DNA from: a virus
Direction: 5' to 3' (one strand)
DNA: 64,000 nt
Virus record (IMG/VR): IMGVR_UViG_3300023174_000098
Span: 39,613-103,612 of that record
Part shown: positions 1-64,000 of the stretch, one piece after another
Numbering within the stretch: the first letter of the stretch is position 1
How the letters are laid out: each line of letters opens with the position of its first letter
The notes under the pieces: model-generated
What the model was told of the DNA's origin: nothing
Seen by the model: the letters and a program-made list of their open reading frames with translations, nothing else
The model's database searches: none
Position numbers and translations under genes: made by a program

Positions 1-246
1 GGATATTGCGCTAAATTCAAGGACGAGGTGTTATCAGAAGAAGAAGTTAAAAATAAGATGAAAGAGTATGTGGTTTGCTCATTGGATTATAAATCTAATA
101 TGGATATTATAAAAAAATACAATATAAAAAAATTACCAACTTATATTTTGATAGATGAAGATGAAAAAATAATAAAAGAAGGATACGGATACCAAACCAG
201 GAGACTATTTCTGGATTGGTTAAATTCTAGAGATTCCCAAAAATAG
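1..246 (+). CDS. thioredoxin-like protein, 3' part only
   Basis: The reading frame is open from the first base, so this is the C-terminal 81 residues of a gene that starts before the window. The first residues (Gly-Tyr-Cys) look like the end of a CxxC redox motif whose first Cys lies outside. The cis-Pro segment (KLPTYILID) and the GYG before the last helix are typical of thioredoxin folds. It resembles the exported thioredoxin-like protein at 14058-14432 in motif order and length. Whether it has a signal peptide cannot be seen. The last 20 bases overlap the convergent gene on the minus strand. Confidence 0.75.
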   Translation, partial: GYCAKFKDEVLSEEEVKNKMKEYVVCSLDYKSNMDIIKKYNIKKLPTYILIDEDEKIIKEGYGYQTRRLFLDWLNSRDSQK

Positions 247-895
247 AAGAATACACCCTTTTAATTTCGTCATCTATGATTATGGTCGAAGACTTCTTCT
301 TATTCACAAGTTCTTTATCAAAACTATTACAAAGTAACAAAAAATAGATATCTACATTTCCAAGCTTGTTCCAGATTACAATATTATCAAGATTTTTCTT
401 TATAGAATTTCTATTCAGTTCTAGTTTGGAGCTTAAAAACTTTTTAGTCCTCAACAAGTTCTCTCTAAGAACTCCCAGATTTATTTTATTGGCAATATTT
501 GGTTTATCTATCGGGGTGTTTTTCAAAGAATCATATTTAAACTTATAAAATTTCCATCTTTTCCATGCTTTTTCACCTACAAGACATTGAGGTTCAATCA
601 CAAGTGCTTGATTGTTGTACTTTGTTGCAAAGTACTTAAGCATATGTAATTGAGCTTTAACATAAAGTTCATAATCTTCTTCTTTTAGTAGTCCACGGGT
701 TTCTCTTTGAAGTTTATAGCAATATTTAAAAGCCAAGCTCTTTCTCGGATCTTTTTCCTTATTAAACTTCGAGTGTATGGTATTAGGGAAAATTTTTATT
801 CTGTTTTCAATCCAATAAGATAAAAATTTAATTGCAAGCTTTTCATCGTCATCTACAATTTTATACTTTTCAATTATATCTTTAAAATAACTCAT
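227..895 (-). CDS. conserved-looking hypothetical protein
   Basis: A 222-residue protein, not recognised. I chose the internal Met at 895 rather than the first possible start at 946, because the extra N-terminus is poorly supported and lies in a low-complexity stretch. The protein is basic and probably helical, with charged runs (KEKDPRKS, LQRETRGLLKEEDYE) and no membrane segment. It lies head-to-head with the primase-like gene at 962, so a replication role such as helicase loading is conceivable. That is inference from position only. Confidence 0.55.
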   Translation of the reverse strand: MSYFKDIIEKYKIVDDDEKLAIKFLSYWIENRIKIFPNTIHSKFNKEKDPRKSLAFKYCYKLQRETRGLLKEEDYELYVKAQLHMLKYFATKYNNQALVIEPQCLVGEKAWKRWKFYKFKYDSLKNTPIDKPNIANKINLGVLRENLLRTKKFLSSKLELNRNSIKKNLDNIVIWNKLGNVDIYFLLLCNSFDKELVNKKKSSTIIIDDEIKRVYSSIFGNL

Positions 896-961
896 AGTGT
901 TTATTCTACCAAATATAATGAGTATTGAAATATTTTTAGTACTCACTATATTAAGAAAAAT

Positions 962-2227
962 ATGATCTCAGAAACATTCGACGCTAAATGGGTCAGAAAA
1001 GCCATAAGCAGACTAGCTTATGGGGAGAAAACAGCAAAGGGAATACGTCCCAATATATCAAAAAAGAATCTCCTGCGAAGTGGGAGACTTGCTCCCCGAA
1101 AATTATCCGAAAATAAAATAAAAGATCATGTAAGCGGTAAAACAACAATATATTATTACGGAAATGGCCGCAGAAAAGACAAGAATACTCTTGTAATGAT
1201 AGACATAGACATACAAAAAACACAAAAAAAAGGATCAACAGAAGGTGCCATTAATTTCGTAGAGCACCTAAAAGATAAATTTAAAAGCCTTTATTACGAA
1301 CCCAGCACAAATAAAAAAGGAATTCATGCCTATTTTTTATTAGAAAAAGAAGGACATGATGCGAAACATGTTAATAAAGTATTAAAGGGATTCGAAAATT
1401 GGTTGAGAACGGAAGCCCTAAAAATAGAGGCAGATATCGAACAAGTAGAAGTAAAAGGTAATTGCCCAGAATTAATCTACCACGAAGATGAAATTAAAAA
1501 TATAAAATATGGAACATTGGCTAAATTACCAAGGGACATAGAAACTGCACGGGGGTGCAAAGTATTTAACATCAAAGAGATAGAAAAAGAATTTTACATA
1601 CAGAGAAAATACAAGGAAATAAAGGGAAGCGTAAGCAACAAATTATTTAATGAAAAAGATTTATTAGAACTCAAGAATTATGAAGAATTCTTTAATTTAA
1701 AGATAAAAGACTTAAAAGGGAGAGGCTTCAGGGTGACAGCCCACGATTGGTCGATAGGAACAATGATACTTTTATTTGTAAATAAAAATCCAAACACAGA
1801 TGAATCAGTACCAACTGAAAGAATAAAAGGTTTATGGGATAGTTTATATTCAAAAGGTGATATTAATCGAGGATGGAATCATCATAGATGGAAAGCAATA
1901 AGAGATAAACTATCTGAATTAGGATTAATAGACTGGATTGATAACAAGTATACATTTGGAAATAAAGAGAAGAAAATTAAAGGAATAGCATGTAAATGGA
2001 AACTAACGGAGAAGTTCATCTTAACCATACGAACTTTAACGAAAACAAGCTCACAAGAGACAGAGAGAGCATCCTTGATGGATAGTGAACCAAACACTAA
2101 AGAAAAAGATATTACCCCCAGTGGAAGTAAACACTCTTATCTGGTACCTATCCTAAGATTCTTGATAGATAAAAGGAAATTGTATAGTATGACTATGAAA
2201 CTATATGATAATTTTTGTTATGTTTAG
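962..2227 (+). CDS. primase-polymerase-like (AEP-type) protein
   Basis: A 421-residue protein with features of the archaeo-eukaryotic primase superfamily. A hydrophobic strand ending in Asp-x-Asp (VMIDIDI, about residues 78-84) matches the metal-binding motif I. A following Gly-Ile-His (KKGIHAYF, about 119-126) matches the sxH motif II. The C-terminal third looks like a winged-helix segment (LSELGLIDWIDNKYTF). It stands immediately upstream of a family A DNA polymerase and close to the replicative helicase, which fits primer synthesis. The third catalytic Asp is not obvious, so the family assignment is an inference; a plasmid-type replication protein is the alternative. Confidence 0.5.
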   Translation: MISETFDAKWVRKAISRLAYGEKTAKGIRPNISKKNLLRSGRLAPRKLSENKIKDHVSGKTTIYYYGNGRRKDKNTLVMIDIDIQKTQKKGSTEGAINFVEHLKDKFKSLYYEPSTNKKGIHAYFLLEKEGHDAKHVNKVLKGFENWLRTEALKIEADIEQVEVKGNCPELIYHEDEIKNIKYGTLAKLPRDIETARGCKVFNIKEIEKEFYIQRKYKEIKGSVSNKLFNEKDLLELKNYEEFFNLKIKDLKGRGFRVTAHDWSIGTMILLFVNKNPNTDESVPTERIKGLWDSLYSKGDINRGWNHHRWKAIRDKLSELGLIDWIDNKYTFGNKEKKIKGIACKWKLTEKFILTIRTLTKTSSQETERASLMDSEPNTKEKDITPSGSKHSYLVPILRFLIDKRKLYSMTMKLYDNFCYV

Positions 2228-2268
2228 CCACTATTGTTTAAACTAATTCTTTCTGGTAAGTTTCCTTG

Positions 2269-3576
2269 ATGGTAGAATTTGAATTTCTTACTGGACTATC
2301 CAAGATAAAGAATCAAAATGTCTTTTATCTGAGATTTTCACCTCAAATTCTTGATTTTACTGATAAAAACTTTAATTTCACAATAGAGATATTTGCCCAA
2401 GGTCTTAAAGTATCAACTTTGGTAACAAGGGATAATTTTAAAGAGATACACAGTTTACTTAAACAAATTTTATTTTTAAAAGATAAAAAAATATTATGTT
2501 GGAATTTTAAGAACTATTGTTCCTACTATAAAAACAATACTGATAGGAATTTCAATTCTGACTGCAAGATATTAGATTTAAAGGTATTGGGTGGAATATG
2601 TGGTCTAAATACCAAAACTGTCCCTAACACCTTCGTGGAGGCTGTAAATGCATTTAAAACCATAAAGGAGATTGATTATGAAAGAATATATGAATTATAT
2701 GAGAAGATACACCTTCCTTTGATCAAGAAGGTGATACCTAAAATTGAGACCAAGGGCATTGTTAATAAAAAAGAAAGAAAAATAGAATATTGCTATTACG
2801 ATGTAGAGGGCCAAGATAATGGTAGATTATCAAGTAGTTGTCAATTTAATAATTGTTTTTTACCATTAAATTTGAAAAAAGATGATAAAGAAAATTTTAA
2901 GACGATGGATGAAGATTATTTATTTTTAAATTTTGATTATAAAAACATGGAAGTTTCTGTTTTGGAATTTCTTACAAAAGATTCTGGTTTGAGAGATGTC
3001 TTAGAAAGCGGCAATGATTTTTATGAATCTTTATATGAAAGACTATTTGGTAAAACATGCACTCCTGATAAGAGAAATAAAATCAAAAAGATTTTCCTTC
3101 CTTATGTTTACGGGGCTAGCCCACAAGCTTTAGCGACAAATTGTGAGATTTCATTATCTTCTATTGAAGGGTTTATAAAAAATATAAGGAAGATATTTTC
3201 TCATACATTTGATTGGCTGGACAGCTACTCAGAAAATTCTGGAAGTAATATTTATACCAATATATTCGGTAAAAAAAGAATTATAAATGAAAAATATAAA
3301 TCTAGAAATTTTATTGTTCAATCTACTGCAAGTATATTCTGTCTAGATAAATTAATAGATCTTTCTAATTATTTTAAAGATCCTAATATATTGTTTTATG
3401 TTCATGATAGTTATTTGTTCTCTTGTAATAAAAAAGAACTTGACTCTACGGCGGAAATAATTAAAAATATACTTTTAGAAGATGGAAGATTTTTTGAAAA
3501 CATAGTCATAAATGTGAGTTGTGAATATGGAGATAATCTTAACAATCTAAAAAAATATACTGGAGTTTTAACGTGA
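2269..3576 (+). CDS. DNA polymerase, family A (short)
   Basis: Template-directed DNA polymerase with the three family A palm and finger motifs in order: motif A (FDYKNMEV, Asp near residue 223), motif B (RNKIKKIFLPYVYGAS, with Lys and Tyr-Gly) and motif C (YVHDSYLF, His379-Asp380). At 435 residues it is shorter than Pol I or T7 polymerase. The first 140 residues resemble a reduced 3'-5' exonuclease domain, but the catalytic Asp-x-Glu is not visible, so proofreading is doubtful. A TTG lies directly before the ATG; I chose the ATG. The next gene starts within its stop codon. A separate family C polymerase is encoded at 36552-43060. Confidence 0.88.
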   Translation: MVEFEFLTGLSKIKNQNVFYLRFSPQILDFTDKNFNFTIEIFAQGLKVSTLVTRDNFKEIHSLLKQILFLKDKKILCWNFKNYCSYYKNNTDRNFNSDCKILDLKVLGGICGLNTKTVPNTFVEAVNAFKTIKEIDYERIYELYEKIHLPLIKKVIPKIETKGIVNKKERKIEYCYYDVEGQDNGRLSSSCQFNNCFLPLNLKKDDKENFKTMDEDYLFLNFDYKNMEVSVLEFLTKDSGLRDVLESGNDFYESLYERLFGKTCTPDKRNKIKKIFLPYVYGASPQALATNCEISLSSIEGFIKNIRKIFSHTFDWLDSYSENSGSNIYTNIFGKKRIINEKYKSRNFIVQSTASIFCLDKLIDLSNYFKDPNILFYVHDSYLFSCNKKELDSTAEIIKNILLEDGRFFENIVINVSCEYGDNLNNLKKYTGVLT

Positions 3577-4133
3577 AAGATATATGCAATAATTTCCCAA
3601 TCAATAATGAAGAATACAATCAGTTGTGCAAAAAATTTGGAAAATTGTGTTACTATGCTGCACATCAATTGAAAAAAAAGAATACAAGAAATAATTACAC
3701 AGATGATATAGATGATATTAATCAAGAACTTCAATTATCAATTATAAGAGCAGGTAGCTACTTTAAAAGACAGACGTATATAGAAAATTGTCTGAAGACT
3801 GCTCGAAAATATTCATCAGGAGATTACATCCTGGGTGCGACTGTTAAGAATTTAGAAGGACTATGGAGCAATAGGACGAGACACGGCGCTAGCCGTCAAA
3901 AATTCGGTGAATATCAAGAATATCTTCTTGAAAAAATAGTTAAAAATATTGTTCCCGAAGAACAGGCTCCCAAAAAAGACGAGTCTCTTAAAATAGATAA
4001 TAAATTTTCCACTTATTGCAAAGCAATTGTTTGGAATGGTCAAAAATCCATGGGTAAGAAAATAACTAAAGAGAAGAGTATTCGAACTGGACTTTGCAGC
4101 TTAAGTGAGTATGATTACTTAGGTTCCTACTAA
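3573..4133 (+). CDS. possible gp55-like late sigma factor
   Basis: A 186-residue protein, about the length of T4 gp55, starting at a GTG that overlaps the stop of the polymerase. The segment DDIDDINQELQLSIIRAGSYF resembles sigma region 2.1-2.2, and KFSTYCKAIVWNGQK resembles the FSTYA-W segment of region 2.3-2.4. The two are about 80 residues further apart than usual, so the assignment is tentative. If correct, it would be the natural candidate to read the TATATA-type promoters found before virion genes in this window. The alternative is an unrelated small helical protein. Confidence 0.4.
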   Translation: MKDICNNFPINNEEYNQLCKKFGKLCYYAAHQLKKKNTRNNYTDDIDDINQELQLSIIRAGSYFKRQTYIENCLKTARKYSSGDYILGATVKNLEGLWSNRTRHGASRQKFGEYQEYLLEKIVKNIVPEEQAPKKDESLKIDNKFSTYCKAIVWNGQKSMGKKITKEKSIRTGLCSLSEYDYLGSY

Positions 4134-4155
4134 TCTATTTTAGATATAAAAATAA

Positions 4156-5745
4156 ATGCAAGAAGATTTAATTGAGTTGACCGAAGAAGAATCCAATCGA
4201 ATGAATCAATTGATTCAAGAGGATTCTGGATCTGTGTCCAAATATGGCTGGGACGATGGCTTCCAATCAAGAATTCTTGGATTACTTTTAACGGATCGCT
4301 TCTTCTTAATTCAAAGTTTGGACAAAATAAAACCAGAATATTTTTCTAAAGATTCCCATGTTCTTATAGCAAGTATTCTTTTTGAATATTTCGATAAGTA
4401 TAAAAATCTGCCGGATAGATTTTATCTCAAACAAGAGATAGCGGATAAGACAAAAGAAAAATCAATAGAAGCCCAGCTTTTATATCAAGCTGAGTATGAA
4501 AATGTTTTTGATTTTTATGTCCCTGGGCTAGAGAATCGTGATGTTTTAACTGATAAAATTACTTATTTTGCCAAGGTTCAATCCGTAAAAATAACTTTCC
4601 ATAAATGTTTGGAGAGAATGACTCGTAATCCCGAGAGCGAAGAAACTTGGGCGTATATCTACGATCAAATGCGTGAGTCAATGATCGTAGATAAAAACTA
4701 TGAAACTGGTTTGGAGTATTTTCTAAATCCCGAAGAAATGTTTCTTAGGATGCAAAAGGTAATGGAGGGATCCGAGACTTTTACTAGTGGCTTTGCAGAG
4801 ATAGATAATTCTCTCACCGGAAATGGTTTGATGGTGGGAAATATTGGGGCCTGGATAGCTTTACCGGGTACTGGTAAATCGTTGGCTATGATCAAAGCTA
4901 GTGTTGAAAATGTAAAGCGTGGTAAAAAAGTTTTATACATTACCATGGAAATGGATGAACTGGGAATCTCCCAGAGATTTACAAGTCAATTCTTTGGCAA
5001 AGACGTCAATAGTTTATCATCTTTTAAAGACGAGATCATTAAAGAGATAGAGATGTTCAAAGAAGATAAACATGATCCCAATATGTTTGTTGTAAAACAG
5101 TTTCCTGGCGGGACATTAGATGTAAACGGGATTAGAGCATATTATTCACAACTCGTAATGAGAGGGTACAAGCCTGATTTGTTGGTTGTGGACTATGTGG
5201 GTGAAATGAAAGATGACCCTAATCTTAAAAAATATGAAAGTGCGTATAGAATTTTGCGTGACTTAAGAGCTTTCGGAATTGAACAAAAACATTGTACTAT
5301 AACATGCATACAGCCCAATAGCACTGCTGCAAAGCTGGATCAATCTCAATATATCGATGAATCAAGTATCGGCACAAGCTTCGATCAATTTAAACCTCTC
5401 GATTGTCTTTGGAGTATAAACCAACAGGTGCTTGAAAAGGAAGCCCAAGTTGGTAGAATATTTGTTATTAAACACAGAAATGGAAAAAGCAGAAATGCTT
5501 TTTATGTTAAATTCGGTTTTAGAGACGCATTAGATGTCGCCACTTTAGATATAGAGCAAATAACCAAAGAAGAATATATAAGAGAAATGAATTTAGTTAA
5601 AGAAAAGAAGAGTGGAGATGTAATGCAGAATAATGACTCTATTACCGGCGACTCCAATGAAAAGAACGTAAAAGGCAAGAAGAGGGGCAGAAGCACAATC
5701 CCATTTGATCCCACGACAGATGTTGTTGGTGATGGAGAAACCTAG
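4156..5745 (+). CDS. dnaB: replicative DNA helicase (DnaB / T4 gp41 type)
   Basis: Hexameric 5'-3' helicase that opens the fork and normally works with a primase. An N-terminal helical domain (about 1-180) is followed by a RecA-like motor. Walker A is ALPGTGKS (235-242), Walker B is LLVVDYVG with Asp346, and the later Gln-rich and Arg segments (CIQPNS, IKHRNGKSRN) fit the sensor and arginine-finger regions. At 529 residues it is slightly longer than T4 gp41. The last 50 residues are a Lys/Arg-rich tail that may be a contact site. It is in the rightward replication operon, with a UvsY-like gene 11 bases downstream. Confidence 0.9.
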   Translation: MQEDLIELTEEESNRMNQLIQEDSGSVSKYGWDDGFQSRILGLLLTDRFFLIQSLDKIKPEYFSKDSHVLIASILFEYFDKYKNLPDRFYLKQEIADKTKEKSIEAQLLYQAEYENVFDFYVPGLENRDVLTDKITYFAKVQSVKITFHKCLERMTRNPESEETWAYIYDQMRESMIVDKNYETGLEYFLNPEEMFLRMQKVMEGSETFTSGFAEIDNSLTGNGLMVGNIGAWIALPGTGKSLAMIKASVENVKRGKKVLYITMEMDELGISQRFTSQFFGKDVNSLSSFKDEIIKEIEMFKEDKHDPNMFVVKQFPGGTLDVNGIRAYYSQLVMRGYKPDLLVVDYVGEMKDDPNLKKYESAYRILRDLRAFGIEQKHCTITCIQPNSTAAKLDQSQYIDESSIGTSFDQFKPLDCLWSINQQVLEKEAQVGRIFVIKHRNGKSRNAFYVKFGFRDALDVATLDIEQITKEEYIREMNLVKEKKSGDVMQNNDSITGDSNEKNVKGKKRGRSTIPFDPTTDVVGDGET

Positions 5746-5756
5746 AAAGAAAAAAT

Positions 5757-6233
5757 ATGAATCCACCAATCCAAGTAGTAACAGTTAAGATCAACGGACA
5801 AGATGTTAAACTTGATCCAAAAAATATGCATTTTACTGATAATAGTATAAATGAATATATGGAAAAGGAATATGGATGGATAGATTACTTTGGTAAGCAA
5901 TTAGAGTTTGCTCAAAAAGAGAGAATGATTGCTGAAATAGATGCTGAAGCTATTTTTAGTAAAAAGTATATAGAAGCAAAAGATGAAGGTGGCACCGAGC
6001 AGTATGCTAAAGCAAAAGCCAATGCTGCTGATGATGTTGTTGAGGCAAAAAAGAATGTTATAGAAAAGAGAGAGGTTGAAGGGTTTTTGAAAGCTCATTT
6101 ACGTGCATGGGATAAGAATCATGACAACGCTCAAAATAGAGGCCACAGTTTAAGAAAAGAATTAGATAAGTTAAACAAGGATATTTATAAATCTGTTGAA
6201 GATGACATTGATAGGATTGTTGGCGAAGCATGA
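5757..6233 (+). CDS. possible UvsY-type recombination mediator
   Basis: A 158-residue mostly helical, charged protein. The C-terminal half (W..NHDNAQNRGHSLRKELDKL) resembles the helix that ends UvsY-like recombination mediators, which load UvsX on SSB-coated DNA. T4 UvsY is 137 residues, so the length is compatible. Its position between the replicative helicase and repair genes fits, and UvsX and gp32 homologues are both present in the window. The identification rests on a short similarity and context. Its stop overlaps the start of the glycosylase. Confidence 0.35.
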   Translation: MNPPIQVVTVKINGQDVKLDPKNMHFTDNSINEYMEKEYGWIDYFGKQLEFAQKERMIAEIDAEAIFSKKYIEAKDEGGTEQYAKAKANAADDVVEAKKNVIEKREVEGFLKAHLRAWDKNHDNAQNRGHSLRKELDKLNKDIYKSVEDDIDRIVGEA

Positions 6234-6805
6234 ATTATAAATTAGATCCTGATAATATAACTCGTTTTGACTATAGTCATGACGAGTTAGAGCTAAATAT
6301 TTTATTTTGGATATTTGCTGCTGGAAAAAATGGGCACACAGCAGCAAGATGTTTGAATAATCTTTTGTGCCACTGGGGCAGTAAAATCGGTAAGATTGCG
6401 CCCTTTGAAATAATTAAAAGTATAGACCCCCTACCGTCAGAACTAAAAAAATTTGGCGTTGGATGTTTTAACAATAAAGCTAAAACAATAAGAAGCTTAA
6501 TAGAAAAAAACTTTGATCTTAGAAAATGTTCACTTGAAGATCTCGAGTCTGTTTGGGGATTGGGCCCAAAAAGTGTTAGATGTTTTTTAATTCACACAAG
6601 AGAAAATCAAAAGTACGCTGGTCTTGATCGTCACGTCCTTAGATACTTGAGAGGCTTGGGATATAATGTTCCCGATCACACACCCAATAGAACACAATAT
6701 TCTAAAATAGAGAAGATCTTTCTTGAACATGCTGAAAAAATTGGTAAAACGATTAGTGAATTAGATCTTGAAATTTGGACTAACAATAGAATTTTAACAA
6801 AATAA
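6230..6805 (+). CDS. HhH-GPD DNA glycosylase / AP lyase
   Basis: Base-excision repair enzyme of the endonuclease III / 8-oxoguanine glycosylase superfamily. The helix-hairpin-helix is VWGLGPKSVRCFL (108-120), with the Lys (114) used by bifunctional glycosylase/lyases. Nineteen residues on is the catalytic Asp (133) in GLDRHVLRYL. There is no C-terminal four-Cys iron-sulfur cluster, so it is closer to the cluster-free branch. At 191 residues it is compact. It overlaps both neighbours by a few bases, which suggests translational coupling within the replication operon. The damaged base it removes cannot be inferred. Confidence 0.8.
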   Translation: MNYKLDPDNITRFDYSHDELELNILFWIFAAGKNGHTAARCLNNLLCHWGSKIGKIAPFEIIKSIDPLPSELKKFGVGCFNNKAKTIRSLIEKNFDLRKCSLEDLESVWGLGPKSVRCFLIHTRENQKYAGLDRHVLRYLRGLGYNVPDHTPNRTQYSKIEKIFLEHAEKIGKTISELDLEIWTNNRILTK

Positions 6806-7305
6806 TGATGTTCCTAGATATTCCCATTTGGGACGATTATATGATGGCTATATGCTTCCTAGTTTCCACTAGGAGCCCCGATCCATCCACTAAACACGGA
6901 AGTGTTATTTGCGACAAGAATTATAAAGTGCTTGGTGTTGGTTATAATGGATGGGTTAGAGGCCTAGATGATAGCAGGGTGCCTATTGAGCGTCCATTAA
7001 AATATGATTGGGTGGTTCACTCAGAGGCTAACTGTATTCTAAACTCCAACCTCCCAGATGACAGGAGCGAGTGCAGGTTATATGTTACTGGTCATTGTTG
7101 CATAGATTGTTTTAAGAAAATAGCTCAAACCGGAATTAAAAAAATAATATACGGCCCAGTTAATTCTGTAATGGTGACCGATCACCATCAGGATGTTATA
7201 AACCATATATGTAATGCAACCGGGATTCAGATGATTCCTTATAAGGGCGACTTTAGAAAGATCTATAGTGACCTTGACAAATATATGATTTCTAAAAATA
7301 TATAA
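6805..7305 (+). CDS. deoxycytidylate (dCMP) deaminase
   Basis: Converts dCMP to dUMP, the substrate of the thymidylate synthase encoded at 27293-28150. The zinc site is complete: His72-Ser-Glu74 and Cys99-x-x-Cys102, and the PSTKHGSVI substrate segment lies near residue 30. The 166-residue length fits phage dCMP deaminases such as T4 Cd. Two ATG codons are adjacent and the first overlaps the TAA of the glycosylase gene. The acetyltransferase gene follows after two bases. A related tRNA or cytosine deaminase is less likely because of the phage nucleotide context. Confidence 0.88.
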   Translation: MMFLDIPIWDDYMMAICFLVSTRSPDPSTKHGSVICDKNYKVLGVGYNGWVRGLDDSRVPIERPLKYDWVVHSEANCILNSNLPDDRSECRLYVTGHCCIDCFKKIAQTGIKKIIYGPVNSVMVTDHHQDVINHICNATGIQMIPYKGDFRKIYSDLDKYMISKNI

Positions 7306-7307
7306 TT

Positions 7308-7832
7308 ATGCCAATTAAACTCGGAACACTTTCAACCATTGGTAAAGATTATTTAATTTATTTTCCTAAAGGACAAATAGTTGTTGGCAATTACTCGGGT
7401 ATTGCTCGAAAGGTTACATTTTTGTGTGGAGGCCCAATAGACCACGCATCTGTAGATCATCCAACCGTATCTAATTTTAGATTCAAATCATACTACCCAG
7501 ATTCTAATTTTCCATCAGGCAAGGATAAAGGTTCAATTCAAATAGGATCCGATTGCTGGATAGGAACGGAGTCTATGATTTTTGGTGGTGTTGCTGTTGG
7601 TCACGGATCGATAGTCGGAGCCAGAGCTGTTGTGACCAAAAACGTTCCACCATTTTCTATTGTTGCTGGAAATCCTGCTAAAATAATTAGATATAGATTT
7701 GAACAAAATATAATAGATCAATTGTTGGAAATAAAATGGTGGAATTGGCCGAAAGAAAAAGTTGAACAAAATATTGAACTCCTCGCAGATATTAATAACT
7801 TTTTAAGAGTTCACGGAAATAAAATACAATGA
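7308..7832 (+). CDS. hexapeptide-repeat (XAT-type) acetyltransferase
   Basis: Left-handed beta-helix acyltransferase of the CatB/Vat/sugar O-acetyltransferase group. The hexapeptide repeats are visible (IQIGSDCWIGTESMIFGGVAVGHGSIVGARAVVTKNV), followed by the usual AGNPAKIIRYRF C-terminal hook. The active-site-type His lies in the DHASVDHPT loop. Length (174) is near the short end of the family. In a phage it more likely modifies a sugar on the virion or the host surface than an antibiotic. It is coupled to the methyltransferase-like gene, which starts within its stop codon. Confidence 0.8.
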   Translation: MPIKLGTLSTIGKDYLIYFPKGQIVVGNYSGIARKVTFLCGGPIDHASVDHPTVSNFRFKSYYPDSNFPSGKDKGSIQIGSDCWIGTESMIFGGVAVGHGSIVGARAVVTKNVPPFSIVAGNPAKIIRYRFEQNIIDQLLEIKWWNWPKEKVEQNIELLADINNFLRVHGNKIQ

Positions 7833-8437
7833 AATATTTGGACAATATAGAAAAAGATATATCTAAGGGAATAATAACCTCAAAAGTTTTGACCAGTAGA
7901 TTTAAATTTTTAAATGAAAATGATAAAAAATCTATTATTTATAACGATCCTTTTTATATACCTTTTTTTTATCACTTGGGAAAACATATAAATCCCACCT
8001 GTTTCTTTGAAATGGGATTCGATTTAAGCCTCATCAGTAGTTGTTTTTTAAAGTCTTGTAAGTCTGTCGAGTATTTCCTTGCACTCCAACAGAAAACAAA
8101 AGATTCATACAATGAAAAGTTGGCAATTAGTAATTTAAAAACAAATTATAAAAAGGAATTCAATTATTATTGTGGAAATTTTTTTGATCAAGAATTTTTA
8201 GATTATTTTGATAAAAAAGATTTTGATTTAATTATTGTAAATGCTCAAGGCGGTTACGATGATCTTTTTTCTGCAGTAGAATATGCTTATATGAGATTAA
8301 AAAATAAGGGACACCTTGTTTTTAATAATTTGAGCGCCAATAAAAATAAAGAAATATTTTTAAATATTGCAATTGGCTACAAAAAAGAATATAAAGTACT
8401 TGGCACAAAATACTCTGTTGGAATTTTGGAGAAATAA
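7829..8437 (+). CDS. class I methyltransferase-like protein
   Basis: A 202-residue protein with a Rossmann-type pattern. FFEMGFDLSLIS is in the place of the SAM-binding glycine loop, and FDLIIVNAQGGYDDLFSAVEYAYMRLKNKGHLVF matches motifs IV-VI of small O-methyltransferases. The usual Gly-x-Gly and acidic residues are altered, so binding of S-adenosylmethionine is uncertain. It follows the sugar acetyltransferase gene with a four-base overlap, which suggests a shared glycan-decoration task. A non-catalytic relative is the alternative. Confidence 0.5.
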   Translation: MKYLDNIEKDISKGIITSKVLTSRFKFLNENDKKSIIYNDPFYIPFFYHLGKHINPTCFFEMGFDLSLISSCFLKSCKSVEYFLALQQKTKDSYNEKLAISNLKTNYKKEFNYYCGNFFDQEFLDYFDKKDFDLIIVNAQGGYDDLFSAVEYAYMRLKNKGHLVFNNLSANKNKEIFLNIAIGYKKEYKVLGTKYSVGILEK

Positions 8438-8438
8438 A

Positions 8439-9119
8439 ATGGGATATGAAATAATTTGTTACTATAAAAAAAGAAAAAAAGCCGAAGAAGAATCTTCTGA
8501 TGAGATACTGTCTTTTAAAAAGAGAATAGGAGATCCATATGAAGAGACTCCTATAGAAAAACTTGCCACCGCTATAATGATGCAGTTGGCCCGCAGGGAT
8601 ATCTGGGTTGATGATGTTGAGATATATGAAATATCTAAGAAAAAAATTAGTTTCAAGGAAACCAAATCTGGAATAGTAATTAAAAATAAAAAGTTTATTT
8701 TTAATGATGACTTTGAAATTAATATGAAGGAAGAAAATGAAGACCCGATAGCATTCCCGCCTAGAGACGATCAAAATCTTGAATCCGAGCTGTCAGTTCA
8801 GAAGTTTCATCCACTTCCCCAACAAAATGTTGTAAAGAGAACAATTAGGAAGCTAATGTATGCCCCGGAGCCTCAGCAACACATAGAGCTTCTTCAAAAG
8901 GGAGTAAAACTTACACCGGATAGAGTTTATGATATCATTGGCATTAAGAAATCACCGAATGGAATCAATGATATTTATACAATTAATGATGATAAAAATA
9001 GAGAGCAATTGGTGCTTGATATTTTCTTTGTTCCTCACACGGAACTATCCCAACAAAAAGGTTCTGATGGCCTTTCGTGGGGCGGCGTAATTAACGACAA
9101 CATTCCATCTATAAGGTGA
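8439..9119 (+). CDS. hypothetical protein
   Basis: A 226-residue protein that I do not recognise. I chose the ATG at 8439 because a GGAG lies just upstream inside the end of the previous gene; a longer reading frame from 8367 would overlap that gene heavily. The N-terminal third is charged. The C-terminal part (KLTPDRVYDIIGIKKSPNGINDIYTINDDKNREQLVLDIFF) looks like a small beta-barrel module with a bound ligand or nucleic acid. It sits in the replication operon before the SSB gene. Confidence 0.6.
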   Translation: MGYEIICYYKKRKKAEEESSDEILSFKKRIGDPYEETPIEKLATAIMMQLARRDIWVDDVEIYEISKKKISFKETKSGIVIKNKKFIFNDDFEINMKEENEDPIAFPPRDDQNLESELSVQKFHPLPQQNVVKRTIRKLMYAPEPQQHIELLQKGVKLTPDRVYDIIGIKKSPNGINDIYTINDDKNREQLVLDIFFVPHTELSQQKGSDGLSWGGVINDNIPSIR

Positions 9120-9125
9120 AAATTT

Positions 9126-9497
9126 ATGGCTACTAAAAAACAACAAGAGAGAAAAAAGCAAAATAAAAAGTTAAAATCACGAGCGAGGGTCTTGGCTCGT
9201 AGGAAAGCCCTCAGGGATCAGAGAAAAAAAGAAAGAATTGATCAAATTAGATTTGAGACTGAGTATGGACTTAAAAACGGAAAAGAAAAACCTTTTTTGA
9301 GAAATCCCACAGGAGAAGATGTTAAAAAAATGAAGGATGAAGCAATAAAGGCTAAATTAGAAAATAATTTAAAGATATTAGAGGCCTTAGAACAGGAATA
9401 TCTCAAAGAAAAAGAGCAAAAAGAGAAAATAGCAGATTCGATTGTTCAAGATGAAACTCAAGAGCAAGAAAAAAATATCCCTGCTATTGAACAATGA
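9126..9497 (+). CDS. small lysine-rich coiled-coil protein
   Basis: 123 residues, extremely basic in the first half (repeated KK/RK/KER blocks), then a long charged helix (about 65-105) and an acidic Gln/Glu-rich tail. The composition suggests a nucleic-acid-associated or chaperone-like protein. No family is recognisable. It is the last gene before the SSB promoter and starts six bases after the preceding gene. Confidence 0.6.
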   Translation: MATKKQQERKKQNKKLKSRARVLARRKALRDQRKKERIDQIRFETEYGLKNGKEKPFLRNPTGEDVKKMKDEAIKAKLENNLKILEALEQEYLKEKEQKEKIADSIVQDETQEQEKNIPAIEQ

Positions 9498-9514
9498 AAA
9501 AAACTTGTTATAAT
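9487..9514 (+). promoter_or_regulatory. sigma70-like promoter of the SSB gene
   Basis: TTGAAC and TATAAT separated by 16 bases, overlapping the end of the preceding gene. The predicted start gives a leader of about 38 bases with an AAAGAAAG ribosome site before the SSB ATG. Confidence 0.7.
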
Positions 9515-9559
9515 CTACTTATCGTTTATTCTTGAACTCAAATAAAGAAAGAAAATATC

Positions 9560-10516
9560 ATGGCTGACTATGATGCGTTAGATCTAAGTGAAATTGAACT
9601 GGAATCGGGTAGAGTTAATTCCAAGGGTCAACAAAATTCTGAGGGCAACAATAATTATGTCCGTATGCCTGACGGAAATTCTTTTATTGTTCTTCGATTT
9701 TTGCCCCGAAAAAAGGGTGAGCCGCTGTTCTGTGCTGCTAAGTACCACATGCTCAGAGACAATAATGGGAACAAAAGAGTTTTCTTTAGCCCAAAGCAAC
9801 TGACAAAGACTGATAAGGGTCTTAGATGGACCGGCGATAATAGCATTATCGACAAGTATCTCAGGGATCTTTGGGCCAAGAGTGAAAAAGTCTCTGGTAA
9901 GGCTCAAGATGAACTTAGAAATCAATATCGTGAACTAAAGGGAATTGAGCGATACTATTACAATGTTATAGTTCGTCAAGAAAAAGATATTAAAACCGGC
10001 GAAATGGTTAAGAATATTGGCCCCAAGATATTTAGCTGCGGAAAGACAATCCACGGCATGATCATGCGGGCAATCGTTGGTGATGAAGCTGCCGGAGAAG
10101 AGGCATTGGGCGACATCACTAACCCCAAGACGGGAAGAGATTTCAAGCTTGTCAAGAAAATAGTTGGAGATTATCCAAACTACGATCAGTCCAAGTTTGT
10201 TGAAGCTTCCCCTCTGGGCGAGCCAAAGGAAGTTGAGAATTGGCTGAGCAATCTACATGATCTTCAGTCTATACGAGTCTTGAAGTCTGAAGATGAACTA
10301 AAACATGCATTGAAGGTTCATTTAGGCCTAGTTGAAGATGGTTCGAATGAAGATTTTGATGCGAGTGAATTTACTTCATCTGCATCTGCATCAAAGAAAA
10401 CTGCCAAGCCCAAGGAAGAGGTAGATCTAGGTTTAGATTCCGCTCCTTCCTCCACAGCAGTTGAAGAAGAAGTCATGGCGGATGATGAATTTCTCAAAGA
10501 AATAGATGATCTGTAA
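9560..10516 (+). CDS. single-stranded DNA-binding protein (T4 gp32-like)
   Basis: Coats single-stranded DNA at the fork and organises UvsX, helicase and polymerase. The first 30 residues are polar. An OB-type core follows (NSFIVLRFLPRKKGEPLF; AAKYHML; FSPKQL), then a segment typical of phage gp32 relatives (DITNPKTGRDFKLVKK... YPNYDQSKF, near 190-220). The tail is acidic and ends DDEFLKEIDDL, the kind of C-terminus that contacts partner proteins. The classic gp32 zinc site is not obvious. It has its own promoter and a strong terminator, so it is a single-gene transcript, as expected for a protein needed in large amounts. Confidence 0.85.
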   Translation: MADYDALDLSEIELESGRVNSKGQQNSEGNNNYVRMPDGNSFIVLRFLPRKKGEPLFCAAKYHMLRDNNGNKRVFFSPKQLTKTDKGLRWTGDNSIIDKYLRDLWAKSEKVSGKAQDELRNQYRELKGIERYYYNVIVRQEKDIKTGEMVKNIGPKIFSCGKTIHGMIMRAIVGDEAAGEEALGDITNPKTGRDFKLVKKIVGDYPNYDQSKFVEASPLGEPKEVENWLSNLHDLQSIRVLKSEDELKHALKVHLGLVEDGSNEDFDASEFTSSASASKKTAKPKEEVDLGLDSAPSSTAVEEEVMADDEFLKEIDDL

Positions 10517-10541
10517 AAACTAAAGTGTTGTGTGTGAGTCT

Positions 10542-10590
10542 GACCGTGGGATCAAAAGAAATTGGTCCTTTGATCCCACGGTCTTTTTTT
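10542..10590 (+). terminator. rho-independent terminator after SSB
   Basis: A perfect 15-bp stem (10542-10556 with 10569-10583), a 12-base loop, then seven T. It is the strongest terminator in the window. Confidence 0.93.
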
Positions 10591-10609
10591 ATTAAAAGGA
10601 ATAATTAAG

Positions 10610-11827
10610 ATGGCTAAAAGAAAAAACAATGACGATATGGACTCCTTCTTCCAGGACATTGCAAGCCAAACTGGCGGCGACGTTCTCGAGAAGATTGATA
10701 GTGTGAACTACTTTATTGACACAGGAAGTCTTGCTCTAAACTATATTTGTAGCGGTAAATTTATGGGAGGCGGTATTCCCGGTGGTAAATTAACTGAAAT
10801 ATACGGACCATCTAGTAGCGCCAAGAGTCTATTTGGTACAAATATTCTTTTCGGCTGCCAGAAGATGGGTGGAGTCCCGGTTCTTCTTGATTGCGAAAAT
10901 AGCGCAAATAAAGAATTTATTAAAAAGGCAAGCCATTGTGATCTTGGGAAAATATTAAGATATACTCCCCAATCCTTGGAGGATGTATTTGCCAAGATGT
11001 ATTCCGTTATTGAAAAGGTTCGAAAGGTAAAGAAAGATGTTCCAATTGTAATTGTATATGATTCAATTGGTGTCAGCCCCAGCGCCAGAGAACTCAGAGA
11101 GGTAGATCTCCCGGAAGATTATGACAAGGCCACATACAAAAAAATCGTTGGTGGAAATGAACAACCCGGCGAGCGTGCTAAAATCTGCTCCAGAGAGTTT
11201 AGAAAATTAAACAGTGTGATGGAATCCACTGGCGCCACTGTCATTATCCTTAACCAGACCAGGGATAAAATAGGTGTAATGTATGGCAATCCAGAAACTA
11301 CTGCTGGTGGTGGCAACGCCTTGCCATTCTACGCCAGTTGTCGCCTCCGCCCGCAGACTCAGAGAAAGATAGAAAGAAAAATTTCTGCTAAGAAGGCAAA
11401 AATTTTGGGTGTTAATGTTAAAATCAAAAATGTAAAGAATAAGACCCATCGTCCCTTTGTTGAGTCAGAAGGTATTCAGTTGCTTTTTGACAAGGGCATT
11501 AATCCTCTTACTGGGCTCTTGAGCTGTCTGCTGGAGGCGGACAGAATTGAAGCAAAGAGTGCTGGTAATTTTGTAATTAAAGATGATTATTTGGGAGATG
11601 ATAAAGAAAGTAATAAATTTAAGTCCAGCATGGAAAGAAATGATATTCCAATGGAAATATTACTTAAAAATCCAAAGTTAATAGATGCTGAATCCAGGCA
11701 GCAAATAGAAGAATATTTGGAGCCTTACATGGGCGCCATTAATTTCGAGATATCAGGCGATGTTGTTGAAACCACGGTTTCCGAGGATGAAAACATCGAT
11801 GACATTATCGACGCAGAACTTTCTTGA
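10610..11827 (+). CDS. uvsX: UvsX / RecA-type recombinase
   Basis: Strand-exchange protein for recombination-dependent replication and repair. The RecA core shows Walker A GPSSSAKS (66-73), Walker B VIVYDSIG (Asp151) and the L2-like segment NQTRDKIGVMYGNPETTAGGGNALPFY. The Walker A lacks the usual second Gly, as in T4 UvsX, so this is UvsX-like rather than host RecA. At 405 residues it is close to UvsX length, with an acidic C-terminal tail. An insertion (about 250-290) between core strands is basic. It starts 20 bases after the SSB terminator, with a GGA-type ribosome site. Confidence 0.92.
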   Translation: MAKRKNNDDMDSFFQDIASQTGGDVLEKIDSVNYFIDTGSLALNYICSGKFMGGGIPGGKLTEIYGPSSSAKSLFGTNILFGCQKMGGVPVLLDCENSANKEFIKKASHCDLGKILRYTPQSLEDVFAKMYSVIEKVRKVKKDVPIVIVYDSIGVSPSARELREVDLPEDYDKATYKKIVGGNEQPGERAKICSREFRKLNSVMESTGATVIILNQTRDKIGVMYGNPETTAGGGNALPFYASCRLRPQTQRKIERKISAKKAKILGVNVKIKNVKNKTHRPFVESEGIQLLFDKGINPLTGLLSCLLEADRIEAKSAGNFVIKDDYLGDDKESNKFKSSMERNDIPMEILLKNPKLIDAESRQQIEEYLEPYMGAINFEISGDVVETTVSEDENIDDIIDAELS

Positions 11828-12212
11828 GACTAGATTAGTCTGTAGGACAGCAGCGGCCTATAATCTTACTGAAAAAGAAAATGAAATTTTTATTAATAAG
11901 TTAACACTTGATGATTCTGAATTAAAAAAACAACTTATTAATAGAAAAAATTCTAGGTGCTTAAAAAAATTGTCAATTGTCGAGGATAAAGGATTAATGG
12001 TATCCTGGGCATCCTCGACTCAATGGAACAAAATTCAAGCCTATCACGCATTCACCCTTCCCGCCCATAGGAGAAAGGGCTTTGCTACTCTTGCATTTTC
12101 TATATTAATTGCTAATGGTGATTTTATTAAAAGTCAACCACTGGCAGTTTTTTCAGAAGATTCATACAAAATAGCCCAAAGTCTAGGGATGAAATATATA
12201 AAGATATTTTAG
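11799..12212 (+). CDS. GNAT-type N-acetyltransferase
   Basis: A 137-residue protein with the GNAT acetyl-CoA loop (AHRRKGFATLAFSILI, about residues 84-99) and the C-terminal strand pattern SEDSYKIAQSLGMKYIKIF. It overlaps the last 29 bases of uvsX in another frame. I chose the internal ATG at 11799, preceded by GAGGATG, over the earlier start at 11760. No substrate can be inferred. It probably shares the uvsX transcript, and two hairpins follow it. Confidence 0.65.
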   Translation: MTLSTQNFLETRLVCRTAAAYNLTEKENEIFINKLTLDDSELKKQLINRKNSRCLKKLSIVEDKGLMVSWASSTQWNKIQAYHAFTLPAHRRKGFATLAFSILIANGDFIKSQPLAVFSEDSYKIAQSLGMKYIKIF

Positions 12213-12281
12213 TGATCTGAATTGGAGACTTTTGTGGTCTGTGGTAGCGGGTACCCACTTTATCCAAGGCCGTAGATTTTT

Positions 12282-12314
12282 AGCCGGGATTTTTGTAAGA
12301 CTAAAATCCCGGCT
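12282..12314. other. hairpin in short intergenic region
   Basis: A perfect 12-bp inverted repeat (AGCCGGGATTTT with AAAATCCCGGCT, 8-base spacer) directly before the terminator hairpin at 12325. It has no T-run of its own and may be part of a structured 3' end or a small RNA. Confidence 0.6.
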
Positions 12315-12324
12315 TCATAAACGA

Positions 12325-12363
12325 AACAGCATAGGCTAATTAATTGTAGCCTATGCTGTTTTT
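12325..12363 (+). terminator. terminator between convergent genes
   Basis: A perfect 14-bp stem (AACAGCATAGGCTA with its complement) with an 8-base loop and five T. It lies between the GNAT gene and the leftward gene at 12380, so it can end transcription from the left; the other flank is only weakly T-rich on the minus strand. Confidence 0.85.
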
Positions 12364-12379
12364 AATTGTAAATTTAAAT

Positions 12380-12622
12380 TCACTCGGCAGCTTTATCCTC
12401 TAGAGCTGTTTCCAGTGACTTGTCTTTTTTAGCTTTGTCTCCAAATAGCTTAAACATGGCATCGGCTGCTATTGGAAGGAAGTATCCAGCTGGATACTGT
12501 GCTCTTGCAGCGGCGTCTGGGTATGCCCAAGTTGCAATTGAGCCTCTGTGTGTTTTTTCATCGAGATTGAATAGGGGAAGTTCTTTTTTGTTTTCTCCGG
12601 CCCAATCAATAAAATTCTTCAT
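12380..12622 (-). CDS. small protein, possible head-targeted
   Basis: 80 residues. The start at 12622 is fixed by a good ribosome site (AAGGAGATAATT) in front of the ATG; a longer frame to 12679 lacks one. The N-terminus MKNFIDWAGE has the Phe...Trp spacing seen in the capsid-targeting-like group, but without a clear cleavage site. The middle (STHRG-type GSIATWAYPDAAARAQYPAGYF) is aromatic and looks conserved. The tail is Lys/Asp/Ala-rich. Function not recognised. Confidence 0.65.
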   Translation of the reverse strand: MKNFIDWAGENKKELPLFNLDEKTHRGSIATWAYPDAAARAQYPAGYFLPIAADAMFKLFGDKAKKDKSLETALEDKAAE

Positions 12623-12688
12623 AATTATCTCCTTTAATCTCAGAATCAGAATCTTAATTATATAGTATTTAGGTTTCAAAAATTTTTA

Positions 12689-12716
12689 TTGATTTTATTA
12701 TTTTTATGTGTATAAT
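12689..12716 (+). promoter_or_regulatory. sigma70-like promoter with downstream hairpin
   Basis: TTGATT and TATAAT with 16-base spacing, ahead of the gene at 12771. An 8-bp perfect hairpin (12724-12743) follows just after the -10 box and would form the 5' end of the transcript, possibly stabilising it. Confidence 0.6.
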
Positions 12717-12770
12717 AGTCGTATTAAAGAAATGATTCTTTAATTTAATTACTTTTTGAAAGGTTAATTT

Positions 12771-13055
12771 ATGTCTAATTCGACTATGAAGGTTAAGGTT
12801 GTTTCTGGCAAGTCTTGGTTCGAGGGTATTGTAAATGTTGATGGGCTTTGCCCAACGAAGCTCCAGAAGAGAACGGGTGACTCCACCCATTTTCAGACAA
12901 GGTCGGCCCTGATTACTGCCGCAAAAACCATTGCAAAGAGGTTTGGCTTCAATCAGGTAAAGATTATTGAGAAGGGTAATGCAATCGTCAAGAAGGCTTC
13001 AATGTCAATTCCGCCAAAGCCCCGTAGAACAAAGAGACGTCCAATTGCTGTTTGA
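12771..13055 (+). CDS. small basic protein
   Basis: 94 residues, strongly basic at the C-terminus (KPRRTKRRPIAV), with a beta-rich N-terminal half and an ATTAAKTIAKRFGF-like helix. It has its own promoter, an AAAGG ribosome site and its own terminator, so it is a one-gene unit and probably well expressed. It could be a DNA- or RNA-binding accessory protein. No family is recognised. Confidence 0.7.
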   Translation: MSNSTMKVKVVSGKSWFEGIVNVDGLCPTKLQKRTGDSTHFQTRSALITAAKTIAKRFGFNQVKIIEKGNAIVKKASMSIPPKPRRTKRRPIAV

Positions 13056-13082
13056 TAATTTTTTATAAAAATTATCTCTGAT

Positions 13083-13114
13083 AAAACCTCCCGAATAAAA
13101 TTGGGGGGTTTTTT
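13083..13114 (+). terminator. terminator after the small basic gene
   Basis: AAAACCTCCC pairs with the GGGGGG-TTTT side with one G-T pair, followed by six T. Confidence 0.85.
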
Positions 13115-13166
13115 CATATATATTATTAGGTCGATTATACACCCAAATTAAACAAGGAGGATTATC

Positions 13167-13376
13167 ATGGGATGTGGATGTGGCAAAAATGCTAGCAGAA
13201 ATACAAGATCAGCAATTGTTCCAAACGTTACTCAAGCAAGGGTAAATGGAAGCATAGTCAGTACTCAAAATCTCAATCCAAGATCGGCTCCACAGAGCCC
13301 AGCTGGATTATCTTTGGACAAGAGAGAGGTTGAGAAAATCAGACAAGAGGCCATTAAAAAGGCTTTAGGGAAGTAA
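13167..13376 (+). CDS. small Cys/Gly-start protein
   Basis: 69 residues starting MGCGCGKNAS, with a strong ribosome site (AAGGAGG) seven bases before the ATG. The two Cys pairs at the N-terminus could bind a metal. The C-terminus is a charged helix (KREVEKIRQEAIKKAL). No homologue is recognised. Its last 12 bases overlap the convergent gene, and its terminator appears to lie within that gene's coding sequence (13405-13450). Confidence 0.7.
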   Translation: MGCGCGKNASRNTRSAIVPNVTQARVNGSIVSTQNLNPRSAPQSPAGLSLDKREVEKIRQEAIKKALGK

Positions 13377-14018
13377 TTTTTCTGATTTAATATCTGGAAT
13401 CTCCAAGACGTTGTTGTCACATTTTTTGTTGGCAACAACGTCTTTTATTTCTATTTGTATAGACACGCTGTTCTCTGTATAAAATAAAACTATTTCTTTT
13501 GGAAGATTATCTTGATAGATTACATGTGCTTTTAATATTATTTTATCTTCAAAATTATAGATTTTTTTATATATTGTATTTTTTTCATCGAATGTGGTTG
13601 ATACTTTTTTATCATTGATTTTCACCACCCCAGGTTCATTATTAAATAAATTTAAAAAACAATCTGGATCTAAGACTTGGTTAAATACAATGGGAGCCGC
13701 AGCTCTATCCGAGTAATACATTAAAGATTGAGCCGAATCCCAGTACCAGAAATATTTTTGATTGCAACCTACATCTAATTCTAAATTATTGTTTTTTTTA
13801 TAAGCTAATATTCTAAAATTGTCGCTCTCCAAAAATATAGAAGCTGTGTATTTTTCTTTTATGAAGTATTTTGATATTGTTATATTTGAATTTTTTGAAT
13901 AGAAATTATTTATTTTTTTTATATGTTTTATATCTATTTTTGGTATATTTTCTGTTTTTTTAAAGTAAACAAGCAAGATTAGCACGGCCAGTAACGCTAT
14001 TATTATTTTTTTAGGCAT
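13365..14018 (-). CDS. membrane-anchored extracytoplasmic protein
   Basis: 217 residues. I chose the Met at 14018, which starts directly with Lys-Lys and a single hydrophobic segment (about residues 4-20), typical of an N-terminal anchor or uncleaved signal. The rest is beta-rich and resembles the LolA/lipoprotein-sorting type of fold (LDVGCNQKYFWYW... VIYQDNLPKEIVLFY). That resemblance is inferred from pattern only. An AT-rich box (TATATT) lies 5-10 bases before the start and no Shine-Dalgarno is visible. It is divergent from the exported thioredoxin gene. Confidence 0.6.
   Translation of the reverse strand: MPKKIIIALLAVLILLVYFKKTENIPKIDIKHIKKINNFYSKNSNITISKYFIKEKYTASIFLESDNFRILAYKKNNNLELDVGCNQKYFWYWDSAQSLMYYSDRAAAPIVFNQVLDPDCFLNLFNNEPGVVKINDKKVSTTFDEKNTIYKKIYNFEDKIILKAHVIYQDNLPKEIVLFYTENSVSIQIEIKDVVANKKCDNNVLEIPDIKSEKLLP
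13405..13450 (+). terminator. terminator inside the opposite-strand gene
   Basis: AAGACGTTGTTG and CAACAACGTCTT form a perfect 12-bp stem with a 16-base loop, followed by TTATTTC. It lies within the 3' coding end of the leftward gene at 13365 and is oriented to stop the rightward gene ending at 13376. Confidence 0.75.
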
Positions 14019-14057
14019 ATATAATATATCTAAGACATTCAATAGAAGGATTTTTAT

Positions 14058-14432
14058 ATGAACAGAATATTTATTTACTTATTTTTATCATTATTTCTTA
14101 TCCAAGGCGCCAGTTTCTCCCAAGATATGATAACAGAAACTGTTAAATTAGCTAAATCAGAGGATAAAAAGACTATTATTTTATTTTCTGGAAAATACTG
14201 CAGTTGGTGCAAAAAACTTGAAAATTTAATAAATAATGATGATGATGTCAAGAACATCCTATCATCCTATATTATACTTCATGCTGATATCGAAAAAGAT
14301 TTGGATATGGTTAAAAAATATAAAGTTAAAACAGTGCCAGCAGTCTTTATTTTGGACGAGAACGGAGAAATAACCAAAAATATAGTTGGTTATAAAGGCA
14401 AAGAACAATTTATTAATTTTTTGTCACAATAA
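14058..14432 (+). CDS. exported thioredoxin-like protein
   Basis: 124 residues: an N-terminal signal peptide (about 1-21), then a thioredoxin fold with the redox pair CSWC (about 49-52) and the cis-Pro loop (KTVPAVFIL). It should act as a thiol reductant or isomerase in the periplasm of the infected cell. A GAAGGA ribosome site precedes the ATG. It resembles the truncated protein at 1-246, so the phage carries at least two such enzymes. The partner could be a disulfide-bonded virion or exported phage protein; that is inference. Confidence 0.85.
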   Translation: MNRIFIYLFLSLFLIQGASFSQDMITETVKLAKSEDKKTIILFSGKYCSWCKKLENLINNDDDVKNILSSYIILHADIEKDLDMVKKYKVKTVPAVFILDENGEITKNIVGYKGKEQFINFLSQ

Positions 14433-14446
14433 AAAAGCATCTTATT

Positions 14447-14464
14447 GCATATATAAATTTATAA
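14447..14464 (+). promoter_or_regulatory. TATATAAAT late-type promoter
   Basis: GCATATATAAATTTATAA, ending about 22 bases before the ATG of the acidic protein. The same 18-base sequence with one change stands at 62395 before another head-type gene. It resembles the T4 late box TATAAATA. Confidence 0.6.
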
Positions 14465-14486
14465 TCTTTTTTAAGAGGTAGAAATA

Positions 14487-15359
14487 ATGCTTAGTTACAA
14501 GGACTGGAAAAATCTAAACGAGTCAGTTTTTTCATCTGCTTTTAATCTGGGTGTGAGACCCATGCAGAATGTAGGTCTAGCGGCCCCAACTGGTGTAGAG
14601 TTAGAAGAAAAGAAAAATGTAGATGTCGAAGAAGACGAAGAGGACGGCGAGATCGTTAAGGTTGCCGCTGAAAAAGATAAACCCGGTTCTGGTGGGTGTG
14701 GATGCAGTAAATGTAGCAAATGTGCCTGCAGTAGCAAAAAAATGGATTCAGATGAAGACGACGCCGACCTAGAGAAAGAGGAGAAAAAAGATGATAAAAA
14801 AGATAAAAGAAAAGATAATGAAGATGGTGGACATGATGAAGAGGATTCTGACGAAGACTCAGACGAAGACGAAGAATCCGACGAAGACGAAGACGAAGAC
14901 GAAGACGAAGACGAAGAAGAGGTAAAAGAAGAAGGACTTACTGAAAAACAAAAGAAACTTCCCAAGGCATTGCAAGATGCAATTCTTAAAAAGAATAAAA
15001 GTAAAAAGCATGAAGATGAAGATGAAGATGAAGATGAAGATGAAGATGAAGATGAAGATGAAGATGAAGATGAAGAAGGACTTACTGAAAAACAAAAGAA
15101 ACTTCCCAAGGCATTGCAAGATGCAATTCTCAAAAAGAATAAAAGCAAAAAAGTAAAAAAAGAGGAAGTCGCAACAGACAGCGAAACAGAGTCAGAGGAA
15201 TCGTGGTGGAACAGCTTTAATAATCAAACCGCACCAGTTCAGATGAAATGGGATAGCGGTTATGGCGAATATGATATTGCCAATGCAGAGGTTCCAACCG
15301 ATGCTAAGCCAGGAGATGTTGGCTTTGCCCCACAAGGTAAAATAGGGGATATTAAGTAA
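14487..15359 (+). CDS. acidic virion-type protein with capsid-targeting N-terminus
   Basis: 290 residues. The N-terminus MLSYKDWKNLNES resembles T4 internal-protein targeting peptides, with a possible prohead-protease site after LNE12. Next come a Cys-rich patch (GGCGCSKCSKCACSS, about 71-85) and long Asp/Glu runs. A 25-residue basic unit (GLTEKQKKLPKALQDAIL...) occurs twice, each preceded by an acidic run. The C-terminal 60 residues are ordinary. It is probably packaged in the head, where polyacidic segments could interact with core or DNA-binding proteins. Preceded by a late-type promoter and GAGG ribosome site. Confidence 0.7.
   Translation: MLSYKDWKNLNESVFSSAFNLGVRPMQNVGLAAPTGVELEEKKNVDVEEDEEDGEIVKVAAEKDKPGSGGCGCSKCSKCACSSKKMDSDEDDADLEKEEKKDDKKDKRKDNEDGGHDEEDSDEDSDEDEESDEDEDEDEDEDEEEVKEEGLTEKQKKLPKALQDAILKKNKSKKHEDEDEDEDEDEDEDEDEDEDEEGLTEKQKKLPKALQDAILKKNKSKKVKKEEVATDSETESEESWWNSFNNQTAPVQMKWDSGYGEYDIANAEVPTDAKPGDVGFAPQGKIGDIK
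14934..15152 (+). repeat. tandem 75-base units with hexamer arrays
   Basis: Two 75-base units (14934-15008 and 15078-15152) are nearly identical and encode the same 25 residues. Between them is an uninterrupted GAAGAT hexamer array (15012-15076). A second acidic array (GACGAA, about 14880-14916) precedes the first unit and uses different codons for the same Asp-Glu repeats. This indicates recent duplication and slippage. Confidence 0.95.
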
Positions 15360-15371
15360 AACTAAGATCTA

Positions 15372-16793
15372 CTAGTTTTTAAATTCCTCTATCTTAACCT
15401 CATGTCCCTCTTTAGTAAGAATTTTTATTCTTTTCTCACTGTGTTGCTGTAGATATTTGTTTATATTGAATATAAAATCATAATAGTTTAATATTTCTTT
15501 ATCATCAGCAGTTCTTAATCCACGACCCATCCTCTGTATTATTTGATGGTCTGCTTGACCTCCTGCGGCATTCACAAGATTATGAACAAATACATTGATG
15601 CCCGTATTAAAAATTTGTTGAGTAGCCAAAATACAGACATCACCTTTACTTTTTTGCAATATTTTAACTGCCTCTTTTCTGGTTTTCATATTGTCTTTGC
15701 CTTGAACCCATATGCTATCTTTTATCATAGTGTTTAGCATATCGCCATGTGCAATCCTATCAACTAGAATAAGAGTTCTTCCCTTTAAAGATTTTGCAAG
15801 TTTCACAACCATTTTATGAAAAGTGTAATTTTCTGCTATCCCTCTGGTAACAGCATCGATATATACATCATGAGGTATTTGCGGTTCATTTACTTTATAG
15901 AAAGTGCACTTTGATTTAGATAATATTTTTCTATTTTGTAATTCTTGAGTTGTGAGTATCCCTGTTTCAGTAGTTGTGGTTTTAAGAACCGGTCCGAAAA
16001 AACCTTTTACAAAATATTTTTGAACCTTGTCTGTTTCTCCGAATTTAAATGGAGTTGCACTTAGGGCAACTCGAACAGGACAGTTTTTTAATCTTCTGTA
16101 TACCGCCTTAGGCAGTTTGCTCATCATGTCATGTATTTCATCGACAAGAAGCACTTGTACCCCAGATAATTGTTTCTCTATTTTTGCTATTGATTGCACA
16201 TTCGCCACCATTATATCACCGGGCTCATTCTTTCCTGACCAAAGTTTGCCCACACTTTCAAAGCCCCAACCGGTTATTTCATCATAATTCTGACTGGCGA
16301 GGCTTAATCTATTCTGTAACACCAGTATTTTAGTTTTAGGGGGTATACACTTTAATATGCCAACCATAGTGGCTGATTTACCGCTGCTCGTAGGAGCGAA
16401 TATTACGCCCCTATTGTGTTTTATAACTTGATTTATAAAATCTACTTGATAATCATAGAGTTCTATGTTTCTTTCTTCTTTCCATGTGCTTCCAAAATTC
16501 TTATCCACTGTTTCATAAAGGAATTTTATTTTATTTCTATTATCTTCGACTGTATATTGTATATTCTTTGCCCTTAAGACAGCTTTTATTTCAGGCATCA
16601 ATCCTGTTAAAAACTTCCCGGTTTCTTTTTGGAAGAACTCTGTATAGCCATCCCATAATTTCATTTTATAGCGACGATTATGATAATAGTTCTTTTCCCT
16701 GAACTTTAGACATCCATTGAGAACAGATTTTATTTCAATATTATCGCTTACGAAATAACTGTAGTCGTTGCTTATTATTAATTTGTTTTGCAT
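15372..16793 (-). CDS. uvsW: UvsW-type SF2 helicase
   Basis: ATP-dependent helicase and branch-migration enzyme that in T4 unwinds R-loops and recombination intermediates. The N-terminal domain (1-110) resembles the UvsW DNA-binding domain. The motor follows: Walker A FAPTSSGKS (132-140), DEIH box (218-221), SATPF motif III and QRMGRGLR motif VI near 410. Full length (473; T4 UvsW is about 500). It lies four bases upstream of the Dda-like gene's stop on the same strand, so the two are co-transcribed with dda first. Confidence 0.92.
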   Translation of the reverse strand: MQNKLIISNDYSYFVSDNIEIKSVLNGCLKFREKNYYHNRRYKMKLWDGYTEFFQKETGKFLTGLMPEIKAVLRAKNIQYTVEDNRNKIKFLYETVDKNFGSTWKEERNIELYDYQVDFINQVIKHNRGVIFAPTSSGKSATMVGILKCIPPKTKILVLQNRLSLASQNYDEITGWGFESVGKLWSGKNEPGDIMVANVQSIAKIEKQLSGVQVLLVDEIHDMMSKLPKAVYRRLKNCPVRVALSATPFKFGETDKVQKYFVKGFFGPVLKTTTTETGILTTQELQNRKILSKSKCTFYKVNEPQIPHDVYIDAVTRGIAENYTFHKMVVKLAKSLKGRTLILVDRIAHGDMLNTMIKDSIWVQGKDNMKTRKEAVKILQKSKGDVCILATQQIFNTGINVFVHNLVNAAGGQADHQIIQRMGRGLRTADDKEILNYYDFIFNINKYLQQHSEKRIKILTKEGHEVKIEEFKN

Positions 16794-16797
16794 AATC

Positions 16798-17877
16798 TTA
16801 TGCCCTAGTTAAGTAATTAGGTAAATAGTTTTCTTGTTGGGCCCACACGAGAATATTTTTTGCCCTACTTGCTGCTGTGTATGCCCATCTTGTGTGGTCC
16901 CACATATCGCATTTCTCTTCTAAGACTATAACTGTGCTAAAACTATCCCCTTGTGCCTTGTGGGCAGTTATAGCATATGCATAGTCAAAAGGGTTGTCTT
17001 CTTGCTGGAACTCAAATTCATTTTTTTCTTTACCAAATTGATTATGATCATAAGGTATTTTATGATAAAGAATATCTCCTGATACAAAACTAAATCTATT
17101 AAAAGTGTGAAGTTCTTTTACAATTCCTTGCATTCCGTTAAATAATTGTAGTCTTCTATTGTTTTTTAGGCATATAATTTTTTCATTTATTGCTATGTGA
17201 GTTTCATTTAAGCCTAGGCTTTTTCTTATTTTTTCATTCGTATTAGACCTAGTTTTATTGAAAGCACAAATAACTTGTTCTGCTTTTGACATACAAGAAT
17301 CTTTCAATACATTCTTTTTTATTATCTTTACTTTTTTCTCTGATTTGAATGAATTGGGATTTTTACCTTTTCTCAAATGTTCTGCGAAGTGCGCTATCTC
17401 GCCCGCATTTCTATGAATGGTCTCTAGCTTATAATCTGGATCTTTCATTAAATTGAATTTACTTCCGATTGGCTCTAATTGCCCATGATCTCCAATGTAT
17501 ATTATTGGCTTATTAAAGCTCAGCAGATCTTCATGTATTTCTTTTCCCACCATACTGGCTTCATCTATTATGAAACCTTCGTATGGAATTTCTTCGGCTG
17601 GATACCGCAACCAAATTGTTTCTTCATCTTCTGTTTTAGCTGGGTAGTAGATCAGATTGTGTATTGTTCTTGCATCATGGTTGCCTTTTTGCCTAAGAAC
17701 ATTCGCAGCTTTACCTGTATATGCACCTAATGCCCAATTCTTCAATTTATGTCGGAGTATTTTTATGATGGTGGATTTACCGGTACCGGCTAAGCCGCCA
17801 ATTCCCAAGAATTGATTATTATTAATGTTTTTTAAGACATTTCTAATAACTTCCTTCTGCTCCTCAGAAACAATCAT
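16798..17877 (-). CDS. dda: Dda-type SF1 DNA helicase
   Basis: 5'-3' helicase of the RecD/Dda group, used in replication initiation and in pushing past DNA-bound proteins. Walker A is GLAGTGKS (28-35), motif II is IIDEASMVG (about 103-111), and the C-terminal motifs are YAITAHKAQGDSF (motif V) and AYTAASRAK (motif VI). At 359 residues it is somewhat shorter than T4 Dda (439). Its ATG overlaps the TGA of the upstream capsid-targeting-type gene, which places a virion-type gene and two helicases in one leftward transcript. Confidence 0.9.
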   Translation of the reverse strand: MIVSEEQKEVIRNVLKNINNNQFLGIGGLAGTGKSTIIKILRHKLKNWALGAYTGKAANVLRQKGNHDARTIHNLIYYPAKTEDEETIWLRYPAEEIPYEGFIIDEASMVGKEIHEDLLSFNKPIIYIGDHGQLEPIGSKFNLMKDPDYKLETIHRNAGEIAHFAEHLRKGKNPNSFKSEKKVKIIKKNVLKDSCMSKAEQVICAFNKTRSNTNEKIRKSLGLNETHIAINEKIICLKNNRRLQLFNGMQGIVKELHTFNRFSFVSGDILYHKIPYDHNQFGKEKNEFEFQQEDNPFDYAYAITAHKAQGDSFSTVIVLEEKCDMWDHTRWAYTAASRAKNILVWAQQENYLPNYLTRA

Positions 17878-18308
17878 TTTGTTTTACTGCCACGTTCCTT
17901 GACTTGAATATAAAACGCATAACTTTTTTTCGATGGGTCTGAATCTTTTCTTTCTGATTTTTTAAATAATAATTGGAGTTTTGTTTCTTTAGACTCCATG
18001 TTCAAAAATTGTTTTAATTTAGATAGGACAGAATATATGAACTTCGGCTGACCTGTAATTCTTATTGTGTCTTCATCAAATGTCGTTCCTTCATGGTCTT
18101 TGCTTATCGGGGTAGCCATTATAGGCATTTCTGGTATTCCACGCCAGTACTTTAAAATATCTTTCTTTTTGGCACTCCAACTTTTTTCTTCCGGTTCTAT
18201 TTCGCTTGCAACCATATTTTGTTGGTATGCAATTGGCTGTTGGATATCTAGAGTATCTTCTTCTGGATTTTCTGTCTTTTCTTCCATCCATTTTTTAAAG
18301 CTTCTCAT
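17874..18308 (-). CDS. protein with capsid-targeting-like N-terminus
   Basis: 144 residues starting MRSFKKWMEEKTE. This Ser-Phe-Lys-x-Trp pattern is shared with other genes here, with a possible cleavage after MEE. I chose the Met at 18308, two codons after the first possible ATG, because a TATATA box lies 6-11 bases before it, as for other genes of this class. The body is charged with a beta-rich C-terminal half (KETKLQLLFKKSE, YAFYIQVKE). Function unknown. It is the first gene of the dda-uvsW transcript. Confidence 0.6.
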   Translation of the reverse strand: MRSFKKWMEEKTENPEEDTLDIQQPIAYQQNMVASEIEPEEKSWSAKKKDILKYWRGIPEMPIMATPISKDHEGTTFDEDTIRITGQPKFIYSVLSKLKQFLNMESKETKLQLLFKKSERKDSDPSKKSYAFYIQVKERGSKTK

Positions 18309-18320
18309 ATACATATATAT
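18309..18320. promoter_or_regulatory. shared TATATA box between divergent head-type genes
   Basis: Only 15 bases separate the start codons at 18308 (minus) and 18324 (plus). A near-palindromic ATATATAT stretch fills the gap and lies 6-11 bases before the first and 5-10 bases before the second. If used as a late promoter in both directions, both mRNAs would be essentially leaderless. Confidence 0.4.
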
Positions 18321-18323
18321 GAC

Positions 18324-18617
18324 ATGATATCTTATTCTAATTATAAATTAATAAAAGAAGCAGATGCTCCCGCTCCTGCTGGTCCTGCCTCTCCTGCCGC
18401 TCCTGCTGGTCCTGCTGCCGCCCCCGCAAGCGACCCTACTGCTCCGAGCATGAGTGGAGGAATGCCCGACATGGGCAGCGGGATGCCCAGTATGAGTGGA
18501 GGAATGCCCGATATGGGCGGTGGAATGCCTCAAGTCGGATCCGGCGGAGGAACCAAGCCAGAAGGAATTAAGAGCTCAAATGTTTGGGACACTCTCGAGA
18601 AATATCTTTCAAAGTAG
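18324..18617 (+). CDS. Pro/Ala/Gly-Met-rich protein with capsid-targeting N-terminus
   Basis: 97 residues. MISYSNYKLIKEADAP gives a good match to the prohead cleavage rule (Ile10-Lys-Glu12 before Ala). A Pro-Ala-rich stretch follows, then repeats of GGMPDMGSGMPSMSG type, and a short helical C-terminus (SSNVWDTLEKYLSK). The composition suggests an unstructured internal head protein. No Shine-Dalgarno is seen; the TATATA box is immediately upstream. Confidence 0.65.
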   Translation: MISYSNYKLIKEADAPAPAGPASPAAPAGPAAAPASDPTAPSMSGGMPDMGSGMPSMSGGMPDMGGGMPQVGSGGGTKPEGIKSSNVWDTLEKYLSK

Positions 18618-18656
18618 TTCTTTGATTTTATCTATAATATGTGTTAATATGGTTTT

Positions 18657-19712
18657 ATGTCAAAAATACTTTTATTCAGTGATCTCCACATACATCCTCA
18701 TAAAAAGAGTTTAGATCGATTAGAGGATTGTTTAAAAGTTCTTTCTTGGGTTGCCGATACCGCAAAGAAAAATAAAGTAAAGAATGTTATTTTTGGTGGA
18801 GATTTTTTCCACGATAGATATAAAATTGACATTTATACTTATCAAAGAACATTTGAAGTTCTTAGAGAAAGCTTTAAAGATTTAAAGCTTTGGATGCTTC
18901 TGGGCAACCATGATCTATGGTTTTTTGATAAATCAACTGTAAGCAGCGTTACTCCATTCACTGCTATAGATGGAATTGAATTAATAGATAAACCAAAAAG
19001 AATAGAAATTGAAGGTGTTAATTGGGATTTCCTTCCATTCACAAATAATGTTCCTGAATCCCTAAAGATTTTAGATAGTCTTTCTGGTAAAAAGAAGTTT
19101 TTAATAGGACACATTGCAATCAATGATGCTAAAATGCATCAAGGTAAATATTCTTCTGACATTCTTGTTGAGCATGAAGGAGATATGGTAAGTGTAGATC
19201 CAAAATTATTCTCTGGTTACGATAATGTGTTTTTAGGTCATTTTCATTCCAAACAAAATGTCAACGATAATGTCGAATACATAGGTAGTCCTCTTCAATT
19301 AAGTTTTGGCGAAGCCTTTGAAAAGAAATGTATTGTACTTTTAGATGTTGAAGACGGAACCAAAAAATATATAGAGAATAAATTTAGTCCAAAACATATT
19401 ATTTGCAAAGACGATGATTTGCAAAATCATGATTTAAATGGTAACTTTATTCAATTGATTGTAGATGATATTTCTAATGTAGATTTATTAAAAATTAAAA
19501 AATCTATAATACAAGAAAATAAAGTCTTAGAACTAAAAGTTAAACAAACTAAAAAAGTTGATTCTAAAAAAGAAGATGATGAAAAGATAGAAGTTTCTTC
19601 TTATAATGAAGAAGATATGATTTCTAAATACGTAGAACAGTCAAAGACCGAATTAGACAAAGAGCTTTTGGTAAAAATTGGAAAGAAAATCTGTGAGACT
19701 CAGGTTGCATGA
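18657..19712 (+). CDS. gp47 / SbcD-type nuclease subunit
   Basis: Metallophosphoesterase subunit of the gp46-gp47 (Rad50-Mre11-like) complex that processes DNA ends for recombination. The phosphoesterase motifs appear in order: FSDLHIHPH (near 8-16), GGDFFHDR, LLGNHDLW, GHIAIN and GHFHSKQ. The C-terminal region is charged and probably contacts gp46. Length 351 fits T4 gp47 (339). TATAAT (18633-18638) precedes it without a clear -35. Its stop overlaps the gp46 start. Confidence 0.9.
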   Translation: MSKILLFSDLHIHPHKKSLDRLEDCLKVLSWVADTAKKNKVKNVIFGGDFFHDRYKIDIYTYQRTFEVLRESFKDLKLWMLLGNHDLWFFDKSTVSSVTPFTAIDGIELIDKPKRIEIEGVNWDFLPFTNNVPESLKILDSLSGKKKFLIGHIAINDAKMHQGKYSSDILVEHEGDMVSVDPKLFSGYDNVFLGHFHSKQNVNDNVEYIGSPLQLSFGEAFEKKCIVLLDVEDGTKKYIENKFSPKHIICKDDDLQNHDLNGNFIQLIVDDISNVDLLKIKKSIIQENKVLELKVKQTKKVDSKKEDDEKIEVSSYNEEDMISKYVEQSKTELDKELLVKIGKKICETQVA

Positions 19713-21712
19713 AAAATCTAAAATTTAAAAGCGCTTCTGCATATAATTTTTTACCATTCGGTCCAGAAGGTATAGAGATATCTTTTGAAGAATTGGGTAA
19801 TATCATTTTAGTTCGTGGTCAAAACATGGATATAGATGAAAGCTCTTTAAAGGAGTCGAGCAACGGCTCTGGCAAGTCCAGTATCCCTGAGATTATTGTT
19901 TATGCCTTATTTGGCAAAACAATTAAAAGCCCAAAGAAATTCAGCAAAAATGATGTTGTCAATAATTTAATCAAGAAGAATTGCAAAGTAGAAATTGTAT
20001 TTGATAAATACAAGGTCTCAAGAGGAAGAAGTCCTGATTTCCTTAGACTCTGGGAGAGCGAAGATCACGATTGGACTGATAAAACAGAGATCACCCAGGG
20101 CAAATCTGTTGATACACAGCTTAAGATAGAAGAAATAATAGGGCTTTCTTATGAATCATTTATTAAAACTTCCGTCTTCACAGATGATATCAGTAGCTAT
20201 TTCTTAGAAGCTGACACTCCCAAGAAACGTGAAATTGTAGAAAATCTTTTAAGTCTAGATGTTTACAGACAGAGATTTGATGCAAGCAAAAACTTATTGA
20301 GGGACAGCAAGAATTTTTTAAAACAATATACATCTGAATATGAAATTCTGGATAAGAACAAAACATCTATAGAACAAAAAATAGAACAAGCAAATCAAAA
20401 TGAAATTTCTTGGAAGAATGGTAAAAAGAAAGAAATATCAACTCTAATTGTTTCTATAAAAGATAAGAAATCCAAGCTTGAAAATCTTAATGAAGAAGAA
20501 GATTTATCTGAGTATGAAAAGGCAAGGGAAAGAATTGATGAAATAAATATCGATATAGAGAATAATAATTCTGTTATTAAAAAATTAGCTGATGACAAGT
20601 TAAGATTAAAAGAGTCTATTGATTTGATTAAAAAAGAACTTGAATCAAAAAAAGATTCTATTCGTAAACTTGATTTCGAAATAAAGAATAAAAAATCTAG
20701 TATAGAAAAAAATAATAAGGAAATTAAGAAATTACATGAACATGAACCCGGTCAAACATGTGGCGTGTGTTATGGGAAGATAGACCCCGAGAATTATTCA
20801 AAGGTACTTGAAAAATATAATGAAGATAACGATGTTCTTGAAAAAGAGATTAAAGATTTTTCTGAAGATATATTAAGTTTAAATCCGAAAAAGCTTGAAG
20901 AAGATATTAAAGAAAAAGAAAAAAAGGTATTGGAATTTTCTAAAAAAGAGCAAGAAATTAATGTCAACTTAAATTCTTTTAGAAATGAATTTGTCAAACT
21001 TTCTGCAATAAAAGAGCCTGAATCCAATTCCGTAAAAAAAGTACTGCAGGCTGAAATAGAATTATTAACTAAAAAGGCAAAGGAGTTAAAAGAAGAGTTC
21101 GAGAATACATCTCCATATTCTGAAATAATTGCAAATTTAATTAAAGATAAAGAAGAGGCAGAAGAAGCTGTTGAATCCAAGAAGGAAAAGATTCAAGAGG
21201 CTGAAAAAGAAATTCCCTATTATTCATTCTGGGTGGATGCATTTGGAGATAAAGGAATCCGAAAATGGGTTGTAGATGGAATAATCCCTGCCCTTAATTC
21301 TAAATTGATGTATTGGATGCAAGTCCTTGACAACAACAGGTTGAAGATAGAATTTAATAATGAATTAGAAGAAAGTATATTTAAAATAATCAATGATGAA
21401 CAAATTGATTTCTTCTACCACACCATGAGCGCAGGACAAAAGAGAAGACTAAATCTTGCTGTTTCTTTGAGCTTTGCACATGTTATGCTACTCACCACCG
21501 GAACTTGCCCAAGCATAATGTTTCTTGATGAGGTTACGACAAACATTGATCCAATAGGAGTTAATAATATTTATCACATGATATGTGAGTTGGCGGAGGA
21601 TCGACAAATTTTTATCACCACTCACGATAATGATTTGCTATCTATGCTCTCCGGCTCAGATATTTTAAATCTAATAATGGAAAATGGAATTTCTAAATTA
21701 GAAAAAGATTAA
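19709..21712 (+). CDS. gp46 / SbcC-type ATPase subunit
   Basis: SMC-like ATPase of the gp46-gp47 end-resection complex. Walker A is SNGSGKSS (about 50-57), followed by two long coiled coils (about 200-330 and 370-490) flanking a zinc hook CGVC (350-353). Then come the ABC signature MSAGQKRRLNLAVS (about 570), Walker B IMFLDEV (about 605) and the switch His in ITTHDND. Length 667 is somewhat above T4 gp46 (560). All catalytic elements are intact. It is translationally coupled to gp47. Confidence 0.92.
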   Translation: MKNLKFKSASAYNFLPFGPEGIEISFEELGNIILVRGQNMDIDESSLKESSNGSGKSSIPEIIVYALFGKTIKSPKKFSKNDVVNNLIKKNCKVEIVFDKYKVSRGRSPDFLRLWESEDHDWTDKTEITQGKSVDTQLKIEEIIGLSYESFIKTSVFTDDISSYFLEADTPKKREIVENLLSLDVYRQRFDASKNLLRDSKNFLKQYTSEYEILDKNKTSIEQKIEQANQNEISWKNGKKKEISTLIVSIKDKKSKLENLNEEEDLSEYEKARERIDEINIDIENNNSVIKKLADDKLRLKESIDLIKKELESKKDSIRKLDFEIKNKKSSIEKNNKEIKKLHEHEPGQTCGVCYGKIDPENYSKVLEKYNEDNDVLEKEIKDFSEDILSLNPKKLEEDIKEKEKKVLEFSKKEQEINVNLNSFRNEFVKLSAIKEPESNSVKKVLQAEIELLTKKAKELKEEFENTSPYSEIIANLIKDKEEAEEAVESKKEKIQEAEKEIPYYSFWVDAFGDKGIRKWVVDGIIPALNSKLMYWMQVLDNNRLKIEFNNELEESIFKIINDEQIDFFYHTMSAGQKRRLNLAVSLSFAHVMLLTTGTCPSIMFLDEVTTNIDPIGVNNIYHMICELAEDRQIFITTHDNDLLSMLSGSDILNLIMENGISKLEKD

Positions 21713-21718
21713 ATGTCT

Positions 21719-21774
21719 CTTGTTTATATTAACTTTTTAGCTATAATCTTGTGAAGTTAATATAGAAAAACAAG
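21719..21774. promoter_or_regulatory. promoter within an inverted repeat, reductase gene
   Basis: TTGTTT (21720-21725) and TATAAT (21742-21747) have 16-base spacing. Arms CTTGTTTATATTAACT (21719-21734) and the matching right arm (21755-21774, with three extra bases) form an imperfect inverted repeat that encloses the -10 box. It could be an operator or a cruciform. Confidence 0.5.
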
Positions 21775-21783
21775 ACAAAATAA

Positions 21784-21812
21784 ATTGATAATTTTTATTA
21801 AAAATTGTCAAT
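21784..21812 (+). other. hairpin in reductase mRNA leader
   Basis: ATTGATAATTTTT and AAAAATTGTCAAT pair over 13 bp (one G-U in RNA) with a 3-base loop. It is followed by an A-run, not a T-run, so it is a leader structure rather than a terminator for the downstream gene. Confidence 0.6.
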
Positions 21813-21871
21813 AAAAAAAATTCTTTCCAACTAAATATACTTTACCTAAATCTAGAAACTAAAGGAGAACC

Positions 21872-24800
21872 ATGTCAGTAAAAGCTCTTCAAGATTATAC
21901 CTATTACTCTAAATACGCTCGATATAACAAAGAAGAGGGTCGTAGAGAGACATGGGCCGAGGCTGTTGATCGAGTCAAACAGATGCATCTTCGTAGATAT
22001 CCTCAAGTCGCAGAGGATATTGAGTGGGCGTTTGAAATGGTCAAACAGAGAAAAGTACTTGGTTCCCAAAGAGCTTTGCAATTTGGAGGAGAACCATGTG
22101 AGAAGAAGAATGCTCGTATTTTCAACTGTACATCTAGCTTTTGTGATCGCATAAGATTTTTTCAAGAATCTTTTTGGCTATTACTTTGCGGCGCAGGGAC
22201 GGGGTTCAGTGTTCAGAAGCATCATGTGGATAAACTTCCCAACTTCCACAAGCTCGACAGAACTACTCTTGAAACTAAAGTTTTTGCCGTGCCAGACACG
22301 ATTGAGGGTTGGGCCGATGCTCTCGGTATTCTTCTTGCAACATATTTACCTCATTCTGAATTTTCAGATTGGAAAGGCTTTAAGGTCAATTTTGATTATA
22401 GCTTAATCAGAGCAGAAGGAACAACTCTTGCTTCCGGTGTAGGTAAGGCCCCAGGACCAGAGCCTCTTAAGAGAAGTTTAGAGATAATTAGAAAATTATT
22501 AGATCGTTGCTTAGACAACAAGCAGAAAAAGCTAAAATCAATAGATGCTTACGATATAATAATGCACGCAAGTGATGCTGTATTATCTGGTGGAGTTAGA
22601 CGCTCGGCTACTATTGCTTTGTTCAGTCACGATGACGAAGAAATGGCCACAGCCAAAACAGGCAATTGGTTTATCGATAATCCCCAAAGAGCTAGATCAA
22701 ATAATTCTGCTGTTTTAATTAGGGACGAGGTTTCAAAAGAAGACTTTTTGAAACTTATGGAATCAATTAAGCAGTTTGGTGAACCGGGTTTCTATTGGAG
22801 TGACAGCACGGAGCAAGTTCCAAACCCATGCTTCACAATAGATACAAGAATTCTAACGGAAAGTGGCTGGATGTCTTTCTCCTCCATTCTGGGAGAAGAG
22901 GTAAAAATTCTTCAAGATAATAGGGTGTTAGGAAGAATTGAAAATAATGAAGAATTTTGGGATATTAATTTGGATTTGCCTAACGAAGCAACATCTAATT
23001 TAGCAACCAACATTCGTAGAACTGGTCGTAATAGAGATGTTTACGAGTTAGAACTTAGTTGTGGACGAAAAGTCAAAGCTACTGGAAACCATCATTTTGC
23101 CACAGTTAACGGCATGGTTAAGTTGGAGGATCTTAGAGTAGACGATGAGGTATTAGTTCCACTTCCAGAATTATATGAGTCCAAGAAAGATTCAAGAGAC
23201 TTTAATTTTGGTTATTTAGTTGGAATGGTTTTTGGCGATGGATGCTTTACTGATGGCGCAGCCAGAATTGAAATGTGGGGCGAAGATTCTCCCGCATTAG
23301 CAGCAAAGATTGAGAACATCGTATCAGAAGAAATCAAAGCCAACATCGATAGTTTAAACTTAAATGTAAATTCTAATACCAATCCCAAGTTTAGTATCAA
23401 TGAAGGCAAAATTTATGGAGGTAAACCAAAATTTACTCTTTCAAGTACATTGCTTGGTCAAATATTTAAATTAGAGGGCATTTCTGCAAACAAAGACAAT
23501 ATTGATTTTATCCACTCTAAAAACAAAGAGTTTAAATCTGGATTTGTTTCTGCAATGTTTTATTGCGATGGACACACAGAATATTCCGATGAGGTAAAAA
23601 CAGTTAGCCTGAGATTGACTTCTGTTAATAAGAAGATCCTTTCAGATATTCAACTTATTCTTCAGGAGCTCGGTGTTTTTAGCAAGATTTTTCTCTCTAG
23701 AAAAGCTGGCTCAGCTATGCTCCCAGATAGTAACAGAAACTATAGGTCTTATAATACAAAAGAAAGTTACAGACTTATAGTTGGAGGTTTGTTGAATTGT
23801 AAAAATAGTTTGAGTTTCTTGGACATACACACCAAAGATGTCACAAGGATAAATTATGCTCTTGAAAAATCACAGACACCAAGGCATCCAAACTATTCTT
23901 CCAAAGTTAAGTCTATAACTTACATTGGTAAACAAGATGTCTTCTGTCTAACAGAAAATAATCGGAGAACTTTGATTGCCGAAGGAATGACTGCTCGTAG
24001 ATGCGTGGAAATTGGCATGTACCCAGTTGATATAGAAACAGGAGAATCTGGCTGGCAGTGTTGCAATCTAACCGAAATAAATGGCAAAAAGATTAAATGT
24101 AAAGAAGATTTTGCCATTGCTGCAAGGGCTGCTTCTATTATCGGAACCTTACAAGCAGGGTATACAAGTTTTCCTTATCTGGGTAAAACCACTGAGAAGA
24201 TTGTGGAACGTGAAGCTTTGTTAGGCGTTAGTATTACTGGCATGATGGACAACCCAGATGTAATATTCGATCCTGAAGTTCAAAAGGAAATGGCCAAACT
24301 GGTTTTGGATACCAATGAATGGATGGCTAAAAAGATTGGTATAAATCCATGTGCAAGGTCCACCTGCATCAAACCTGCAGGAACCACTAGCTGCTTATTG
24401 GGGACAAGCAGCGGAATTCATCCTCATCATGCAAAGAGATACTTCAGAAGAACTCAGGCAAATCAAATGGAGCCCGTTCTTCAATATTTCAAGAAGTTTA
24501 ATCCACATGCTGTTGACAAGAGTGTTTGGAGTGCAAACAAAAAAGACGAAGTTGTTACTTTCTGTGTTGAAGTACCAACTGCAGCAAAAACCAAGAATGA
24601 TTTGAGTGCCCAAGACCTTCTAGAGTATGTGAAAACTACTCAACAAAATTGGGTGGCTTATGGTAAGCGTAAAAGTGCTTGCACACAACCTTGGTTAAGT
24701 CATAATGTTAGCAATACAATTAATGTTCGTCCCGATGAGTGGGAAATTGTAGGAGATTTCATCTACAAGAACAGAAAGTATTTTGCTGGAGTTAGTTTGC

Positions 24801-25249
24801 TTCCTGCAAGTGGAGATTTAGACTATCCTCAGGCTCCTTTTTGCAATGTCTTGAATGCAAAAGAGATATTACAAGAATACGGTGAAGGCTGCTTGCTTGC
24901 AAGCGGATTAATAGTTGATGGTTTACATGCTTATGGAGATCTTTGGGAGGCATGCAACTACGCAGTTGGTTTATATGCTTTAGATAAGCCAACTCAGCCT
25001 GATGAAGAAAAATCCTGGGAGTTAAAAAATGATTGGGTTAGAAGAGTCCGACAATTTGCAATGAGATATTGTGATGGCAATATTAAAAAATGCACATACA
25101 TGTTAAAACATGTAAATAATTGGAAAATCTGGTTAGATTTAACCAAGGAATATAAGGAAGTAGACTACACCCAATTTTTAGAAGATAAAGACTATACTAA
25201 ACCAATGGACACAATTGCGTGTGCAGGTGGTAAATGTGAATTAAATTAA
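21872..25249 (+). CDS. nrdJ: class II (B12-dependent) ribonucleotide reductase with intein
   Basis: Reduces ribonucleotides to deoxyribonucleotides using adenosylcobalamin. Without the 391-residue intein the protein would be 734 residues, the length of monomeric triphosphate-type class II enzymes. The N-terminal pattern (YYSKYARY, FNCTSSFCDRI... GAGTGFSV) fits that group. Cys in RIFNC and the QCCNLTEI segment form the active-site pair, the radical Cys is the first extein residue after the intein (711), and the C-terminal CAGGKC is the regenerating pair. Strong AAGGAG ribosome site. The intein sits in the active-site NP/C loop, so unspliced protein should be inactive. Confidence 0.93.
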   Translation: MSVKALQDYTYYSKYARYNKEEGRRETWAEAVDRVKQMHLRRYPQVAEDIEWAFEMVKQRKVLGSQRALQFGGEPCEKKNARIFNCTSSFCDRIRFFQESFWLLLCGAGTGFSVQKHHVDKLPNFHKLDRTTLETKVFAVPDTIEGWADALGILLATYLPHSEFSDWKGFKVNFDYSLIRAEGTTLASGVGKAPGPEPLKRSLEIIRKLLDRCLDNKQKKLKSIDAYDIIMHASDAVLSGGVRRSATIALFSHDDEEMATAKTGNWFIDNPQRARSNNSAVLIRDEVSKEDFLKLMESIKQFGEPGFYWSDSTEQVPNPCFTIDTRILTESGWMSFSSILGEEVKILQDNRVLGRIENNEEFWDINLDLPNEATSNLATNIRRTGRNRDVYELELSCGRKVKATGNHHFATVNGMVKLEDLRVDDEVLVPLPELYESKKDSRDFNFGYLVGMVFGDGCFTDGAARIEMWGEDSPALAAKIENIVSEEIKANIDSLNLNVNSNTNPKFSINEGKIYGGKPKFTLSSTLLGQIFKLEGISANKDNIDFIHSKNKEFKSGFVSAMFYCDGHTEYSDEVKTVSLRLTSVNKKILSDIQLILQELGVFSKIFLSRKAGSAMLPDSNRNYRSYNTKESYRLIVGGLLNCKNSLSFLDIHTKDVTRINYALEKSQTPRHPNYSSKVKSITYIGKQDVFCLTENNRRTLIAEGMTARRCVEIGMYPVDIETGESGWQCCNLTEINGKKIKCKEDFAIAARAASIIGTLQAGYTSFPYLGKTTEKIVEREALLGVSITGMMDNPDVIFDPEVQKEMAKLVLDTNEWMAKKIGINPCARSTCIKPAGTTSCLLGTSSGIHPHHAKRYFRRTQANQMEPVLQYFKKFNPHAVDKSVWSANKKDEVVTFCVEVPTAAKTKNDLSAQDLLEYVKTTQQNWVAYGKRKSACTQPWLSHNVSNTINVRPDEWEIVGDFIYKNRKYFAGVSLLPASGDLDYPQAPFCNVLNAKEILQEYGEGCLLASGLIVDGLHAYGDLWEACNYAVGLYALDKPTQPDEEKSWELKNDWVRRVRQFAMRYCDGNIKKCTYMLKHVNNWKIWLDLTKEYKEVDYTQFLEDKDYTKPMDTIACAGGKCELN
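22829..24001 (+). other. intein with LAGLIDADG endonuclease in nrdJ
   Basis: Residues 320-710 of the reductase. It starts Cys-Phe-Thr-Ile-Asp-Thr-Arg-Ile-Leu-Thr, a standard intein block A, with the block B His in TGNHHFA. Two LAGLIDADG motifs (LVGMVFGDG and FVSAMFYCDG) give a full homing endonuclease. Block F (DVFCLTENN) and a block G-like GMTARR lead to the +1 Cys. The expected terminal His-Asn is replaced by Arg-Arg, so the normal C-terminal cleavage by Asn cyclisation would not work. Boundaries come from the interruption of the NP-CVEIGM reductase motif. Confidence 0.85.
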
Positions 25250-25258
25250 TTTAAAAAA

Positions 25259-26890
25259 ATGGCCAAATATATTATTGTTTGTGGTGGAGTAATTTCTGGA
25301 ACTGGCAAGGGTGTGGCGGCTGCTTCTATAGCCTTGTTGTTAAAACTTCGTGGATATAAGGTCAACTATATAAAGTTTGAGCCTTATTTATCCTCGGATG
25401 CCGGTGTGTTATCTCCTATTGAACATGGAGAATGTTTTCTTTGTGATGACGGTAAAGAAACAGATCTAGACCTTGGTACCGTTGAGCGAATTGCTGGCAT
25501 CAATATGTCCAGCCAAAATATATGCACTTCTGGAACTCTTTACAAAGAATTGATAGTCGGCCAGGAAAAGGGTGAAAATTTGGGGAGAACTCTCCAAATT
25601 ATGCCTCATGTGACAGATAAGATTCAAGATCGTCTTTTAAGTCTAGGTAAAACTTCAGAGGTAGTTATATGTGAGATAGGCGGAACTGTAGGCGATATGG
25701 AAAGTGCTGTATTCTACGAAGCAGTTCGTCAATTTGAACAAAAAAATGATGTCATGGTGGCAATGGTTGCGCCCATACTCTGGGTTCCAACCATAAAAGA
25801 ATTTAAGACTAAACCTCTACAGAATGCGGTCAAGCAACTATATCAATATGGTATAAATCCCGAATTGCTTCTGTGCAGAGTAGACAGAGAAATACCTGTT
25901 AAATTATTAGATAAAGTATCTGATATGACAGGTGTTGATAGGGGTGCTATATTCGAAGCAAGAGACGTTGATTCTGTATATCAAGTCCCAATAGAGTTCT
26001 ATAACAGGCATATTGATGACTACTGTGTTGATATGCTCAGGCTCAAGAGAAGCTCCTGCAGAATACATAAGTATAAAGAACTAATTGAGAAACCAATAAA
26101 TGAAGAAATAACTATTGGGATTTGTGGAAAGTATTCAAATCATGATGAGGCTTATCTTTCTCTAAAGGAAGCTCTTACCCACACCTCAATGTTTTATGGG
26201 GTTAAGATAAATATAAAGTGGATCCGTGCACAAGATATTGATAATAAAAATGTCAAGGAGACTCTTAAAAATATTGATGGGCTCATAGTTCCTGGGGGGT
26301 TTGATAAAAATGGGGTAGAAGGAAAGATTCAGTGCATAAAGTATGTTAGAGAAAATAAGATCCCATTCCTTGGTATATGTCTGGGATTGCAATGCGCTGT
26401 AATTGAATTTGCTAAAAATGTTTGCAGTATACCGGGGGCTAATAGCCAAGAATTCGACAAAGATGCAGTTGACCCAGTTGTTCATTATTTAGTAGGACAA
26501 AAAGATATAGCAGTTAAAAGTGCTAGTATGAGATTAGGATCTTATAATTGCGAATTAATTAAAGGCACGATCGCTCACAATGTTTATTCTGGGTCGCCAA
26601 ATAGATGGGACAATAAAAACACAATAAGTGAAAGGCACAGACATAGGCTCGAGGTTAATCCTAAATACTTAGAGATTTTTGCTAAGAAGGGCTTAAATCT
26701 ATCTGGATTTAACCCGGAAACCAAATTAGTTGAAATAATGGAGCTGGATCAACAAAAGCATCCGTTTTTTGTTGGAACACAAGCACATCCAGAATTCAAG
26801 AGCAGATTGTCAGACGCCGCTCCTCTTTTCAAAGGTTTTGTTTCGGCGGCCTTAGAAAACAAAAAAAAATTAACAAAAAAAAGTAAATAA
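25259..26890 (+). CDS. pyrG: CTP synthase
   Basis: Makes CTP from UTP, ATP and glutamine. The synthetase domain shows GGVISGTGKGVAAA (about 9-22), YIKFEPYLSSDAG, HGECFLCDDG and IGGTVGDMES. The glutaminase domain has the nucleophile in LGICLGLQC and the His-Glu pair in QAHPEF. At 543 residues it is full length and looks active, though several positions conserved in bacterial enzymes differ (for example DLDLGTVERI), so it is not a recent host copy. It follows the reductase gene by nine bases. Since that reductase type uses triphosphates, CTP made here can go directly to dCTP. Confidence 0.95.
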   Translation: MAKYIIVCGGVISGTGKGVAAASIALLLKLRGYKVNYIKFEPYLSSDAGVLSPIEHGECFLCDDGKETDLDLGTVERIAGINMSSQNICTSGTLYKELIVGQEKGENLGRTLQIMPHVTDKIQDRLLSLGKTSEVVICEIGGTVGDMESAVFYEAVRQFEQKNDVMVAMVAPILWVPTIKEFKTKPLQNAVKQLYQYGINPELLLCRVDREIPVKLLDKVSDMTGVDRGAIFEARDVDSVYQVPIEFYNRHIDDYCVDMLRLKRSSCRIHKYKELIEKPINEEITIGICGKYSNHDEAYLSLKEALTHTSMFYGVKINIKWIRAQDIDNKNVKETLKNIDGLIVPGGFDKNGVEGKIQCIKYVRENKIPFLGICLGLQCAVIEFAKNVCSIPGANSQEFDKDAVDPVVHYLVGQKDIAVKSASMRLGSYNCELIKGTIAHNVYSGSPNRWDNKNTISERHRHRLEVNPKYLEIFAKKGLNLSGFNPETKLVEIMELDQQKHPFFVGTQAHPEFKSRLSDAAPLFKGFVSAALENKKKLTKKSK

Positions 26891-26894
26891 CTTT

Positions 26895-27293
26895 ATGGAA
26901 TTTAAAGACTTTTTACTTAGTGAAAATAAATCAGATTTTGCCGTTAAGGTTGGAGACATACTGTCTTCGCTACAAGATATCTACTCAGATATAGATATAA
27001 TGAGTAAGAAAGATGTTTTTGTATATGTTATCAATATAGTTAATAAGATAAGACCATTACTTAAGAAAGATATAGGTCTAAACTATCTTAAAATTTTACA
27101 AAAAATAGCTACTGCATTAATGAAAGACTACGACGAAAAGAATGATCCAAAAGATAATATTTATAGCTCTATAAAAGAGCTAGAATCATTGCTTTCTTCT
27201 GTTGGTCTTCCTATTAATAAAATAAATATCACAAAAACACCCCAACAGATTTCTGAACCCGCTGGACAGACTGGTGAAAACCCTTCTGCTTGA
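26895..27293 (+). CDS. helical protein with capsid-targeting-like N-terminus
   Basis: 132 residues starting MEFKDFLLSENKSD, with a possible processing site after LSE10. The rest is helical (two or three amphipathic helices, residues 15-110) with a Pro/Gln-rich tail. It is embedded between CTP synthase and thymidylate synthase and its stop overlaps the thyA start, so a head-type gene shares the nucleotide operon. Function unknown. The targeting peptide is inferred from similarity to the other genes of this set. Confidence 0.6.
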   Translation: MEFKDFLLSENKSDFAVKVGDILSSLQDIYSDIDIMSKKDVFVYVINIVNKIRPLLKKDIGLNYLKILQKIATALMKDYDEKNDPKDNIYSSIKELESLLSSVGLPINKINITKTPQQISEPAGQTGENPSA

Positions 27294-28150
27294 TGCTTAG
27301 CATGGAAAATTACATTAGCTTACTTAGCAATGTTTTGTCGTCTGGCACTGATAGACAAGATAGGACGGGCATAGGTAGTCGTTTTATTAATGGTGCCACC
27401 CTTAAGTGGAATCTATCCGATGGTTTCCCAATGGTCACGACAAGGAAGGTTTCTTTTAGGATTGCCTTTGAAGAAACCATGTTTTTTTTACGTGGAGAAA
27501 CAGATACAAAGAAACTTGAAGATAAAAACATTAATATTTGGCGGGGAAACACAACCAGAGAATTTTTAGATAATCGTGGATTATCACATCTTCCTGAAGG
27601 TTCTATTGGGACTGGCTATTCTCATTCTTGGAGAAATTTTGGTGGAACTTTGGGCAACAGTGATGGTGTTGATCAAATAAGAGACTTAATTAATAACCTT
27701 AAGACTGATCCCAATGGAAGAAGGCATATTGTTACTGCTTGGAATCCAAGTCAAAATTCAGGCACACCTCTTCCTCCTTGCCACATAATGCATATGTATT
27801 CTGTTAGTGAAAATAAACTCAATAGTTGTTTCGTAATGAGAAGCAATGATTTGTATCTAGGACTTCCAACCAATATAATGGGATACGCTTTTTTAAACCT
27901 TGCTTTTAGTAAATTATTAAATTTACAACCGGGAGAACTTACCTACTTTGGTTGGGATGCACATTTATACAATAATCAATTAGAGGCGGTTCAACAGCAG
28001 ATAACTAGAGTTCCAAGACAATTGCCATCTCTTGTGTTTAAAAAAGATTTTTCTACTCTTGAAGAGTTGTTAGAGTTAAATTACGAGGATTTAGAGTTAA
28101 TTAATTATGACCCTCATCCTCCCCTTCCAAAGGTTGAAATGGCCGTATGA
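27293..28150 (+). CDS. thyA: thymidylate synthase
   Basis: Methylates dUMP to dTMP with methylene-tetrahydrofolate. Visible motifs: DRTGIGSRF (phosphate-binding Arg near 25), FFLRGETD, the catalytic Cys in LPPCHIMH (about 162) and RSNDLYLGLPTNI followed by AHLYNNQ. The 285 residues are normal for ThyA. I chose the ATG overlapping the previous stop (TGATG); an in-frame ATG nine bases on is possible. It is followed by DHFR with a four-base overlap, which regenerates the folate it consumes. Confidence 0.96.
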   Translation: MLSMENYISLLSNVLSSGTDRQDRTGIGSRFINGATLKWNLSDGFPMVTTRKVSFRIAFEETMFFLRGETDTKKLEDKNINIWRGNTTREFLDNRGLSHLPEGSIGTGYSHSWRNFGGTLGNSDGVDQIRDLINNLKTDPNGRRHIVTAWNPSQNSGTPLPPCHIMHMYSVSENKLNSCFVMRSNDLYLGLPTNIMGYAFLNLAFSKLLNLQPGELTYFGWDAHLYNNQLEAVQQQITRVPRQLPSLVFKKDFSTLEELLELNYEDLELINYDPHPPLPKVEMAV

Positions 28151-28629
28151 TCAATTTAATTGCAGCCTATGACCCTAAAAGAGTCATGGGTAAACAAAAT
28201 TCTTTGCCATGGAAAATTAAAGAAGACATGGCGTTCTTTAAGCAGATTACTACAAACAATATTGTAGTAATGGGGAGAAATACTTATGAGAGCATAGGCA
28301 AGCCTTTACCCAAGAGACTAAACATAGTTTTAACTAAAAATAAATTAGACGCAAATGTTTACTGTTTTCCTAATTTTGAAGAATCTATTAATTTCTGTAA
28401 TAAAATAAATTTAAATAAAAAAATATTTGTTATTGGTGGATGTAAATTATATAAATATGTCTTAGATAAGAATTTAGTGGATAAGATGTATATTTCTAAG
28501 ATAAGTAAAGAATATGACGGAGATGTTATGTTCCCAGATTTTCAAGAAGATAATTGGGATAAGAAATTATTTCAAAAATTCGATGAATTTGAATTATGGG
28601 TGTATTCTAAAAAACTAAACAATTTGTAA
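28147..28629 (+). CDS. folA: dihydrofolate reductase
   Basis: Reduces dihydrofolate, the by-product of ThyA, to tetrahydrofolate using NADPH. Characteristic segments: NLIAAYDPKRVMGKQNSLPWKIKEDMAFFK (1-30 region with the catalytic acidic residue), VVMGRNTYESIGKPLPKR and FVIGGCKLYKYVL. At 160 residues it is a standard single-domain enzyme. It overlaps thyA by four bases, so the two are translated together. The nicotinamide-binding Gly-Gly and the Trp-Lys near the active site are intact. Confidence 0.95.
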   Translation: MINLIAAYDPKRVMGKQNSLPWKIKEDMAFFKQITTNNIVVMGRNTYESIGKPLPKRLNIVLTKNKLDANVYCFPNFEESINFCNKINLNKKIFVIGGCKLYKYVLDKNLVDKMYISKISKEYDGDVMFPDFQEDNWDKKLFQKFDEFELWVYSKKLNNL

Positions 28630-28673
28630 ATTTTCTTCAAAATAAACTATGATAACTATATGAGGAAAATTTA

Positions 28674-29198
28674 ATGTCTTATGATGAAGATGAAAAAGAA
28701 GAAATCATGGTCATAGAAGACTATGATCTTGTTCATGAGAAAATAAGAAATGCATCATATTGGCATTTTATATACACGAATAATAACCTGCCGTCGACTA
28801 GGGTTCAAGATCTCTTCTCCAGAAGAATAACTAAAAAATTTGCTCAAGAGCTTGATTGTTTGCTGCCAGCAAAAGAATCCGATTTGATAGTTAGAAACTA
28901 TTTAATGAGTGATAAAAGCAATGAATATATTTTTTTAAAGGTAAGTGAATTTCCTTCTTTAATAAAAGATTTATCTATAAGAATATGTTCAAATGTTCTT
29001 GAGAAATTGAGCAAGTTTGATGTTGTTGATATAATTTGGGATCAAGAAGTAGAAAATTTTGCATTCCAAATAAATCCGCAGTATTTAGATCGTGATGTAG
29101 TTACCGCAAAACAGTTTTTGAGCTGTGTTTACAAATTAGCCAAGAAACACCTAAAACTAAAAGACCACTCAAGCAAAATAAAAAGAGGAAAAAAATGA
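28674..29198 (+). CDS. hypothetical protein
   Basis: 174 residues, with an acidic N-terminus (SYDEDEKEEIMVIEDYD) and a mixed alpha/beta body ending in a basic tail (KIKRGKK). Ribosome site GAGGAAA before the ATG. It is the first of a run of small overlapping genes (28674-30046). No family is recognised. Confidence 0.65.
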   Translation: MSYDEDEKEEIMVIEDYDLVHEKIRNASYWHFIYTNNNLPSTRVQDLFSRRITKKFAQELDCLLPAKESDLIVRNYLMSDKSNEYIFLKVSEFPSLIKDLSIRICSNVLEKLSKFDVVDIIWDQEVENFAFQINPQYLDRDVVTAKQFLSCVYKLAKKHLKLKDHSSKIKRGKK

Positions 29199-29461
29199 GA
29201 TATATTGATAATGGCGATGATGAATTTGATGATTTCTTAGAAGAAGGAGAATATAAAAATCTTATGTCTCAACAAAATGCATTAGAAGGTTTTCATCTTC
29301 ATATAATGGAAAAAAATCTAAAGAATAAAATTCTCTATAAAAGTATGAAATGTTGTGAAGAATCATTTTTTTGGAACTTTTATAGTGTGGAAAAGAGATT
29401 GAGCTCTATAAAAAAGGTTTATGAAGAATTTATAAATTTACTTGAAATGAAAGATGAGTGA
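29195..29461 (+). CDS. small acidic-start protein
   Basis: 88 residues, starting MRYIDNGDDEFDDFLEEGEY, then a helical charged body with a CC pair (KCCEESFF). It overlaps both neighbours by four bases, which indicates coupled translation. Not recognised. Confidence 0.6.
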   Translation: MRYIDNGDDEFDDFLEEGEYKNLMSQQNALEGFHLHIMEKNLKNKILYKSMKCCEESFFWNFYSVEKRLSSIKKVYEEFINLLEMKDE

Positions 29462-29763
29462 GGTGCCTTATTCCAATTTATGAGTTTATTTGCAAAAAAT
29501 GTAAGAAAACATATGAAGCTCTGACTTCACACGACCCAGAAGGAAAATACTCTGGTGTCGAATGTGAACACTGTGGGTCTAAGAAAAAAGAAAAACTTCT
29601 TTCCTCTTATGGCGTCAGTTTTACTAACCCAAAGGAAAGTAGCAAGTGGGACAACTTTGAATATAGAGCTGGGTTTAATATGGATAGTGCAAAAAAAGAG
29701 CGCATGAATGCGGAGAAGCACTCCAGGGTCGGCAATTCAAAGGATATCTACGGAGAATATTAA
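29458..29763 (+). CDS. FmdB-type zinc-ribbon protein
   Basis: About 101 residues from a GTG overlapping the previous stop. The domain IPIYEFICKKCKKTYEALTS...CEHCGSKKKEKLLSSYGVSF has two CxxC knuckles and the LLSS segment typical of FmdB-type regulators. Members usually begin directly at Met-Pro-x-Tyr-Glu, which here would need a rare ATT start at 29470, with GAGGTG six bases ahead. The C-terminal half is polar and unrelated. Probable role: nucleic-acid or protein binding through the zinc ribbon. Confidence 0.7.
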   Translation: MRCLIPIYEFICKKCKKTYEALTSHDPEGKYSGVECEHCGSKKKEKLLSSYGVSFTNPKESSKWDNFEYRAGFNMDSAKKERMNAEKHSRVGNSKDIYGEY

Positions 29764-29764
29764 A

Positions 29765-30046
29765 ATGAATTGGTTAGATTATTTCAATAAATCCGAAAAG
29801 GAAAATAATTCGGAAATAGAGACTCTTAGATCTATTGACGACAAGATAGTAGATAGTTGGGCCGAAGAAAAGACCATAGGAGATCTTTTAAATTCTTTAG
29901 ATCAAAATGAATTAAATTTATTTTATTCTTTAAAGATAATTGATACTGGTAAATATGGAGACAATCAATTAGATCTTTCTGTAGCAATACCAAATCAACA
30001 AAGAGAATGGTTCCATAAATTATTGGAAAATTTCTTTTTAAATTAA
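29765..30046 (+). CDS. small hypothetical protein
   Basis: 93 residues starting MNWLDYFNKSEKENN. I chose the ATG at 29765, with GGAGAAT just upstream, over a longer in-frame start at 29708. Charged, with no membrane segment. The FLN C-terminus is followed by a hairpin. Not recognised. The N-terminal Trp-Leu-x-Tyr-Phe is faintly like the capsid-targeting group, but no processing site follows. Confidence 0.6.
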   Translation: MNWLDYFNKSEKENNSEIETLRSIDDKIVDSWAEEKTIGDLLNSLDQNELNLFYSLKIIDTGKYGDNQLDLSVAIPNQQREWFHKLLENFFLN

Positions 30047-30050
30047 TAAA

Positions 30051-30079
30051 ACAAACGCAAGACAATGCGTCTTGTTTGT
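30051..30079 (+). other. two-state hairpin
   Basis: ACAAA-CG-CAAGAC can pair with GTCTTG-TTTGT (bulge of two). Alternatively ACGCA (30055-30059) pairs with TGCGT (30066-30070). The two stems exclude each other. No T-run follows, so it is not a simple terminator. Confidence 0.4.
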
Positions 30080-30118
30080 AGGACAACCTTCTTATTTTGT
30101 TAATATTTGAAGAGAATC

Positions 30119-30178
30119 ATGCAAACATTAACCAGAGTTTTCTGGATGTCACACTGGAGTATTGAAAATGATAGTTGA
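30119..30178 (+). CDS. possible 19-residue leader peptide
   Basis: ATG with a GAAGAGAAT ribosome site, reading MQTLTRVFWMSHWSIENDS, and overlapping the next start by 11 bases. It could couple translation to the following gene, or be a chance frame. Confidence 0.3.
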   Translation: MQTLTRVFWMSHWSIENDS

Positions 30179-30431
30179 GAATAAGTCTGCCAAAACAGAC
30201 AAAAAAGATAATCAATTTGATTATCTTTTGACTGATAATTTTCAAGAATTTGCTCTTAAAATATCCGAAATACATTCTGAAAAGAAGAAAAAAAAGGAGC
30301 ATTTAAAGCAAGTTTATGAAAATTTACAAAATGAAATGAAAGAATTAGAAAATAAAGCAAGACAGCTCAACGAGGAATTTGAGCAGTGGAAATCTTCGCA
30401 AGTAGGCGAAGGGAAGGGGGGTGATAAATAA
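30168..30431 (+). CDS. small coiled-coil protein
   Basis: 87 residues. The start at 30168 has a GGAG eight bases upstream; a TTG two codons earlier is less likely. Residues 25-75 form a continuous charged helix (SEKKKKKEHLKQVYENLQNEMKELENKARQLNEEFEQW), so it is probably a coiled coil, followed by a Gly-rich tail. A terminator follows. Not recognised. Confidence 0.6.
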   Translation: MIVENKSAKTDKKDNQFDYLLTDNFQEFALKISEIHSEKKKKKEHLKQVYENLQNEMKELENKARQLNEEFEQWKSSQVGEGKGGDK

Positions 30432-30461
30432 CCCTGTCGAAAGTTTTATTTAAAGACCAAT

Positions 30462-30496
30462 AAAACCAAGGAGCATTAATTGTTCCTTGGTTTTTT
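30462..30496 (+). terminator. terminator overlapping the next promoter
   Basis: AAAACCAAGGA pairs with TCCTTGGTTTT and runs into TTTTTT. The -35 element of the next gene lies in its right arm. Confidence 0.85.
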
Positions 30497-30515
30497 CATT
30501 TTTATAATGTATAAT
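30488..30515 (+). promoter_or_regulatory. promoter nested in a terminator
   Basis: TTGGTT and TATAAT with 16-base spacing; another TATAAT starts at 30503. The -35 is part of the preceding terminator stem. Confidence 0.55.
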
Positions 30516-30533
30516 GGAAAAAAAGGCTTATTT

Positions 30534-31064
30534 ATGAAAAGATTAAAGAATCAAAGAGTTTATCTTGTTGGGGCAATGGATAGAGTTCCTGATAGAGGCA
30601 CGACTTGGAGAGATGATATTACTCCTTTTTTAGAGGAGTTGGGAGTTGTTGTTTTTAATCCTATTAGTAAACCGGCATCAGTTGGTCTTGAGGATAATGA
30701 CTCACACAAAATAAAAACCACACTAAAAAATAATCAGAGATATGATGAGCTGTCATCATTAATGAGAACCATCAGAAATATAGACCTAAGAATGGTAGAT
30801 ATATCAGATTTTTTAATAGTAAATCTTAATCTTGAGCATTATGCCTGCGGAACCTGGGAAGAGCTTTTTTTATGCAACCGTTCAAAAAAACCAATACTTA
30901 TTCACATCGAACAAGGTAAACAAAACACACCAGACTGGCTTTTTGGAACATTGCCTCATCAATGGTTTTTTTCTAATTGGAATGAATTAAAAGATTATAT
31001 ATTACACATTAATAATGATGAAAATATAGATAATAAAAATAGATGGCAATTTTTTAATCTATAA
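30534..31064 (+). CDS. nucleoside deoxyribosyltransferase-like protein
   Basis: 176 residues with the Rossmann-like fold of the nucleoside 2-deoxyribosyltransferase / DUF4406 group: VYLVGAMDRVPDRGTTWRDDITPFLEELG at the N-terminus, DLRMVDISDFLIVNL in the middle and CGTWEELFLCNRSKKPILI with the Glu expected in the active site. It may salvage or modify nucleosides for the phage. I chose the ATG at 30534 because the longer frame runs through the terminator and promoter. The substrate is unknown. Confidence 0.7.
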   Translation: MKRLKNQRVYLVGAMDRVPDRGTTWRDDITPFLEELGVVVFNPISKPASVGLEDNDSHKIKTTLKNNQRYDELSSLMRTIRNIDLRMVDISDFLIVNLNLEHYACGTWEELFLCNRSKKPILIHIEQGKQNTPDWLFGTLPHQWFFSNWNELKDYILHINNDENIDNKNRWQFFNL

Positions 31065-31074
31065 TATACTACAA

Positions 31075-31809
31075 ATGATAATATCTTATTGCTCTCAAAT
31101 AAAAAATAGATTTCACCAATTTGCTGAAACTTTTAACCATAATTTAGAACAAATTAAAAAACATGAGAATACAGAATGGATCATTGTAGATTGTAATTCT
31201 GATGATGGTGTTCGAGAGTTCATGCAGAAATTTATAGAGTCGGAAAATATTTCAAGGATTCACTATTATTTGACTTTAAATTATGATCAATATTCGATAC
31301 CGGTGGCCAAGAATTTTTCTGCTAGATTGTCTTCTGGAGACTATATTTTTAATTTAGATGTAGATAACTTTATCGCAGATACCACTGAAGTTATTATGGA
31401 AAAAGTTGATGTAGGAATATACTGTAATGTTACTAATCAAGGTCTTTATGGTAGACTAGGATTCTCAAGAAGTGTGTTTGAGAAAGTGGGTGGTTATGAC
31501 GAATCATTTTTTCCTGCTGGTAAACACGATACAGACATCAGATTAAGATGTGAATTACTTGGATATAATTTCGAAAATGTTGTTTGTAATAAACCGGCAC
31601 TTTTGAACTCAAAGGAAGATACAATAAAAAATATGAATTCTGAATTAAGTTGGAAAAAAATGAATTTTGAAAATACATGCAAGATGCATGGCAATCTCAC
31701 CAGAAATATTTATTGTCCGAACAAAAAGTTCACTACATGTGAATTAATAAAAAATTTCAAACACAATGTGTCGCTAGAGGAGCACAAATTTTATGCTAAT
31801 CCTAAATGA
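31075..31809 (+). CDS. glycosyltransferase, GT-A fold
   Basis: 244 residues. The N-terminal strand-helix pattern (ISYCSQIKNRF... WIIVDCNSDDGVREFM) and the NLDVDNFI motif (Asp-x-Asp, about 96-103) indicate a family 2-like inverting glycosyltransferase; DTDIRLRCELLGY fits the acceptor-side acidic helix. It lies next to the depolymerase gene and may decorate virion or host glycans. No Shine-Dalgarno is visible; a TATAATATA box ends six bases before the ATG. Confidence 0.75.
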   Translation: MIISYCSQIKNRFHQFAETFNHNLEQIKKHENTEWIIVDCNSDDGVREFMQKFIESENISRIHYYLTLNYDQYSIPVAKNFSARLSSGDYIFNLDVDNFIADTTEVIMEKVDVGIYCNVTNQGLYGRLGFSRSVFEKVGGYDESFFPAGKHDTDIRLRCELLGYNFENVVCNKPALLNSKEDTIKNMNSELSWKKMNFENTCKMHGNLTRNIYCPNKKFTTCELIKNFKHNVSLEEHKFYANPK

Positions 31810-31848
31810 GCCCAGGAAGGGCAGTGTTCCACTATCTTGGGATGATAT

Positions 31849-32988
31849 ATGTTGATGCTAAATGAGGCTAGATTAAACAAGCTCTCTAACCAAGAAATAG
31901 AATTATTTGTCCAGAATTATGGTATTGAACTTCCTGAGCTTCCCCCAAGCATAACCCAGAATACGGCATCTATAAAAAAGACAACTGGGGCTAATAATTA
32001 TACAAGTTTAGCTAATTATTGGCATCCAAATCCAAATACACGAACTGGTTTTCCGTATATAAGAAAAGATGGAATAATAAATAAAAATTCATTTGAAACT
32101 TCTGATAGATCATTTTTTTATAAATTTATAAAATCTGTTATTGTTTCTACTTTGATTTATCGTGTCTCAAAATCAGAAGAGTATGGTTTAAAAGCGGTGG
32201 AGTATATCAGGCATTTTTTCTTAATAGAAAATTCAAGGATGAACCCAGACCTAACGTACAGTGGCATAGTTATGGGAAATAATGAAAATCATTTAAAGAT
32301 AAGAGGGGCAACAATAGATGTGGTTTCTCTACCGTATGTGGTAGACATGATAGAAGTTCTCAGGACCACCCCCAACTGGACAGATAATGATGAAGATGGA
32401 ATGAAATTATGGTTCGGAGAACTCGCAAATTGGTTTCAAAATAGCCCCAGAGGCATTCTTCAGTCTGGTTATCACCACAACATAAAAACATCCTATATGC
32501 TACAACTTGCTTCATATCTATCTGCCGCAGGAAAAGAAGAAGAAGCAAGAAACTATCTAGAAGCTAATGTCAAGGAAGTTTTGAGTAAACAAATAGCTTC
32601 CGATGGACAACAACCATTAGAGATGGAAAGAACTTTAAAGATGCACTATTGTAACTTTAATCTCACACTTCTCTGTAATTTGGCCAAGGTTTGCTCTAGC
32701 TTAGGAATAGACATATGGAATTATGTTGATGATCAAAAATGTGGTAGTATAAGAAAAGCTATGACTTATATGGCCACAATGTATCTAAACCCAGATCAAT
32801 GGACATTTACTGATGAAGCAAATAATAAGCCGGTCAATTCAGCCTCCACCAGAAGTTGGTTAGTTGATGGAGTTTCTGTTTATGATGATCAAATTTTATG
32901 TGACGTTTATGATAAAGTTAAAATATATGAATTTGGAAATGTTTCTGTGCAAGCATTTGTTGTACCAACGGCCAATGACCTAAGATAA
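31849..32988 (+). CDS. alginate-lyase-type polysaccharide depolymerase
   Basis: 379 residues of the alginate lyase superfamily (alpha/alpha barrel). The diagnostic segment YWHPNPNTRTGFPYIRKDGIINKNS is followed by long helices and SGYHHNIKTSYMLQLASYL, where the catalytic Asn/His-type residues sit, and then EMERTLKMHYCNFNLTLLCNLA. There is no signal peptide, so it is more likely a virion-associated depolymerase that cuts uronic-acid-containing capsule or slime than a secreted enzyme. It stands just before the two leftward adhesin genes. The exact polysaccharide cannot be told. Confidence 0.8.
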   Translation: MLMLNEARLNKLSNQEIELFVQNYGIELPELPPSITQNTASIKKTTGANNYTSLANYWHPNPNTRTGFPYIRKDGIINKNSFETSDRSFFYKFIKSVIVSTLIYRVSKSEEYGLKAVEYIRHFFLIENSRMNPDLTYSGIVMGNNENHLKIRGATIDVVSLPYVVDMIEVLRTTPNWTDNDEDGMKLWFGELANWFQNSPRGILQSGYHHNIKTSYMLQLASYLSAAGKEEEARNYLEANVKEVLSKQIASDGQQPLEMERTLKMHYCNFNLTLLCNLAKVCSSLGIDIWNYVDDQKCGSIRKAMTYMATMYLNPDQWTFTDEANNKPVNSASTRSWLVDGVSVYDDQILCDVYDKVKIYEFGNVSVQAFVVPTANDLR

Positions 32989-33051
32989 AAATATTCTCAT
33001 AATTCTTAAAGGGACTGAATCTTCTGGTCAAAAAATATTTTGGCGAGAACT

Positions 33052-35115
33052 CTAATTAGAATGAGATATTGCCCTGGATAATTCAGTTAGGATAACGTCC
33101 TCAGATTCTGTTAATATTTTATTACTATTTAATGTATTTGAGGTATTAGTTGGTGTCTTTGTTAATGTTGGTGTCTTTGTTAATGTTGGTGTCTTTGTTA
33201 GTGTCTTTGTTAATGTTGGCGTCTTTGTTAGTGTCTTTGTTAATGTTGGCGTCTTTGTTGGTGTCTTTGTTAAAGTGTGAGTCGGAGTCCCAGTCACTGT
33301 AGGTGTGCATGTTGCCGTTCTGGTTATTGTGGGTGTCTTTGTTTTTGTTGGAGTATTAGTTAAAGTTTTGGTTAGTGTTAGTGTTGGAGTATTTGAATTT
33401 GTGGCCGTTTGAGTATTGGTTAATGTAGGAGTTTTTGTTAATGTAGGAGTTTTTGTTAATGTAGGAGCTGGAGTTTTGGTTATTGTGGGTGTGCATGTTG
33501 ACGTTCTGGTTATTGTCGGAGTCTTTGTTTTTGTTGGAGTATTAGTTAAAGTTTTGGTTATAGTTCTAGTTAGCGTTGGAGTTCTAGTTAGCGTTGGAGT
33601 TCTAGTTAGCGTTGGAGTATTTGAATTTGTAGCTGTTTGAGTATTGGTTAATGTAGGAGTTCTTGTTAAAGTTGGTGTTTTTGTTAGTGTAGGAGTTTTT
33701 GTTAGTGTAGGAGTTTGCGTGGGTGTTCGAGTATATGTCTTTGTTAGAGTAGGTGTTCTGGTATTTGTTGGAGTAACACTTTTTGTTGGAGTTGGAGTTC
33801 TTGTTACACAAACACTAGAACCATCGCCGCTACTGCTGGCACAAATTGGATTTGGAACGATGTTGCTTTGAGTGGAATATTCCCAATAACCAGCAACACT
33901 AGATTTGTAGAATGCGGCCTTATACCACTCATCTTCAGATGGAATATAATACATAGAATTCGGATTTTTATCTATTTCGAAAAATATTTCTGATCCGTTT
34001 AAATTATATGCCCCCGACTCAGTCTCTGTTGTCGATGGATGTGATACGCTATTATGAAGCCAATTAGCCATCCTAGCAGCACTCAACCAGCTAACAAAAT
34101 TAACTGGTTTGTTGCCCATTTTTGGTTTTACTAAATATGTGTATCTTCCTGATACACCAGATATTTGTATTCCTCCTGCTGGATCTTCGGACATTGAATA
34201 GTTGTATAAATTATATGGATCCGATTTTGCTACAATATTAAGAAACGCACAATATTCAGTGTTTGTCACAGGGTATTTTTGTATCAAGTAGTTGTATCCC
34301 ACGCTTCCGAAGGAATACTCGCTATCTGGTAAGTTTCCAGGATTGCCTACTCTAATAAATTTACTATAATTTAAAGGATTTTCTATTGAAGATAATCTAA
34401 AGCCTATTGTTTTATCTTTGAAATTAAATTCGAATCTGTTTCCCTTCCATAAATCATTAGAAGAAAAAGATCCTCCACGTATAATTTTTTTACTATTACT
34501 TCCATCTGTTAATTCCCATACATTTCCATTCATGTCATAGGTGCCATATGCACTTGGTCCTCCATTAGTGCCAACAGAAGTTGGCCCTCCATCATTTCCC
34601 ATTTCTCCCCAATAAGCATTTTTTTTATAATTTGCACTGTTGCCCGCAACTGATGTTGCAGTAGGAGTTGATGTTTTTGTTGGTGTTAACGTTTTTGTTT
34701 TTGTGGGTGTAGCAGTCAGGGTGGGAGTTGTTGTATTAGTAGATGTTAATGTTGGTGTTAATGTTGGTGTTTTTGTAAGTGTTGGTGTTGAGGTTGGAGC
34801 TATATATTCCAAAACCAGGGTTCCTATCCATCCCGCATCACAGGCGGATACTGCGTTCCACGAATCATTTTCCCACACATAATGATTATGGTTATAGCAC
34901 TGACCTGAAGCATTATTTTTATTAAATTTGTCATACTGGGAGGAGCTCTGAGGTACATACCCAGACCCAGACTCTATGGATTTTATGTAAGCCAGGTTTC
35001 TCTGATCCCAAGCTAATGTGTATGGTGCACCATATCTCAATCCAATGCTTATGGCATCATTTATTATTGTAATTGTTGGGTCTTTTGCGTATTTTTCTAG
35101 TTCTTCGTTTGGCAT
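33052..35115 (-). CDS. adhesin: permuted FGE-type domain with Thr-Pro linkers
   Basis: 687 residues. An N-terminal domain (1-105) is followed by a TPTLT linker. A formylglycine-generating-enzyme (SUMF1) fold comes next in swapped order: the normally C-terminal part first ([18 protein letters not shown]... RGGSFSS... IGFRLSS, about 178-250), then the N-terminal part ([24 protein letters not shown]... [17 protein letters not shown]... [15 protein letters not shown], about 270-420). A Thr-Pro repeat of about 220 residues with PTLTKT units follows, then a short C-terminal helix. Probably a fibre or surface adhesin. A TATATA box lies 6-11 bases before the ATG and no ribosome site is seen. Confidence 0.75.
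33124..33800 (-). repeat. Thr-Pro-linker coding repeat
   Basis: An imperfect array of 6-, 18- and 24-base units encoding TPTLTK-type peptides in the adhesin. Larger blocks are duplicated: the segment with [14 protein letters not shown] occurs twice. Confidence 0.9.
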
Positions 35116-35120
35116 AAAAA

Positions 35121-35126
35121 TATATA
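35121..35126 (-). promoter_or_regulatory. TATATA box close to the adhesin start
   Basis: TATATA at -11 to -6 from the ATG at 35115, with only T between. The transcript would be nearly leaderless if this is a -10 element. Confidence 0.35.
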
Positions 35127-35185
35127 GTTAAAATGTTTTAGTTAATTATAGATGTCATCTGCCAACACAATTTTCAATGTAAAGG

Positions 35186-36439
35186 TTATAGTTGCACAAC
35201 ATCCACGCCAGAGTTTCCGTTTGCTATGTATATTTTATTTGAAACAGCATCTTCCACAAAAGAGCTGCACCCGCCGGATAAGTTTTCAATTGATGCAAAT
35301 GTTTGATTTTTTGTGTTCATTGTAAATAAAGCAGACGACTTGTACGAATCTGCTAGATAAATCTTATTTTTTAAAGAATTTATGCTAAAGTTTATTACAT
35401 TTATTTGTTCCGAGTTTTGATTATATGGAATTGTTATTCTATAATCTAATATTGAATTGGTATTTGTATTTAATAGTAAAAATTCATTAAAACCCAAATC
35501 TTTAGTTGGAATGTATATTAAGTTAGAAGATAAGTCTATTTCCATCGACTCTGATTTTCCCCCCTTGGGAAGATAAACAGTACTCTCTAGAGTCATATAT
35601 CGTAAGTCAATGACCAATATAGATTCACTGCTGGCATCTAATACATATGCTTTATTATTATTCTTGTTGATTAATAATTTAACGAATCGGTCTATTGAGT
35701 ATTCACTCAATATTATTGAGTTGACCACTTCTCCATTTCTTATTTTTTTCAATGAATTTTCTTTACGGCTAGTCGCCAATACATAAATTGATCCATCGTT
35801 TATTTGAATATCCATTGGATAAACATTTATATTTGTTATTTTTTCGATATCCCCATTAGATTTTGATAATTGTATAATTTGATTATTTGCAGTATCAGAG
35901 ACATATAAGCTGTTGGCATCTCCTACCATTTTCCATATGTTTGCTGGTGATGTTATATTATAATTAGAAACTATTTGATTATTTATTGTGTTTACAACTT
36001 TGATACTAAATCCAGTCGAAGCATATAATCTATTTTTATTTTTATCGAAAACTAAATTCTTCACTCCTGGTATGTTTATTCTTGGTTTTGTAGGCGTAGC
36101 TGTGGGCGTCGGAGTCATTGTCGGAGTAGGAGTGATTGTTGGTTTTGGTGACACAAAAACAGTCACCTCATCACTCGCCAGAACTGTTAATCCAGTAGAA
36201 TATGAACCAGAGGTTAATATTACTCTATATTTGTGTCTGTTCATTGCCAATGAAGCAACAAAACTTATTATGTTTGAATCTACTCCCACATTTTTCCAAA
36301 CATCTGGTTCTGTGGATTTTTGCCATTGATATGAGATTGCTGCCCCCGATTCTGTTATTGCCTGAACAACAAAACCTGTCTGTTTCTCATCTATTGCGTG
36401 CAAGTCTTTTGGCTGTAAAATAATCGTTATTGAATCCAT
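35186..36439 (-). CDS. Ig-like / beta-propeller virion protein
   Basis: 417 residues. The N-terminal 95 residues look like an Ig-type domain (ISYQWQKSTEPDVWKNV... KYRVILTSGSYSTGL). A short TPTPTMTPTPTATPT linker follows, then a beta-propeller (about 125-417) of repeated blades such as NKLYVSD/NQIIQL, SIYVLATS, KAYVLDASSESILVIDL, NLIYIPT and KIYIANG, as in YVTN/NHL propellers. Likely a surface-binding tail or capsid-decoration protein. TATATA lies 7-12 bases before the start and no Shine-Dalgarno is seen. It is upstream of the permuted FGE adhesin on the same strand. Confidence 0.7.
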   Translation of the reverse strand: MDSITIILQPKDLHAIDEKQTGFVVQAITESGAAISYQWQKSTEPDVWKNVGVDSNIISFVASLAMNRHKYRVILTSGSYSTGLTVLASDEVTVFVSPKPTITPTPTMTPTPTATPTKPRINIPGVKNLVFDKNKNRLYASTGFSIKVVNTINNQIVSNYNITSPANIWKMVGDANSLYVSDTANNQIIQLSKSNGDIEKITNINVYPMDIQINDGSIYVLATSRKENSLKKIRNGEVVNSIILSEYSIDRFVKLLINKNNNKAYVLDASSESILVIDLRYMTLESTVYLPKGGKSESMEIDLSSNLIYIPTKDLGFNEFLLLNTNTNSILDYRITIPYNQNSEQINVINFSINSLKNKIYLADSYKSSALFTMNTKNQTFASIENLSGGCSSFVEDAVSNKIYIANGNSGVDVVQL

Positions 36440-36444
36440 ACTTT

Positions 36445-36452
36445 TATATATT
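36445..36452 (-). promoter_or_regulatory. TATATA box close to the propeller gene start
   Basis: AATATATA at -13 to -6 from the ATG at 36439, the place of a T4-type late box for a leaderless transcript. Confidence 0.35.
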
Positions 36453-36479
36453 ATAAAAAATAAAATAATATCCCCGTTG

Positions 36480-36508
36480 TTGACTTTTTGTGAAAATTGG
36501 GTTAAAAT
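36480..36508 (+). promoter_or_regulatory. sigma70-like promoter of dnaE-N
   Basis: TTGACT and TAAAAT with 17-base spacing, giving a leader of about 35 bases. Confidence 0.7.
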
Positions 36509-36551
36509 AATTAATTGATTTTAAAAAAAATAACTCATCTTTTGTTTCAAA

Positions 36552-37940
36552 ATGAGCGATAAAATAGTCGAAATTGTTGGATTTGAACATTTACACCTTC
36601 ACACCGATTATAGTCTCCTTGATGGTTTTCAAACTGTAGAAGAGGCTGGAAATCGTGCCATTGAAATCAATCAAAAGTTTCTAACGGTATCTGACCACGG
36701 TATGCTGGGAGCAGTCCCAAGACAAATCAAAATATGTGATAAAATATGTGATAAATACAAAGATAAAAATAAGTTGAGTCCCATATTCGCCAGCGAACTA
36801 TATATCAATTCACTACAACCAGAGAGTTCTGGTTTGGAGGATATGCAAAATTTCACCAAAGACCTATCCCCAGATGAAATCGATACTCTAAAAGCCAGTC
36901 CTCACCTATTAGCAATAGCTTACAGCCTAGAGGGTTATAAGAATCTTGTAAGATTAACTAGCTGGGGTTGGACCAAGGGCTTCTACAGAAAACCTCGGGT
37001 TAATTATGAACAGCTCAAGAAGCACAAAGAAGGCTTAATATTTACAAGCTGCTGCTACAATAGCGAAATTGGAAGAGCCTTTGATAAAGGTGGAGAAGAA
37101 TCTGGCTTTCAAATGCTTGAAAAGCATCTAGAAATGTTTGGTAAAGATCATTTCTATTTGGAGCTCATGCTTTTAGATTTTAAAAAGCAGTTTGCATATG
37201 ATGCTTTTATTGTAAAATGTCATGAAAAATATAAGATTCCTTTGATAGTATCTTGCGATGTTCATTATTGTAATAAAGAAGATAGTCACTATCAACGCTT
37301 GATGTTGATGATCCAAACTAATAGAACATTAAAGCAGATAGAAGAAGCAAAACAAAAAGATAGTATGGCAGACTTCTTCGAGCTTCAAGATGAAAATCTA
37401 TGGATGAAAAGTGAAGAAGAGCTTAATGAGAAATGGCTAAAGGACTATAGTGAAATTATTCCTTATGAATTATTCCAAGAAGCTAAAAAAAATACAGTCA
37501 GAATATGCGAGAAGGCAAAAGGGGTTACATTTGATAGAAGCCTTAAACTTCCTGTAATAGAAGATGGTGATGAAAAATTAAAAGAACTAACCATAAGAGG
37601 TTTCAATGATAGAAACCTCCCTAAAACAAAAGTCTATTTAGACAGATTAAAAGAAGAAATTTCTCTAATCAAAAGAAAAGGTTTCAGTAGCTATTTCCTC
37701 ATTCAGAAGATGATGACAGACGAAGCCAGAAGAATATGCCCTCAATTACTTGGTTGGGGAGATGGAAGTGAAGCCGTTGGTCCCGGCCGTGGAAGCGCTT
37801 GTGGTTCTCTTCTCTGCTATTGCTTGGGCATAACAGACGTGGATCCAATCAAAGAAGATCTTTTATTCTCCAGATTTTTAAGTGAATCTCGAGGAGGAAG
37901 AAGTATGATTTTAGAGTTTAAAGATATCGATCCTATTTAA
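36552..37940 (+). CDS. dnaE: DNA polymerase III alpha, N-terminal part of split gene
   Basis: 462 residues. A PHP domain starts at HLHLHTDYSLLDGF (about 14-27) with further His/Asp motifs (SDHGMLG, SCDVHYC). The palm begins with the glycine-rich VGPGRGSACGSLLCYCLGITDVDPIKEDLLFSRFL (about 409-444). The protein then ends with a short unrelated tail exactly where the catalytic PDIDxD motif should follow. It therefore has the proofreading-like and Gly-loop parts but no catalytic aspartates; those are in the gene at 40433. Both parts are needed for a family C polymerase. Confidence 0.9.
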   Translation: MSDKIVEIVGFEHLHLHTDYSLLDGFQTVEEAGNRAIEINQKFLTVSDHGMLGAVPRQIKICDKICDKYKDKNKLSPIFASELYINSLQPESSGLEDMQNFTKDLSPDEIDTLKASPHLLAIAYSLEGYKNLVRLTSWGWTKGFYRKPRVNYEQLKKHKEGLIFTSCCYNSEIGRAFDKGGEESGFQMLEKHLEMFGKDHFYLELMLLDFKKQFAYDAFIVKCHEKYKIPLIVSCDVHYCNKEDSHYQRLMLMIQTNRTLKQIEEAKQKDSMADFFELQDENLWMKSEEELNEKWLKDYSEIIPYELFQEAKKNTVRICEKAKGVTFDRSLKLPVIEDGDEKLKELTIRGFNDRNLPKTKVYLDRLKEEISLIKRKGFSSYFLIQKMMTDEARRICPQLLGWGDGSEAVGPGRGSACGSLLCYCLGITDVDPIKEDLLFSRFLSESRGGRSMILEFKDIDPI

Positions 37941-37953
37941 TAAAGGTTTTATT

Positions 37954-38067
37954 ATGTTCTATGAACTTGCTGTTGCTTTTGGTGTAGAATATGCCTTGCT
38001 TGTCAACAGTCTACCAAAAGATTTGATCATAACGGTAGAATACAAAAAAAATAACACCCCTGTTTGA
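37954..38067 (+). CDS. small ORF after dnaE-N
   Basis: 37 residues (MFYELAVAFGVEYALLVNS...), 13 bases after the dnaE-N stop, with an AAAGG ribosome site. The stop lies in the loop of the terminator. It may be a true peptide or residue of the gene split. Confidence 0.4.
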   Translation: MFYELAVAFGVEYALLVNSLPKDLIITVEYKKNNTPV

Positions 38068-38090
38068 CCAAGGGTGTTATTTTTATATTT
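38050..38090. terminator. bidirectional terminator at the dnaE break
   Basis: AATAACACCC and GGGTGTTATT form a perfect 10-bp stem with a 12-base loop. T-rich stretches follow on both strands (A-run on the left, TTTTATATTTTT on the right), fitting the convergent genes on either side. Confidence 0.85.
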
Positions 38091-38103
38091 TTATATTGAA
38101 GAT

Positions 38104-39057
38104 TTAGCGATTGTATTTACCAAATTTTCCAAAATAGTCTTCATCTTCATCTGACTCTTCTTCATCTCCGCCATAATCTTCATCTGAGTCTTCATAGCTA
38201 TCTGAATCTTCATCCTCATCTTCTGATTCTTCGTCTTCTGATTCACCTTCCTCAGAATCTTCATAATCTTCCTCTGAATCATCGGACTCTTCTGAATCCG
38301 AATCTTCTGAGTCATCATAATTATCTGAATCTTCGTAATCATCTGAGTCATCTTCTTCTTCGGAGTCTTCTGAGTCATCACTGATATACTCTTCTCCATC
38401 CTCTGAATCTTCCGAATCCTCTGAATCATCACTATATTCTTCATCATCGCCCTCCATCTCGTCAGAAGCATCTTCTGAATCGACTTCATCTTCTGATTCT
38501 GGTTCACCGTCGTATAGTTTTTCGAAACCAATAGGGCCAGCAACACTTTCATAGAGGTTTTTGTCTTTAAGCATTTCAACGAGAACCGCCTCTGATAGTT
38601 TGGATCTCTTTATTTCTCTTACAACGTTCTCAATAAGTTTTGGATTATTTTTCATTGCAGATACTGCAACTGCAAGTAGATCCTGGACACTTTTAATCTT
38701 GCTATAATCTATTTCGACATTTTTTTCTTCATGAATATTTTTTGCAAATTCAGATAAGGACATTCCTTTTGTTTTATGTATCCACTCCGATACCTTTGAT
38801 ACTTGGCTTGTTGGCCCAACTTTTGTTGGTTTGCTTGGTTTTGGAAGATTTGGGCCATCTTCTTTTTCTTTGTGCCATTCTGGCGACTTATTTTGTAGAG
38901 GTTCTGTTTTTGGTTCATAGACTAATTTTTTGTTTCCATGATGTCCAAGAGCATTCTTGTTTTTCTTTGCCTTTATTTTTTTACTGGTCATCTTTGGTGG
39001 ATTTTCTTCCACTTTACCCTTTTCATTTAAATACTCATTAAACTTTTTGAATGCCAT
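38104..39057 (-). CDS. acidic virion-type protein with capsid-targeting N-terminus
   Basis: 317 residues. MAFKKFNEYLNEKG carries the shared targeting pattern with a possible processing site after LNE12. A basic region follows (about 15-70), then a helical middle (VQDLLAVAVSAMKNNPKLIENVVREIKR), and a 120-residue Asp/Glu/Ser tail (from about 190) of SEDSEDSEE type. It resembles the acidic protein at 14487 in architecture but not in sequence. I chose the third codon as start because GGGAG stands six bases before it. It lies on the opposite strand between the two dnaE parts. Confidence 0.65.
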   Translation of the reverse strand: MAFKKFNEYLNEKGKVEENPPKMTSKKIKAKKNKNALGHHGNKKLVYEPKTEPLQNKSPEWHKEKEDGPNLPKPSKPTKVGPTSQVSKVSEWIHKTKGMSLSEFAKNIHEEKNVEIDYSKIKSVQDLLAVAVSAMKNNPKLIENVVREIKRSKLSEAVLVEMLKDKNLYESVAGPIGFEKLYDGEPESEDEVDSEDASDEMEGDDEEYSDDSEDSEDSEDGEEYISDDSEDSEEEDDSDDYEDSDNYDDSEDSDSEESDDSEEDYEDSEEGESEDEESEDEDEDSDSYEDSDEDYGGDEEESDEDEDYFGKFGKYNR

Positions 39058-39059
39058 GA

Positions 39060-39233
39060 TCATCTCCCTTTTCTAAGTTGCATTAAAATCCACATTATGA
39101 TATAAATTAGTGGTCCTATCCCAAAAAATAAAAAAGAAGCAACAAATCCAATACGTATCCAATTTGGATTTATATCTGTTTTGTCACCCAAGTCAGCACA
39201 GACTCCCAGTAGGACTGATTTGTTCTTTTTCAT
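39060..39233 (-). CDS. PspC-domain membrane peptide
   Basis: 57 residues. The pattern GVCADLGDKTDINPNWIRIGFVASFLFFGIGPLIYIIMWILM is that of the PspC domain, with a first amphipathic helix and one membrane segment (about 28-51). In bacteria PspC senses envelope stress and binds PspA. A phage copy could modulate the membrane stress response during infection; that is inference. It overlaps the start of the acidic gene (ATGATCATG), so the two are coupled. Confidence 0.7.
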   Translation of the reverse strand: MKKNKSVLLGVCADLGDKTDINPNWIRIGFVASFLFFGIGPLIYIIMWILMQLRKGR

Positions 39234-39278
39234 ATAATTTATTTATGCACAACTAGTTATATTATTCTTGGAAAAACG

Positions 39279-40373
39279 TCAAAAACACATCTCTTTGTAT
39301 CTAATATGTTTTCTTTCCAAGTAAACGGTTGCGTTATCATACAAGTAGTCACCTGCTTTTTTAGCCTGCCGCCTTCCTCCTATTGAAAAACTATAGTTGT
39401 TTTTGTCATCTTTGTGTCTTTTTTGAAGTTTTGCTTGCTTGCCCAATATTTCTTGACATTTGAGTAAAAACTCTTTTGTCCCACACAGGGCGAAGGCATA
39501 GAAATTATTGTTTTTTTTAAATGATCCATCGCCATCAAAATATCCTCGCATGAAATGATTTTGTAATTCTTTTGGCACAATTGATTCATCTGGAAACTTT
39601 AATATCAATGTCTTTTTTTCAAAAGCGCCTTTAGCCACTAAATTATCGAATAATTGATCTGAACTCATTAGTAGTCGGCAATACTCTATTTCTACTCCTC
39701 CAAAAGACTTGGATTTATATATATTTATTGGATATGTAGAATTAATATGTTTTTTGAATGTTTCTAAATGATTGATATCTTTTGTGCTTAAGGCTATTCC
39801 AAGTTTTTTTTCTGTTTTTGTTTTTTTACTAACGTATCCATCGGCATAAATAAAACCCAACCAATATGCTTTATATTCATTGTCTATTTTGTTAAAAAAA
39901 TCATGATCAACATCATACCTCCTAGAATTTATTTTGTTGCTACGAGTAAGCCCTCTTTTTTTAAGGTTATTTGTCAGCTTGCCAATTCCTATTCCTGTTA
40001 TTTCAATTACCTTTATCGATGACAAACCAGATTTATATAAATTTATTGATTTTTCTAACAAGGGATCGTATTTAACTATTTTCTTTTTTGATATTTTTAA
40101 TCTTTTTATTTCTTGTCTAAGTGTATGTTTTGAAACTTTTGTCAATTTGTTAACTTCATTTAAACTTTTACCATTTTCATAAAGATTTAACGCTTCTTCT
40201 AAACTTTCTTTTGTATAACTTTTACGTGCTGCTTCCTTGGCGCTTCTTGTTAAACCCAATTTTCTAAGTTGGTATTGTAGTCCTTGAAAAGAAGCCCCAG
40301 TCGCCGCTGCCGATTTTTCTATTGTCTTTCCTTCTTTATAGATAATAATTGCTTTTTGTATTGATTCTTTCAT
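39279..40373 (-). CDS. free-standing LAGLIDADG homing endonuclease
   Basis: 364 residues. The N-terminal third has three helix-turn-helix-like repeats (GKTIEKSAAATGASFQGLQYQL; GKSLNEVNKLTKVSKHTLRQEI; GLSSIKVIEITGIGIGKLTNNL). The nuclease core follows, with two LAGLIDADG helices: AYWLGFIYADGYVS (about 185-198) and HFMRGYFDGDGSFKK (about 273-287). Both Asp residues are present, so it should be active. It sits between the two halves of dnaE in reverse orientation, the arrangement expected for an endonuclease that targets one of the flanking coding sequences. Confidence 0.88.
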   Translation of the reverse strand: MKESIQKAIIIYKEGKTIEKSAAATGASFQGLQYQLRKLGLTRSAKEAARKSYTKESLEEALNLYENGKSLNEVNKLTKVSKHTLRQEIKRLKISKKKIVKYDPLLEKSINLYKSGLSSIKVIEITGIGIGKLTNNLKKRGLTRSNKINSRRYDVDHDFFNKIDNEYKAYWLGFIYADGYVSKKTKTEKKLGIALSTKDINHLETFKKHINSTYPINIYKSKSFGGVEIEYCRLLMSSDQLFDNLVAKGAFEKKTLILKFPDESIVPKELQNHFMRGYFDGDGSFKKNNNFYAFALCGTKEFLLKCQEILGKQAKLQKRHKDDKNNYSFSIGGRRQAKKAGDYLYDNATVYLERKHIRYKEMCF

Positions 40374-40432
40374 ATGTGTCCTTGTTTTTATTAAATAATC
40401 TATGTATAATATAGTTTAAATAAAAATATTTT

Positions 40433-43060
40433 ATGAAATCAAATATATTTAAAATTTGTGAAGAAAAATTAAAAGAAAAAGGATTATTTGAGGATAAAAG
40501 ATATCAAAAAAGATTGAGCTGGGAACTCAAAGAAATAGAAGTTCAAGATAAAGAAAATTATTTTTTAGATCTATCAGTAAGAAAAGTAACATATCCTGAA
40601 AATCAAAATAATCTTTTGGTTCCATATCTTTTGGATATAGTTAAAGATTTCGACATAGATCGAGATCCTGAATTTTTCTATGGTGACCTACCAGATTGTG
40701 ATGTAGACTACATTCCTGTAGTGCGTGAATTTTTAAAGAACGAATGGGCTTCCAAAACATTTGGCGAGCAATATGTTTGTAATATTGGTAATTATACAAC
40801 ATATGGTATTAAATCATCATTGATAGATATGGCTAGAGTTCATGATAAAGATAGAGGAGAATTACTTGCTTTAACCACTAAACTTCAAACCAAGGATGAT
40901 GAAGGCAAAGCTTTGACTTGGGAGTCGGCAATGAAAGTTGATCCTGGTCTTAAAAAATATTGTGATGATAATCCTGATGTTGCAAAAGCCGCACAGAAGT
41001 TAATTGATCGAAATAGAGGCATGGGAGTTCACGCCGGTGGACTTATAATCAGTAGCATACCATTAACCGATCTTGTTCCTCTTGTTAAAAGGAAAGATGA
41101 TCCTCAAGCAAGTGCTTGGGTAGAAGGTCTTCACGGTCAAGACCTACAGCCGGTGGGTCTTGTTAAATTCGATTTGTTGGTTATTAGCAATCTTTTACAA
41201 ATAGCTCACTGTTGCAGGCTTGTGCATGAGCGACATGGTGTAGAAAAAATATGTGCTCTTCATGGCAAATCAAATTGGACCGATGTGGACTGCTATAGGA
41301 ATGATGAAAAAGCATTGATAATGGCAGATGAAGGAGATCTTAAATGTATCTTTCAGTTTGATTCAGATGGAATTAGAAATCTTGCTAGATCTGGTGGTGT
41401 TACAAGATTTGAGGATTTGGTCGCATACTCGGCTTTATACAGGCCTGGTCCGTTAAATATGAAGATGCACGAGAGATATATTGAGAGAAAAAGAGGCCGA
41501 GAGGAATATGAGCTTCATCCCATATTAGATTCTATTTTAGAGAAAACTTATGGAGTTATTGTTTACCAAGAACAAGTAATGAAGATTCTCAATGTGGTTG
41601 GTGATATTCCAATGCGAGATGTCGAGACTGTCCGAAAAGCCATAAGTAAGAAAAAAGTAGAACAATTCATAAAATACAAAGAAATATTTATAAAGAATGG
41701 AAGTAAAAACCTTGATCAGACAGAAGAAGAATTAGAAAATTTGTGGAATCTTATAGAATCTTTCGCTGAGTACGGCTTCAATGCTAGTCATGCCACCGCC
41801 TACACCCACGTTAGTTCTCGTCTTCTTTATTTAAAATCACACTATCCACAAGAGTTTTATACTGCTATTTTGATGTGTGAAGACAATACCGATAAAATCA
41901 AAGAGTATAGAAAAGAAATAATAAAGCACAATATAAAGATCAATAAGATTGATGTAAATAAATCTAAAGCAAATTTTAGCCTTGTTGATGATGAGATATA
42001 TTTTGGATTTTCTAATGTAAAAGGTATAGGAATAAATGTTGCTGAGCAGATAGTTGAAAAGCAACCTTATATCAATTTTGAAGATTTTATAGATAGATTC
42101 GGTACAGATTCTAGTGTCTTGAAACCTCTGGTGGCAACCGGTTGTTTCAAGGACTCTGATCCTGTTACGCTTTTTAAGTTTGCCGAGTCTTATAAAGATT
42201 ACATAAAAAAGAAAATTGATAGAAAGAAAAGACATCAGGCCTCTAGCAAAAAGAATAAAGAAGTATTAATGGATTTGATAGAAAAGGCCGAGAATTCCGA
42301 CGAGACTGTCGCTCGTCTCTCTAAAGGTGAAATTAGTCAAATAGATTCTAAAGATCTTAAAAAAGTAAGTAATTGCGAAATATGGAAAGAAAGATATAAG
42401 GGTTTAAAAATAGATGACAAAGATTTGTGGAAAGAAGTTTGCAAGCTAATAAACAAGATGACCAAGGCCACAGAAAAATTTAAGCTTAAAGATAATCAAG
42501 ATAAGCCAAAATTAGAGTCCTTTGACTCATCCCTAATAAGCATAGATAAAAAACTAGAAAAAGAACTTCTTGAATCTCTTCCCGAATGTGAGAAAAGGTA
42601 TTATGGATTTTCTTGGCAATCAAAAATCCAGGCAAGCCCTGATTATAAAGGCGGATATACCTTTGACTCCTTCACAGAGGGTGTTAATGAAATTTTGCCT
42701 GTAGAAGTCGAAATCATGGCCGTTAATAAAAGAAAAGGCAAAAGGGCAGAATATTATCAGGTAAAAGCCGAGGATGAAAATGGCGATGAAGGAATCATTA
42801 ATGTTTGGAAAGATGATTATAATTCTTTTCAAAAAGAGATAGTTGTTGGTAATTTTGTAAGATTGAGATTGAATGCGCCATCGAATGGTTTTAAAACGTA
42901 CACACTCTCTTCAATTGGACCAAGGAATTTTTATAAAAAGAAGCAAGTTGAAAGAGAAGATGACTACAGACTTGTCTTGTTAAGAAAATCTGATGGGATA
43001 TTGGACGAAGTTACCATTGAACAAGAAAAGGAAATAGAAAAATGTCAGACGAACTCGTAA
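40433..43060 (+). CDS. dnaE: DNA polymerase III alpha, C-terminal part of split gene
   Basis: 875 residues. It opens with about 85 residues that echo the region before the catalytic motif (RLSWELKEIEVQDKENYFL), then the catalytic LPDCDVDY (about 86-93), the third Asp in LVKFDLL (about 247), YRPGPLNMK, YQEQVM and YGFNASHATAYTHVSSRLLYLKSHYP. A helix-hairpin-helix (FSNVKGIGINVAEQI) and an OB-type domain (VEIMAVNKRKGKRAEYYQVK) follow near the C-terminus. With the 36552 product it makes a complete family C core. Its ATG has no clear Shine-Dalgarno, and an ATAATATAG stretch lies about 20 bases upstream. Confidence 0.92.
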   Translation: MKSNIFKICEEKLKEKGLFEDKRYQKRLSWELKEIEVQDKENYFLDLSVRKVTYPENQNNLLVPYLLDIVKDFDIDRDPEFFYGDLPDCDVDYIPVVREFLKNEWASKTFGEQYVCNIGNYTTYGIKSSLIDMARVHDKDRGELLALTTKLQTKDDEGKALTWESAMKVDPGLKKYCDDNPDVAKAAQKLIDRNRGMGVHAGGLIISSIPLTDLVPLVKRKDDPQASAWVEGLHGQDLQPVGLVKFDLLVISNLLQIAHCCRLVHERHGVEKICALHGKSNWTDVDCYRNDEKALIMADEGDLKCIFQFDSDGIRNLARSGGVTRFEDLVAYSALYRPGPLNMKMHERYIERKRGREEYELHPILDSILEKTYGVIVYQEQVMKILNVVGDIPMRDVETVRKAISKKKVEQFIKYKEIFIKNGSKNLDQTEEELENLWNLIESFAEYGFNASHATAYTHVSSRLLYLKSHYPQEFYTAILMCEDNTDKIKEYRKEIIKHNIKINKIDVNKSKANFSLVDDEIYFGFSNVKGIGINVAEQIVEKQPYINFEDFIDRFGTDSSVLKPLVATGCFKDSDPVTLFKFAESYKDYIKKKIDRKKRHQASSKKNKEVLMDLIEKAENSDETVARLSKGEISQIDSKDLKKVSNCEIWKERYKGLKIDDKDLWKEVCKLINKMTKATEKFKLKDNQDKPKLESFDSSLISIDKKLEKELLESLPECEKRYYGFSWQSKIQASPDYKGGYTFDSFTEGVNEILPVEVEIMAVNKRKGKRAEYYQVKAEDENGDEGIINVWKDDYNSFQKEIVVGNFVRLRLNAPSNGFKTYTLSSIGPRNFYKKKQVEREDDYRLVLLRKSDGILDEVTIEQEKEIEKCQTNS

Positions 43061-43467
43061 TTGATGAAACAAATTTTTTTCAATATTTTAAAGAAATTAA
43101 AAATAGTAAACCTGAGAAAAATGATATATTAGCAAGATATAGATCCAAGGCTCTTCTTGTTGATGGTTTAATGAAAAGAGATTTAATGAATTTACTAATG
43201 CATAACGACTCAAGGTCAGCATTAAAAGTAATGCAGAAGTTGGGAGGAGCGGTAGAAGAGGATGCCATTAGAGTTTTAAAAGACATATCTACTGATTTAT
43301 TGAACGGGCTCAGCCCAGAGGAAGTTGAGAAGAAAGAATATGAGTATATTTATGAAGCATTTTATTTTACCAAGCCCGAGTACTTCCCTGAAAACGATCC
43401 CCACTGGACAGCAATCTCAATTAAAAACAATTTTTTAGAAAAAAAAGAAGATTCGAATACTATATAA
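43042..43467 (+). CDS. hypothetical protein
   Basis: 141 residues, overlapping the end of dnaE-C by 19 bases. Helical and acidic, with an N-terminal NFFQYFKEI segment and a central ALKVMQKLGGAVEEDAIRVLKDI. Co-transcribed with the polymerase and possibly an accessory subunit; that is inference. Not recognised. Confidence 0.65.
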   Translation: MSDELVIDETNFFQYFKEIKNSKPEKNDILARYRSKALLVDGLMKRDLMNLLMHNDSRSALKVMQKLGGAVEEDAIRVLKDISTDLLNGLSPEEVEKKEYEYIYEAFYFTKPEYFPENDPHWTAISIKNNFLEKKEDSNTI

Positions 43468-43473
43468 GTTATT

Positions 43474-44100
43474 ATGATAGACGACCAATTCGACAAATGG
43501 ACACAGCAGTGGGACAAAGCTTTAGCAGACGGAGTTTTCGGCTCTAAAGACACCCCCAAGCCAGAGGCTAAAGACAAAGGTGCTGCAAATTTCTTTGGCC
43601 AAACTAATATAAGCGACTCCGACGCCGAAGCGGAACTAGAGTCCAGTGATGTTGATTATTGGAACAATGTTGTCAATTACTCTGAGTCTGAATCTCTCTT
43701 GACAGAAGAGAAAAAAGAATCAGCTCCTGAGGTAGTTGATATGTTTAAGAGTTTAAAGAATCCCGAGCTTTCTACTGTAAAAAGCTCTGATCCCGTCGAA
43801 GATATGGCTGATCTGATTGAAAAGACCAAGAAAATGAATAAATCCCAGAATCCAGTAGATTATATGAGTACTGGCAAGGATTCAAAACTTAAGGTCACTA
43901 ACGGCTGGAGCAGTGGAGAGGAATTAGAGAGTCTTATTGAGCTTAAGAAGAAGTTACATGAACTTCAAGTTTCTTTGACTTCTAAGGAAACTTTGGATCA
44001 AAAAACCGATACGGCCTCCAAAGAGATAGAGAAGGTTCTATCTATGATAGATAAAGTCAGCGATTCTATGGGTAATCGCCGTTTCAAGAGCGAGCCATAA
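43474..44100 (+). CDS. hypothetical acidic protein
   Basis: 208 residues, low complexity, Ser/Asp/Lys-rich, with a C-terminal helix pair (EELESLIELKKKLHELQVSL... EIEKVLSMIDKVSD). It starts seven bases after the previous gene. It may be a scaffold or head-core-like protein, but it has no targeting peptide. Not recognised. Confidence 0.6.
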   Translation: MIDDQFDKWTQQWDKALADGVFGSKDTPKPEAKDKGAANFFGQTNISDSDAEAELESSDVDYWNNVVNYSESESLLTEEKKESAPEVVDMFKSLKNPELSTVKSSDPVEDMADLIEKTKKMNKSQNPVDYMSTGKDSKLKVTNGWSSGEELESLIELKKKLHELQVSLTSKETLDQKTDTASKEIEKVLSMIDKVSDSMGNRRFKSEP

Positions 44101-44121
44101 TCCTCCCGGGTTTAGACTTCT

Positions 44122-45240
44122 ATGCACTTCTTCCCGTGCGGCTCACTTAAAGAACCTTGGGTAGAAGATTTCTATATTAGTAGAGAAAAATTCTCTAACA
44201 AACAAAGAAAAGACCCAAAAGAAACTTTAGTTATAACTAATTTTTGTGAATTAGGCGTAGAAACTCTAAATTGCAATTATAGCATACCAAGAGTTTTAGA
44301 AAAATTTAAAGATTACTATAGTATAGTTTTTGGATGGAGCGGCGGCAGAAGATATTTCTACAAACATCTTGTTGATGAATTTTGGGAATTAGATAAACGC
44401 CATTATTGGCTCAAAGACTATAGTAACGCCTGCATTCATAATTCTAAAAACTTATCTAAGTTAGAAGATAAGATTTCTGATTACGGTTATTTTGTCTTTA
44501 AGGGAGCCAGCTTAGGTAATTTTTTAGTTTCAAAAAATTGTAAGGAATGTTTGACTCCTACTTTAGAATCAAGTAAGTGCGTTAAATGTGGTAACGATAG
44601 TTTTTGGTTTCCTTTTTTAAACAATATCGATAGAGAGAGGGTTATTCCAATACCATTTCCATCTATAGATCCAAAATTGAAATCGAGTATCCCGGAGAAT
44701 AGTGTCGCAGTCTTCGCCAGGAACCGAAAAACCTACGGCAGAAATCTCCCAAGGGAATTTTATATCAATCTTAATAAACTTCTTAAATCCAAAGGTTTTT
44801 TTCCGATTTATCTTGGGGAGAATATTTCTTCTTTGAACATGGATGATTGTCTTGATTTTTCAAATAGTCCTGAAGCAAATGATTTAAACTTTACTTTATC
44901 TGTTTTGTCTTGTGTTAATTTTTCTATTCAATTTTGGACTGCCTCCACAAGATTATCTTCTATTGTAAAGACTCCTTTCTTATTAGTCGAATCCCCAGAT
45001 CAAATAGCAGGAGCAGGACAAGAAGGATACAGGATTGCCGCAACGACAAATTGGAATAAAAAGAAAATATTAATTTCTCATTACTTAGATTTTTTGGAGA
45101 ATCAAGAAACTTCTTTAGGTGCTGTATCTGAATCAATAGATGAAATGTTAAATGATAATTGGAGCCATAATATGTCTCTTGCAAAAAATAAAAGATTATT
45201 GTATTCTATGATAAATAAAAAGGGTTTATCTCAATGGTAA
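44122..45240 (+). CDS. GT-B-type glycosyltransferase-like protein
   Basis: 372 residues. The C-terminal half has the nucleotide-sugar side of a GT-B/GT9-like fold: VAVFARNRKTYGRNLPREFYINLNKLLKSKGFFPIYLGE, then a helix and SIQFWTASTRLSSIVKTPFLLVE, the place of the usual Gly/Ser-rich donor loop. An inserted zinc-ribbon-like stretch (CKECLTPTLESSKCVKC, about 136-152) is unusual. It overlaps the following paralogue by seven bases. Probably acts on virion or cell-surface glycans. The substrate is unknown. Confidence 0.6.
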   Translation: MHFFPCGSLKEPWVEDFYISREKFSNKQRKDPKETLVITNFCELGVETLNCNYSIPRVLEKFKDYYSIVFGWSGGRRYFYKHLVDEFWELDKRHYWLKDYSNACIHNSKNLSKLEDKISDYGYFVFKGASLGNFLVSKNCKECLTPTLESSKCVKCGNDSFWFPFLNNIDRERVIPIPFPSIDPKLKSSIPENSVAVFARNRKTYGRNLPREFYINLNKLLKSKGFFPIYLGENISSLNMDDCLDFSNSPEANDLNFTLSVLSCVNFSIQFWTASTRLSSIVKTPFLLVESPDQIAGAGQEGYRIAATTNWNKKKILISHYLDFLENQETSLGAVSESIDEMLNDNWSHNMSLAKNKRLLYSMINKKGLSQW

Positions 45241-46382
45241 TTGATTTTTTGAATAGAACTTCTGAAAAGATAGGCTTCAAAAGAGAAAAGTTCGATGATT
45301 CAAATGCCCCCACAGACTTAGATGATTTATTATTAGTCCCATTTTTTAATGATTTTAAATATTCTCATATATTATCTTCTTTCATTCTTAAAAACTATTT
45401 AAATAAATTCAAGAGCTCTAAGTATGTGATAGCCTGCTCATACCCAGGTTTTTCTCAACTCTTTCCTTATGTGGATGAATTTTGGACGTTATCTGATTTT
45501 GCTAATTTTAAAAAACTCTATGAAAGCTCAGATGAGTTTCATAATAAATCTACTAATTTCAATAATATTCTAAGGAATCTAAATGAGAATTTTAGAAATG
45601 TATTAGATTCTCAAATATTTAATCAATTTTATAATAACGGTTTTACAAATGATTATTATAAAAGCTTTGGTAAAAATTTTAATGTATTTTATCCCATGGT
45701 GCCCAGCTCGGCAGTATTGGGAAAAGATTTCTTAAAAATTATAAATCAGTCTTCTGGTTATAAAATTTTTATACATCCTGCAATTTATGTTGATTCTTGG
45801 AGGAACGGCAGGTGTTATAAGGCAAGCGTTAATAAAGAATTTTATGTAGAATTGATAAAGTTTCTCAGAGAGAACAACTTCTTTCCAGTTGTATGGAATC
45901 ATAATCTTTCTTTTAATTTAACCGAAGATCTTAAAAATGGTGAAGACTGCTTGTTTTTAAATGAATATGATATTTTTAAAGTTTTATCTGCCATTAGGAC
46001 AACCGGTTGTGTTCTAGACATATTTAATGGTATTTCAAGACTTGCAAAGGCGGCAAGAGTTCCATCTTTGGTAATAGAAGAAAGAAATAAATATTATTAT
46101 ACCAAAGAGTATGAATTAGATGACTTTACTAAAAACGATAAAATTCCCAACCTCTTTGTTTACACCTTTATGAGTTCTCTGATATCCGGTTCTAGGAGTT
46201 ACTGGAAGAACGAAATGTTTTTATATATTAAAAACAGTCTTCTCAATCTTGTCCCATACTCGGATAGAGAATCATGGCCAACAACTGAAGAAATTGAAAT
46301 TAGCGCTAATTACTCGGCTGTAAGAGAGTTTAAGAATAAAAGGCTTGGCACTCGTTTTGTGAAAATAAATTCGTTCGATTAA
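45234..46382 (+). CDS. GT-B-type glycosyltransferase-like paralogue
   Basis: 382 residues and a distant paralogue of the preceding protein. FYVELIKFLRENNFFPVVWNHNLS and FKVLSAIRTTGCVLDIFNGISRLAKAARVPSLVIEER occupy the same places as the matching segments there. The zinc-ribbon insert is absent. The two overlapping genes may form a heterodimer or act in sequence on one glycan. Not assigned to a precise family. Confidence 0.6.
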   Translation: MVIDFLNRTSEKIGFKREKFDDSNAPTDLDDLLLVPFFNDFKYSHILSSFILKNYLNKFKSSKYVIACSYPGFSQLFPYVDEFWTLSDFANFKKLYESSDEFHNKSTNFNNILRNLNENFRNVLDSQIFNQFYNNGFTNDYYKSFGKNFNVFYPMVPSSAVLGKDFLKIINQSSGYKIFIHPAIYVDSWRNGRCYKASVNKEFYVELIKFLRENNFFPVVWNHNLSFNLTEDLKNGEDCLFLNEYDIFKVLSAIRTTGCVLDIFNGISRLAKAARVPSLVIEERNKYYYTKEYELDDFTKNDKIPNLFVYTFMSSLISGSRSYWKNEMFLYIKNSLLNLVPYSDRESWPTTEEIEISANYSAVREFKNKRLGTRFVKINSFD

Positions 46383-46415
46383 CTATATTAGTTTTAACCC
46401 ACAAGGAAAATTAAA

Positions 46416-46658
46416 ATGAAGATAAATGTGATTCGTGATGAAGCCTACCACCACAGCCTCTCGCAGAGGGAAAAAGACGATGTCTTTAGGAAATGTTTGA
46501 GTATCTTTAAAAAAGGCGTCTCCGATAGCGGCGTTCTACAGGAATTAAAGATGCGGGAGTTTCATGAAACCCCAGGTCAGAAGAGAAGAAGAAAGAAAAA
46601 AGAAAGTGACGCATATCGCAGAAATCTAGAGAAAAAGAATAATGAGAGATTTCTATGA
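46416..46658 (+). CDS. rpsU: ribosomal protein bS21 homologue
   Basis: 80 residues. The helix DDVFRKCLSIFKKGVSDSGVLQELKMREFHETPGQKRRRKKKESDAYRR aligns with the bacterial bS21 core (GVLxE-x-RRREFYEKP then a basic tail). bS21 sits on the 30S platform beside the anti-Shine-Dalgarno end of 16S rRNA and affects initiation. An AAGGA ribosome site precedes the ATG. bS21 genes are known from other large phages. Together with the IF3 gene at 48940 this suggests control of translation initiation. Ribosome incorporation is not shown. Confidence 0.8.
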   Translation: MKINVIRDEAYHHSLSQREKDDVFRKCLSIFKKGVSDSGVLQELKMREFHETPGQKRRRKKKESDAYRRNLEKKNNERFL

Positions 46659-46665
46659 TTTTCTC

Positions 46666-46693
46666 TTGACACAATTATATCTCCTGATATATT
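46666..46693 (+). promoter_or_regulatory. strong sigma70-like promoter
   Basis: TTGACA and TATATT with 16-base spacing and a TGA before the -10 (extended -10). This is the best consensus match in the window. It drives the small gene at 46718. Confidence 0.78.
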
Positions 46694-46717
46694 CTTGAAA
46701 TCTATTGGGGGATAATT

Positions 46718-46966
46718 ATGTTAAACAAAAATCAAATAGATCAAATTTGTTTGAAGAGTGGCGGATCTAGGAGATGTAGGTATTTGTCTTCTGACACAAA
46801 GGAAGATGTGTATTTTTGTTTAAAAAACACTTCCAAAAAAATTATAATAGATAATCAAGTAAAAGAGTTTGCTAACTATTGTAACAAAAAAGATAAAGAT
46901 TTAAATTCTTTTGATTTGCCTTTGGGCGACAACTGCGGTGGTATTAGTTTTTCAAGGAAGTTTTAA
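46718..46966 (+). CDS. small Cys-containing protein
   Basis: 82 residues with six Cys (QICLKSGG, RRCRYL, YFCLK, NYCNKK, DNCGGI), which suggests metal binding or a disulfide-rich fold. Strong promoter and a GGGGGA ribosome site: probably highly expressed early. It could be a host-takeover peptide. Not recognised. Confidence 0.65.
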   Translation: MLNKNQIDQICLKSGGSRRCRYLSSDTKEDVYFCLKNTSKKIIIDNQVKEFANYCNKKDKDLNSFDLPLGDNCGGISFSRKF

Positions 46967-46967
46967 A

Positions 46968-47441
46968 TTACTTTTTTGCTTTTTTTAGCAAGCTTAATAC
47001 TTTTTCACCTTTATTTTTTTCCATTGCTGCGTCGACAACAGACTCCTGTAGATTTTCATCTTGGCTTTCCATTATTTTCTCAGCCAGAAGTTTCATGGTG
47101 TCTTCGTTATCTCTATTTTTGAAATAAAACATGCACACTAAAGCAATGCAACTAAATACTAAAAAAAGAGATCCATCTCCCTGTAAGACTTGTATTCCTG
47201 TGTTCTCATTTCTTGATATCGCCATGTTTAAGTTTAGGAGGCCATTTTGCACTTCTTTTAACTTGCTGTTTAAAATTTCTGCATCTTGTTTAAGCTTGCC
47301 AAGCTCCAACATCATTCCGTTTTGATTGTTGTTAATATCGTTTATTTTTCCATTGCTATTATTTATTCTGGATTTTGGATTAAAGTTAGCACAACCGGAA
47401 AAAAGGACTAGGACCATTAAAATAGACGTTAATGTTTTCAT
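46968..47441 (-). CDS. lipoprotein with C-terminal membrane segment, spanin-like
   Basis: 157 residues. A signal with lipobox LFSGC (Cys17) is followed by a coiled-coil-forming stretch (about 40-75) and a single membrane segment (GSLFLVFSCIALVCMFYF, about 90-107), then a 50-residue charged tail. An outer-membrane lipid anchor plus an inner-membrane segment on one chain is the layout of unimolecular spanins, but those normally end after the membrane segment, so this is only a possibility. AGAGG ribosome site. A lipoprotein of other function is equally possible. Confidence 0.55.
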   Translation of the reverse strand: MKTLTSILMVLVLFSGCANFNPKSRINNSNGKINDINNNQNGMMLELGKLKQDAEILNSKLKEVQNGLLNLNMAISRNENTGIQVLQGDGSLFLVFSCIALVCMFYFKNRDNEDTMKLLAEKIMESQDENLQESVVDAAMEKNKGEKVLSLLKKAKK

Positions 47442-47471
47442 TTTGTTACCTCTAATGTATATAGGGAAAGT

Positions 47472-47960
47472 ATGAAAGAATCTATTGTAGATTTTGGTGA
47501 AGAGTATGATGATTACGATTATGAATCACCTATTGAATTTGAAGCAAATCAAGCCTGTGATGTCTTAGAAAGCCATGACATAAGGACTTCTAGTGATTTC
47601 TTACTAGACGCTAATTATCTTGCAGCACATTATATTTATAAATTTTTTAGTGATAAAAAAACCAAATGCGGCAAACACATCAGCCCAAATCTCCTGAGCT
47701 GTGAAAAAAGGATTTCTATTGTTTTAAATACAAATATAATAGATTCTGTAAAAAGAATTTATTTAACACTAAACAACTATATTAAGATCACGGAAGAAGA
47801 CTTATCTTTTGCGAAAAAGACAGGCGATGTGACCCAGGAAATCAAACTTGTCAACGAGACTCTTAAAAGCTTATATGAGTTTGGTATCCCGCAGCAATTT
47901 GCCGGAGGCATGATTATTCTTTATTTGGAATTTTGCGAGGGAATAGATTTTGGAATATGA
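47472..47960 (+). CDS. hypothetical protein
   Basis: 162 residues with a very acidic N-terminus (VDFGEEYDDYDYESPIEFE) and helical remainder. It shares a divergent promoter region (TATATA at 47458-47463) with the lipoprotein gene. The next gene starts inside its end. Not recognised. Confidence 0.6.
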   Translation: MKESIVDFGEEYDDYDYESPIEFEANQACDVLESHDIRTSSDFLLDANYLAAHYIYKFFSDKKTKCGKHISPNLLSCEKRISIVLNTNIIDSVKRIYLTLNNYIKITEEDLSFAKKTGDVTQEIKLVNETLKSLYEFGIPQQFAGGMIILYLEFCEGIDFGI

Positions 47961-48276
47961 TTGCTTATTTTTAGGAATGAGATTTTTAGAATTAGAAATA
48001 CCTAAAGAAAAAAGATTTCTTTTAAAATATTTTACCACAAGTATTCAAAATACTTTTATTAAATATTTGATATTTTTTGGGGATTCTGAGAATTTTTGCG
48101 ATCACACGGGATTCAGGTGCCAAAAAAGGTGGTTAAATGATCTTACCGAAAGGTATAATGATTTAATTTATCTTTATGACAAGGCAAAAAAAGATATGGA
48201 TTTAGAACTTTTAACAAAATTGGATAGTGGAAAATTAGCCCTTGACAAGAAACAATGTAGATATATAATTAAGTAA
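47950..48276 (+). CDS. hypothetical protein
   Basis: 108 residues if it starts at the TTG overlapping the previous stop; a Met nine codons on (MRFLEL) is the alternative. Helical, with an FCDHTGFRCQKRW segment. Translationally coupled to the previous gene. Not recognised. Confidence 0.5.
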   Translation: MEYDCLFLGMRFLELEIPKEKRFLLKYFTTSIQNTFIKYLIFFGDSENFCDHTGFRCQKRWLNDLTERYNDLIYLYDKAKKDMDLELLTKLDSGKLALDKKQCRYIIK

Positions 48277-48279
48277 AGT

Positions 48280-48291
48280 TATATATATAAT
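48280..48291 (+). promoter_or_regulatory. TATATATATAAT directly before a virion gene start
   Basis: A 12-base alternating TA stretch ends one base before the ATG at 48292. A second box (TATATAAT, 48262-48269) lies about 22 bases upstream and could give a short leader instead. Confidence 0.35.
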
Positions 48292-48933
48292 ATGGCCTGC
48301 AACAATAACAACAATTACGAGTTTTTAATTAAAAGGAATGACACAAGTCCTTCCTTGAGATACAAGATATTTGACTGCGATTCCAGCCCTATAGACCTAA
48401 CAGAGGACTATACAATAGAGGCTAGCATGTGGTCTAACGCCAAACTAAAAAAAGATTTAGATACAGTTAATCAAGAAATACTATTTGCAAACAATATTGG
48501 ATTTGAAACTGTCTCGGTCGGCACTAATCTTCTTCTCAAAACATCTAACTCTTATGAGACTTTGGTTGTAACTGCTGTTGATAGTTACAACAATATGATA
48601 ACTGTAGATAGGGCTCAACTCGGTACAGAGGCATTAAATTGGAAAAAGGGTACAGTTATAAAGATAATAAAGTTTATCAATTCTCCTGCGACCAAAGAGC
48701 TTGTGAATTCAACAAGTTTGAATATGCAAGGGGAAGAAGAAACCTCTCTCTCAGAGAGTTACTTGGTTTATAATTGGCTAGATTCCGACACCTCGCTACC
48801 AGGGGATTATTTATTTGAATTTAAGGTTACTAAAACAAACACAGACACACAGGGCGTTGAGTGGACCCGAAAATATCCAGCAGAAAAAGAAGGTATATCT
48901 GTGAAAATACTAGATGGGAATTTAGAGGTCTAG
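48292..48933 (+). CDS. baseplate/fibre N-domain-like virion protein
   Basis: 213 residues of beta-rich sequence. The opening EFLIKRNDTSPSLRYKIFDCDSSPIDLTEDYTIEASMW resembles the N-terminal domain of baseplate upper proteins (BppU type) that mount receptor-binding proteins. The remainder has repeated beta strands (NNMITVDRAQLGTEALNWKKG). No Shine-Dalgarno; TATATA is immediately upstream. It probably attaches an adhesin to the baseplate, which is inferred from fold type. Confidence 0.55.
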   Translation: MACNNNNNYEFLIKRNDTSPSLRYKIFDCDSSPIDLTEDYTIEASMWSNAKLKKDLDTVNQEILFANNIGFETVSVGTNLLLKTSNSYETLVVTAVDSYNNMITVDRAQLGTEALNWKKGTVIKIIKFINSPATKELVNSTSLNMQGEEETSLSESYLVYNWLDSDTSLPGDYLFEFKVTKTNTDTQGVEWTRKYPAEKEGISVKILDGNLEV

Positions 48934-48939
48934 TTCAGG

Positions 48940-49494
48940 ATGAACAAATTTTACAACAACAATAACAGGTATTTTACCAATCATGGTAATCAACCCAAGC
49001 ATAAAATTAATAATTTTATAAAGGCTCCTTGTGTAAGAGTTATAAGTGAAGGTCAGCAGATTGGTATAATGAATACCGCCTCTGCTCAAAGACTAGCGCA
49101 AGATAAGAAGCTTGATTTAGTGGAGCTGGTCCCGACCGCAAATCCACCAGTATGCCATATTATAAATTATGAAAAATATCTCTATGAACAAAAGATAAAA
49201 GAAAAAAGCTCAAAGAAGAATAAGAATGATTTAAAGGAGATCAGATTTAAATCTTGCATAGAGCAAAATGATCTTAATATAAAAATCAATCAGGCCAAAT
49301 CTTTTCTTGAAGATAAAAAGAAACTTCAGATCACCGTTAGATTTAAAACATATAGAGATTTATCTCACAAAGATAAGGGATTTGAATTAATTAAAAAGTT
49401 TATCGATGAATTGAAAGATCTAGGCATAGTTGAAAAAGACCCCTTCATTTCTAGCAATCAAATTATTGCAAGAGTTGTTCCAAAAAATCAATAA
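48940..49494 (+). CDS. infC: translation initiation factor IF-3 homologue
   Basis: 184 residues covering both IF3 domains. The N-domain contains VRVISEGQQIGIMNTASAQRLAQDKKLDLVELVPTANPPVCHIINYEKYLYEQ. The basic linker (KKNKND) is followed by the C-domain LKEIRFKSCIEQNDLNIKINQAKSFLEDKKKLQITVRFKTYRDLSHKDKGFELIKKFIDEL. The length and motifs are standard, so it should bind the 30S platform and monitor start-codon selection. The N-terminal 25 residues (Asn-rich) are phage-specific. It follows a virion gene by six bases. Confidence 0.92.
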   Translation: MNKFYNNNNRYFTNHGNQPKHKINNFIKAPCVRVISEGQQIGIMNTASAQRLAQDKKLDLVELVPTANPPVCHIINYEKYLYEQKIKEKSSKKNKNDLKEIRFKSCIEQNDLNIKINQAKSFLEDKKKLQITVRFKTYRDLSHKDKGFELIKKFIDELKDLGIVEKDPFISSNQIIARVVPKNQ

Positions 49495-49525
49495 AAATAC
49501 TATATTATATTTGAAAGGCATTAAA

Positions 49526-49756
49526 ATGAAAAATTTACTTGATAATAAACTGTTTTGGTTGGCATCTTTTCTGGCTTCTGCCCTACTTATATCGGCTGTA
49601 TTCTCTAAACAGGTCTCCAACTTAATTGTTGAAAATCATTACGAGAATATTGCAGATATTGTAATAAAGAAGCTTCAGAAAGAATATTCACCATCACCTT
49701 ATGGCCCAGGAATTGATCCAGATAAGATAGATATGGATAAAATCAAGAAGAACTAA
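49526..49756 (+). CDS. small single-span membrane protein
   Basis: 76 residues with one membrane segment (LFWLASFLASALLISAVF, about 9-26) and an acidic, Pro-rich C-terminus. I chose the ATG at 49526 with GAAAGG upstream; a longer frame overlapping IF3 is unlikely. It could be a holin-like or inner-membrane accessory protein; not assignable. Its stop abuts the convergent protease gene. Confidence 0.55.
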   Translation: MKNLLDNKLFWLASFLASALLISAVFSKQVSNLIVENHYENIADIVIKKLQKEYSPSPYGPGIDPDKIDMDKIKKN

Positions 49757-50566
49757 TTACTCTTTTTTCACCACAATCACGTCTTTATTTTTTGAAACAA
49801 GTTCTTCGTGTTCGTTAATATTGCTGTCTATCCAATCCGAGTATAGACTTATGCGGGTAAACGCAGATTCGTCTGTGTAGGCTCCATTAGCTTTTCCGTC
49901 TGTTGACATTAAAAAAGAATTTATCCCGGCTAATTCATTTCCAATAAATAAACCCCCACCAGAATCTCCTGGTGTGATCATGAATTCTAATGCCGTTTTT
50001 CCTGTGATACTTGGATCACAAACCATTACTCCCCTCTCTAGGCCGCTTATTTTATTGCTTCCGGCTCTCCTTCGATTATCTCCCTCTTGCGCTCCTGTAT
50101 TAAAAGTTCCACGCATACCGAAGCCGGAGATAGTAGCTATTTTGCCAAGTTCGTCATCTTTTTTATATAATTTGGGATAAGAATTTAGTCCAAAATCCTT
50201 TTCAGAATAGCACAGAGCAATATCATATCTTGCGTGTACATCATCATTATATTCTTTGTGTTTTATTACTGTTAAGGGATAATGTTTACACGTTTTTTCT
50301 TCGCAATCTCCTATAATAATTTCCGACTTTTCTGTCCCATCTACAACATGAGCAGCGGTTAGTGCCCAATGCGACCCTATCAGCACGGAAGATGCGGATC
50401 TGTTGTATTCTTCTCCGTCAATTTTAAAACTTGATTTAATTTTTACTACAAAATAAAATTTTTCACCAAAATCAATATATTTTTCATCGGGGGTTGATGG
50501 GTCGATAGTGCCAGCCAGAGAAAAATTATGAATCAACAACAGAAATAAAAATATTAATTTTTTCAT
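49757..50566 (-). CDS. exported trypsin-like serine protease
   Basis: 269 residues. Signal peptide (about 1-18), then a chymotrypsin-fold peptidase with the complete triad: His73 in LTAAHVVDG, Asp115 in YDIALC and Ser202 in GDSGGGLF. It is predicted to act in the periplasm or outside the cell. Possible roles are cutting host surface proteins, processing adhesins or aiding lysis; none can be chosen from sequence. Such S1 peptidases are rare in phages. Confidence 0.88.
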   Translation of the reverse strand: MKKLIFLFLLLIHNFSLAGTIDPSTPDEKYIDFGEKFYFVVKIKSSFKIDGEEYNRSASSVLIGSHWALTAAHVVDGTEKSEIIIGDCEEKTCKHYPLTVIKHKEYNDDVHARYDIALCYSEKDFGLNSYPKLYKKDDELGKIATISGFGMRGTFNTGAQEGDNRRRAGSNKISGLERGVMVCDPSITGKTALEFMITPGDSGGGLFIGNELAGINSFLMSTDGKANGAYTDESAFTRISLYSDWIDSNINEHEELVSKNKDVIVVKKE

Positions 50567-50635
50567 TTTATTAGGATTATATTAGCATAAAGTATATACT
50601 AAACATTTTCAGAAAATTTTAACTCAATTATGTTT

Positions 50636-50941
50636 ATGGAAAAGATTTCTATAGAATATTTGGTGCCAGTTTTAGTTAAGATAGGAGATAACAAACACCT
50701 TTGCATGTTTAATTACGCAGATAGTAGTGTTTATTTTTTAGATCATGAATTATCTGACGATAAGAAAAAAGAAATACAAGATATTGCATTGAGGACTTTA
50801 GTCGGAGATAATTTAAAAGAATATAAATTTAATAATAATCCGCTAGTAAATGTTGGAAGTCTATTGTCTGACTTAAAAAATAATAAATTTGAAAGATATA
50901 GGAATTTTGAAGAAAACGAAGAAAGCAAGGAGGACGAATAA
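50636..50941 (+). CDS. hypothetical protein
   Basis: About 101 residues; a Met two codons earlier is also possible. The pattern VPVLVKIGDNKHLCMFNYADSSVYFLDHELSDDKKKEIQDIAL suggests a small alpha/beta fold with an acidic tail (ENEESKEDE). It overlaps the next gene by a base. Not recognised. Confidence 0.55.
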   Translation: MEKISIEYLVPVLVKIGDNKHLCMFNYADSSVYFLDHELSDDKKKEIQDIALRTLVGDNLKEYKFNNNPLVNVGSLLSDLKNNKFERYRNFEENEESKEDE

Positions 50942-51234
50942 TGCTAGAAGCAGAGAATCTTAAGTTTCAATTATCAGCGGGCCAAGATGAATCAAGACAG
51001 CCCTGTAGTTTTAAAATTATAAATTTTAAAACTATCACCAAATTGATAGACTCAAAAGATTTAGATGAAAAGGTTAAAAATCGTCTGAAAAAAATGGCCT
51101 CAAGTTATCCTCACCAAGCACTAGAGGGATTTATAAGAACTTTAGACAAGAACATCATGATAGCTCAAAAAGAAATTATAAAAGAAGAAAAGCAGAAACC
51201 TAAAGAAATAAAAGAATTGGAGTTCCCAGAGTGA
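50941..51234 (+). CDS. hypothetical protein
   Basis: 97 residues, helical, Lys/Glu-rich, with AGGAGGA just before the overlapping start. The segment YPHQALEGFIRTLDKNIM is the only distinctive part. Not recognised. Confidence 0.55.
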   Translation: MLEAENLKFQLSAGQDESRQPCSFKIINFKTITKLIDSKDLDEKVKNRLKKMASSYPHQALEGFIRTLDKNIMIAQKEIIKEEKQKPKEIKELEFPE

Positions 51235-51443
51235 AGGTTTTTTTAATAGTAAATGTGGCAAGACAAATTAACGGAGAATTTATCTTTGTTAAAGTTGAAA
51301 AAGCTTTTAAGGACATGTTAAAAGCTGAGACTTATTTTAATTCTCTTGCTAAAAATACAAAACAATTAATTCAAACTGCCCAGGGTTTTTCAGTTGAGTG
51401 TTCTTGTGAATATTCAATCTTTGACGTTGAAACAGAAGAATGA
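51231..51443 (+). CDS. small hypothetical protein
   Basis: 70 residues from a GTG that overlaps the previous stop. KVFLIVNVARQINGEFIFVKVEKAF... FSVECSCEYSIFDVETEE suggests a small beta-alpha-beta protein. The next gene's promoter lies in its last codons. Not recognised. Confidence 0.5.
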   Translation: MKVFLIVNVARQINGEFIFVKVEKAFKDMLKAETYFNSLAKNTKQLIQTAQGFSVECSCEYSIFDVETEE

Positions 51444-51455
51444 AAAGCCTATAAT
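51427..51455 (+). promoter_or_regulatory. sigma70-like promoter of the glycosyltransferase gene
   Basis: TTGAAA and TATAAT with 17-base spacing, located across the end of the preceding gene. Confidence 0.68.
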
Positions 51456-51483
51456 AGGTTTAAATCTAAACAAGGAAAATAAT

Positions 51484-52212
51484 ATGGCTAAACCATACAA
51501 TCCCCTCGAAGGTGACCGTGCAGAACTTTCTATACCAATGCACAATAGCACCGAAGAACAAGTCAGCATCATAGTGGTCCATAAGGACAGGCCTGAGTAT
51601 CTCAATATTTGTCTTCAGAGTATTGCTGTCACTAGTTTTAGTAATAATTATGAAATAATAGTTGTTGATAATGGAAGTGGAGAAGAGTCTCAGTCGTTTT
51701 TGGAAGATATTAAAAACGAGGTTAAACTCGTTAGACTTCCGAAGAATGAATTTTGGAGCAGTGCTGCAAATAAGGGTGCAAAAGCTGCTGATAAAAATTC
51801 AAAGTATTTTATTTTTATGCATTGTGATGTTGTCATACTCAATGCGGCATGGTTGGATCTTCTAATAAATGTCGCAGAAAATAATAAAGCCGGTCTTGTT
51901 GGCGTTGATTTTTCAAGCTATATGATGGGTGATCAAAAGGTAGAGTTTTTACAAGAGTATCTTTGTTTAATGACAAAAGAATGTTGGGAAAATTGTGGTC
52001 CTTGGAATGAAATGCTCCCACAGGTTGGTATGAGTTTCCTTATGACCCTCAAAACACAGAATAAGGGATACAACCCGCAGGTAATGAAGAATCCTATCTG
52101 CCACCATTACCAGATATTCAGTCTAGATATTAATGATTATGAAAGATTGACCGAAGATGCAATGACTACTCTTCCAAAGTTATTGAGTGATGTGCAATCT
52201 AGACCGATTTAA
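51484..52212 (+). CDS. family 2 glycosyltransferase
   Basis: 242 residues. The GT2 start VSIIVVHKDRPEYLNICLQSIAVTSFSNNYEIIVVDNGSGEESQ is followed by NEFWSSAANKGAKAA and the Asp-containing metal site FIFMHCDVVIL (here Cys-Asp-Val in place of Asp-x-Asp). The acceptor half is short. The start is set by AAGGAAA before the ATG at 51484. Likely partner of the other glycan-modifying genes. Confidence 0.8.
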   Translation: MAKPYNPLEGDRAELSIPMHNSTEEQVSIIVVHKDRPEYLNICLQSIAVTSFSNNYEIIVVDNGSGEESQSFLEDIKNEVKLVRLPKNEFWSSAANKGAKAADKNSKYFIFMHCDVVILNAAWLDLLINVAENNKAGLVGVDFSSYMMGDQKVEFLQEYLCLMTKECWENCGPWNEMLPQVGMSFLMTLKTQNKGYNPQVMKNPICHHYQIFSLDINDYERLTEDAMTTLPKLLSDVQSRPI

Positions 52213-52658
52213 CTTGGAACTTTTTCTTTAATAAACTCGATCCATTCCTTGTGATGGAATGTAACAACAGGATGTTTTGCATAGGTGGCTGCATAGGCCA
52301 TAGCAAAAAGCTCTTCATCGTTTTGTTGTAAAGATTTATTATCTCTATTTTTGTTCTTAATTTTTTTGGCTAAAGGACTCCATTCTTTTTTGAGTTCTTT
52401 GGTCATCTTTTCTTCCCATATTCTGTGGGCTATTTCGTGCAATGTGACCCATTCTCTACCATAATTCCAAGGCGCTGATACTTCTATATTTTTGCCCTGG
52501 ATTATTCCTACATGACCATGATCGTTGTCCAAGGTGTTGTCTGATGTGTATCTAAATTTAAATCCATCCAAAAGTTTTTGATGACCCCTAGGTAATTTAC
52601 CTATAGTTTTTTTTATGCTTTTGCTATCTTCTTGCTCAAGGAATGTTTTAAAATTCAT
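52209..52658 (-). CDS. HExxH metalloprotease-like protein with capsid-targeting N-terminus
   Basis: 149 residues. The N-terminus MNFKTFLEQEDSK has the shared targeting pattern. The zinc motif HEIAHRIWEE (His74, Glu75, His78) is followed by DEELFAMAYAATY about 40 residues on, where Glu115 or Glu116 can be the third ligand, as in gluzincins. The preceding VSAPWNYGREW strand fits the substrate edge. It is compact and probably active. The combination suggests a protease loaded into the head and delivered with the DNA; that is inference. Convergent with, and overlapping, the GT gene. Confidence 0.7.
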   Translation of the reverse strand: MNFKTFLEQEDSKSIKKTIGKLPRGHQKLLDGFKFRYTSDNTLDNDHGHVGIIQGKNIEVSAPWNYGREWVTLHEIAHRIWEEKMTKELKKEWSPLAKKIKNKNRDNKSLQQNDEELFAMAYAATYAKHPVVTFHHKEWIEFIKEKVPS

Positions 52659-52680
52659 ACAAATTATATATTACCTTGAA

Positions 52681-52686
52681 TATATA
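52681..52686. promoter_or_regulatory. TATATA box between divergent genes
   Basis: TATATAAAATAA runs up to the ATG at 52693 (box at -12 to -7), and the same palindromic box lies about 22-28 bases before the opposite start at 52658. Confidence 0.35.
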
Positions 52687-52692
52687 AAATAA

Positions 52693-55600
52693 ATGCCAGC
52701 CTCTCTTATACATGTATACGAATTCAAAAATAGTTTAAATGATACACTAGGTGGACCGCCAATCCGGGCAATCGGAGGAGCGATTACCGGTTCCAACTCC
52801 TATAGTTTTGGTCCCAACCAAGGGTTAATTCTTCAAAATGCATTGGCCTATAATAATAGCTATACAATAATAATAGACTTTAAATTTGATAGCCTTCCCG
52901 GCAATTGGCAAAGAATATTAGATACAAAAAATAGAACCTCAGATAGGGGATTATATGGTTACCAAGGTCACCTTCAATGGTTTCCTTATCTGAGCATAGA
53001 TGATGGCCTTATAGTGGCAGGCAAAACATCAAGAGTTGTTATCACTAGAGACGGCCAAAGTAATGTAGTTAATACATATGTTGACAATAGCAGTAAATTT
53101 TCTTGGGTTGATACCATTGGTGAGGCTATAGCATTTAATAATACTCTTTTGTTTTTTATAGATGATCTTGAGGTTCCTAATGAGTGCGCTCCTGGTCACG
53201 TCTATAGAATAGAAGTTTATGATGGACCGCTAAGTCAAGAAGAACTCCCAGATATAAATCAAGGCGGCAGAAATAGTGTTAATTATGATAATACTGCTTT
53301 TTGGGGAGCAGGATATCCAGGGGAAGGAAATTTAACTACTGTCGGCACAAATGGAGGTCCAAGCACATACGGAACATATGATCAATCTGGCAATGTCTTC
53401 GAATGGACAGACACTCTTCCACACGACTTAATTAATACTACCGGTTTAAACAGCAAAGAAGATCATTATTTAATGGGTGGTTGTTCGATCACCGGCCGAT
53501 TCTTTTCAGCATGGCCGGAAGGATACTTTATATCTAATCTGGGAAGTCAAAGTTATGGTAATGGCCGGGGCCCTTTTTTAGGATTTAGAATAGCTTCTAT
53601 CACAAATCCTATAAATTATAGCAATTTTGTTTTGATAGGAAATATTAATAACCCGCCTAATTCCAATAGAATTGGTTCTGTTTCTTATAATTATAAAATA
53701 CAAAAATATGAGCTTACCAATGATGAATATGTTCAATTTTTAAATTCAGTTGCAAAGACTGATAACTATGGATTGTATAGTTTTAACATGGGAGGCACTC
53801 CCGTAGGAGGCATATTAAGAACTGGAAGTTCTGGAAATTACTCATATTCTTCTAAGATTAATATGGGTAATAAACCTGTCAATTTTGTTGATTGGTTTTG
53901 CGCAGCAAGATTATGTAATTGGCTTCATAACGGAGGAGCATCGTCTAGTAGTACTGAGACCGGGGCTTATACATTAAATGGTGCCGTGACTGAAAGCGCA
54001 ACCTTTTCAAGGAATCCAAATGCTCTTTATTTTATCCCCAGTGAAAATGAATGGTATAAGTCCGCTTATTATGATCCAAACAAGAATGGGATAGGTGGAT
54101 ATTGGTCGTACGCAACTCAAAGCGACACAGTCCCAGATTCTGTATGCGCAAATAATGTTGGCGATGGCATAGTTTGTATTGTTCCTGATCCAACTCCCAC
54201 ATTGACTCCCACTCTCGGAGTTACTCTCACTGCTACATTAACACTTACTCCAACTCCCACACTTACTCCTACACTCACCCCCACGCTTACAAAAACGCCA
54301 ACTGTAACCCCAACATTAACATCAACAAATACTTTAACTCCAACTCTATCGTTGACTCCAACGCTCACTTCTACCCCAACACTAACTAGTACTTCTTGTA
54401 ATTGGGATCCAACAGACCCAGGATGCGCAGGTTGCCAAGAGTGTAATCCTCCAATCATAATAGGTTCTGTTACAACTAACGGGGAATTACTAGGAAATGG
54501 CAGCTTAAACTATATTATAAATTTACTTAGAAATGACAATTGTTGTAATGGAATAGAATACAAAACGAACGAACCAGGATCACCAGGATGGATAACCTTA
54601 TTAGATCATGTAGATTTAAATGATGGACCTCAACATGTAAACTCGGGATACAACAAATGGCCATCCACTGATTTTGCTTATAAATCTATATCTAATGTTA
54701 CTACTATTGGCACAAATGGTGGACCAAGCGCCTATGGAACTTATGACATGAGTGGCAATGTTTGGAACATAATAGGAGATGGAATAACCATAAATTGGGC
54801 GACAAATAATACCCTGGGTTGTTCTGATAAATCTTGTGTGGTATGGAGGGGCGGATCTTGGATGAATGTAGATGGACTTTCATCCAATCGTCCAAAAGTG
54901 GTGGGAGCTGATGTTTTTCATGAATCTTTGGGATTCAGACTTTGTACTTTAAACGATGAATCTTCAAGCGGAATATATTTTGTAGATATAGAAGACTTGA
55001 ATAATCAGTCTGATATGTCAATAGATGATAATGGAAATTCTGGATTTGGTTCTGTTTCCTACAAATATTCTATTGGAAAATATTCAATTACTAATCAACA
55101 ATATTGCGCTTTTTTAAATAGTATTGCCAAAAAAGATGACTATGGATTGTATAAAGGCGACGATAACATATACAATGTAAATTGTGGAATAATCAGAGAA
55201 GGATCTTCTCCAAATTATACGTATTCCACAAAGAGTAGAATGTGCAATAAACCTGTTGTACTTATAGATTGGTACGATTGTGCTAGATTTTGTAATTGGC
55301 TTCACAATGGTATGCTTAATGGAAATCAAGATACTTCAACTACAGAGGATGGAGCATATACTCTCAATGGAATAGTTCCAAAATGTGGAATTGTAGAAAA
55401 GAATGCTAATGCTAAGTATTGGGTGCCAAGCGAAGATGAATGGTATAAAGCTGCTTATTATAAAGGCAAGGGTTTAAATTCTGGTTACTGGCAGTATGCA
55501 ACCCAAAGTGATAACTTACCGAGTTTTGTATGCACCAACAGTCAACAGGATGGACTTCCTTACGCCTCTACTCAGAGAAGTGCAGATAATTTGTGTGTGT

Positions 55601-56415
55601 GCCTAGACCCAAATAGATGTGGTAATTGTAGAACTGGGTCTTTGAGTGAGTATATGAAAGTTGGGGCTAATAACGGCCCATATGGCGCCACAGAAATATG
55701 TTTTAGAGTTTTCTGTATAAAGCCTTGCATGTCAAATGAGTTTTGTATTCCCTTGCCCCCTCCTACTCCTACTCCAACTTTAACAAAAACCCCTACACTA
55801 ACACCAACGCTTACGCTCACTCCAACTCTTACTCAAACTTTACCTCCGCCAACAGCAAGTTTGACCGCCACTATGACTCCCACGGTTACTACAAGCTTGG
55901 TGCCTCTTTCCCCTGTAGGTGAAATTGCAGGATACAGAGTAGAGCTTATATTTGATCCTTTTCACGGCGCAGGTCCCGGAGATATATCATGCCAAAGTAG
56001 TCACGGATGTAATGGCGCTAAGTTTAATTTAACAATAAATGGGGTGTTTATTAAGACAATGAGCACAAATAATGCAGGAGGACCAGAAGATCCCTTAGAT
56101 GGCAGGTGCCCGATTGAAAAAAGCTTTTCTTCCATATATCCCTATCCAGATAAATCTAGCAATTCGTACGCTAGATACGACCACGCAACCATTCCTAGTA
56201 ATGTTAAGCCGAAAAAAGGTGGAGCCGATCGCCCGCTCCCAGGCAAGGATGAATATACATTTAAGTTGACTTGTTATTATGGATTTGGCTGTCACAGTGG
56301 CATAAATTGGTTAAGAGTGGTGGACGATAAGGGAAAAGTAGTTTTAAGTTACTGTATGCCACTGGACGTTGTTACTGTGGCTAATGACAAGAGTTATGTG
56401 ATTGATGCTTCTTAA
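52693..56415 (+). CDS. large adhesin: LamG-like domain, two permuted FGE-type domains
   Basis: 1240 residues. The N-terminal 190 look like a concanavalin/LamG fold ([15 protein letters not shown]... IDFKFDSL... [14 protein letters not shown]). A first SUMF1-type domain follows in swapped order: [16 protein letters not shown]... FLGFRIAS first, then [24 protein letters not shown]... [17 protein letters not shown]... [21 protein letters not shown] linker and a second swapped domain come next ([12 protein letters not shown]... then [24 protein letters not shown]...), then a linker and a C-terminal beta domain of about 170 residues. Likely fibre or decoration protein binding host glycans. Confidence 0.75.
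54187..54396 (+). repeat. Thr-Pro-linker coding repeat
   Basis: Imperfect units encoding TPTLT between the two permuted domains of the large adhesin. A shorter stretch of the same kind is at 55766-55850. Confidence 0.9.
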
Positions 56416-56433
56416 AAACTAAAAAAGGAGAAT

Positions 56434-57180
56434 ATGAGTAGGCCCAAAAAATCTAAAAAATCCAAGAATAGAAAATCCCCAAATAATGGAACAATACAAA
56501 ATCAGATACAAAATCAACCTAGAGAAATAAAACAGGCCAAACAACTTAAACCTAAAACTAAAAATCAGGCTGAGTTTATAAGAACAATATCAGAGAATAC
56601 GGTTTCCATGGGTGTGGGTCCAGCAGGTTGTGGAAAAACATTAATAGCCGTAGCTTATGGAATAGAAAAACTTTTAATAGGAGAATATAAAAGTTTAATA
56701 ATAACAAGACCAGTTGTTGAGGCGGGAGAAAATCTTGGATTTTTGCCTGGTGACTTTTCACAGAAACTCGACCCGTATCTACAACCAATTTATTATGAAT
56801 TGTCAAAATACATAAGCAAACAAGAACTCCAAACTTTCATAAACAATGGGGTTAATCGTGTAGGCAAAAATGAAATAATTATAGCGCCATTGGCTTATAT
56901 GAGAGGCATGAATTATCATAATAGTTATATGATATTAGATGAATGTCAGAATTGTACACATTCTCAAATAAAGCTATTTGTCACCAGAGTGGGTTTTAAT
57001 AGCAAGGCTATTTTAGTTGGAGACGACAAACAGACAGATCTTTACGAAGGAGAATCTGGATTACCCTATTGGTACAATAAATTAACCGGAATAGAGAGCG
57101 TGGGCACCTTTAGATTCGATAACTCAGACATTATCAGGAATCCTGTAATTTCCAGAATTTTGGCAAAAATAGGTGAATGA
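56434..57180 (+). CDS. phoH: PhoH-type ATPase
   Basis: 248 residues. A basic, Asn/Gln/Lys-rich N-terminus (1-45) is followed by the PhoH P-loop domain: Walker A GPAGCGKT (62-69), the RPVVEAGENLGFLPGD segment, Walker B MILDECQN and GDDKQTDL. PhoH genes are common in large phages and their products are RNA-related ATPases of unsettled function. AAAGGAG ribosome site. It follows the large adhesin gene by 18 bases. Confidence 0.92.
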   Translation: MSRPKKSKKSKNRKSPNNGTIQNQIQNQPREIKQAKQLKPKTKNQAEFIRTISENTVSMGVGPAGCGKTLIAVAYGIEKLLIGEYKSLIITRPVVEAGENLGFLPGDFSQKLDPYLQPIYYELSKYISKQELQTFINNGVNRVGKNEIIIAPLAYMRGMNYHNSYMILDECQNCTHSQIKLFVTRVGFNSKAILVGDDKQTDLYEGESGLPYWYNKLTGIESVGTFRFDNSDIIRNPVISRILAKIGE

Positions 57181-57198
57181 TGAATAATAGATAGTTCT

Positions 57199-59130
57199 AT
57201 GGATGATTATTTAAGAGTAGAATTATCTAAAAACATATTCTGGGATCAGGCATATCCTGCAAATACTGAGCACAAGTTCATTTGGAACACTGGCTCTGTG
57301 TCCTCTTATTGGTATGAGGTTAAAGGTTGCTGTAAAGATTTATCAACAAACAATACCGATGTTTGCCCTCCCATAAACCCAAACTCAGAATGTCAAAATA
57401 AGAGTCAGTATTTTCAAATAATACTAGCTAATAGCGTAGAAGAGCTTTGCCAAGAATTAAATGATACTGGCTGGAATTGGAAGCTCTGTAGTGTTAAAAA
57501 ATGGTCACGCCCAGCTATAAGTAATTCTAGCACCAATGATATCTGTAATATATTAGAAGTTGTTGATTTTAAAAAGATAACTGAATGTGTGGCATTGAGT
57601 ACAGAGTACTCCGAGTCGGTCAGAATCAAGGTTGCCACCACCGTTAGTTTTAGGAAAAATTCTCTCGCAACCACCACCCAGTCTCCCTCAATACAATCTT
57701 ATGACGAATATTTTCCTAAACCTGAAAACAAAGTAAGAATACTTTTAACAGGTCAACGTTTTGCTGTCATAGGAAATGGAAAAATAAGTTTTTCTGGGGA
57801 TAGTAAAAAATTGCCCTATAGGATTCCTTATTATGGAAGTGGATTCGTATCATTTAGCTCTTACTCCATAGTTTACACAAATGCATACAGATACGTAGCA
57901 GAATTAAATTATGGTTCATTTAGCGAAGATGAATACAATGAATCTTACGATATTAGTAGGTATATAAAATTTTCTGGCTATGCTGGATTAGTCTCTTCTA
58001 GTTGGGAATATACTCCTGTAAAAAAGGCCATAAGATTCAGAGGAGAAGCAGAATATCCAATATATAAAGATTATTTTCCTGAAGGATTTATATATTTTAA
58101 TGGAAAGTCCAAGGTAAGATGGTCGGGTCCGGATAACAATAATTTCTTTTATGATGGCGACGGATCAATAATATTTGCCCCAGAATCACAGGTTAGTAAC
58201 AAATGGTCGTATAAGCCTACTGGGAGAATCATATTCTCTAGTGATTATTCTCATAAGGGAAATTTCTTGGGAACTTTTGAGACTAAAATAAGAGTAAAAA
58301 TAGAGCCAGTCCCACCAGAAGGATACTGCACAGATTTAGTTTGTTTAATTCCTTCTTATGAAGAAATGTTTCTGCAGAACTTATATTTCCCGCCAAATGA
58401 TGTTTCTGTTAAATGCTACGGCTGTTCATCACTGCCTGGAGTATTGTATTGCAACAACAACTTGAGTAATCTCAATTTATTAAATAATGTTTTAAATAGA
58501 AATTCCCAGGAAATTCAAGAGAACATACGGTTCACTTATGATTCTAAACAAAATTTATGGACCAATATATTCCACTATAAAGATAAATATTTAAACGAGG
58601 ATTGGAAGATTGTCTTTGACTTTGGATGTGTTAATTATTCTAAAAATAGTGGAGACGTGTTGTTCAATGAGTCCTTGCTAGACACCATCGAACAAGATTG
58701 GATTAATTCTGGAAAGATCGATTCATCCGGGAATCCGATTTCATTAGAAGGTTATTTGGCACAATCTCAGTCTCAACTTTCTTCTATAGTCAACTACAAT
58801 AACTATAGCGACTCTAGTTACTATTGGAGATTCTCTATGTATGTGTCTAGAACTCTTAAAGATGGCACTGATTTTGATGCTAGATTATATCTAACTGTAC
58901 CCAGTGAATTTATTTGTCAATACAATTCAGAGTTTTCTTTTTCTTTTAAGTATAATATAATAAAAAAATATTTCTTCATAGGATACCAGGCCTATTATGA
59001 TAATTTTATATTTTATGATAATATAGGGTTATTTTCTTCCGATTATTGGATTAAGAACCCAGATATTAAATTTACTGTTTCCAAAAATCAAATAGAGAAT
59101 AAAGTTACTCGAACGACAGTATATGTCTAA
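57199..59130 (+). CDS. beta-rich virion-type protein
   Basis: 643 residues. The N-terminal 140 residues are Cys-rich (GCCKDL, DVCPPINPNSECQN, EELCQEL) and probably folded by metal or disulfides. The middle has repeated strands with G-x-I-x-FSG-type turns (GKISFSGDS, RYIKFSGYAG, AIRFRGEAE, GFIYFNGKS, GRIIFSSDY), like a shaft or blade array. A C-terminal Cys/Tyr-rich beta domain follows. Its position after the adhesin and its composition suggest a tail-fibre or surface protein. No named family. Confidence 0.6.
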   Translation: MDDYLRVELSKNIFWDQAYPANTEHKFIWNTGSVSSYWYEVKGCCKDLSTNNTDVCPPINPNSECQNKSQYFQIILANSVEELCQELNDTGWNWKLCSVKKWSRPAISNSSTNDICNILEVVDFKKITECVALSTEYSESVRIKVATTVSFRKNSLATTTQSPSIQSYDEYFPKPENKVRILLTGQRFAVIGNGKISFSGDSKKLPYRIPYYGSGFVSFSSYSIVYTNAYRYVAELNYGSFSEDEYNESYDISRYIKFSGYAGLVSSSWEYTPVKKAIRFRGEAEYPIYKDYFPEGFIYFNGKSKVRWSGPDNNNFFYDGDGSIIFAPESQVSNKWSYKPTGRIIFSSDYSHKGNFLGTFETKIRVKIEPVPPEGYCTDLVCLIPSYEEMFLQNLYFPPNDVSVKCYGCSSLPGVLYCNNNLSNLNLLNNVLNRNSQEIQENIRFTYDSKQNLWTNIFHYKDKYLNEDWKIVFDFGCVNYSKNSGDVLFNESLLDTIEQDWINSGKIDSSGNPISLEGYLAQSQSQLSSIVNYNNYSDSSYYWRFSMYVSRTLKDGTDFDARLYLTVPSEFICQYNSEFSFSFKYNIIKKYFFIGYQAYYDNFIFYDNIGLFSSDYWIKNPDIKFTVSKNQIENKVTRTTVYV

Positions 59131-59173
59131 AATTTTAGACTATATTATAATAACAACTTATTAAAGGTTAATT

Positions 59174-60058
59174 ATGAAAAATTTATTTATTCTGCTATTA
59201 TTTGTTTTCTCTGGAGTCTCATTTGCAGACTCACTGGATCGGATCCTGATATCAACAACTCAAGCCGATATTAATTATTCTATAATAGATCCGGAACCGG
59301 CTCAATCTCTCAAGCCCTTTGGGGATTATGGCGGAGATAAGGATTCAATAAAAGATCTTGTTTGGAATAGATACGAAACTGATAATTTCACAATATTAAG
59401 CATAGACAAAAAACAAGGTGAGAATCTATTTCATAATATAGAGAATATTAAAAAGGATTGCTTGAGTAGATGGGGGCTCAAAGATTCTTCATTGTCAAAA
59501 GACTGCAGGATAATGCTTGCTCCGAGTAAAGAGCTTTTAAAAAGGTTGTTTGGCCTGCAATCGTATAGAATTGAGTTTAGAGATGACGTGGTCGCCATAT
59601 GGCTAGAGGCAGAAGATATAAATCTATTCGACAATTCTATCCGTGAGGCTGTGACTGAGGTTTGTCTTCGTGATTTGGATCCAAATTTATCATTTGTTGC
59701 CTTTAAGGGCATGTCCCAGTTAAATACATCATCGCATAATATTAAAAATATAATTGGTAGAGTCTCTGAAACTCAGTCCGGCACCAATTTCCTCAAGGTT
59801 ACTGAAAAAGACTATCAAAAAATGAATCAAGAAAATAAAGATAAATTTAACACAGATTCTTTAGTTTTTTGCTTAATGTTAAAGAAAGAATTTGGCGAAT
59901 CTAAGTTCCTTGAATACTTCTTTGGTAAAAACAATAAGATTTGTGGATTTGATTCGAAATCTTTAGACAGTTCCTACAATAGATACTATAGGGATATTTT
60001 CAATGAATTGAAAAAAGATAATATTCCTGATAATTATCTAAATATAGGAAGGAAATAG
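59174..60058 (+). CDS. exported protein, possible degenerate peptidase
   Basis: 294 residues. Signal peptide (about 1-18), then a globular domain. WNRYETDNFTILSIDKKQGENLFHNIENIKKDC... CRIMLAPSKELLKRLFG resembles the N-terminal half of secreted MA-type peptidases; the helix where HExxH would stand reads REAVTEVCLRDL, without zinc ligands. It is therefore probably non-catalytic if related. TATAAT (59146-59151) and an AAAGG ribosome site precede it. Location: periplasm. Function unknown. Confidence 0.55.
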   Translation: MKNLFILLLFVFSGVSFADSLDRILISTTQADINYSIIDPEPAQSLKPFGDYGGDKDSIKDLVWNRYETDNFTILSIDKKQGENLFHNIENIKKDCLSRWGLKDSSLSKDCRIMLAPSKELLKRLFGLQSYRIEFRDDVVAIWLEAEDINLFDNSIREAVTEVCLRDLDPNLSFVAFKGMSQLNTSSHNIKNIIGRVSETQSGTNFLKVTEKDYQKMNQENKDKFNTDSLVFCLMLKKEFGESKFLEYFFGKNNKICGFDSKSLDSSYNRYYRDIFNELKKDNIPDNYLNIGRK

Positions 60059-60060
60059 TT

Positions 60061-60345
60061 ATGATTAATCTTGTAATGTGGTTGTTTTTCGGTCTTTTTG
60101 TGGGAGTTGTTTCAAAAAAACTACACCCAGGTGACGAAAAAATGAATGGATGGGTGCCAACTTTATTTATCGGGGTGGTCGGATCATACGCAGGAGGGCT
60201 GCTGAGTTATGCTTTAGGCAACACCCACAGATACCACCCAGCAGGCTTGATTTTTTCGGTTTTAGGAGGAATTCTCTTTCTGTTTGTTTGGAATAAAATA
60301 AATGCTAGACCAAAAAATCGTAGAAAAACTAAGAGAAAGGTATAA
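60061..60345 (+). CDS. GlsB/YeaQ/YmgE-type membrane protein
   Basis: 94 residues with three hydrophobic segments (NLVMWLFFGLFVGVVS; TLFIGVVGSYAGGLLSYAL; GLIFSVLGGILFLFVW) and glycine packing typical of the small transglycosylase-associated/GlsB family, then a basic tail. In bacteria these proteins are linked to envelope stress. It starts two bases after the exported-protein gene and overlaps the next one. Confidence 0.7.
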   Translation: MINLVMWLFFGLFVGVVSKKLHPGDEKMNGWVPTLFIGVVGSYAGGLLSYALGNTHRYHPAGLIFSVLGGILFLFVWNKINARPKNRRKTKRKV

Positions 60346-60502
60346 GGACATTCATCCTTTAATCTTCCACAGAAGTCTCGAGCATTCAAAAACAGAAGTA
60401 GAGCTATTCGACATACTAGAATCCATGCCCAAAAACTATCCAATAGTTTGGTCAGAGGATAAATTTTGCTGGGTTAAAACTGATCTATTTAAAACTAAAT
60501 GA
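60302..60502 (+). CDS. small hypothetical protein
   Basis: 66 residues (MLDQKIVEKLRERYKDIHPLIFHRS...), in another frame across the end of the GlsB-like gene. Soluble and helical. The stop codon is part of the terminator stem. Not recognised. Confidence 0.55.
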   Translation: MLDQKIVEKLRERYKDIHPLIFHRSLEHSKTEVELFDILESMPKNYPIVWSEDKFCWVKTDLFKTK

Positions 60503-60530
60503 GGCCTAGCTTCATTTAGTTTTTCTTTTT
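60492..60530 (+). terminator. terminator at 3' end of the exported-protein operon
   Basis: AAACTAAATGA pairs with TCATTTAGTTT over 11 bp, with T-rich sequence after. The stem contains the stop codons of both converging genes. Confidence 0.8.
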
Positions 60531-60634
60531 CTTTTCTTATTATAAACCCTACCTAATATTAAATTTGTAAAAAAGCTAAATAGTCCAGAAATTACTCCAC
60601 TTAAAGCAAGAACAGAAAAAGCTGCAACTGTCAT
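60512..60634 (-). CDS. 40-residue membrane peptide
   Basis: MTVAAFSVLALSGVISGLFSFF then a positively charged end (YNKKRKRKTK): one membrane segment with a basic cytoplasmic tail. It starts 12 bases after the HNH gene stop on the same strand, with GAAGAA upstream. A holin-like or toxin-like peptide is possible but not shown. Confidence 0.5.
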   Translation of the reverse strand: MTVAAFSVLALSGVISGLFSFFTNLILGRVYNKKRKRKTK

Positions 60635-60645
60635 GAATTTTTTCT

Positions 60646-61224
60646 TCAATTTTTCTGCTCCTGAAAAACTCTCCAGCTCTCTGGAGTTTTTGTTTGAAAA
60701 TAAAAGAAACTATTAATATCTATTATATTAAAATTTGGTATTGAAGGTGATCTCGCCAGCTTCATATTTGCTTGCTCGAGTGATAAATTTGCTTTTTTAT
60801 GATTGCATTTTCTGCAAGAAAGCACGCAGTTCTCCCAACTTAATTTTCCATTTTTACTTTTTGGATTTATGTGATCTATTGTTGCCTGCGCATAGTTTAA
60901 ACAAATATCACAATATTGGCATATTCCCTTGTCTCTTTTAAATATATTCTTTTTATTAGCTTTAAATCTTCTTTTTTGATACCTATCATAATGATTCAGC
61001 ATTATTATCTCTGGTATATAATAATATCTGGAGCTTGTTTTAATTTTTTGATAATAATCTAAATCTAACTGGCCCCACTCTTCCCAAGAATAGAGGTTGT
61101 ATGTCTTGTAATCAAGGATTTTGGCACGCTCGGAAAAAATCAAAGTAATTGCTCTTCTATAGTCAGTGACATTTATTGGAACAAAAGATTTATTCAATAT
61201 TAAAACAAGAGGCGTGTTTTCCAT
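60646..61224 (-). CDS. HNH endonuclease
   Basis: 192 residues. The N-terminal PLVLILNKSFVPINVTDYRRAITLIFSERAKIL is the usual lead-in of the bacterial HNH family. The nuclease core is CQYCDICLNYAQATIDHINPKSKNGKLSWENCVLSCRKCNHKKAN (about 103-147), with the zinc CxxC pairs, catalytic DHI and the Asn of HNH. It may be a mobile homing-type nuclease or a packaging-related HNH protein. Its ATG overlaps the divergent rfbC ATG within one CATG. Confidence 0.85.
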   Translation of the reverse strand: MENTPLVLILNKSFVPINVTDYRRAITLIFSERAKILDYKTYNLYSWEEWGQLDLDYYQKIKTSSRYYYIPEIIMLNHYDRYQKRRFKANKKNIFKRDKGICQYCDICLNYAQATIDHINPKSKNGKLSWENCVLSCRKCNHKKANLSLEQANMKLARSPSIPNFNIIDINSFFYFQTKTPESWRVFQEQKN

Positions 61225-61768
61225 GTTATTTGAAAGATTAAAAATAAAAGATTGTTACCTAATCACTCCACAAATATATAAGGATGAAAGAGGCTTTTTT
61301 AGAGAAATTTTTCAAGAGGTTAAATATAGTGATTTTACATTTATTCCAAAACAAGTCAATCATTCTTTTAGTCACAAAAATGTTTTGCGTGGCATACATG
61401 TCTCTCCATTCAAAAAATTAGTCTCATGTGTTTTTGGTTCAATATTGGATGTGTGCGTGGACCTCAGACCTGATTCCGAGACTTACAAGCAATACTCCTC
61501 AGTAATATTGAACTCTGAAAACAAGAGACAGATTTTGATTCCTGAGAATTGTGGTCATGCGTTCTTGTCGTTGACAGATAATACCAATGTGGTATACATG
61601 CAGGACGATTTTTATGATTCTAAAAAAGAATCTTCTATCATCTACAATGATGATAGTTTAGACATAGATTGGCAAATAGATTCTAAGGAATTATTGATTT
61701 CTAAAAAAGACAAAGAATTCCTTAGTTTTGAAAAATGGGAAGAATTATATGGAAGAAAAAATATTTAA
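61223..61768 (+). CDS. rfbC: dTDP-4-dehydrorhamnose 3,5-epimerase
   Basis: 181 residues with the RmlC cupin pattern: DERGFFREIF, VNHSFSHKNVLRGIHVSPFKKLVSCVFGSILDVCVDLRPDSETYKQYSSVIL and ILIPENCGHAFLSLTD. The catalytic His is in QVNHSF, with the Arg-Gly-His motif after it. The end is truncated relative to cellular enzymes, which have a longer C-terminus. It supplies rhamnose-type sugars and fits with the glycosyltransferase that follows. No other rhamnose-pathway gene is in the window. Start set at 61223, the palindromic partner of the HNH start. Confidence 0.88.
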   Translation: MLFERLKIKDCYLITPQIYKDERGFFREIFQEVKYSDFTFIPKQVNHSFSHKNVLRGIHVSPFKKLVSCVFGSILDVCVDLRPDSETYKQYSSVILNSENKRQILIPENCGHAFLSLTDNTNVVYMQDDFYDSKKESSIIYNDDSLDIDWQIDSKELLISKKDKEFLSFEKWEELYGRKNI

Positions 61769-62393
61769 ATCAAAGGCTTTTGAAATAGCTAGATTCTCCG
61801 ACGCCAGGTTGGATATTATTGTTCCGTTCAATGGATCTTATAACTCTTTAATTTCTTTATTTGAGAATATTCTTAAAACTGTTATTAACAAGTATAAATT
61901 AAATATTGTTTACAATAGTTCTTTTGAACTTGGGTTTATAGAAAATTTTAAAAAATTTGATTTCATGGAGTTTCATAGAAATGCACAACCCAAGACACTT
62001 GGGGAAAATATAAACTTAGTTATTAAAAAGTCAAGTAATCCATGGATTCTTGTCCTTAGCCCAGAAACAACCCCATTAGGTCCATCTTGGCTTTTGAATT
62101 TGGGTGAAACCATGCAGAGATTAAAGTCCCAGGGAGTAAAGATTGTTTCGCCATATATTCAGAATAATTCATTCTTCTTAAATTTCCAAGACGAGAACTC
62201 TGATGTTATCTTGGAGAATAAATATTTACCGCTCTATAGTTTTATTTGCCATAGAGATCTCTTCAGTAATGTAGGCTTATTTAAAGATACTAATAATATT
62301 GAAGATCTGTCTAAAGATTTCTATGAAAAGATGAAAAATAAAAAGTTCACCCAAGCCATAAGCAAGTCAAGTATCTTCAAATATAATATATAG
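61749..62393 (+). CDS. glycosyltransferase family 2-like protein
   Basis: 214 residues. The opening LDIIVPFNGSYNSLISLFENIL and ENINLVIKKSSNPWILVLSPETTPLGPSWLLNLGETM follow the GT2 layout (nucleotide-binding strand, then the metal-site strand), but the Asp-x-Asp is replaced by Pro-Glu-Thr. It overlaps rfbC by 20 bases, with GGGAAG upstream of the ATG. Probably transfers a sugar made with RfbC, if active. Confidence 0.65.
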   Translation: MEEKIFKSKAFEIARFSDARLDIIVPFNGSYNSLISLFENILKTVINKYKLNIVYNSSFELGFIENFKKFDFMEFHRNAQPKTLGENINLVIKKSSNPWILVLSPETTPLGPSWLLNLGETMQRLKSQGVKIVSPYIQNNSFFLNFQDENSDVILENKYLPLYSFICHRDLFSNVGLFKDTNNIEDLSKDFYEKMKNKKFTQAISKSSIFKYNI

Positions 62394-62394
62394 T

Positions 62395-62412
62395 GCATAT
62401 ATAAATGTATAA
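62395..62412 (+). promoter_or_regulatory. TATATAAAT late-type promoter
   Basis: GCATATATAAATGTATAA, identical to the element at 14447 except for one base and at nearly the same distance from its start codon. Confidence 0.6.
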
Positions 62413-62431
62413 GTTATACGAGAGGTAAAAT

Positions 62432-62638
62432 ATGAAATTTTCACTTTGGCTTGAAAAAAGAAATCAAAGATCCGCAGAGAAGATACCAGAGCGTATGAGT
62501 TCTTTGGAGCTTCATCAGCGTGCTTCTAAAAAAGCAGCAAGTGAAATGCAGCACGGAAAAGCAGGAGTTATGCAGCCAAAAACAAAAAAAGGCAGCCGTG
62601 GAGAAAAGAACAGAGAAGCAATCAGAGATTTTAATTAG
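62432..62638 (+). CDS. small basic protein with targeting-like N-terminus
   Basis: 68 residues starting MKFSLWLEKRNQRSAEK, then basic and polar with no hydrophobic core. The Phe-x-x-Trp-Leu-Glu start places it loosely with the capsid-targeting group, but no clear processing site is visible. GAGAGG ribosome site and a late-type promoter. Possibly an internal head or DNA-bound protein. Confidence 0.55.
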   Translation: MKFSLWLEKRNQRSAEKIPERMSSLELHQRASKKAASEMQHGKAGVMQPKTKKGSRGEKNREAIRDFN

Positions 62639-63662
62639 ATTCTTTTCTTGTTTCTGTTTTAAATTCTTTTTCTGGATAATAATGATTTAATATTCTTAAT
62701 ACTTGTTTCTTTAGATCTTTTATATCACCTTGAATATTTTTGTTAAAATTTTTAGTATTTAATACATTATTATGTATTTCAATTAAATCTTTTCTGAATT
62801 TTTCTGAATCTTCTGGCAAGTAGGTAACTTTTTCTGGGTTGTCCACTTCCAGAACTATAACTGAATTTATAAAGTTTTTAATCTTCAGAATGCTGTCGGC
62901 ATTCATTTGAATTCCCATGCTCTCAAAACTCTTCATTTTTATGATTTTATAATTAGGAAAATATCTTTTGAGAATATAATTTAGTTTTTTATCTATTTTT
63001 GGATTTTTATTCTTGTGGTTACTATAAGATATAAGTAAATTACTTACAAATTCCTTTGCATCATAAGTTATCACTTTTTTACCTTCTTGTGATGCTTTAT
63101 AGGCTTCGCTTATGTAGTGTGCAACATTTTTGCTATCTGTTACGGGAGATAATACAAATAAATCTTCCTTTTTTGGTCTTTGTATTTGGGATCTTTTGAT
63201 TTTTCTTTCTTTTTCTCTTGGGGCCTGATTTGCGTTTAATCCAAGCAATTCTTGTGCACTATTTCTCTCCCTGGATAAAGGAGCAATGCCTTCTTCTGAA
63301 GACGCCTGGACTCCTCTTAAAAAGGGAGTAACTCCGGTCGCAGCCCCAGCCAATTGCACCGCTCCCTTACTGGCATCAACAAGTCCGGATCCAACAGTCG
63401 AAATTCTTTTTTTTGCACTACTTAAGCTTCTCGACGACCTCTCAGTATCTCCAAGCGATGCTTGGGCTGTGCCCTTTACCACATCAGCCGCAGCACCAAG
63501 TGCCCCCAATCCAACTTTTGCTGCCCCCTTACCCAGATTCAATAATCCCCTTGAGGACTGGCCCAATAGATTTCCTCCGAATCCTCCGACAAACTTTGCC
63601 GCCCCTATGAGTGATTCATCTATTTCTTCTCTTTTTTCTATATATTCTTTAAAAGTTTGCAT
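62631..63662 (-). CDS. virion-type protein with capsid-targeting N-terminus
   Basis: 343 residues. MQTFKEYIEKREEIDESLIGAAKF gives the targeting pattern and a good cleavage site (Ile14-Asp-Glu16 before Ser). A Gly/Ala-rich amphipathic stretch follows (about 17-120: AAKFVGGFGGNLLGQ..., LGALGAAADVVKG...), as in membrane-penetrating or core peptides. The C-terminal domain (about 160-343) is mixed alpha/beta. I chose the Met at 63662 over 63698, because TATATAT lies 5-11 bases before it and the shared N-terminal motif starts there. Probably an ejected or core head protein. Confidence 0.65.
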   Translation of the reverse strand: MQTFKEYIEKREEIDESLIGAAKFVGGFGGNLLGQSSRGLLNLGKGAAKVGLGALGAAADVVKGTAQASLGDTERSSRSLSSAKKRISTVGSGLVDASKGAVQLAGAATGVTPFLRGVQASSEEGIAPLSRERNSAQELLGLNANQAPREKERKIKRSQIQRPKKEDLFVLSPVTDSKNVAHYISEAYKASQEGKKVITYDAKEFVSNLLISYSNHKNKNPKIDKKLNYILKRYFPNYKIIKMKSFESMGIQMNADSILKIKNFINSVIVLEVDNPEKVTYLPEDSEKFRKDLIEIHNNVLNTKNFNKNIQGDIKDLKKQVLRILNHYYPEKEFKTETRKESN

Positions 63663-63666
63663 AAAG

Positions 63667-63673
63667 ATATATA
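63667..63673 (-). promoter_or_regulatory. TATATAT box close to the head-protein start
   Basis: TATATAT at -11 to -5 from the ATG at 63662, with no Shine-Dalgarno between. Confidence 0.35.
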
Positions 63674-63699
63674 TGGAACTTATTAAATAAAAACTCACA

Positions 63700-64000
63700 T
63701 CAGAATGGGTGTAAATGTGGTTTTACTGGCACATTAACTGGCCTTCTTCTAATTGTGGTTGCAGTAGGGGTTCTGGTTAGCGTTGGTGTTCGAGTTCTGG
63801 TTGGCATTGGTGTACTGGTTTGAGTTAGTGTAGGTGTTAGTGTTTTTGTTGGAGTTGGAGTGCTAGTTTTGGTTGGCGTGGTAGTTAATGTGGGCGTTGC
63901 CGTTTTAGTTGGGGTGGGCGTTGCCGTTTTAGTTGGGGTGGGCGTTGCCGTTTTAGTTGGGGTGGGCGTTGCCGTTTTAGTTGGGGTGGGCGTTGCCGTT
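63700..64000 (-). CDS. Thr-Pro-linker protein, C-terminal part only
   Basis: The last 99 residues of a gene that begins beyond the window. About 80 residues are TPTKTAT/TPTLT-type repeats, then a basic end (TTIRRRPVNVPVKPHLHPF). By analogy with the genes at 33052 and 52693 it is probably another adhesin with a Thr-Pro stalk. The stop TGA is at 63700-63702, about 40 bases before the next leftward start. Confidence 0.7.
   Translation of the reverse strand, partial: TATPTPTKTATPTPTKTATPTPTKTATPTPTKTATPTLTTTPTKTSTPTPTKTLTPTLTQTSTPMPTRTRTPTLTRTPTATTIRRRPVNVPVKPHLHPF
63892..64000 (-). repeat. perfect 24-base repeat array
   Basis: Four identical 24-base units (63892-63987) and part of a fifth run off the window, each encoding PTPTKTAT. 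Identity at DNA level shows very recent expansion. Confidence 0.97.

Follow-up and report, generated by a model that had tools for sequence, protein, structure and literature searches.

How an intein that lacks the usual C-terminal residue is removed from its host protein, or whether it is removed at all, is the question raised by a ribonucleotide reductase (RNR) gene in the window, by which we mean the whole 64,000-nucleotide stretch analysed here (positions 39,613 to 103,612 of the IMG/VR virus record IMGVR_UViG_3300023174_000098). A terminal Asn, Gln or Asp has been called omnipresent in class 1 inteins and described as among the last residues that these inteins never lose (PMC7664689); the irreversible step is carried out by its side chain, which is why the residue is kept. 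The intein in the window ends in Ala-Arg-Arg.

The reductase gene and its insert

The reading frame at 21872-25249 (+) was open for 1125 residues. Its two ends, the exteins, matched TIGR02505 (E 4e-64, under the curated cut-off), and the spliced form matched PDB 1l1l (E 6e-26). Based on the match to the RTPR family, the NPC loop and the C-terminal redox cysteines, the predicted activity of the host protein is that of a class II RNR. Profile matches and relatives without the insert indicated that the sequence between the exteins is an in-frame LAGLIDADG intein. It matched Pfam PF14890 (Intein_splicing) at 43-47 bits (46.9 bits; cut-off 35.8), TIGR01445, and LAGLIDADG_3 (PF14528) above its cut-off (match 234-316), and the last of these, together with two motifs, identified a LAGLIDADG homing endonuclease with putative DNA cleavage activity. 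In intein-free viral relatives (L002-L005 among them) NPCVEIG runs unbroken, and the insertion is therefore placed between Pro and the radical cysteine (NP^C). The features of the gene are as follows:

21872..22828 (+): N-extein of the class II (adenosylcobalamin-dependent) ribonucleoside-triphosphate reductase, residues 1-319, ending ...QVPNP (TIGR02505, PDB 1l1l, intein-free relatives L002-L007)
22829..24001 (+): intein of 391 residues with LAGLIDADG homing endonuclease, ending Ala-Arg-Arg (PF14890, PF14528, TIGR01445; 44-55% identity to relatives L018, L019, L098, L099 and L209)
22829..22831 (+): Cys1, the block A nucleophile, codon TGC (invariant in 9/9 RR rows and 89/89 others)
23081..23092 (+): block B, T85-x-x-H88 (invariant in 98/98 rows)
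23213..23242 (+): first LAGLIDADG motif, YLVGMVFGDG (from the translation; glycines and acidic residue conserved across the RR family)
23543..23572 (+): second LAGLIDADG motif, FVSAMFYCDG (from the translation; PF14528 match 234-316)
23945..23968 (+): block F, from Cys373 (F:4) to Arg379-Arg380 (F:13 His to Arg; R380 in 9/9 RR rows and 0/89 others, Lys in L210)
23996..24001 (+): Arg390-Arg391, block G positions 6 and 7, CGT AGA (RR in 13/13 family members, codons differ)
24002..24004 (+): Cys+1, doubling as the radical cysteine in the NPC loop of the RNR (NPCVEIG in intein-free relatives; invariant in the 98-row comparison)
24005..25249 (+): rest of the C-extein (VEIGMYPV...), with the C-terminal redox cysteines CAGGKC and the stop (tblastn and relatives)

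The initial annotation had described an intein with a normal Cys1, block B His and two LAGLIDADG motifs in the active-site loop, and the translation, Pfam and relatives confirmed this description. The ending reported there, Ala-Arg-Arg before Cys+1 in place of His-Asn, proved to be real: the last intein residues, T-A-R-R, are encoded by ACT GCT CGT AGA, with the final AGA at 23999-24001 and Cys+1 at 24002. Joining the exteins in silico gave the 734-residue product named in the initial annotation, which had also described the reductase after the intein as intact. An alternative terminus at a nearby Asn was rejected: the block G Asn-Gly of L018 and L019 is Glu-Gly in the window, and the NPC loop fixes the junction.

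The gene lies in a nucleotide-metabolism run (21872-28629) that follows SbcC/D-like genes and comprises the RNR, a gene at 25259-26890 that we take to be CTP synthase-like (its PHROG is of unknown function), thymidylate synthase and dihydrofolate reductase. Elsewhere in the window, two long ORFs have FGE-sulfatase (formylglycine-generating enzyme-like) domains, at 33052-35115 (-) and 52693-56415 (+). The gene for the DNA polymerase III alpha subunit is in two pieces (window 36552-43060), of which the one at 36552-37940 held PHP and NTPase profile positions 2-98 and the one at 40433-43060 continued from position 100. The intervening DNA has two ORFs on the minus strand, and one of these (39279-40373) matched LAGLIDADG_3. 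Nothing resembling an intein was evident where the gene is broken, and the polymerase may be a two-chain enzyme split by a homing endonuclease gene.

A family of RNR inteins ending in Arg-Arg

Comparison with related reductase inteins, as suggested in the initial annotation, identified 12 other viral contigs with RNR inteins that end in Arg-Arg before Cys+1, at 29-55% intein identity. Searching the viral contigs with a single sequence gave no intein relative, and the alignment-based search of viral contigs identified L018 (53%), L019 (51%) and L020 (30%), all ending in RR before the Cys. A second search added L098, L099, L100 and L101. L204, L205 and L209 came from a DNA motif scan, and L210 and L211, whose host RNR is, on our reading of the sequence, NrdJ/Z-like, from a third pattern. 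The final pattern, in which the block F constraint was loosened, recovered these 12 contigs alone, and the block F motif scan with the terminal two residues left free returned only Arg-Arg inteins. All were at NP^C where that end was present, L204 and L210 being incomplete on the N-terminal side. The N-terminal side of the L210 intein was out of frame with its C-terminal part, reflecting either a contig frameshift or a decayed copy. No isolate phage with an Arg-Arg intein was found, and the one uncultured huge-phage match examined (L212) ended in Ser-Asn; cellular-genome relatives exist, and those read end in Asn or Gln.

In these RR inteins Arg stands in place of both the penultimate His (G:6) and the terminal Asn (G:7). 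In addition, the usual His at F:13 is replaced by Lys in L210 and by Arg in all other members; this second anomaly beside the terminal Arg was absent from the initial annotation. The Arg codons at G:6-G:7 (CGT AGA, CGA AGG, AGA AGG, AGA CGA, CGT CGA and AGA AGA) differ among members, and it is therefore the residue, not the DNA, that is conserved.

To place this ending among RNR inteins in general, terminal residues were extracted with Cys+1 and Glu or Gln at +3 required and G:6 and G:7 left free. The 163 inteins obtained include many near copies and leave out four loci that were skipped, and one or more of the extracted ends (that of L064) looks misplaced. In this set G:7 was Asn in 119, Gln in 31 and Arg in 13, and nothing else was found even though any residue was allowed. 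Only 39 of the 163 ended in His-Asn. The emphasis of the initial annotation on the missing His is thus misplaced: inteins at this site commonly do without a penultimate His, and the true anomaly is the terminal Arg together with the Arg at F:13.

When nine RR rows were compared with 89 others, R380, R390 and R391 were the sharpest differences near the active site, and Cys1, the block B Thr and His, and Cys+1 were the same in both sets. Cys373 (F:4) and Glu376 were invariant in the RR family, and Thr388 was present in 9/9 of its rows and in ~12% elsewhere. Near the active site, the RR rows of this comparison showed no gain of an Asn, Gln, Asp, Cys or His. A Gln-to-Arg evolutionary path appears plausible because there are relatives that end in TRQ or TMQ (L024/L025, L097, L151 and L191, with Arg-Gln or Met-Gln before Cys+1) and because CAR to CGR is one transition; the Arg-Gln and Met-Gln inteins would be possible intermediates.

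In a tree built without the last 13 residues the RR inteins fell into two supported clades, one of six rows with the window and one of three with L020. Forcing them into one clade gave a higher likelihood, and the AU test did not reject it (p 0.69), which leaves room for a single origin without proving one. For the pair L018 and L019, synonymous divergence was 0.42 per site (95% 0.35-0.50) within the intein, 0.69 in the N-extein and 0.72 in the C-extein, the extein values being near saturation, and the shift fell near the intein borders. This drop inside the borders suggests that the intein is younger than its RNR and was transferred by homing after the reductases had diverged. Omega for the same pair was ~0.09 over the intein (splicing part 0.10, endonuclease 0.08) and 0.03 over the C-extein, values that indicate strong purifying selection on the intein and the exteins. 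Such spread and persistence would be unexpected for an insert that blocks a reductase at its catalytic cysteine, and we therefore infer that the intein is functional.

Other inserts were observed in the RNR genes compared. L020 has a second intein (around 2290-3400) a few residues downstream, at EF^C, that ends in Tyr-Gln and is absent from the close relatives L100 and L101, and L205 (ORF 2-4243) has a further intein at a KPSG site that ends in His-Asn. In Pseudaeromonas phage KLEP7 (L013, 1162-1339) a stretch of ~200 non-coding bases breaks up the class II RNR at the codon where the window intein sits. This stretch had no Rfam match and by its exon ends looks like a self-splicing intron; if it is one, an intron and an intein would share one site.

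Proposed cleavage of the C-terminal junction

We consider it probable, from the sequence comparisons above, that the RR inteins are a functional, mobile lineage of phage inteins in which Cys1 and Cys+1 are used in the normal way and the C-terminal bond is broken with Arg in place of Asn or Gln. Steps 1 and 2 would proceed as in class 1 inteins, with an N-S acyl shift at Cys1 and transesterification to Cys+1. The branched intermediate would then be resolved by cleavage after Arg391, replacing Asn or Gln cyclisation, and a final S-N shift would restore the 734-residue reductase. The option of an unusual splicing mechanism, one of those offered in the initial annotation, gained support from the conservation of Arg-Arg in a diverse family, the co-occurring basic residue at F:13 and the strong selection on intein and exteins. 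Nothing points to the helper that had been offered as another option, although one may still take part. Against this reading, C-terminal cleavage was abolished by mutation of the terminal Asn in the inteins studied (PMC4031507), and the conservation of Cys+1 is not independent evidence of splicing, since the reductase needs this residue for its own chemistry.

The chemistry of the cleavage can be proposed only tentatively. The most likely route would be for the Arg391 side chain to attack its own carbonyl, so that a natural intein would splice by cyclisation of a C-terminal Arg to a delta-lactam, with the basic F:13 residue and Arg G:6 as catalysts replacing the His pair; the neighbouring Arg390 and Arg380 could bring down the pKa of Arg391 or have a stabilising effect on the oxyanion. 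An activated Arg forms a six-membered delta-lactam through its side chain as its main side reaction in peptide synthesis (PMC7352207), and inteins that end in Gln make a six-membered glutarimide (PMC8175363). By analogy, the Arg ring would be the same size as that formed by the Gln inteins. Against this route, the documented cases of Arg cyclisation all concern activated Arg and not a peptide bond. The guanidinium group, with a pKa near 13, is a poor nucleophile.

It is also possible, though we would not favor it outright, that the RR inteins splice without Arg as the nucleophile, in which case water or Thr388, Glu376 or Cys373 (F:4) would cleave the Arg-Cys bond after branching and the arginines would serve as electrostatic or oxyanion helpers. 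The conservation of these three residues in the family is consistent with such a role, and the HINT fold can sustain hydrolysis in other proteins and in stalled intermediates (PMC7664689). However, the three Arg positions, and not a newly gained residue near the active site, are where the family changes most sharply, and cleavage by water would leave a strict Arg at G:7 without obvious need.

We regard as very improbable a third reading, that one or both junctions are cleaved without ligation and that the two parts of the reductase form an active enzyme by non-covalent association. The N-terminal cleavage machinery is intact and the C-terminal catalysts are changed, type B intein-like domains without block G cleave but do not splice (PMC4031507), and the split DNA polymerase III gene in the same genome indicates that two-chain enzymes are tolerated at the gene level. 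Nevertheless, the break would interrupt the catalytic NPC loop right at its radical cysteine, the strong conservation of Arg at G:6-G:7 would be unexpected if ligation were dispensable, and none of the RNRs examined is split at the gene level.

The least probable reading is that the intein is splicing-dead, through recent mutation or sequencing error, and the phage without a working copy of its reductase. The step 3 residues are indeed missing, and mutation of the terminal Asn at G:7 normally blocks C-terminal cleavage (PMC4031507). But the same ending occurs with different codons in 12 other contigs, which rules out sequencing error, and the use of both CGN and AGR codons at G:6-G:7 rules out an altered genetic code or a nucleotide-level constraint. 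The blocked splicing with loss of enzyme considered in the initial annotation is disfavoured by the intact exteins, by purifying selection on intein and exteins, and by the apparent horizontal movement of the intein between phages into an active-site codon. A second RNR that might excuse a dead intein was not found in the 103.6-kb record, which is itself incomplete, and another RNR could lie beyond it.

Comparison with known inteins

The Arg-Arg ending is a conserved feature that points to unexplored splicing chemistry. To our knowledge, reviews give only Asn, Gln, Asp (or Glu) for the terminal intein position, and no description of a terminal Arg was found in the open-licence literature searched. 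The initial annotation had allowed that a known family of active inteins ending in Arg-Arg would count against its reading; such a family exists by sequence, with an activity that we infer. In a conserved, mobile family without Asn, Gln or Asp, either Arg cleaves the peptide bond or the HINT fold resolves the branch otherwise. If the delta-lactam reading is true, Arg would join Asn, Gln and Asp as another kind of branch-resolving residue. Either route would extend protein-splicing chemistry and could yield inteins with new pH or ligand control, and annotation pipelines that require a terminal Asn risk discarding RR inteins.

At the corresponding NL^C or NP^C position in named phages, tblastn identified the SPbeta BnrdE inteins and further RNR inteins, and the four of these that were read end in TGN or TGQ before the Cys. 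The SPbeta BnrdE family (Bacillus and Staphylococcus phages, class Ib RNR) resembles the window intein in its position at the radical cysteine (NL^C versus NP^C), its LAGLIDADG endonuclease, its length (384-385 aa; 24-28% identity) and its lack of the penultimate His, a residue often lost in phage inteins (PMC5050341). Unlike the window intein, its members end in Thr-Gly-Asn, have His or Ser at F:13 and reside in a class I RNR. RNR inteins ending in Gln, from Vibrio phage PG07 and viral contigs, share the homologous cysteine site in those read and a non-Asn terminus, but differ in the terminal Gln itself and in F:13, which is mostly His or another non-Arg residue; the Chilo iridescent virus RNR intein is also among the Gln-ending ones (PMC4031507).

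With respect to class, type B bacterial intein-like (BIL) domains are, like the window intein, without the canonical block G catalytic residues, but membership was rejected given the full block G-like segment, the LAGLIDADG endonuclease and the insertion in a conserved enzyme with Cys+1. Class 3 inteins lack Cys1 and have a Trp-Cys-Thr triplet with Thr at G:5. The window intein shares with them a Cys at F:4; however, Cys1 is invariant in the RR family and G:5 is Ala389 in the window and Ser or Met in its relatives, and this class was also rejected. With class 1 inteins it shares Cys1, the block B T-x-x-H and Cys+1, and differs in having Arg391, as the family has Arg in 12/12 contigs, in place of the terminal Asn, Gln or Asp. 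Judged by these motifs, the window intein is a variant and not an ordinary class 1 member, one in which blocks A and B and the +1 position fit and the defining C-terminal residue does not.

Follow-up and report, generated by a model that had tools for sequence, protein, structure and literature searches.

The DNA analysed here (the window) is a 64-kb stretch of an IMG/VR record of an uncultured virus, itself 103,612 bases (103.6 kb) long. A Pfam scan matched the FGE-sulfatase family (PF03781) at six places in the record, and two window genes, each a single open frame without stops, carry three FGE-type units. Gene 1 (33052..35115, minus strand) encodes, according to Pfam and its translation, an adhesin-like protein of 687 aa, made up of a short N-terminal region, a Thr/Pro linker, one FGE-type domain and a long Thr/Pro-rich repeat stalk (TPTLTKT...; 33151..33804, minus strand). 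Gene 2 (52693..56415, plus strand), delimited in the same way, encodes 1240 aa arranged as an N-terminal domain (for which a PDB sequence search gave no match), two FGE-type domains and a C-terminal domain; between the two FGE-type domains lie a Thr/Pro-rich linker (54184..54396, plus strand) and about 90 more residues. Two PHROG matches to these genes were set aside for function: phrog_15511 matched the Thr/Pro repeats, and phrog_18508 ('kinase') matched partially and in the ordinary profile order.

We divided the ordinary domain into segment a (VGN..KYxVTNxEYxxFLN..NWLHN..GAYxLNG), segment b (the stretch ending SDxxP..GDG) and segment c (NxxNY..GTNGGPSxYGTYDxxGNVWE..RGGS..GFR). In all three window units, the C-terminal part of PF03781 (profile positions 135-253, 144-253 and 165-254) comes before the N-terminal part (36-134, 36-129 and 36-127), with whole-protein scores of 53.4 and 114.6 bits exceeding the curated cut-off of 23.3; the normal order of N then C was found in none of the three by Pfam or family HMMs. 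The domain of gene 1, a permuted FGE-type CLec domain of order c-a-b (residues 160-437; 33805..34638, minus strand; delimited from Pfam, HMM, AlphaFold2 and VIA-align results), comprises the normally C-terminal segment c (YGTYDM-GNVWE, RGGS, GFR; residues 162-247; 34375..34632, minus strand; Pfam and HMM), a 16-residue c-to-a join that newly links the former C- and N-terminal strands (34357..34404, minus strand; from the spacing across junctions) and the normally N-terminal segments a and b (residues 248-440; 33796..34374, minus strand). The same arrangement recurs on the plus strand in gene 2 (Pfam and HMM), both in copy 1 (c, residues 194-302, 53272..53598; a and b, residues 303-495, 53599..54177) and in copy 2 (c, residues 651-752, 54643..54948; a and b, residues 753-955, 54949..55557). 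Gene 1 and gene 2 copy 1 have the join sequence GFR(L/I)xSIxNPxNYSxFxxxG in common. The permuted order of all three units had been proposed in a sequence-only reading of the window, which Pfam and the HMMs bear out. That reading was also right to place the cut after the SDxxP segment, and the position can now be sharpened to between the GDG of b (SDxxP...GDG) and the NxxNY of c (NxxNY...VGTNGGPS(A/T)YGTYD); the domain that it saw at residues 178-420 of gene 1 is there but larger, at about residues 160-437. Its argument that a shared order in paralogues on opposite strands speaks for a permuted fold is weak, although the fold itself is supported, the real evidence being a wide family and structural models.

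A search of IMG/VR with the three window copies retrieved 78 loci, most of them c-a-b in two piecewise HMM scans, and after three further scans the count stood at 110 viral loci and 168 permuted c-a fusions (abcabc tandems left out, and some loci on one shared contig). The spacing from c to a was identical in 66 of 95 junctions, and the join measured 13-22 residues (median 15) in 71 aligned domains. Because the same order and a junction of near-constant length recur across 110 viral loci, chance is excluded. Many of the proteins are arrays (for example, cabcab and cabcabcabcab) in which the spacing from unit to unit ranges from tens to about 800 residues; at the other extreme, one locus (L021) is a 315-aa open frame barely longer than one permuted domain. 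No close isolate was found, as tblastn against INPHARED phages gave no match, and tblastn against plasmids gave a single weak match, from Streptomyces.

Not all of these loci are opened at the same point. Five have the order b-c-a, with the cut between a and b (L058, L061, L062, L065 and L069), and in four the cut falls within b, with YKAAYY on one side of it and YATQSD on the other (L050, L056, L057 and L072), so that three cut points occur across the phage family; the c-a join is kept in both of these groups alike. Conservation is low at each of the three cut sites (mean pairwise identity 0.25-0.36, versus 0.63-0.69 for the core motifs; alignment A2). One protein (L024) has a c-a-b domain and, directly after it, an a-b-c domain of ordinary order that clusters with sequences from planctomycetes. 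Two further loci are more intricate. At L047 (1399-10587, plus strand), a c-a-b domain (c835-927, a934-1000 ... a1282-1349, b1353-1417) apparently encloses, in one of its loops, an ordinary a-b-c domain (a1008-1142, b1144-1189, c1199-1293). The 1687-aa frame of L169 (1-5061, plus strand) mixes a, b and c pieces irregularly, with apparent double b segments, in a way that simple circular permutation does not explain.

Structure prediction, suggested by the sequence-only reading as a check, returned one compact unit for the gene 1 domain rather than two separate halves (AlphaFold2 with 70 permuted relatives; pLDDT 94.2, pTM 0.93), and the b-c-a permutant L069 was likewise modelled as one domain (pLDDT 91.9, pTM 0.92). 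VIA-align, a sequential aligner, placed residues 86-276 of the cab model (a and b) on the N-terminal part of FGE-fold chains, with moderate matches at Z 6-7 (CarF 5aoh, Z 6.8; residues 86-268 on 55-237 of 2y3c (TvpA), Z 6.0), and residues 1-169 of the bca model (b and c) on the C-terminal part of such chains (residues 3-165 on 193-329 of 2y3c, Z 10.7, rmsd 1.7 Å over 117 residues). Every row listed for either predicted model was an FGE/CLec-type protein, and the a+b and b+c parts of the models fit complementary ranges of 2y3c. Both alignments end at the c-a join, as would be expected of one shared fold whose chain is opened at a different point in each model. A Foldseek search of the cab model against the PDB and BFVD gave no match with E < 0.001, which we do not take as a sign of a new fold, since VIA-align on Foldseek's own list gave FGE/CLec-type chains alone. 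For the cab model, the predicted packing of c against a+b draws on the AlphaFold2 confidence together with the complementary bca match. As modelled, the phage domain combines a complete set of c, a and b, a short join of near-constant length and a cut in a poorly conserved loop, as a circular permutation would. In the CLec topology as published, β1 and β5, the strands at the two ends of the chain, form a hydrogen-bonded antiparallel pair (PMC5006420), so that a short turn could join them; Insert 2, from α2 to β2, is a frequent insert site that can support the binding region (PMC5006420), and all three cuts appear to fall in this α2-β2 region.

Two other structural readings have to be set against circular permutation. 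The units could be ordinary FGE domains that are domain-swapped or paired within arrays, the c of one unit or chain packing on the a+b of another, as might be imagined from the abundance of arrays and from the CLec member collagen IV NC1, which is listed as segment-swapped (PMC3779223). However, the single-copy proteins (the gene at 33052, and L021 with its whole frame of 315 aa) need no pairing between repeats, which also answers the sequence-only reading's concern that repeats might pair in the ordinary order; the spacing from c to a is near-constant whereas that between units is not; and the monomer is predicted confidently, all of which makes swapping or array pairing distinctly improbable. 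The PF03781 profile reports the domain as two fragments, and these separate stretches could be taken for two independent domains that are merely adjacent, a reading that we find barely credible: c is the β2-β5 half of one fold and a+b the remainder, the model is one compact unit at pTM 0.93, and the pieces occur together, linked by a short join of nearly constant length.

Circularly permuted domains were sought in cells as well as in viruses. Among the best 80 cellular loci listed in a permuted-profile search of contigs from 84,980 bacterial and archaeal species, none had the permuted order; most were abc, and about ten frames were tandem (abcabc, abcabcabc or abcabcabcabc), with c-a linkers of mostly 6-16 aa in the abcabc tandems. 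A second search, using a profile of the join itself, covered 387 verrucomicrobial and 392 planctomycete genomes (779), in which the matches mostly cover the a side alone; those examined, including the sole strong full-junction ones, were ordinary or tandem and none was permuted. The order that the sequence-only reading had asked to be looked for in databases thus recurs in many phages but was seen in no cellular relative that was retrieved, and the permutation is apparently phage-restricted within the samples searched. The closest sequence relatives are planctomycete and verrucomicrobial PEP-CTERM-type FGE proteins (for example, L073 and L090), which at about 40-50% identity share the loops and motifs of the phage units but, unlike them, have the order abc or tandem abcabc; they seem to carry signal peptides, some also end in a PEP-CTERM sorting tail, and they look like exported cell proteins and not like phage stalk proteins. 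Ordinary-order FGE proteins were also present on contigs classed as viral (L067, L070, L071, L073, L074, L076-L083, L212 and L214), and those examined begin with a signal-peptide-like stretch and have a tail resembling PEP-CTERM. Several of these contigs are short and could be misfiled bacterial DNA.

In our reading, and compared with the bacterial relatives, the strand that used to be C-terminal (GFR, β5) runs into the one that used to be N-terminal (FxxVG, β1) through a turn of about 12 residues, and the chain is opened in the loop region between helix α2 and strand β2. An ordinary domain was probably first duplicated in tandem (giving abcabc), after which its outer parts were lost; the c-a join would then have been kept while the termini came to rest at three places (cab, bca and inside b). 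The cellular abcabc tandems with short c-a linkers are the intermediates expected from such duplication and trimming. On trees built from segments rearranged into one common order, permuted versus ordinary order required four changes with 164 rows and two on a careful tree of 62 rows, and a single clade of all permuted rows was not rejected (p-AU 0.34); a second origin is possible, given that L017 and the cut-inside-b group lie close to the clade of ordinary order. We suggest more tentatively, as a rather speculative possibility, that the FGE/CLec scaffold has been re-cut repeatedly in these phages as an adaptation, with one ancestral β5-β1 fusion giving a closed ring-like topology, termini moving among at least three α2-β2 loops, whole ordinary domains becoming nested in permuted ones (L047) and the stalk being re-oriented relative to the binding face. 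If so, stalk attachment would shift relative to that face, and receptor-binding domains would be re-oriented with the binding site unchanged.

As to function, the fold is common to FGE, EgtB, PvdO and SenA, and the permuted domains might on that account work inside the cell or as enzymes (for instance in sulfatase maturation or small-molecule chemistry) instead of serving adhesion. Against such a role, which we consider unlikely, the catalytic cysteine pair of FGE (GGxxxCxxxxC) is present in 0 of 142 viral c segments (the first Cys alone in 2), arguing that these domains are not enzymes, and no NCBIfam family came near its cut-off. The Thr/Pro stalks and the tail-gene neighbours point elsewhere as well: in L021, the gene directly before the single-domain one encodes a protein of 1213 aa for which many tail-fibre and minor-tail matches were obtained, and the L057 permutant has a tape-measure gene at a distance of a few kb. 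In the window, the neighbours of gene 1 are a polysaccharide-degrading alginate lyase convergent with it (31849..32988, plus strand; PF05426, E=3e-54) and a Thr/Pro-linked protein with weak NHL/propeller-like repeats (35186..36439, minus strand; weak Pfam match), with no confirmed tail gene among them. With their Thr/Pro stalks and no obvious signal peptide, the proteins most likely serve as virion adhesins, in which the domains would act as non-enzymatic ligand binders held on the stalks. The stretch from GNVWE to GFR is by far the least conserved (identity 0.18; alignment A2) and corresponds to the segment between β3 and β5 in which proteins diversified by diversity-generating retroelements (DGRs) bind their ligands (PMC6328139), so this hypervariable stretch is likely the binding face. 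The same correspondence, and the place of the DGR protein TvpA in the top two structural matches to the bca model, might suggest that the permuted domains are themselves DGR targets, as Mtd and TvpA are. Yet no match to the reverse transcriptase family RVT_1 (PF00078) was found in the window record or in 39 related virus records (metagenomic, and possibly fragments), and we therefore do not class the domains as DGR proteins; they are probably not DGR targets, and we hold that reading to be very improbable. The sequence-only reading noted that FGE-type folds serve as variable ligand binders in phages; in some phages these are DGR-diversified, but probably not here. Taken as a whole, we consider it very probable that the window units are circularly permuted FGE-subtype CLec domains of non-enzymatic phage virion adhesins, derived by tandem duplication.

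Comparison with known systems places the phage units close to FGE-sulfatase/SUMF1-type domains (PF03781), with which they share homologous segments above the cut-off and all the fold motifs (KYxVTNxEYxxFLN, YGTYDxxGNVWE, RGGS and GFR), but from which they differ in being circularly permuted and in lacking the catalytic cysteine pair. TvpA and Mtd, the latter a phage receptor-binding protein, have the same fold, and in them too the variable segment is the binding segment; their order is ordinary, however, with a C-terminal variable region diversified by reverse transcriptase, whereas the variable segment of the phage units is not C-terminal and no reverse transcriptase was found. Within the CLec superfamily, collagen IV NC1 is already known for a variant topology, in which segments are swapped between subdomains rather than circularly permuted (PMC3779223). 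Searches of the open-access literature turned up no previous description of a C-type-lectin or FGE fold with a permuted chain, and a naturally permuted FGE-type lectin fold appears to have been unreported so far. A large phage family with three cut points, together with ordinary and tandem bacterial relatives, offers a natural series for testing how a permutation originates and what function it gains. Because sequential search tools split or miss a permuted domain, the receptor-binding modules of uncultured phages may be under-annotated.

The record also holds phage replication genes, for a DnaB-like helicase, a UvsX-like recombinase, a single-strand binding protein, a polymerase, a Dda-like helicase, an SbcD-like protein, thymidylate synthase, dihydrofolate reductase and ribonucleotide reductase. 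An intein that bears a LAGLIDADG domain interrupts the ribonucleotide reductase gene of the window (21872-25249, plus strand; PF14890, PF14528). The gene for DNA polymerase III alpha (36552-43060) is split into two pieces (36552-37940 and 40433-43060, plus strand) with 2.5 kb between them, and this gap holds an opposite-strand LAGLIDADG gene (39279-40373, minus strand) and a very acidic ORF rich in Asp, Glu and Ser (38104-39063, minus strand); no Rfam model matched an intron in the split gene, the one sub-threshold match being a chance one. Elsewhere in the window, a complete phage-encoded homologue of translation initiation factor IF-3 is present (48940-49494, plus strand; both Pfam domains, E 2e-25 and 4e-21), as are a dTDP-4-dehydrorhamnose 3,5-epimerase (61166-61768, plus strand) and two family-2 glycosyltransferases (51439-52212 and 31075-31809, plus strand).

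What the first reader, a model, noticed from the sequence alone, without database searches (positions are those of the whole stretch)
36552..43060. dnaE split around a LAGLIDADG homing-endonuclease block
The first polypeptide stops just after the Gly-rich palm loop; the catalytic PDCDVD starts the second. Between them, on the other strand, are a homing endonuclease, a PspC-like gene and an acidic head-type gene, bounded by a bidirectional terminator. Split polymerase and reductase genes next to homing endonucleases are known from T4-like phages, but splitting a family C polymerase inside the palm is unusual.
Basis: partly seen in the sequence, partly recalled or inferred. Interest (0 to 1): 0.75.

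Follow-up and report, generated by a model that had tools for sequence, protein, structure and literature searches.

The report
Two-piece phage DNA polymerase, anciently split
This large phage makes its bacterial-type replicative DNA polymerase as two separate proteins that must come together to form the active site; the break is old and shared by a wide phage lineage, and the selfish endonuclease gene now sitting in the gap arrived later and did not cause it.

Summary
Alpha-N (36552-37940) carries PHP and the palm up to the residue before the catalytic motif, with the GPGRGS loop. Alpha-C (40433-43060) carries PDCDVD, fingers and HhH. Together they cover DnaE with no residue lost. Alpha-C's first ~84 residues are a degenerate second copy of the palm front, without the GS loop. 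All 53 related split contigs with both halves break at the same place; only three relatives are intact. The acidic gene in the gap is there in 52 of 53; in the intact relatives it lies (with a tmRNA and an AAA gene) just upstream of whole dnaE. So alpha-C keeps the ancestral position and alpha-N was copied upstream, followed by reciprocal loss. The homing endonuclease is in only 3 of 53 gaps (the window and two near-copies). Eleven other large split records hold no second dnaE. No intein or intron joins the halves here, so assembly in trans is most likely. Split family C polymerases are known in other phages, so this is a new variant. In passing: relatives carry split inteins, group I introns and hairpin-plus-stop elements resembling T4 gene 60 bypassing in the same gene.

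The parts
36552..37940 (+). alpha-N subunit: PHP domain plus front of the palm, 462 aa
   Evidence: Pfam PHP and DNA_pol3_alpha 2-98/260; NCBIfam DnaE profiles
37779..37796 (+). GPGRGS nucleotide-binding loop (residues 410-415)
   Evidence: R413, G414 and S415 near-invariant in about 90 contigs
38047..38084 (.). bidirectional intrinsic terminator, 16-bp stem, between alpha-N and the convergent acidic gene
38104..39063 (-). acidic protein gene, 319 aa; ancient resident of the gap
   Evidence: homolog in 52 of 53 split gaps; upstream of dnaE in all 3 intact relatives
39060..39233 (-). PspC-domain small protein, 57 aa
   Evidence: PF04024 E 2.5e-16; homologs in a minority of relatives' gaps
39279..40373 (-). 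LAGLIDADG homing endonuclease, 364 aa; late arrival
   Evidence: PF14528, phrog_4645; same place only in two near-identical relatives, 79% identical
40433..43060 (+). alpha-C subunit, 875 aa: palm with catalytic Asp, fingers, HhH; an OB-type region is suggested only by weak structural hits
   Evidence: Pfam DNA_pol3_alpha 100-259, finger, HHH_6; 43-46% identical to intact relatives; OB-type hits E about 0.02
40433..40684 (+). degenerate second copy of the palm front (residues 1-84), GS loop missing
   Evidence: hhalign E 1.8e-7 to N tails, 7.6e-17 to intact DnaE (column-shuffled controls at best 0.04); NCBIfam overlaps
40691..40708 (+). catalytic motif PDCDVD (residues 87-92)
   Evidence: P87, D88, D90 and D92 in all 66 contigs that cover it
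41171..41173 (+). third catalytic Asp, D247 (VKFD)
   Evidence: D in all 62 contigs that cover it; role from the Taq alignment and established knowledge
43042..43467 (+). downstream neighbour of alpha-C, start overlaps its end
   Evidence: conserved after alpha-C in most split relatives

Best explanation
The two genes encode two obligate subunits of one family C (DnaE-type) replicative polymerase. Alpha-N brings PHP and the GS loop; alpha-C brings the three catalytic aspartates, fingers, HhH and the C-terminal part. They assemble non-covalently, so that the palm active site is completed in trans. Origin: in an ancestor with gene order acidic(-), tmRNA, AAA ATPase, dnaE, the 5' part of dnaE was duplicated to a place upstream of the acidic gene. 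The new copy kept PHP and GS and ended before the catalytic motif. The resident copy lost PHP and its GS loop but kept a remnant of the palm front. Homing endonuclease, PspC and other genes entered the gap later. Shown: the split, its fixation, the second palm-front copy, the gene order, the absence of a second dnaE in the records searched. Inferred: the duplication step, non-covalent assembly and activity.
For: Same break in all 53 split contigs with both halves. Active-site residues kept on both sides. The C extension is a palm-front copy by profile-profile comparison and by three independent bacterial DnaE profiles, where N runs to position 328/335/378 and C restarts at 235/246/285. Acidic gene in the gap in 52 of 53, upstream of whole dnaE in intact relatives; AAA and tmRNA belong to the same block. 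One origin of the split fits the tree (likelihood 2.8 higher when all split rows are held together, p-AU 0.607). Eleven other large split records (189-527 kb) have no second family C polymerase, nor has the own record; no family B polymerase in the 12 records tested. Synonymous change far exceeds amino-acid change in alpha-C and its extension (dN 0.17 vs dS 1.39; 0.22 vs 0.88), and alpha-N has dN 0.08 with saturated dS. AlphaFold gives low confidence for the palm parts of each half alone, as expected if they need each other, though alignments were shallow.
Against: No biochemistry. Intact relatives fall inside the split group in the free tree with weak support, so re-fusion is not excluded. 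All records are fragments or of unknown completeness. A family A polymerase is also present, so the split enzyme need not be the only replicase. Both halves keep a palm-front copy, and it is unclear how the two copies share one fold.
Confidence: 0.76

Rival explanations
1. The homing endonuclease (with its neighbours) inserted into an intact dnaE and split it, as with mobE in phage Aeh1 nrdA.
For: The endonuclease gene lies next to the start of alpha-C. Precedents: Aeh1 nrdA/mobE and gp43 of Aeromonas phage 25 (PMC2988022).
Against: Endonuclease in 3 of 53 gaps only; acidic gene, not endonuclease, is constant; overlap of about 90 residues between the halves; gene order shows N on the far side of an old gene block.
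Confidence: 0.04
2. The halves are rejoined by protein trans-splicing or RNA trans-splicing, so the mature polymerase is one chain.
For: Relatives do carry split and whole inteins in the same gene and a group I intron.
Against: No intein N- or C-terminal motif in either window half, no Rfam intron at gathering or permissive thresholds. The end of N and the start of C are of constant type in all split relatives, with no intein there. Splicing would leave the N tail and the 84-residue second palm copy in the product.
Confidence: 0.05
3. Two independent proteins: alpha-C is a PHP-less polymerase working alone, and alpha-N is a separate PHP nuclease or regulator.
For: Phage polymerases without a recognisable PHP match (phrog_11165 type; hits such as Wifcevirus and SSU5) exist. 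Alpha-C kept a palm-front remnant.
Against: Those polymerases match the GS-loop part of alpha-N, whereas alpha-C lacks that loop in all 21 relatives examined, and alpha-N keeps an intact GS loop in nearly all contigs, which has no evident use outside a polymerase active site.
Confidence: 0.1
4. The split is older than the whole group and the three intact genes are re-fusions made by recombination between the two palm-front copies.
For: In the free tree intact rows nest within split ones with SH-aLRT 81-87.
Against: Holding the split rows as one clade scores better; the intact gene order needs N to move back precisely across the acidic-tmRNA-AAA block.
Confidence: 0.12

Closest known systems
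Split minimal Pol III alpha of group 2.2 jumbo phages (Iyer et al. 2021, PMC7824862)
   Same: Family C polymerase divided between the NTP-binding part and the Mg-binding/template-binding part, in separate genes
   Different: That version is minimal, lacks the other Pol III domains and accompanies a family B polymerase. Here all domains are kept, C has a second palm-front copy, and no family B polymerase was found
Multi-ORF DnaE of isolated phages: Microbacterium phage Cybele, Gordonia phage LilyPad, Staphylococcus Sextaecvirus
   Same: Family C polymerase in two or more adjacent ORFs
   Different: In Cybele and LilyPad the break is between PHP and palm (GS and PDxD together); in Sextaecvirus it falls after the first two Asp. 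None of those examined breaks between GS and PDxD
Homing-endonuclease-associated split genes of T4-like phages (nrdA/mobE in Aeh1; gp43A/B in Aeromonas phage 25; PMC2988022)
   Same: Essential replication enzyme in two polypeptides with an endonuclease gene between; the halves are reported to work or to co-purify
   Different: Here the endonuclease is a late passenger; the split is older and involved duplication
Split DnaE of cyanobacteria and 'fractured genes' with split inteins (PMC3919608; Dassa et al. 2009 from memory)
   Same: DnaE in two genes; relatives of this window do carry split inteins in dnaE
   Different: No intein at this break; other position (palm)
Gene fission by duplication and complementary partial degeneration (monkey-king genes of Drosophila, from memory)
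   Same: Two partial copies, each having lost what the other kept
   Different: Here the halves must jointly form one active site

Membership tests
Family C DNA polymerase (Pol III alpha, DnaE type) | PHP domain, GS loop, three catalytic Asp, finger domain, HhH | tested here: met
   All present across the two proteins
Family C DNA polymerase (Pol III alpha, DnaE type) | Polymerase activity of the assembled halves | not testable with these tools
   Needs expression and assay
Split-intein fractured gene | N-intein after first half and C-intein before second half | tested here: not met
   No TIGR01445/TIGR01443 or Pfam intein match in the window proteins; positive controls are the N-intein matches in L008 and L006
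Gene split by homing-endonuclease insertion | Endonuclease at the break wherever the gene is split | tested here: not met
   3 of 53 split gaps
Minimal split Pol III alpha of group 2.2 jumbo phages | Only core catalytic domains, accompanied by family B polymerase | tested here: not met
   PHP, fingers and HhH present; no PF00136 in 12 records
Minimal split Pol III alpha of group 2.2 jumbo phages | Break between NTP-binding and Mg-binding parts | tested here: met
   GS in N, PDxD in C; paper description PMC7824862
Gene fission by duplication and reciprocal degeneration | Overlapping homologous segment retained in both halves | tested here: met
   Palm-front copy in C
Gene fission by duplication and reciprocal degeneration | Unsplit ancestor outside the split clade | tested here: inconclusive
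   Compatible (p-AU 0.607) but not shown
T4 gene 60-type bypassing element (relatives only, not the window) | Stop codon right after the take-off codon and a 5' stem-loop | tested here: met
   Class i elements:
T4 gene 60-type bypassing element (relatives only, not the window) | Landing codon matching the take-off codon | tested here: inconclusive
   Exact CTT/CTT in one class iv contig, synonymous Leu codons in the other two; only two of three bases (NAY for CAY) in 11 of 14 distinct class i gaps
T4 gene 60-type bypassing element (relatives only, not the window) | Single fused protein made from the interrupted gene | not testable with these tools
   Needs reporter assay or peptide data

The most novel reading that the evidence does not exclude
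The lineage's dnaE has been broken again and again by selfish DNA and kept alive by different repairs. The fixed break is healed by assembly in trans, with a GS-less second palm front as scaffold. Further breaks in relatives are healed by split and whole inteins and group I introns. At about codon 17-23 of alpha-N they are healed by a new family of ribosome-bypassing elements (stop codon, short gap and covarying upstream hairpin) that travel with an adjacent HNH endonuclease. Dozens of natural variants of a T4 gene 60-like event would then exist in one replicase gene.
Probability: 0.45. Interest if true: 0.82.

Novelty: new variant of a known kind. Interest (0 to 1): 0.58.

Why it matters
A replicative polymerase whose nucleotide-binding loop and metal-binding aspartates sit on different polypeptides is a natural two-part enzyme. 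It allows tests of what the palm front does and of how a fission survives: both halves still carry a palm front, one functional and one a remnant. It also corrects a tempting inference, that an endonuclease found in a gap made the gap. The same gene in relatives concentrates inteins, introns and probable bypassing elements, which makes it a good place to study how essential phage genes survive selfish DNA.

Tried and rejected
Endonuclease-made split: rejected by distribution and gene order. Intein at this break: no motif. Intron or other RNA in the gap: Rfam negative at gathering threshold, only weak sub-threshold hits, three of them over the terminator stem. Second dnaE: none in own record or in other large records. 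Small plus-strand ORF after alpha-N (37955-38067): the frame I translated was off by one, so its conservation was not tested properly; not pursued. AlphaFold on each half: palm regions of low confidence, so the models could not show which palm-front copy fills the canonical place; the fold search gave DnaE for both. A two-chain prediction was not possible with the tool. Hairpin element elsewhere: the class ii pattern was found in 8 contigs, 7 of them known dnaE contigs and one (L215) not examined. Simple programmed +1 or -1 frameshifting for the class i elements: rejected as sole explanation because gap lengths of 5, 6, 7 and 8 nt need different frames.
Full report
What is there. The window lies in a 103,612-base virus record (window = 39613-103612). 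The ORF at 36552-37940 (462 aa) carries a PHP domain and positions 2-98 of the 260-position Pfam model DNA_pol3_alpha. The ORF at 40433-43060 (875 aa) carries positions 100-259, the finger domain and HHH_6. Against Taq Pol III alpha the last N segment (361-448) ends at Taq 459, and C starts matching at residue 85 = Taq 460. So the two proteins tile one DnaE without loss, and the break lies between the GPGRGS loop (residues 410-415 of N) and the catalytic motif (PDCDVD, residues 87-92 of C). Between them on the other strand lie an acidic protein (38104-39063), a PspC protein (39060-39233) and a LAGLIDADG_3 endonuclease (39279-40373). A terminator at 38047-38084 has T tracts on both sides.

A second palm front. 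C has about 84 residues before its catalytic motif that an ordinary cut would not leave. A profile of 21 such extensions matches the tail of the N proteins (hhalign E 1.8e-7) and intact relatives (7.6e-17). Sixty column-shuffled controls gave at best E 0.04. Three bacterial DnaE models agree independently: N reaches model positions 328, 335 and 378, while C restarts at 235, 246 and 285. The extension has lost the GPGRGS loop in all 21 sequences but keeps near-constant residues of its own (R27, E31, Y43, N57, N60). The catalytic aspartates (D88, D90, D247) are invariant in the 62-66 contigs covering them, and R413, G414 and S415 of the N loop nearly so in about 90. Nine PHP positions aligned with the usual metal-ligand pattern are also kept (the ligand assignment rests on the motif pattern, not on a structure).

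How old and how general. Searches of IMG/VR with each half and with alignments of relatives gave 103 sequences including the window and the published 595-kb record LR756511. Many are near-copies, so counts are not independent. In 56 contigs both halves were found; three of these are intact single ORFs (LR756511 and two IMG/VR contigs) and 53 are split. Where the ends could be read, N ends just after RFxSEARGG and C starts about 85-90 residues before PDxD. Gap lengths run from 1.0 to 13.8 kb, and in one contig the C half is inverted. Eleven split records of 189-527 kb were searched for any family C polymerase: ten hold one N-type and one C-type match and one (340 kb) only the C half. The own record holds the two halves. 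No family B polymerase was found in the 12 records searched, but a family A polymerase is present in 11 of 12.

Who lives in the gap. An iterated profile of the acidic protein, with its acidic tail cut off, finds a homolog in 52 of 53 split gaps. In all three intact contigs the same gene lies on the minus strand just upstream of the whole dnaE. In the intact contigs the order is YeaH-like and SpoVR-like genes, acidic(-), tmRNA(+), AAA ATPase(+), dnaE (the names YeaH-like, SpoVR-like and AAA are my reading of the sequences, not a database call). In split contigs homologs of the upstream pair lie upstream of alpha-N (65-71 contigs), and acidic, tmRNA and AAA lie between alpha-N and alpha-C (AAA in 21 gaps, tmRNA in about a dozen). 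Alpha-C therefore sits at the ancestral place and alpha-N on the far side of an old gene block. The window's endonuclease is in the gap only in the window and two near-identical contigs (79% identical).

Origin and mechanism. The simplest history is a partial duplication that placed the 5' part of dnaE upstream of the acidic gene, with loss of everything after the palm front in the new copy, and of PHP and the GS loop in the resident copy. A tree of the catalytic part puts the three intact genes together. The free search nests them weakly inside split ones, but a tree with all split rows as one clade scores 2.8 log units better, p-AU 0.607. One fission is thus compatible but not proved, and re-fusion remains a rival. 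Because each half alone lacks an essential part of the active site, I infer that they assemble in trans. No intein motif or intron was found at this break. Between window and nearest relative, dN is far below dS in C and its extension (0.17 vs 1.39; 0.22 vs 0.88), and dN in N is 0.08 with saturated dS. AlphaFold models of the halves have low confidence in the palm parts (N 410-415 and 440-462; C 193-250 and others). That fits mutual dependence but is weak evidence with alignments of 10-13 sequences.

What is known. Iyer et al. 2021 (PMC7824862) described in group 2.2 jumbo phages a minimal Pol III alpha split into NTP-binding and Mg-binding proteins, without the other domains and beside a family B polymerase. 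GenBank phages also have multi-ORF DnaE: Cybele and LilyPad are split between PHP and palm, and Staphylococcus Sextaecvirus after the first two aspartates. Endonuclease-associated splits of nrdA and gp43 in T4-like phages are reviewed in PMC2988022. The present case is a full-length, duplicated-palm-front version fixed in a large lineage: a new variant of a known kind. I found no paper describing it, but only open-access text could be searched, and the original paper on the huge-phage genomes was not read.

Seen on the way. In relatives (not in the window) dnaE carries more breaks. L008 and L009 have a split intein after LYRPGPLN in alpha-C, with an endonuclease-like ORF between the parts; L006 has one near residue 450. 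Whole inteins lie in L031, L055 and L067. Group I introns lie in the first codons (Rfam RF00028 in L049). Most striking, 38 of 91 scored contigs have a short non-coding insert within the 15 bases after the HLHLH codons of alpha-N: a stop codon followed by 2-5 further bases and a landing codon (class i), a 40-47-nt GC hairpin (class ii), or a TAA between leucine codons (class iv). Class i and ii alleles have a strong hairpin in the 45 nt before the insert (mean -21.7 and -16.0 kcal/mol, against -5.4 for 35 distinct uninterrupted alleles, ranges not overlapping). In class i it covaries: 99% of cells paired and four pairs changed on both sides, against 56% paired in uninterrupted alleles. The codon before resumption is NAY after a CAY take-off in 11 of 14 distinct class i gaps (gaps are related by descent, so the binomial p printed there overstates it). 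Interrupted alleles more often have an HNH-type endonuclease ORF directly upstream of dnaE (19 of 40 versus 3 of 46, again not independent). This resembles T4 gene 60, where a stop codon follows the take-off codon and a 5' stem-loop stimulates bypassing (PMC5009743), and its association with mobA (PMC2988022). It is inference from sequence and needs a reporter assay.

Noticed in passing
L014, L019, L025, L028, L031, L033, L044, L048 and others, first 25 codons of the dnaE N gene (L014 about 7940-8010): Class i: stop codon directly after HLHLH, then 2-5 nt plus a mostly NAY codon, preceded by a covarying 12-bp hairpin; gap lengths 5-8 nt, so no single frameshift explains them. Probable ribosome bypassing.
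   Followed up: partly
L024, L032, L052, L006 and others, same site of dnaE N: Class ii: 40-47 nt GC-rich hairpin insert after HTD, reminiscent of T4 gene 60; the class ii pattern was found in 8 viral contigs, 7 of them known dnaE contigs.
   Followed up: partly
contigs 3300010885_060015 (L042), 3300032305_003086 (L041), 3300023179_009306 (L036): Class iv: TAA between leucine codons (CTT-TAA-CTT in one, CTC-TAA-CTT and CTT-TAA-CTA in the others) with a small upstream hairpin: stop-hop or readthrough candidate. L230 (3300010885_080919) has two elements in tandem.
   Followed up: partly
L049 7797-8022; also contigs 3300020195_001430, 3300006750_000005, 3300023179_000009: Group I intron (confirmed by Rfam in L049 only) within the first codons of dnaE N, at nearly the same site as the hairpin elements.
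   Followed up: partly
L008 11919-15974, L025 13561-17338, L006 7935-12175: Split inteins in the C half of dnaE, in L008 with a TnsA/DUF7487-like ORF between the parts; whole inteins with LAGLIDADG in L031, L055 and L067. In some phages the enzyme would be built from three genes.
   Followed up: partly
L007 6269-7078 and homologs directly upstream of dnaE N in about 22 other contigs: HNH-type endonuclease ORF just upstream of dnaE, enriched beside interrupted alleles (19 of 40 versus 3 of 46), like T4 mobA beside gene 60.
   Followed up: partly
L002 6729-7081, L005 4540-4896, L007 1669-2023 and about a dozen split gaps: Phage-encoded tmRNA genes in a conserved block acidic-tmRNA-AAA beside dnaE; none found in the window.
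   Followed up: partly
L025 3181-7600: Phage-encoded Cas12i effector (1080 aa, PADLOC 1584 bits) with a 13-repeat CRISPR array directly upstream of dnaE.
   Followed up: partly
window about 2761-3540 (G000 42373-43152): Small family A DNA polymerase (about 438 aa frame) in the same record and in ten of eleven other large records searched.
   Followed up: no
window 33052-36439; L067 15319-16713: Two minus-strand genes directly upstream of alpha-N: one with long Thr-Pro repeats and an FGE-sulfatase domain, one with a short Thr-Pro stretch. A relative's locus (L067) has Gly-Asn-Gln repeat genes instead, downstream of N.
   Followed up: no
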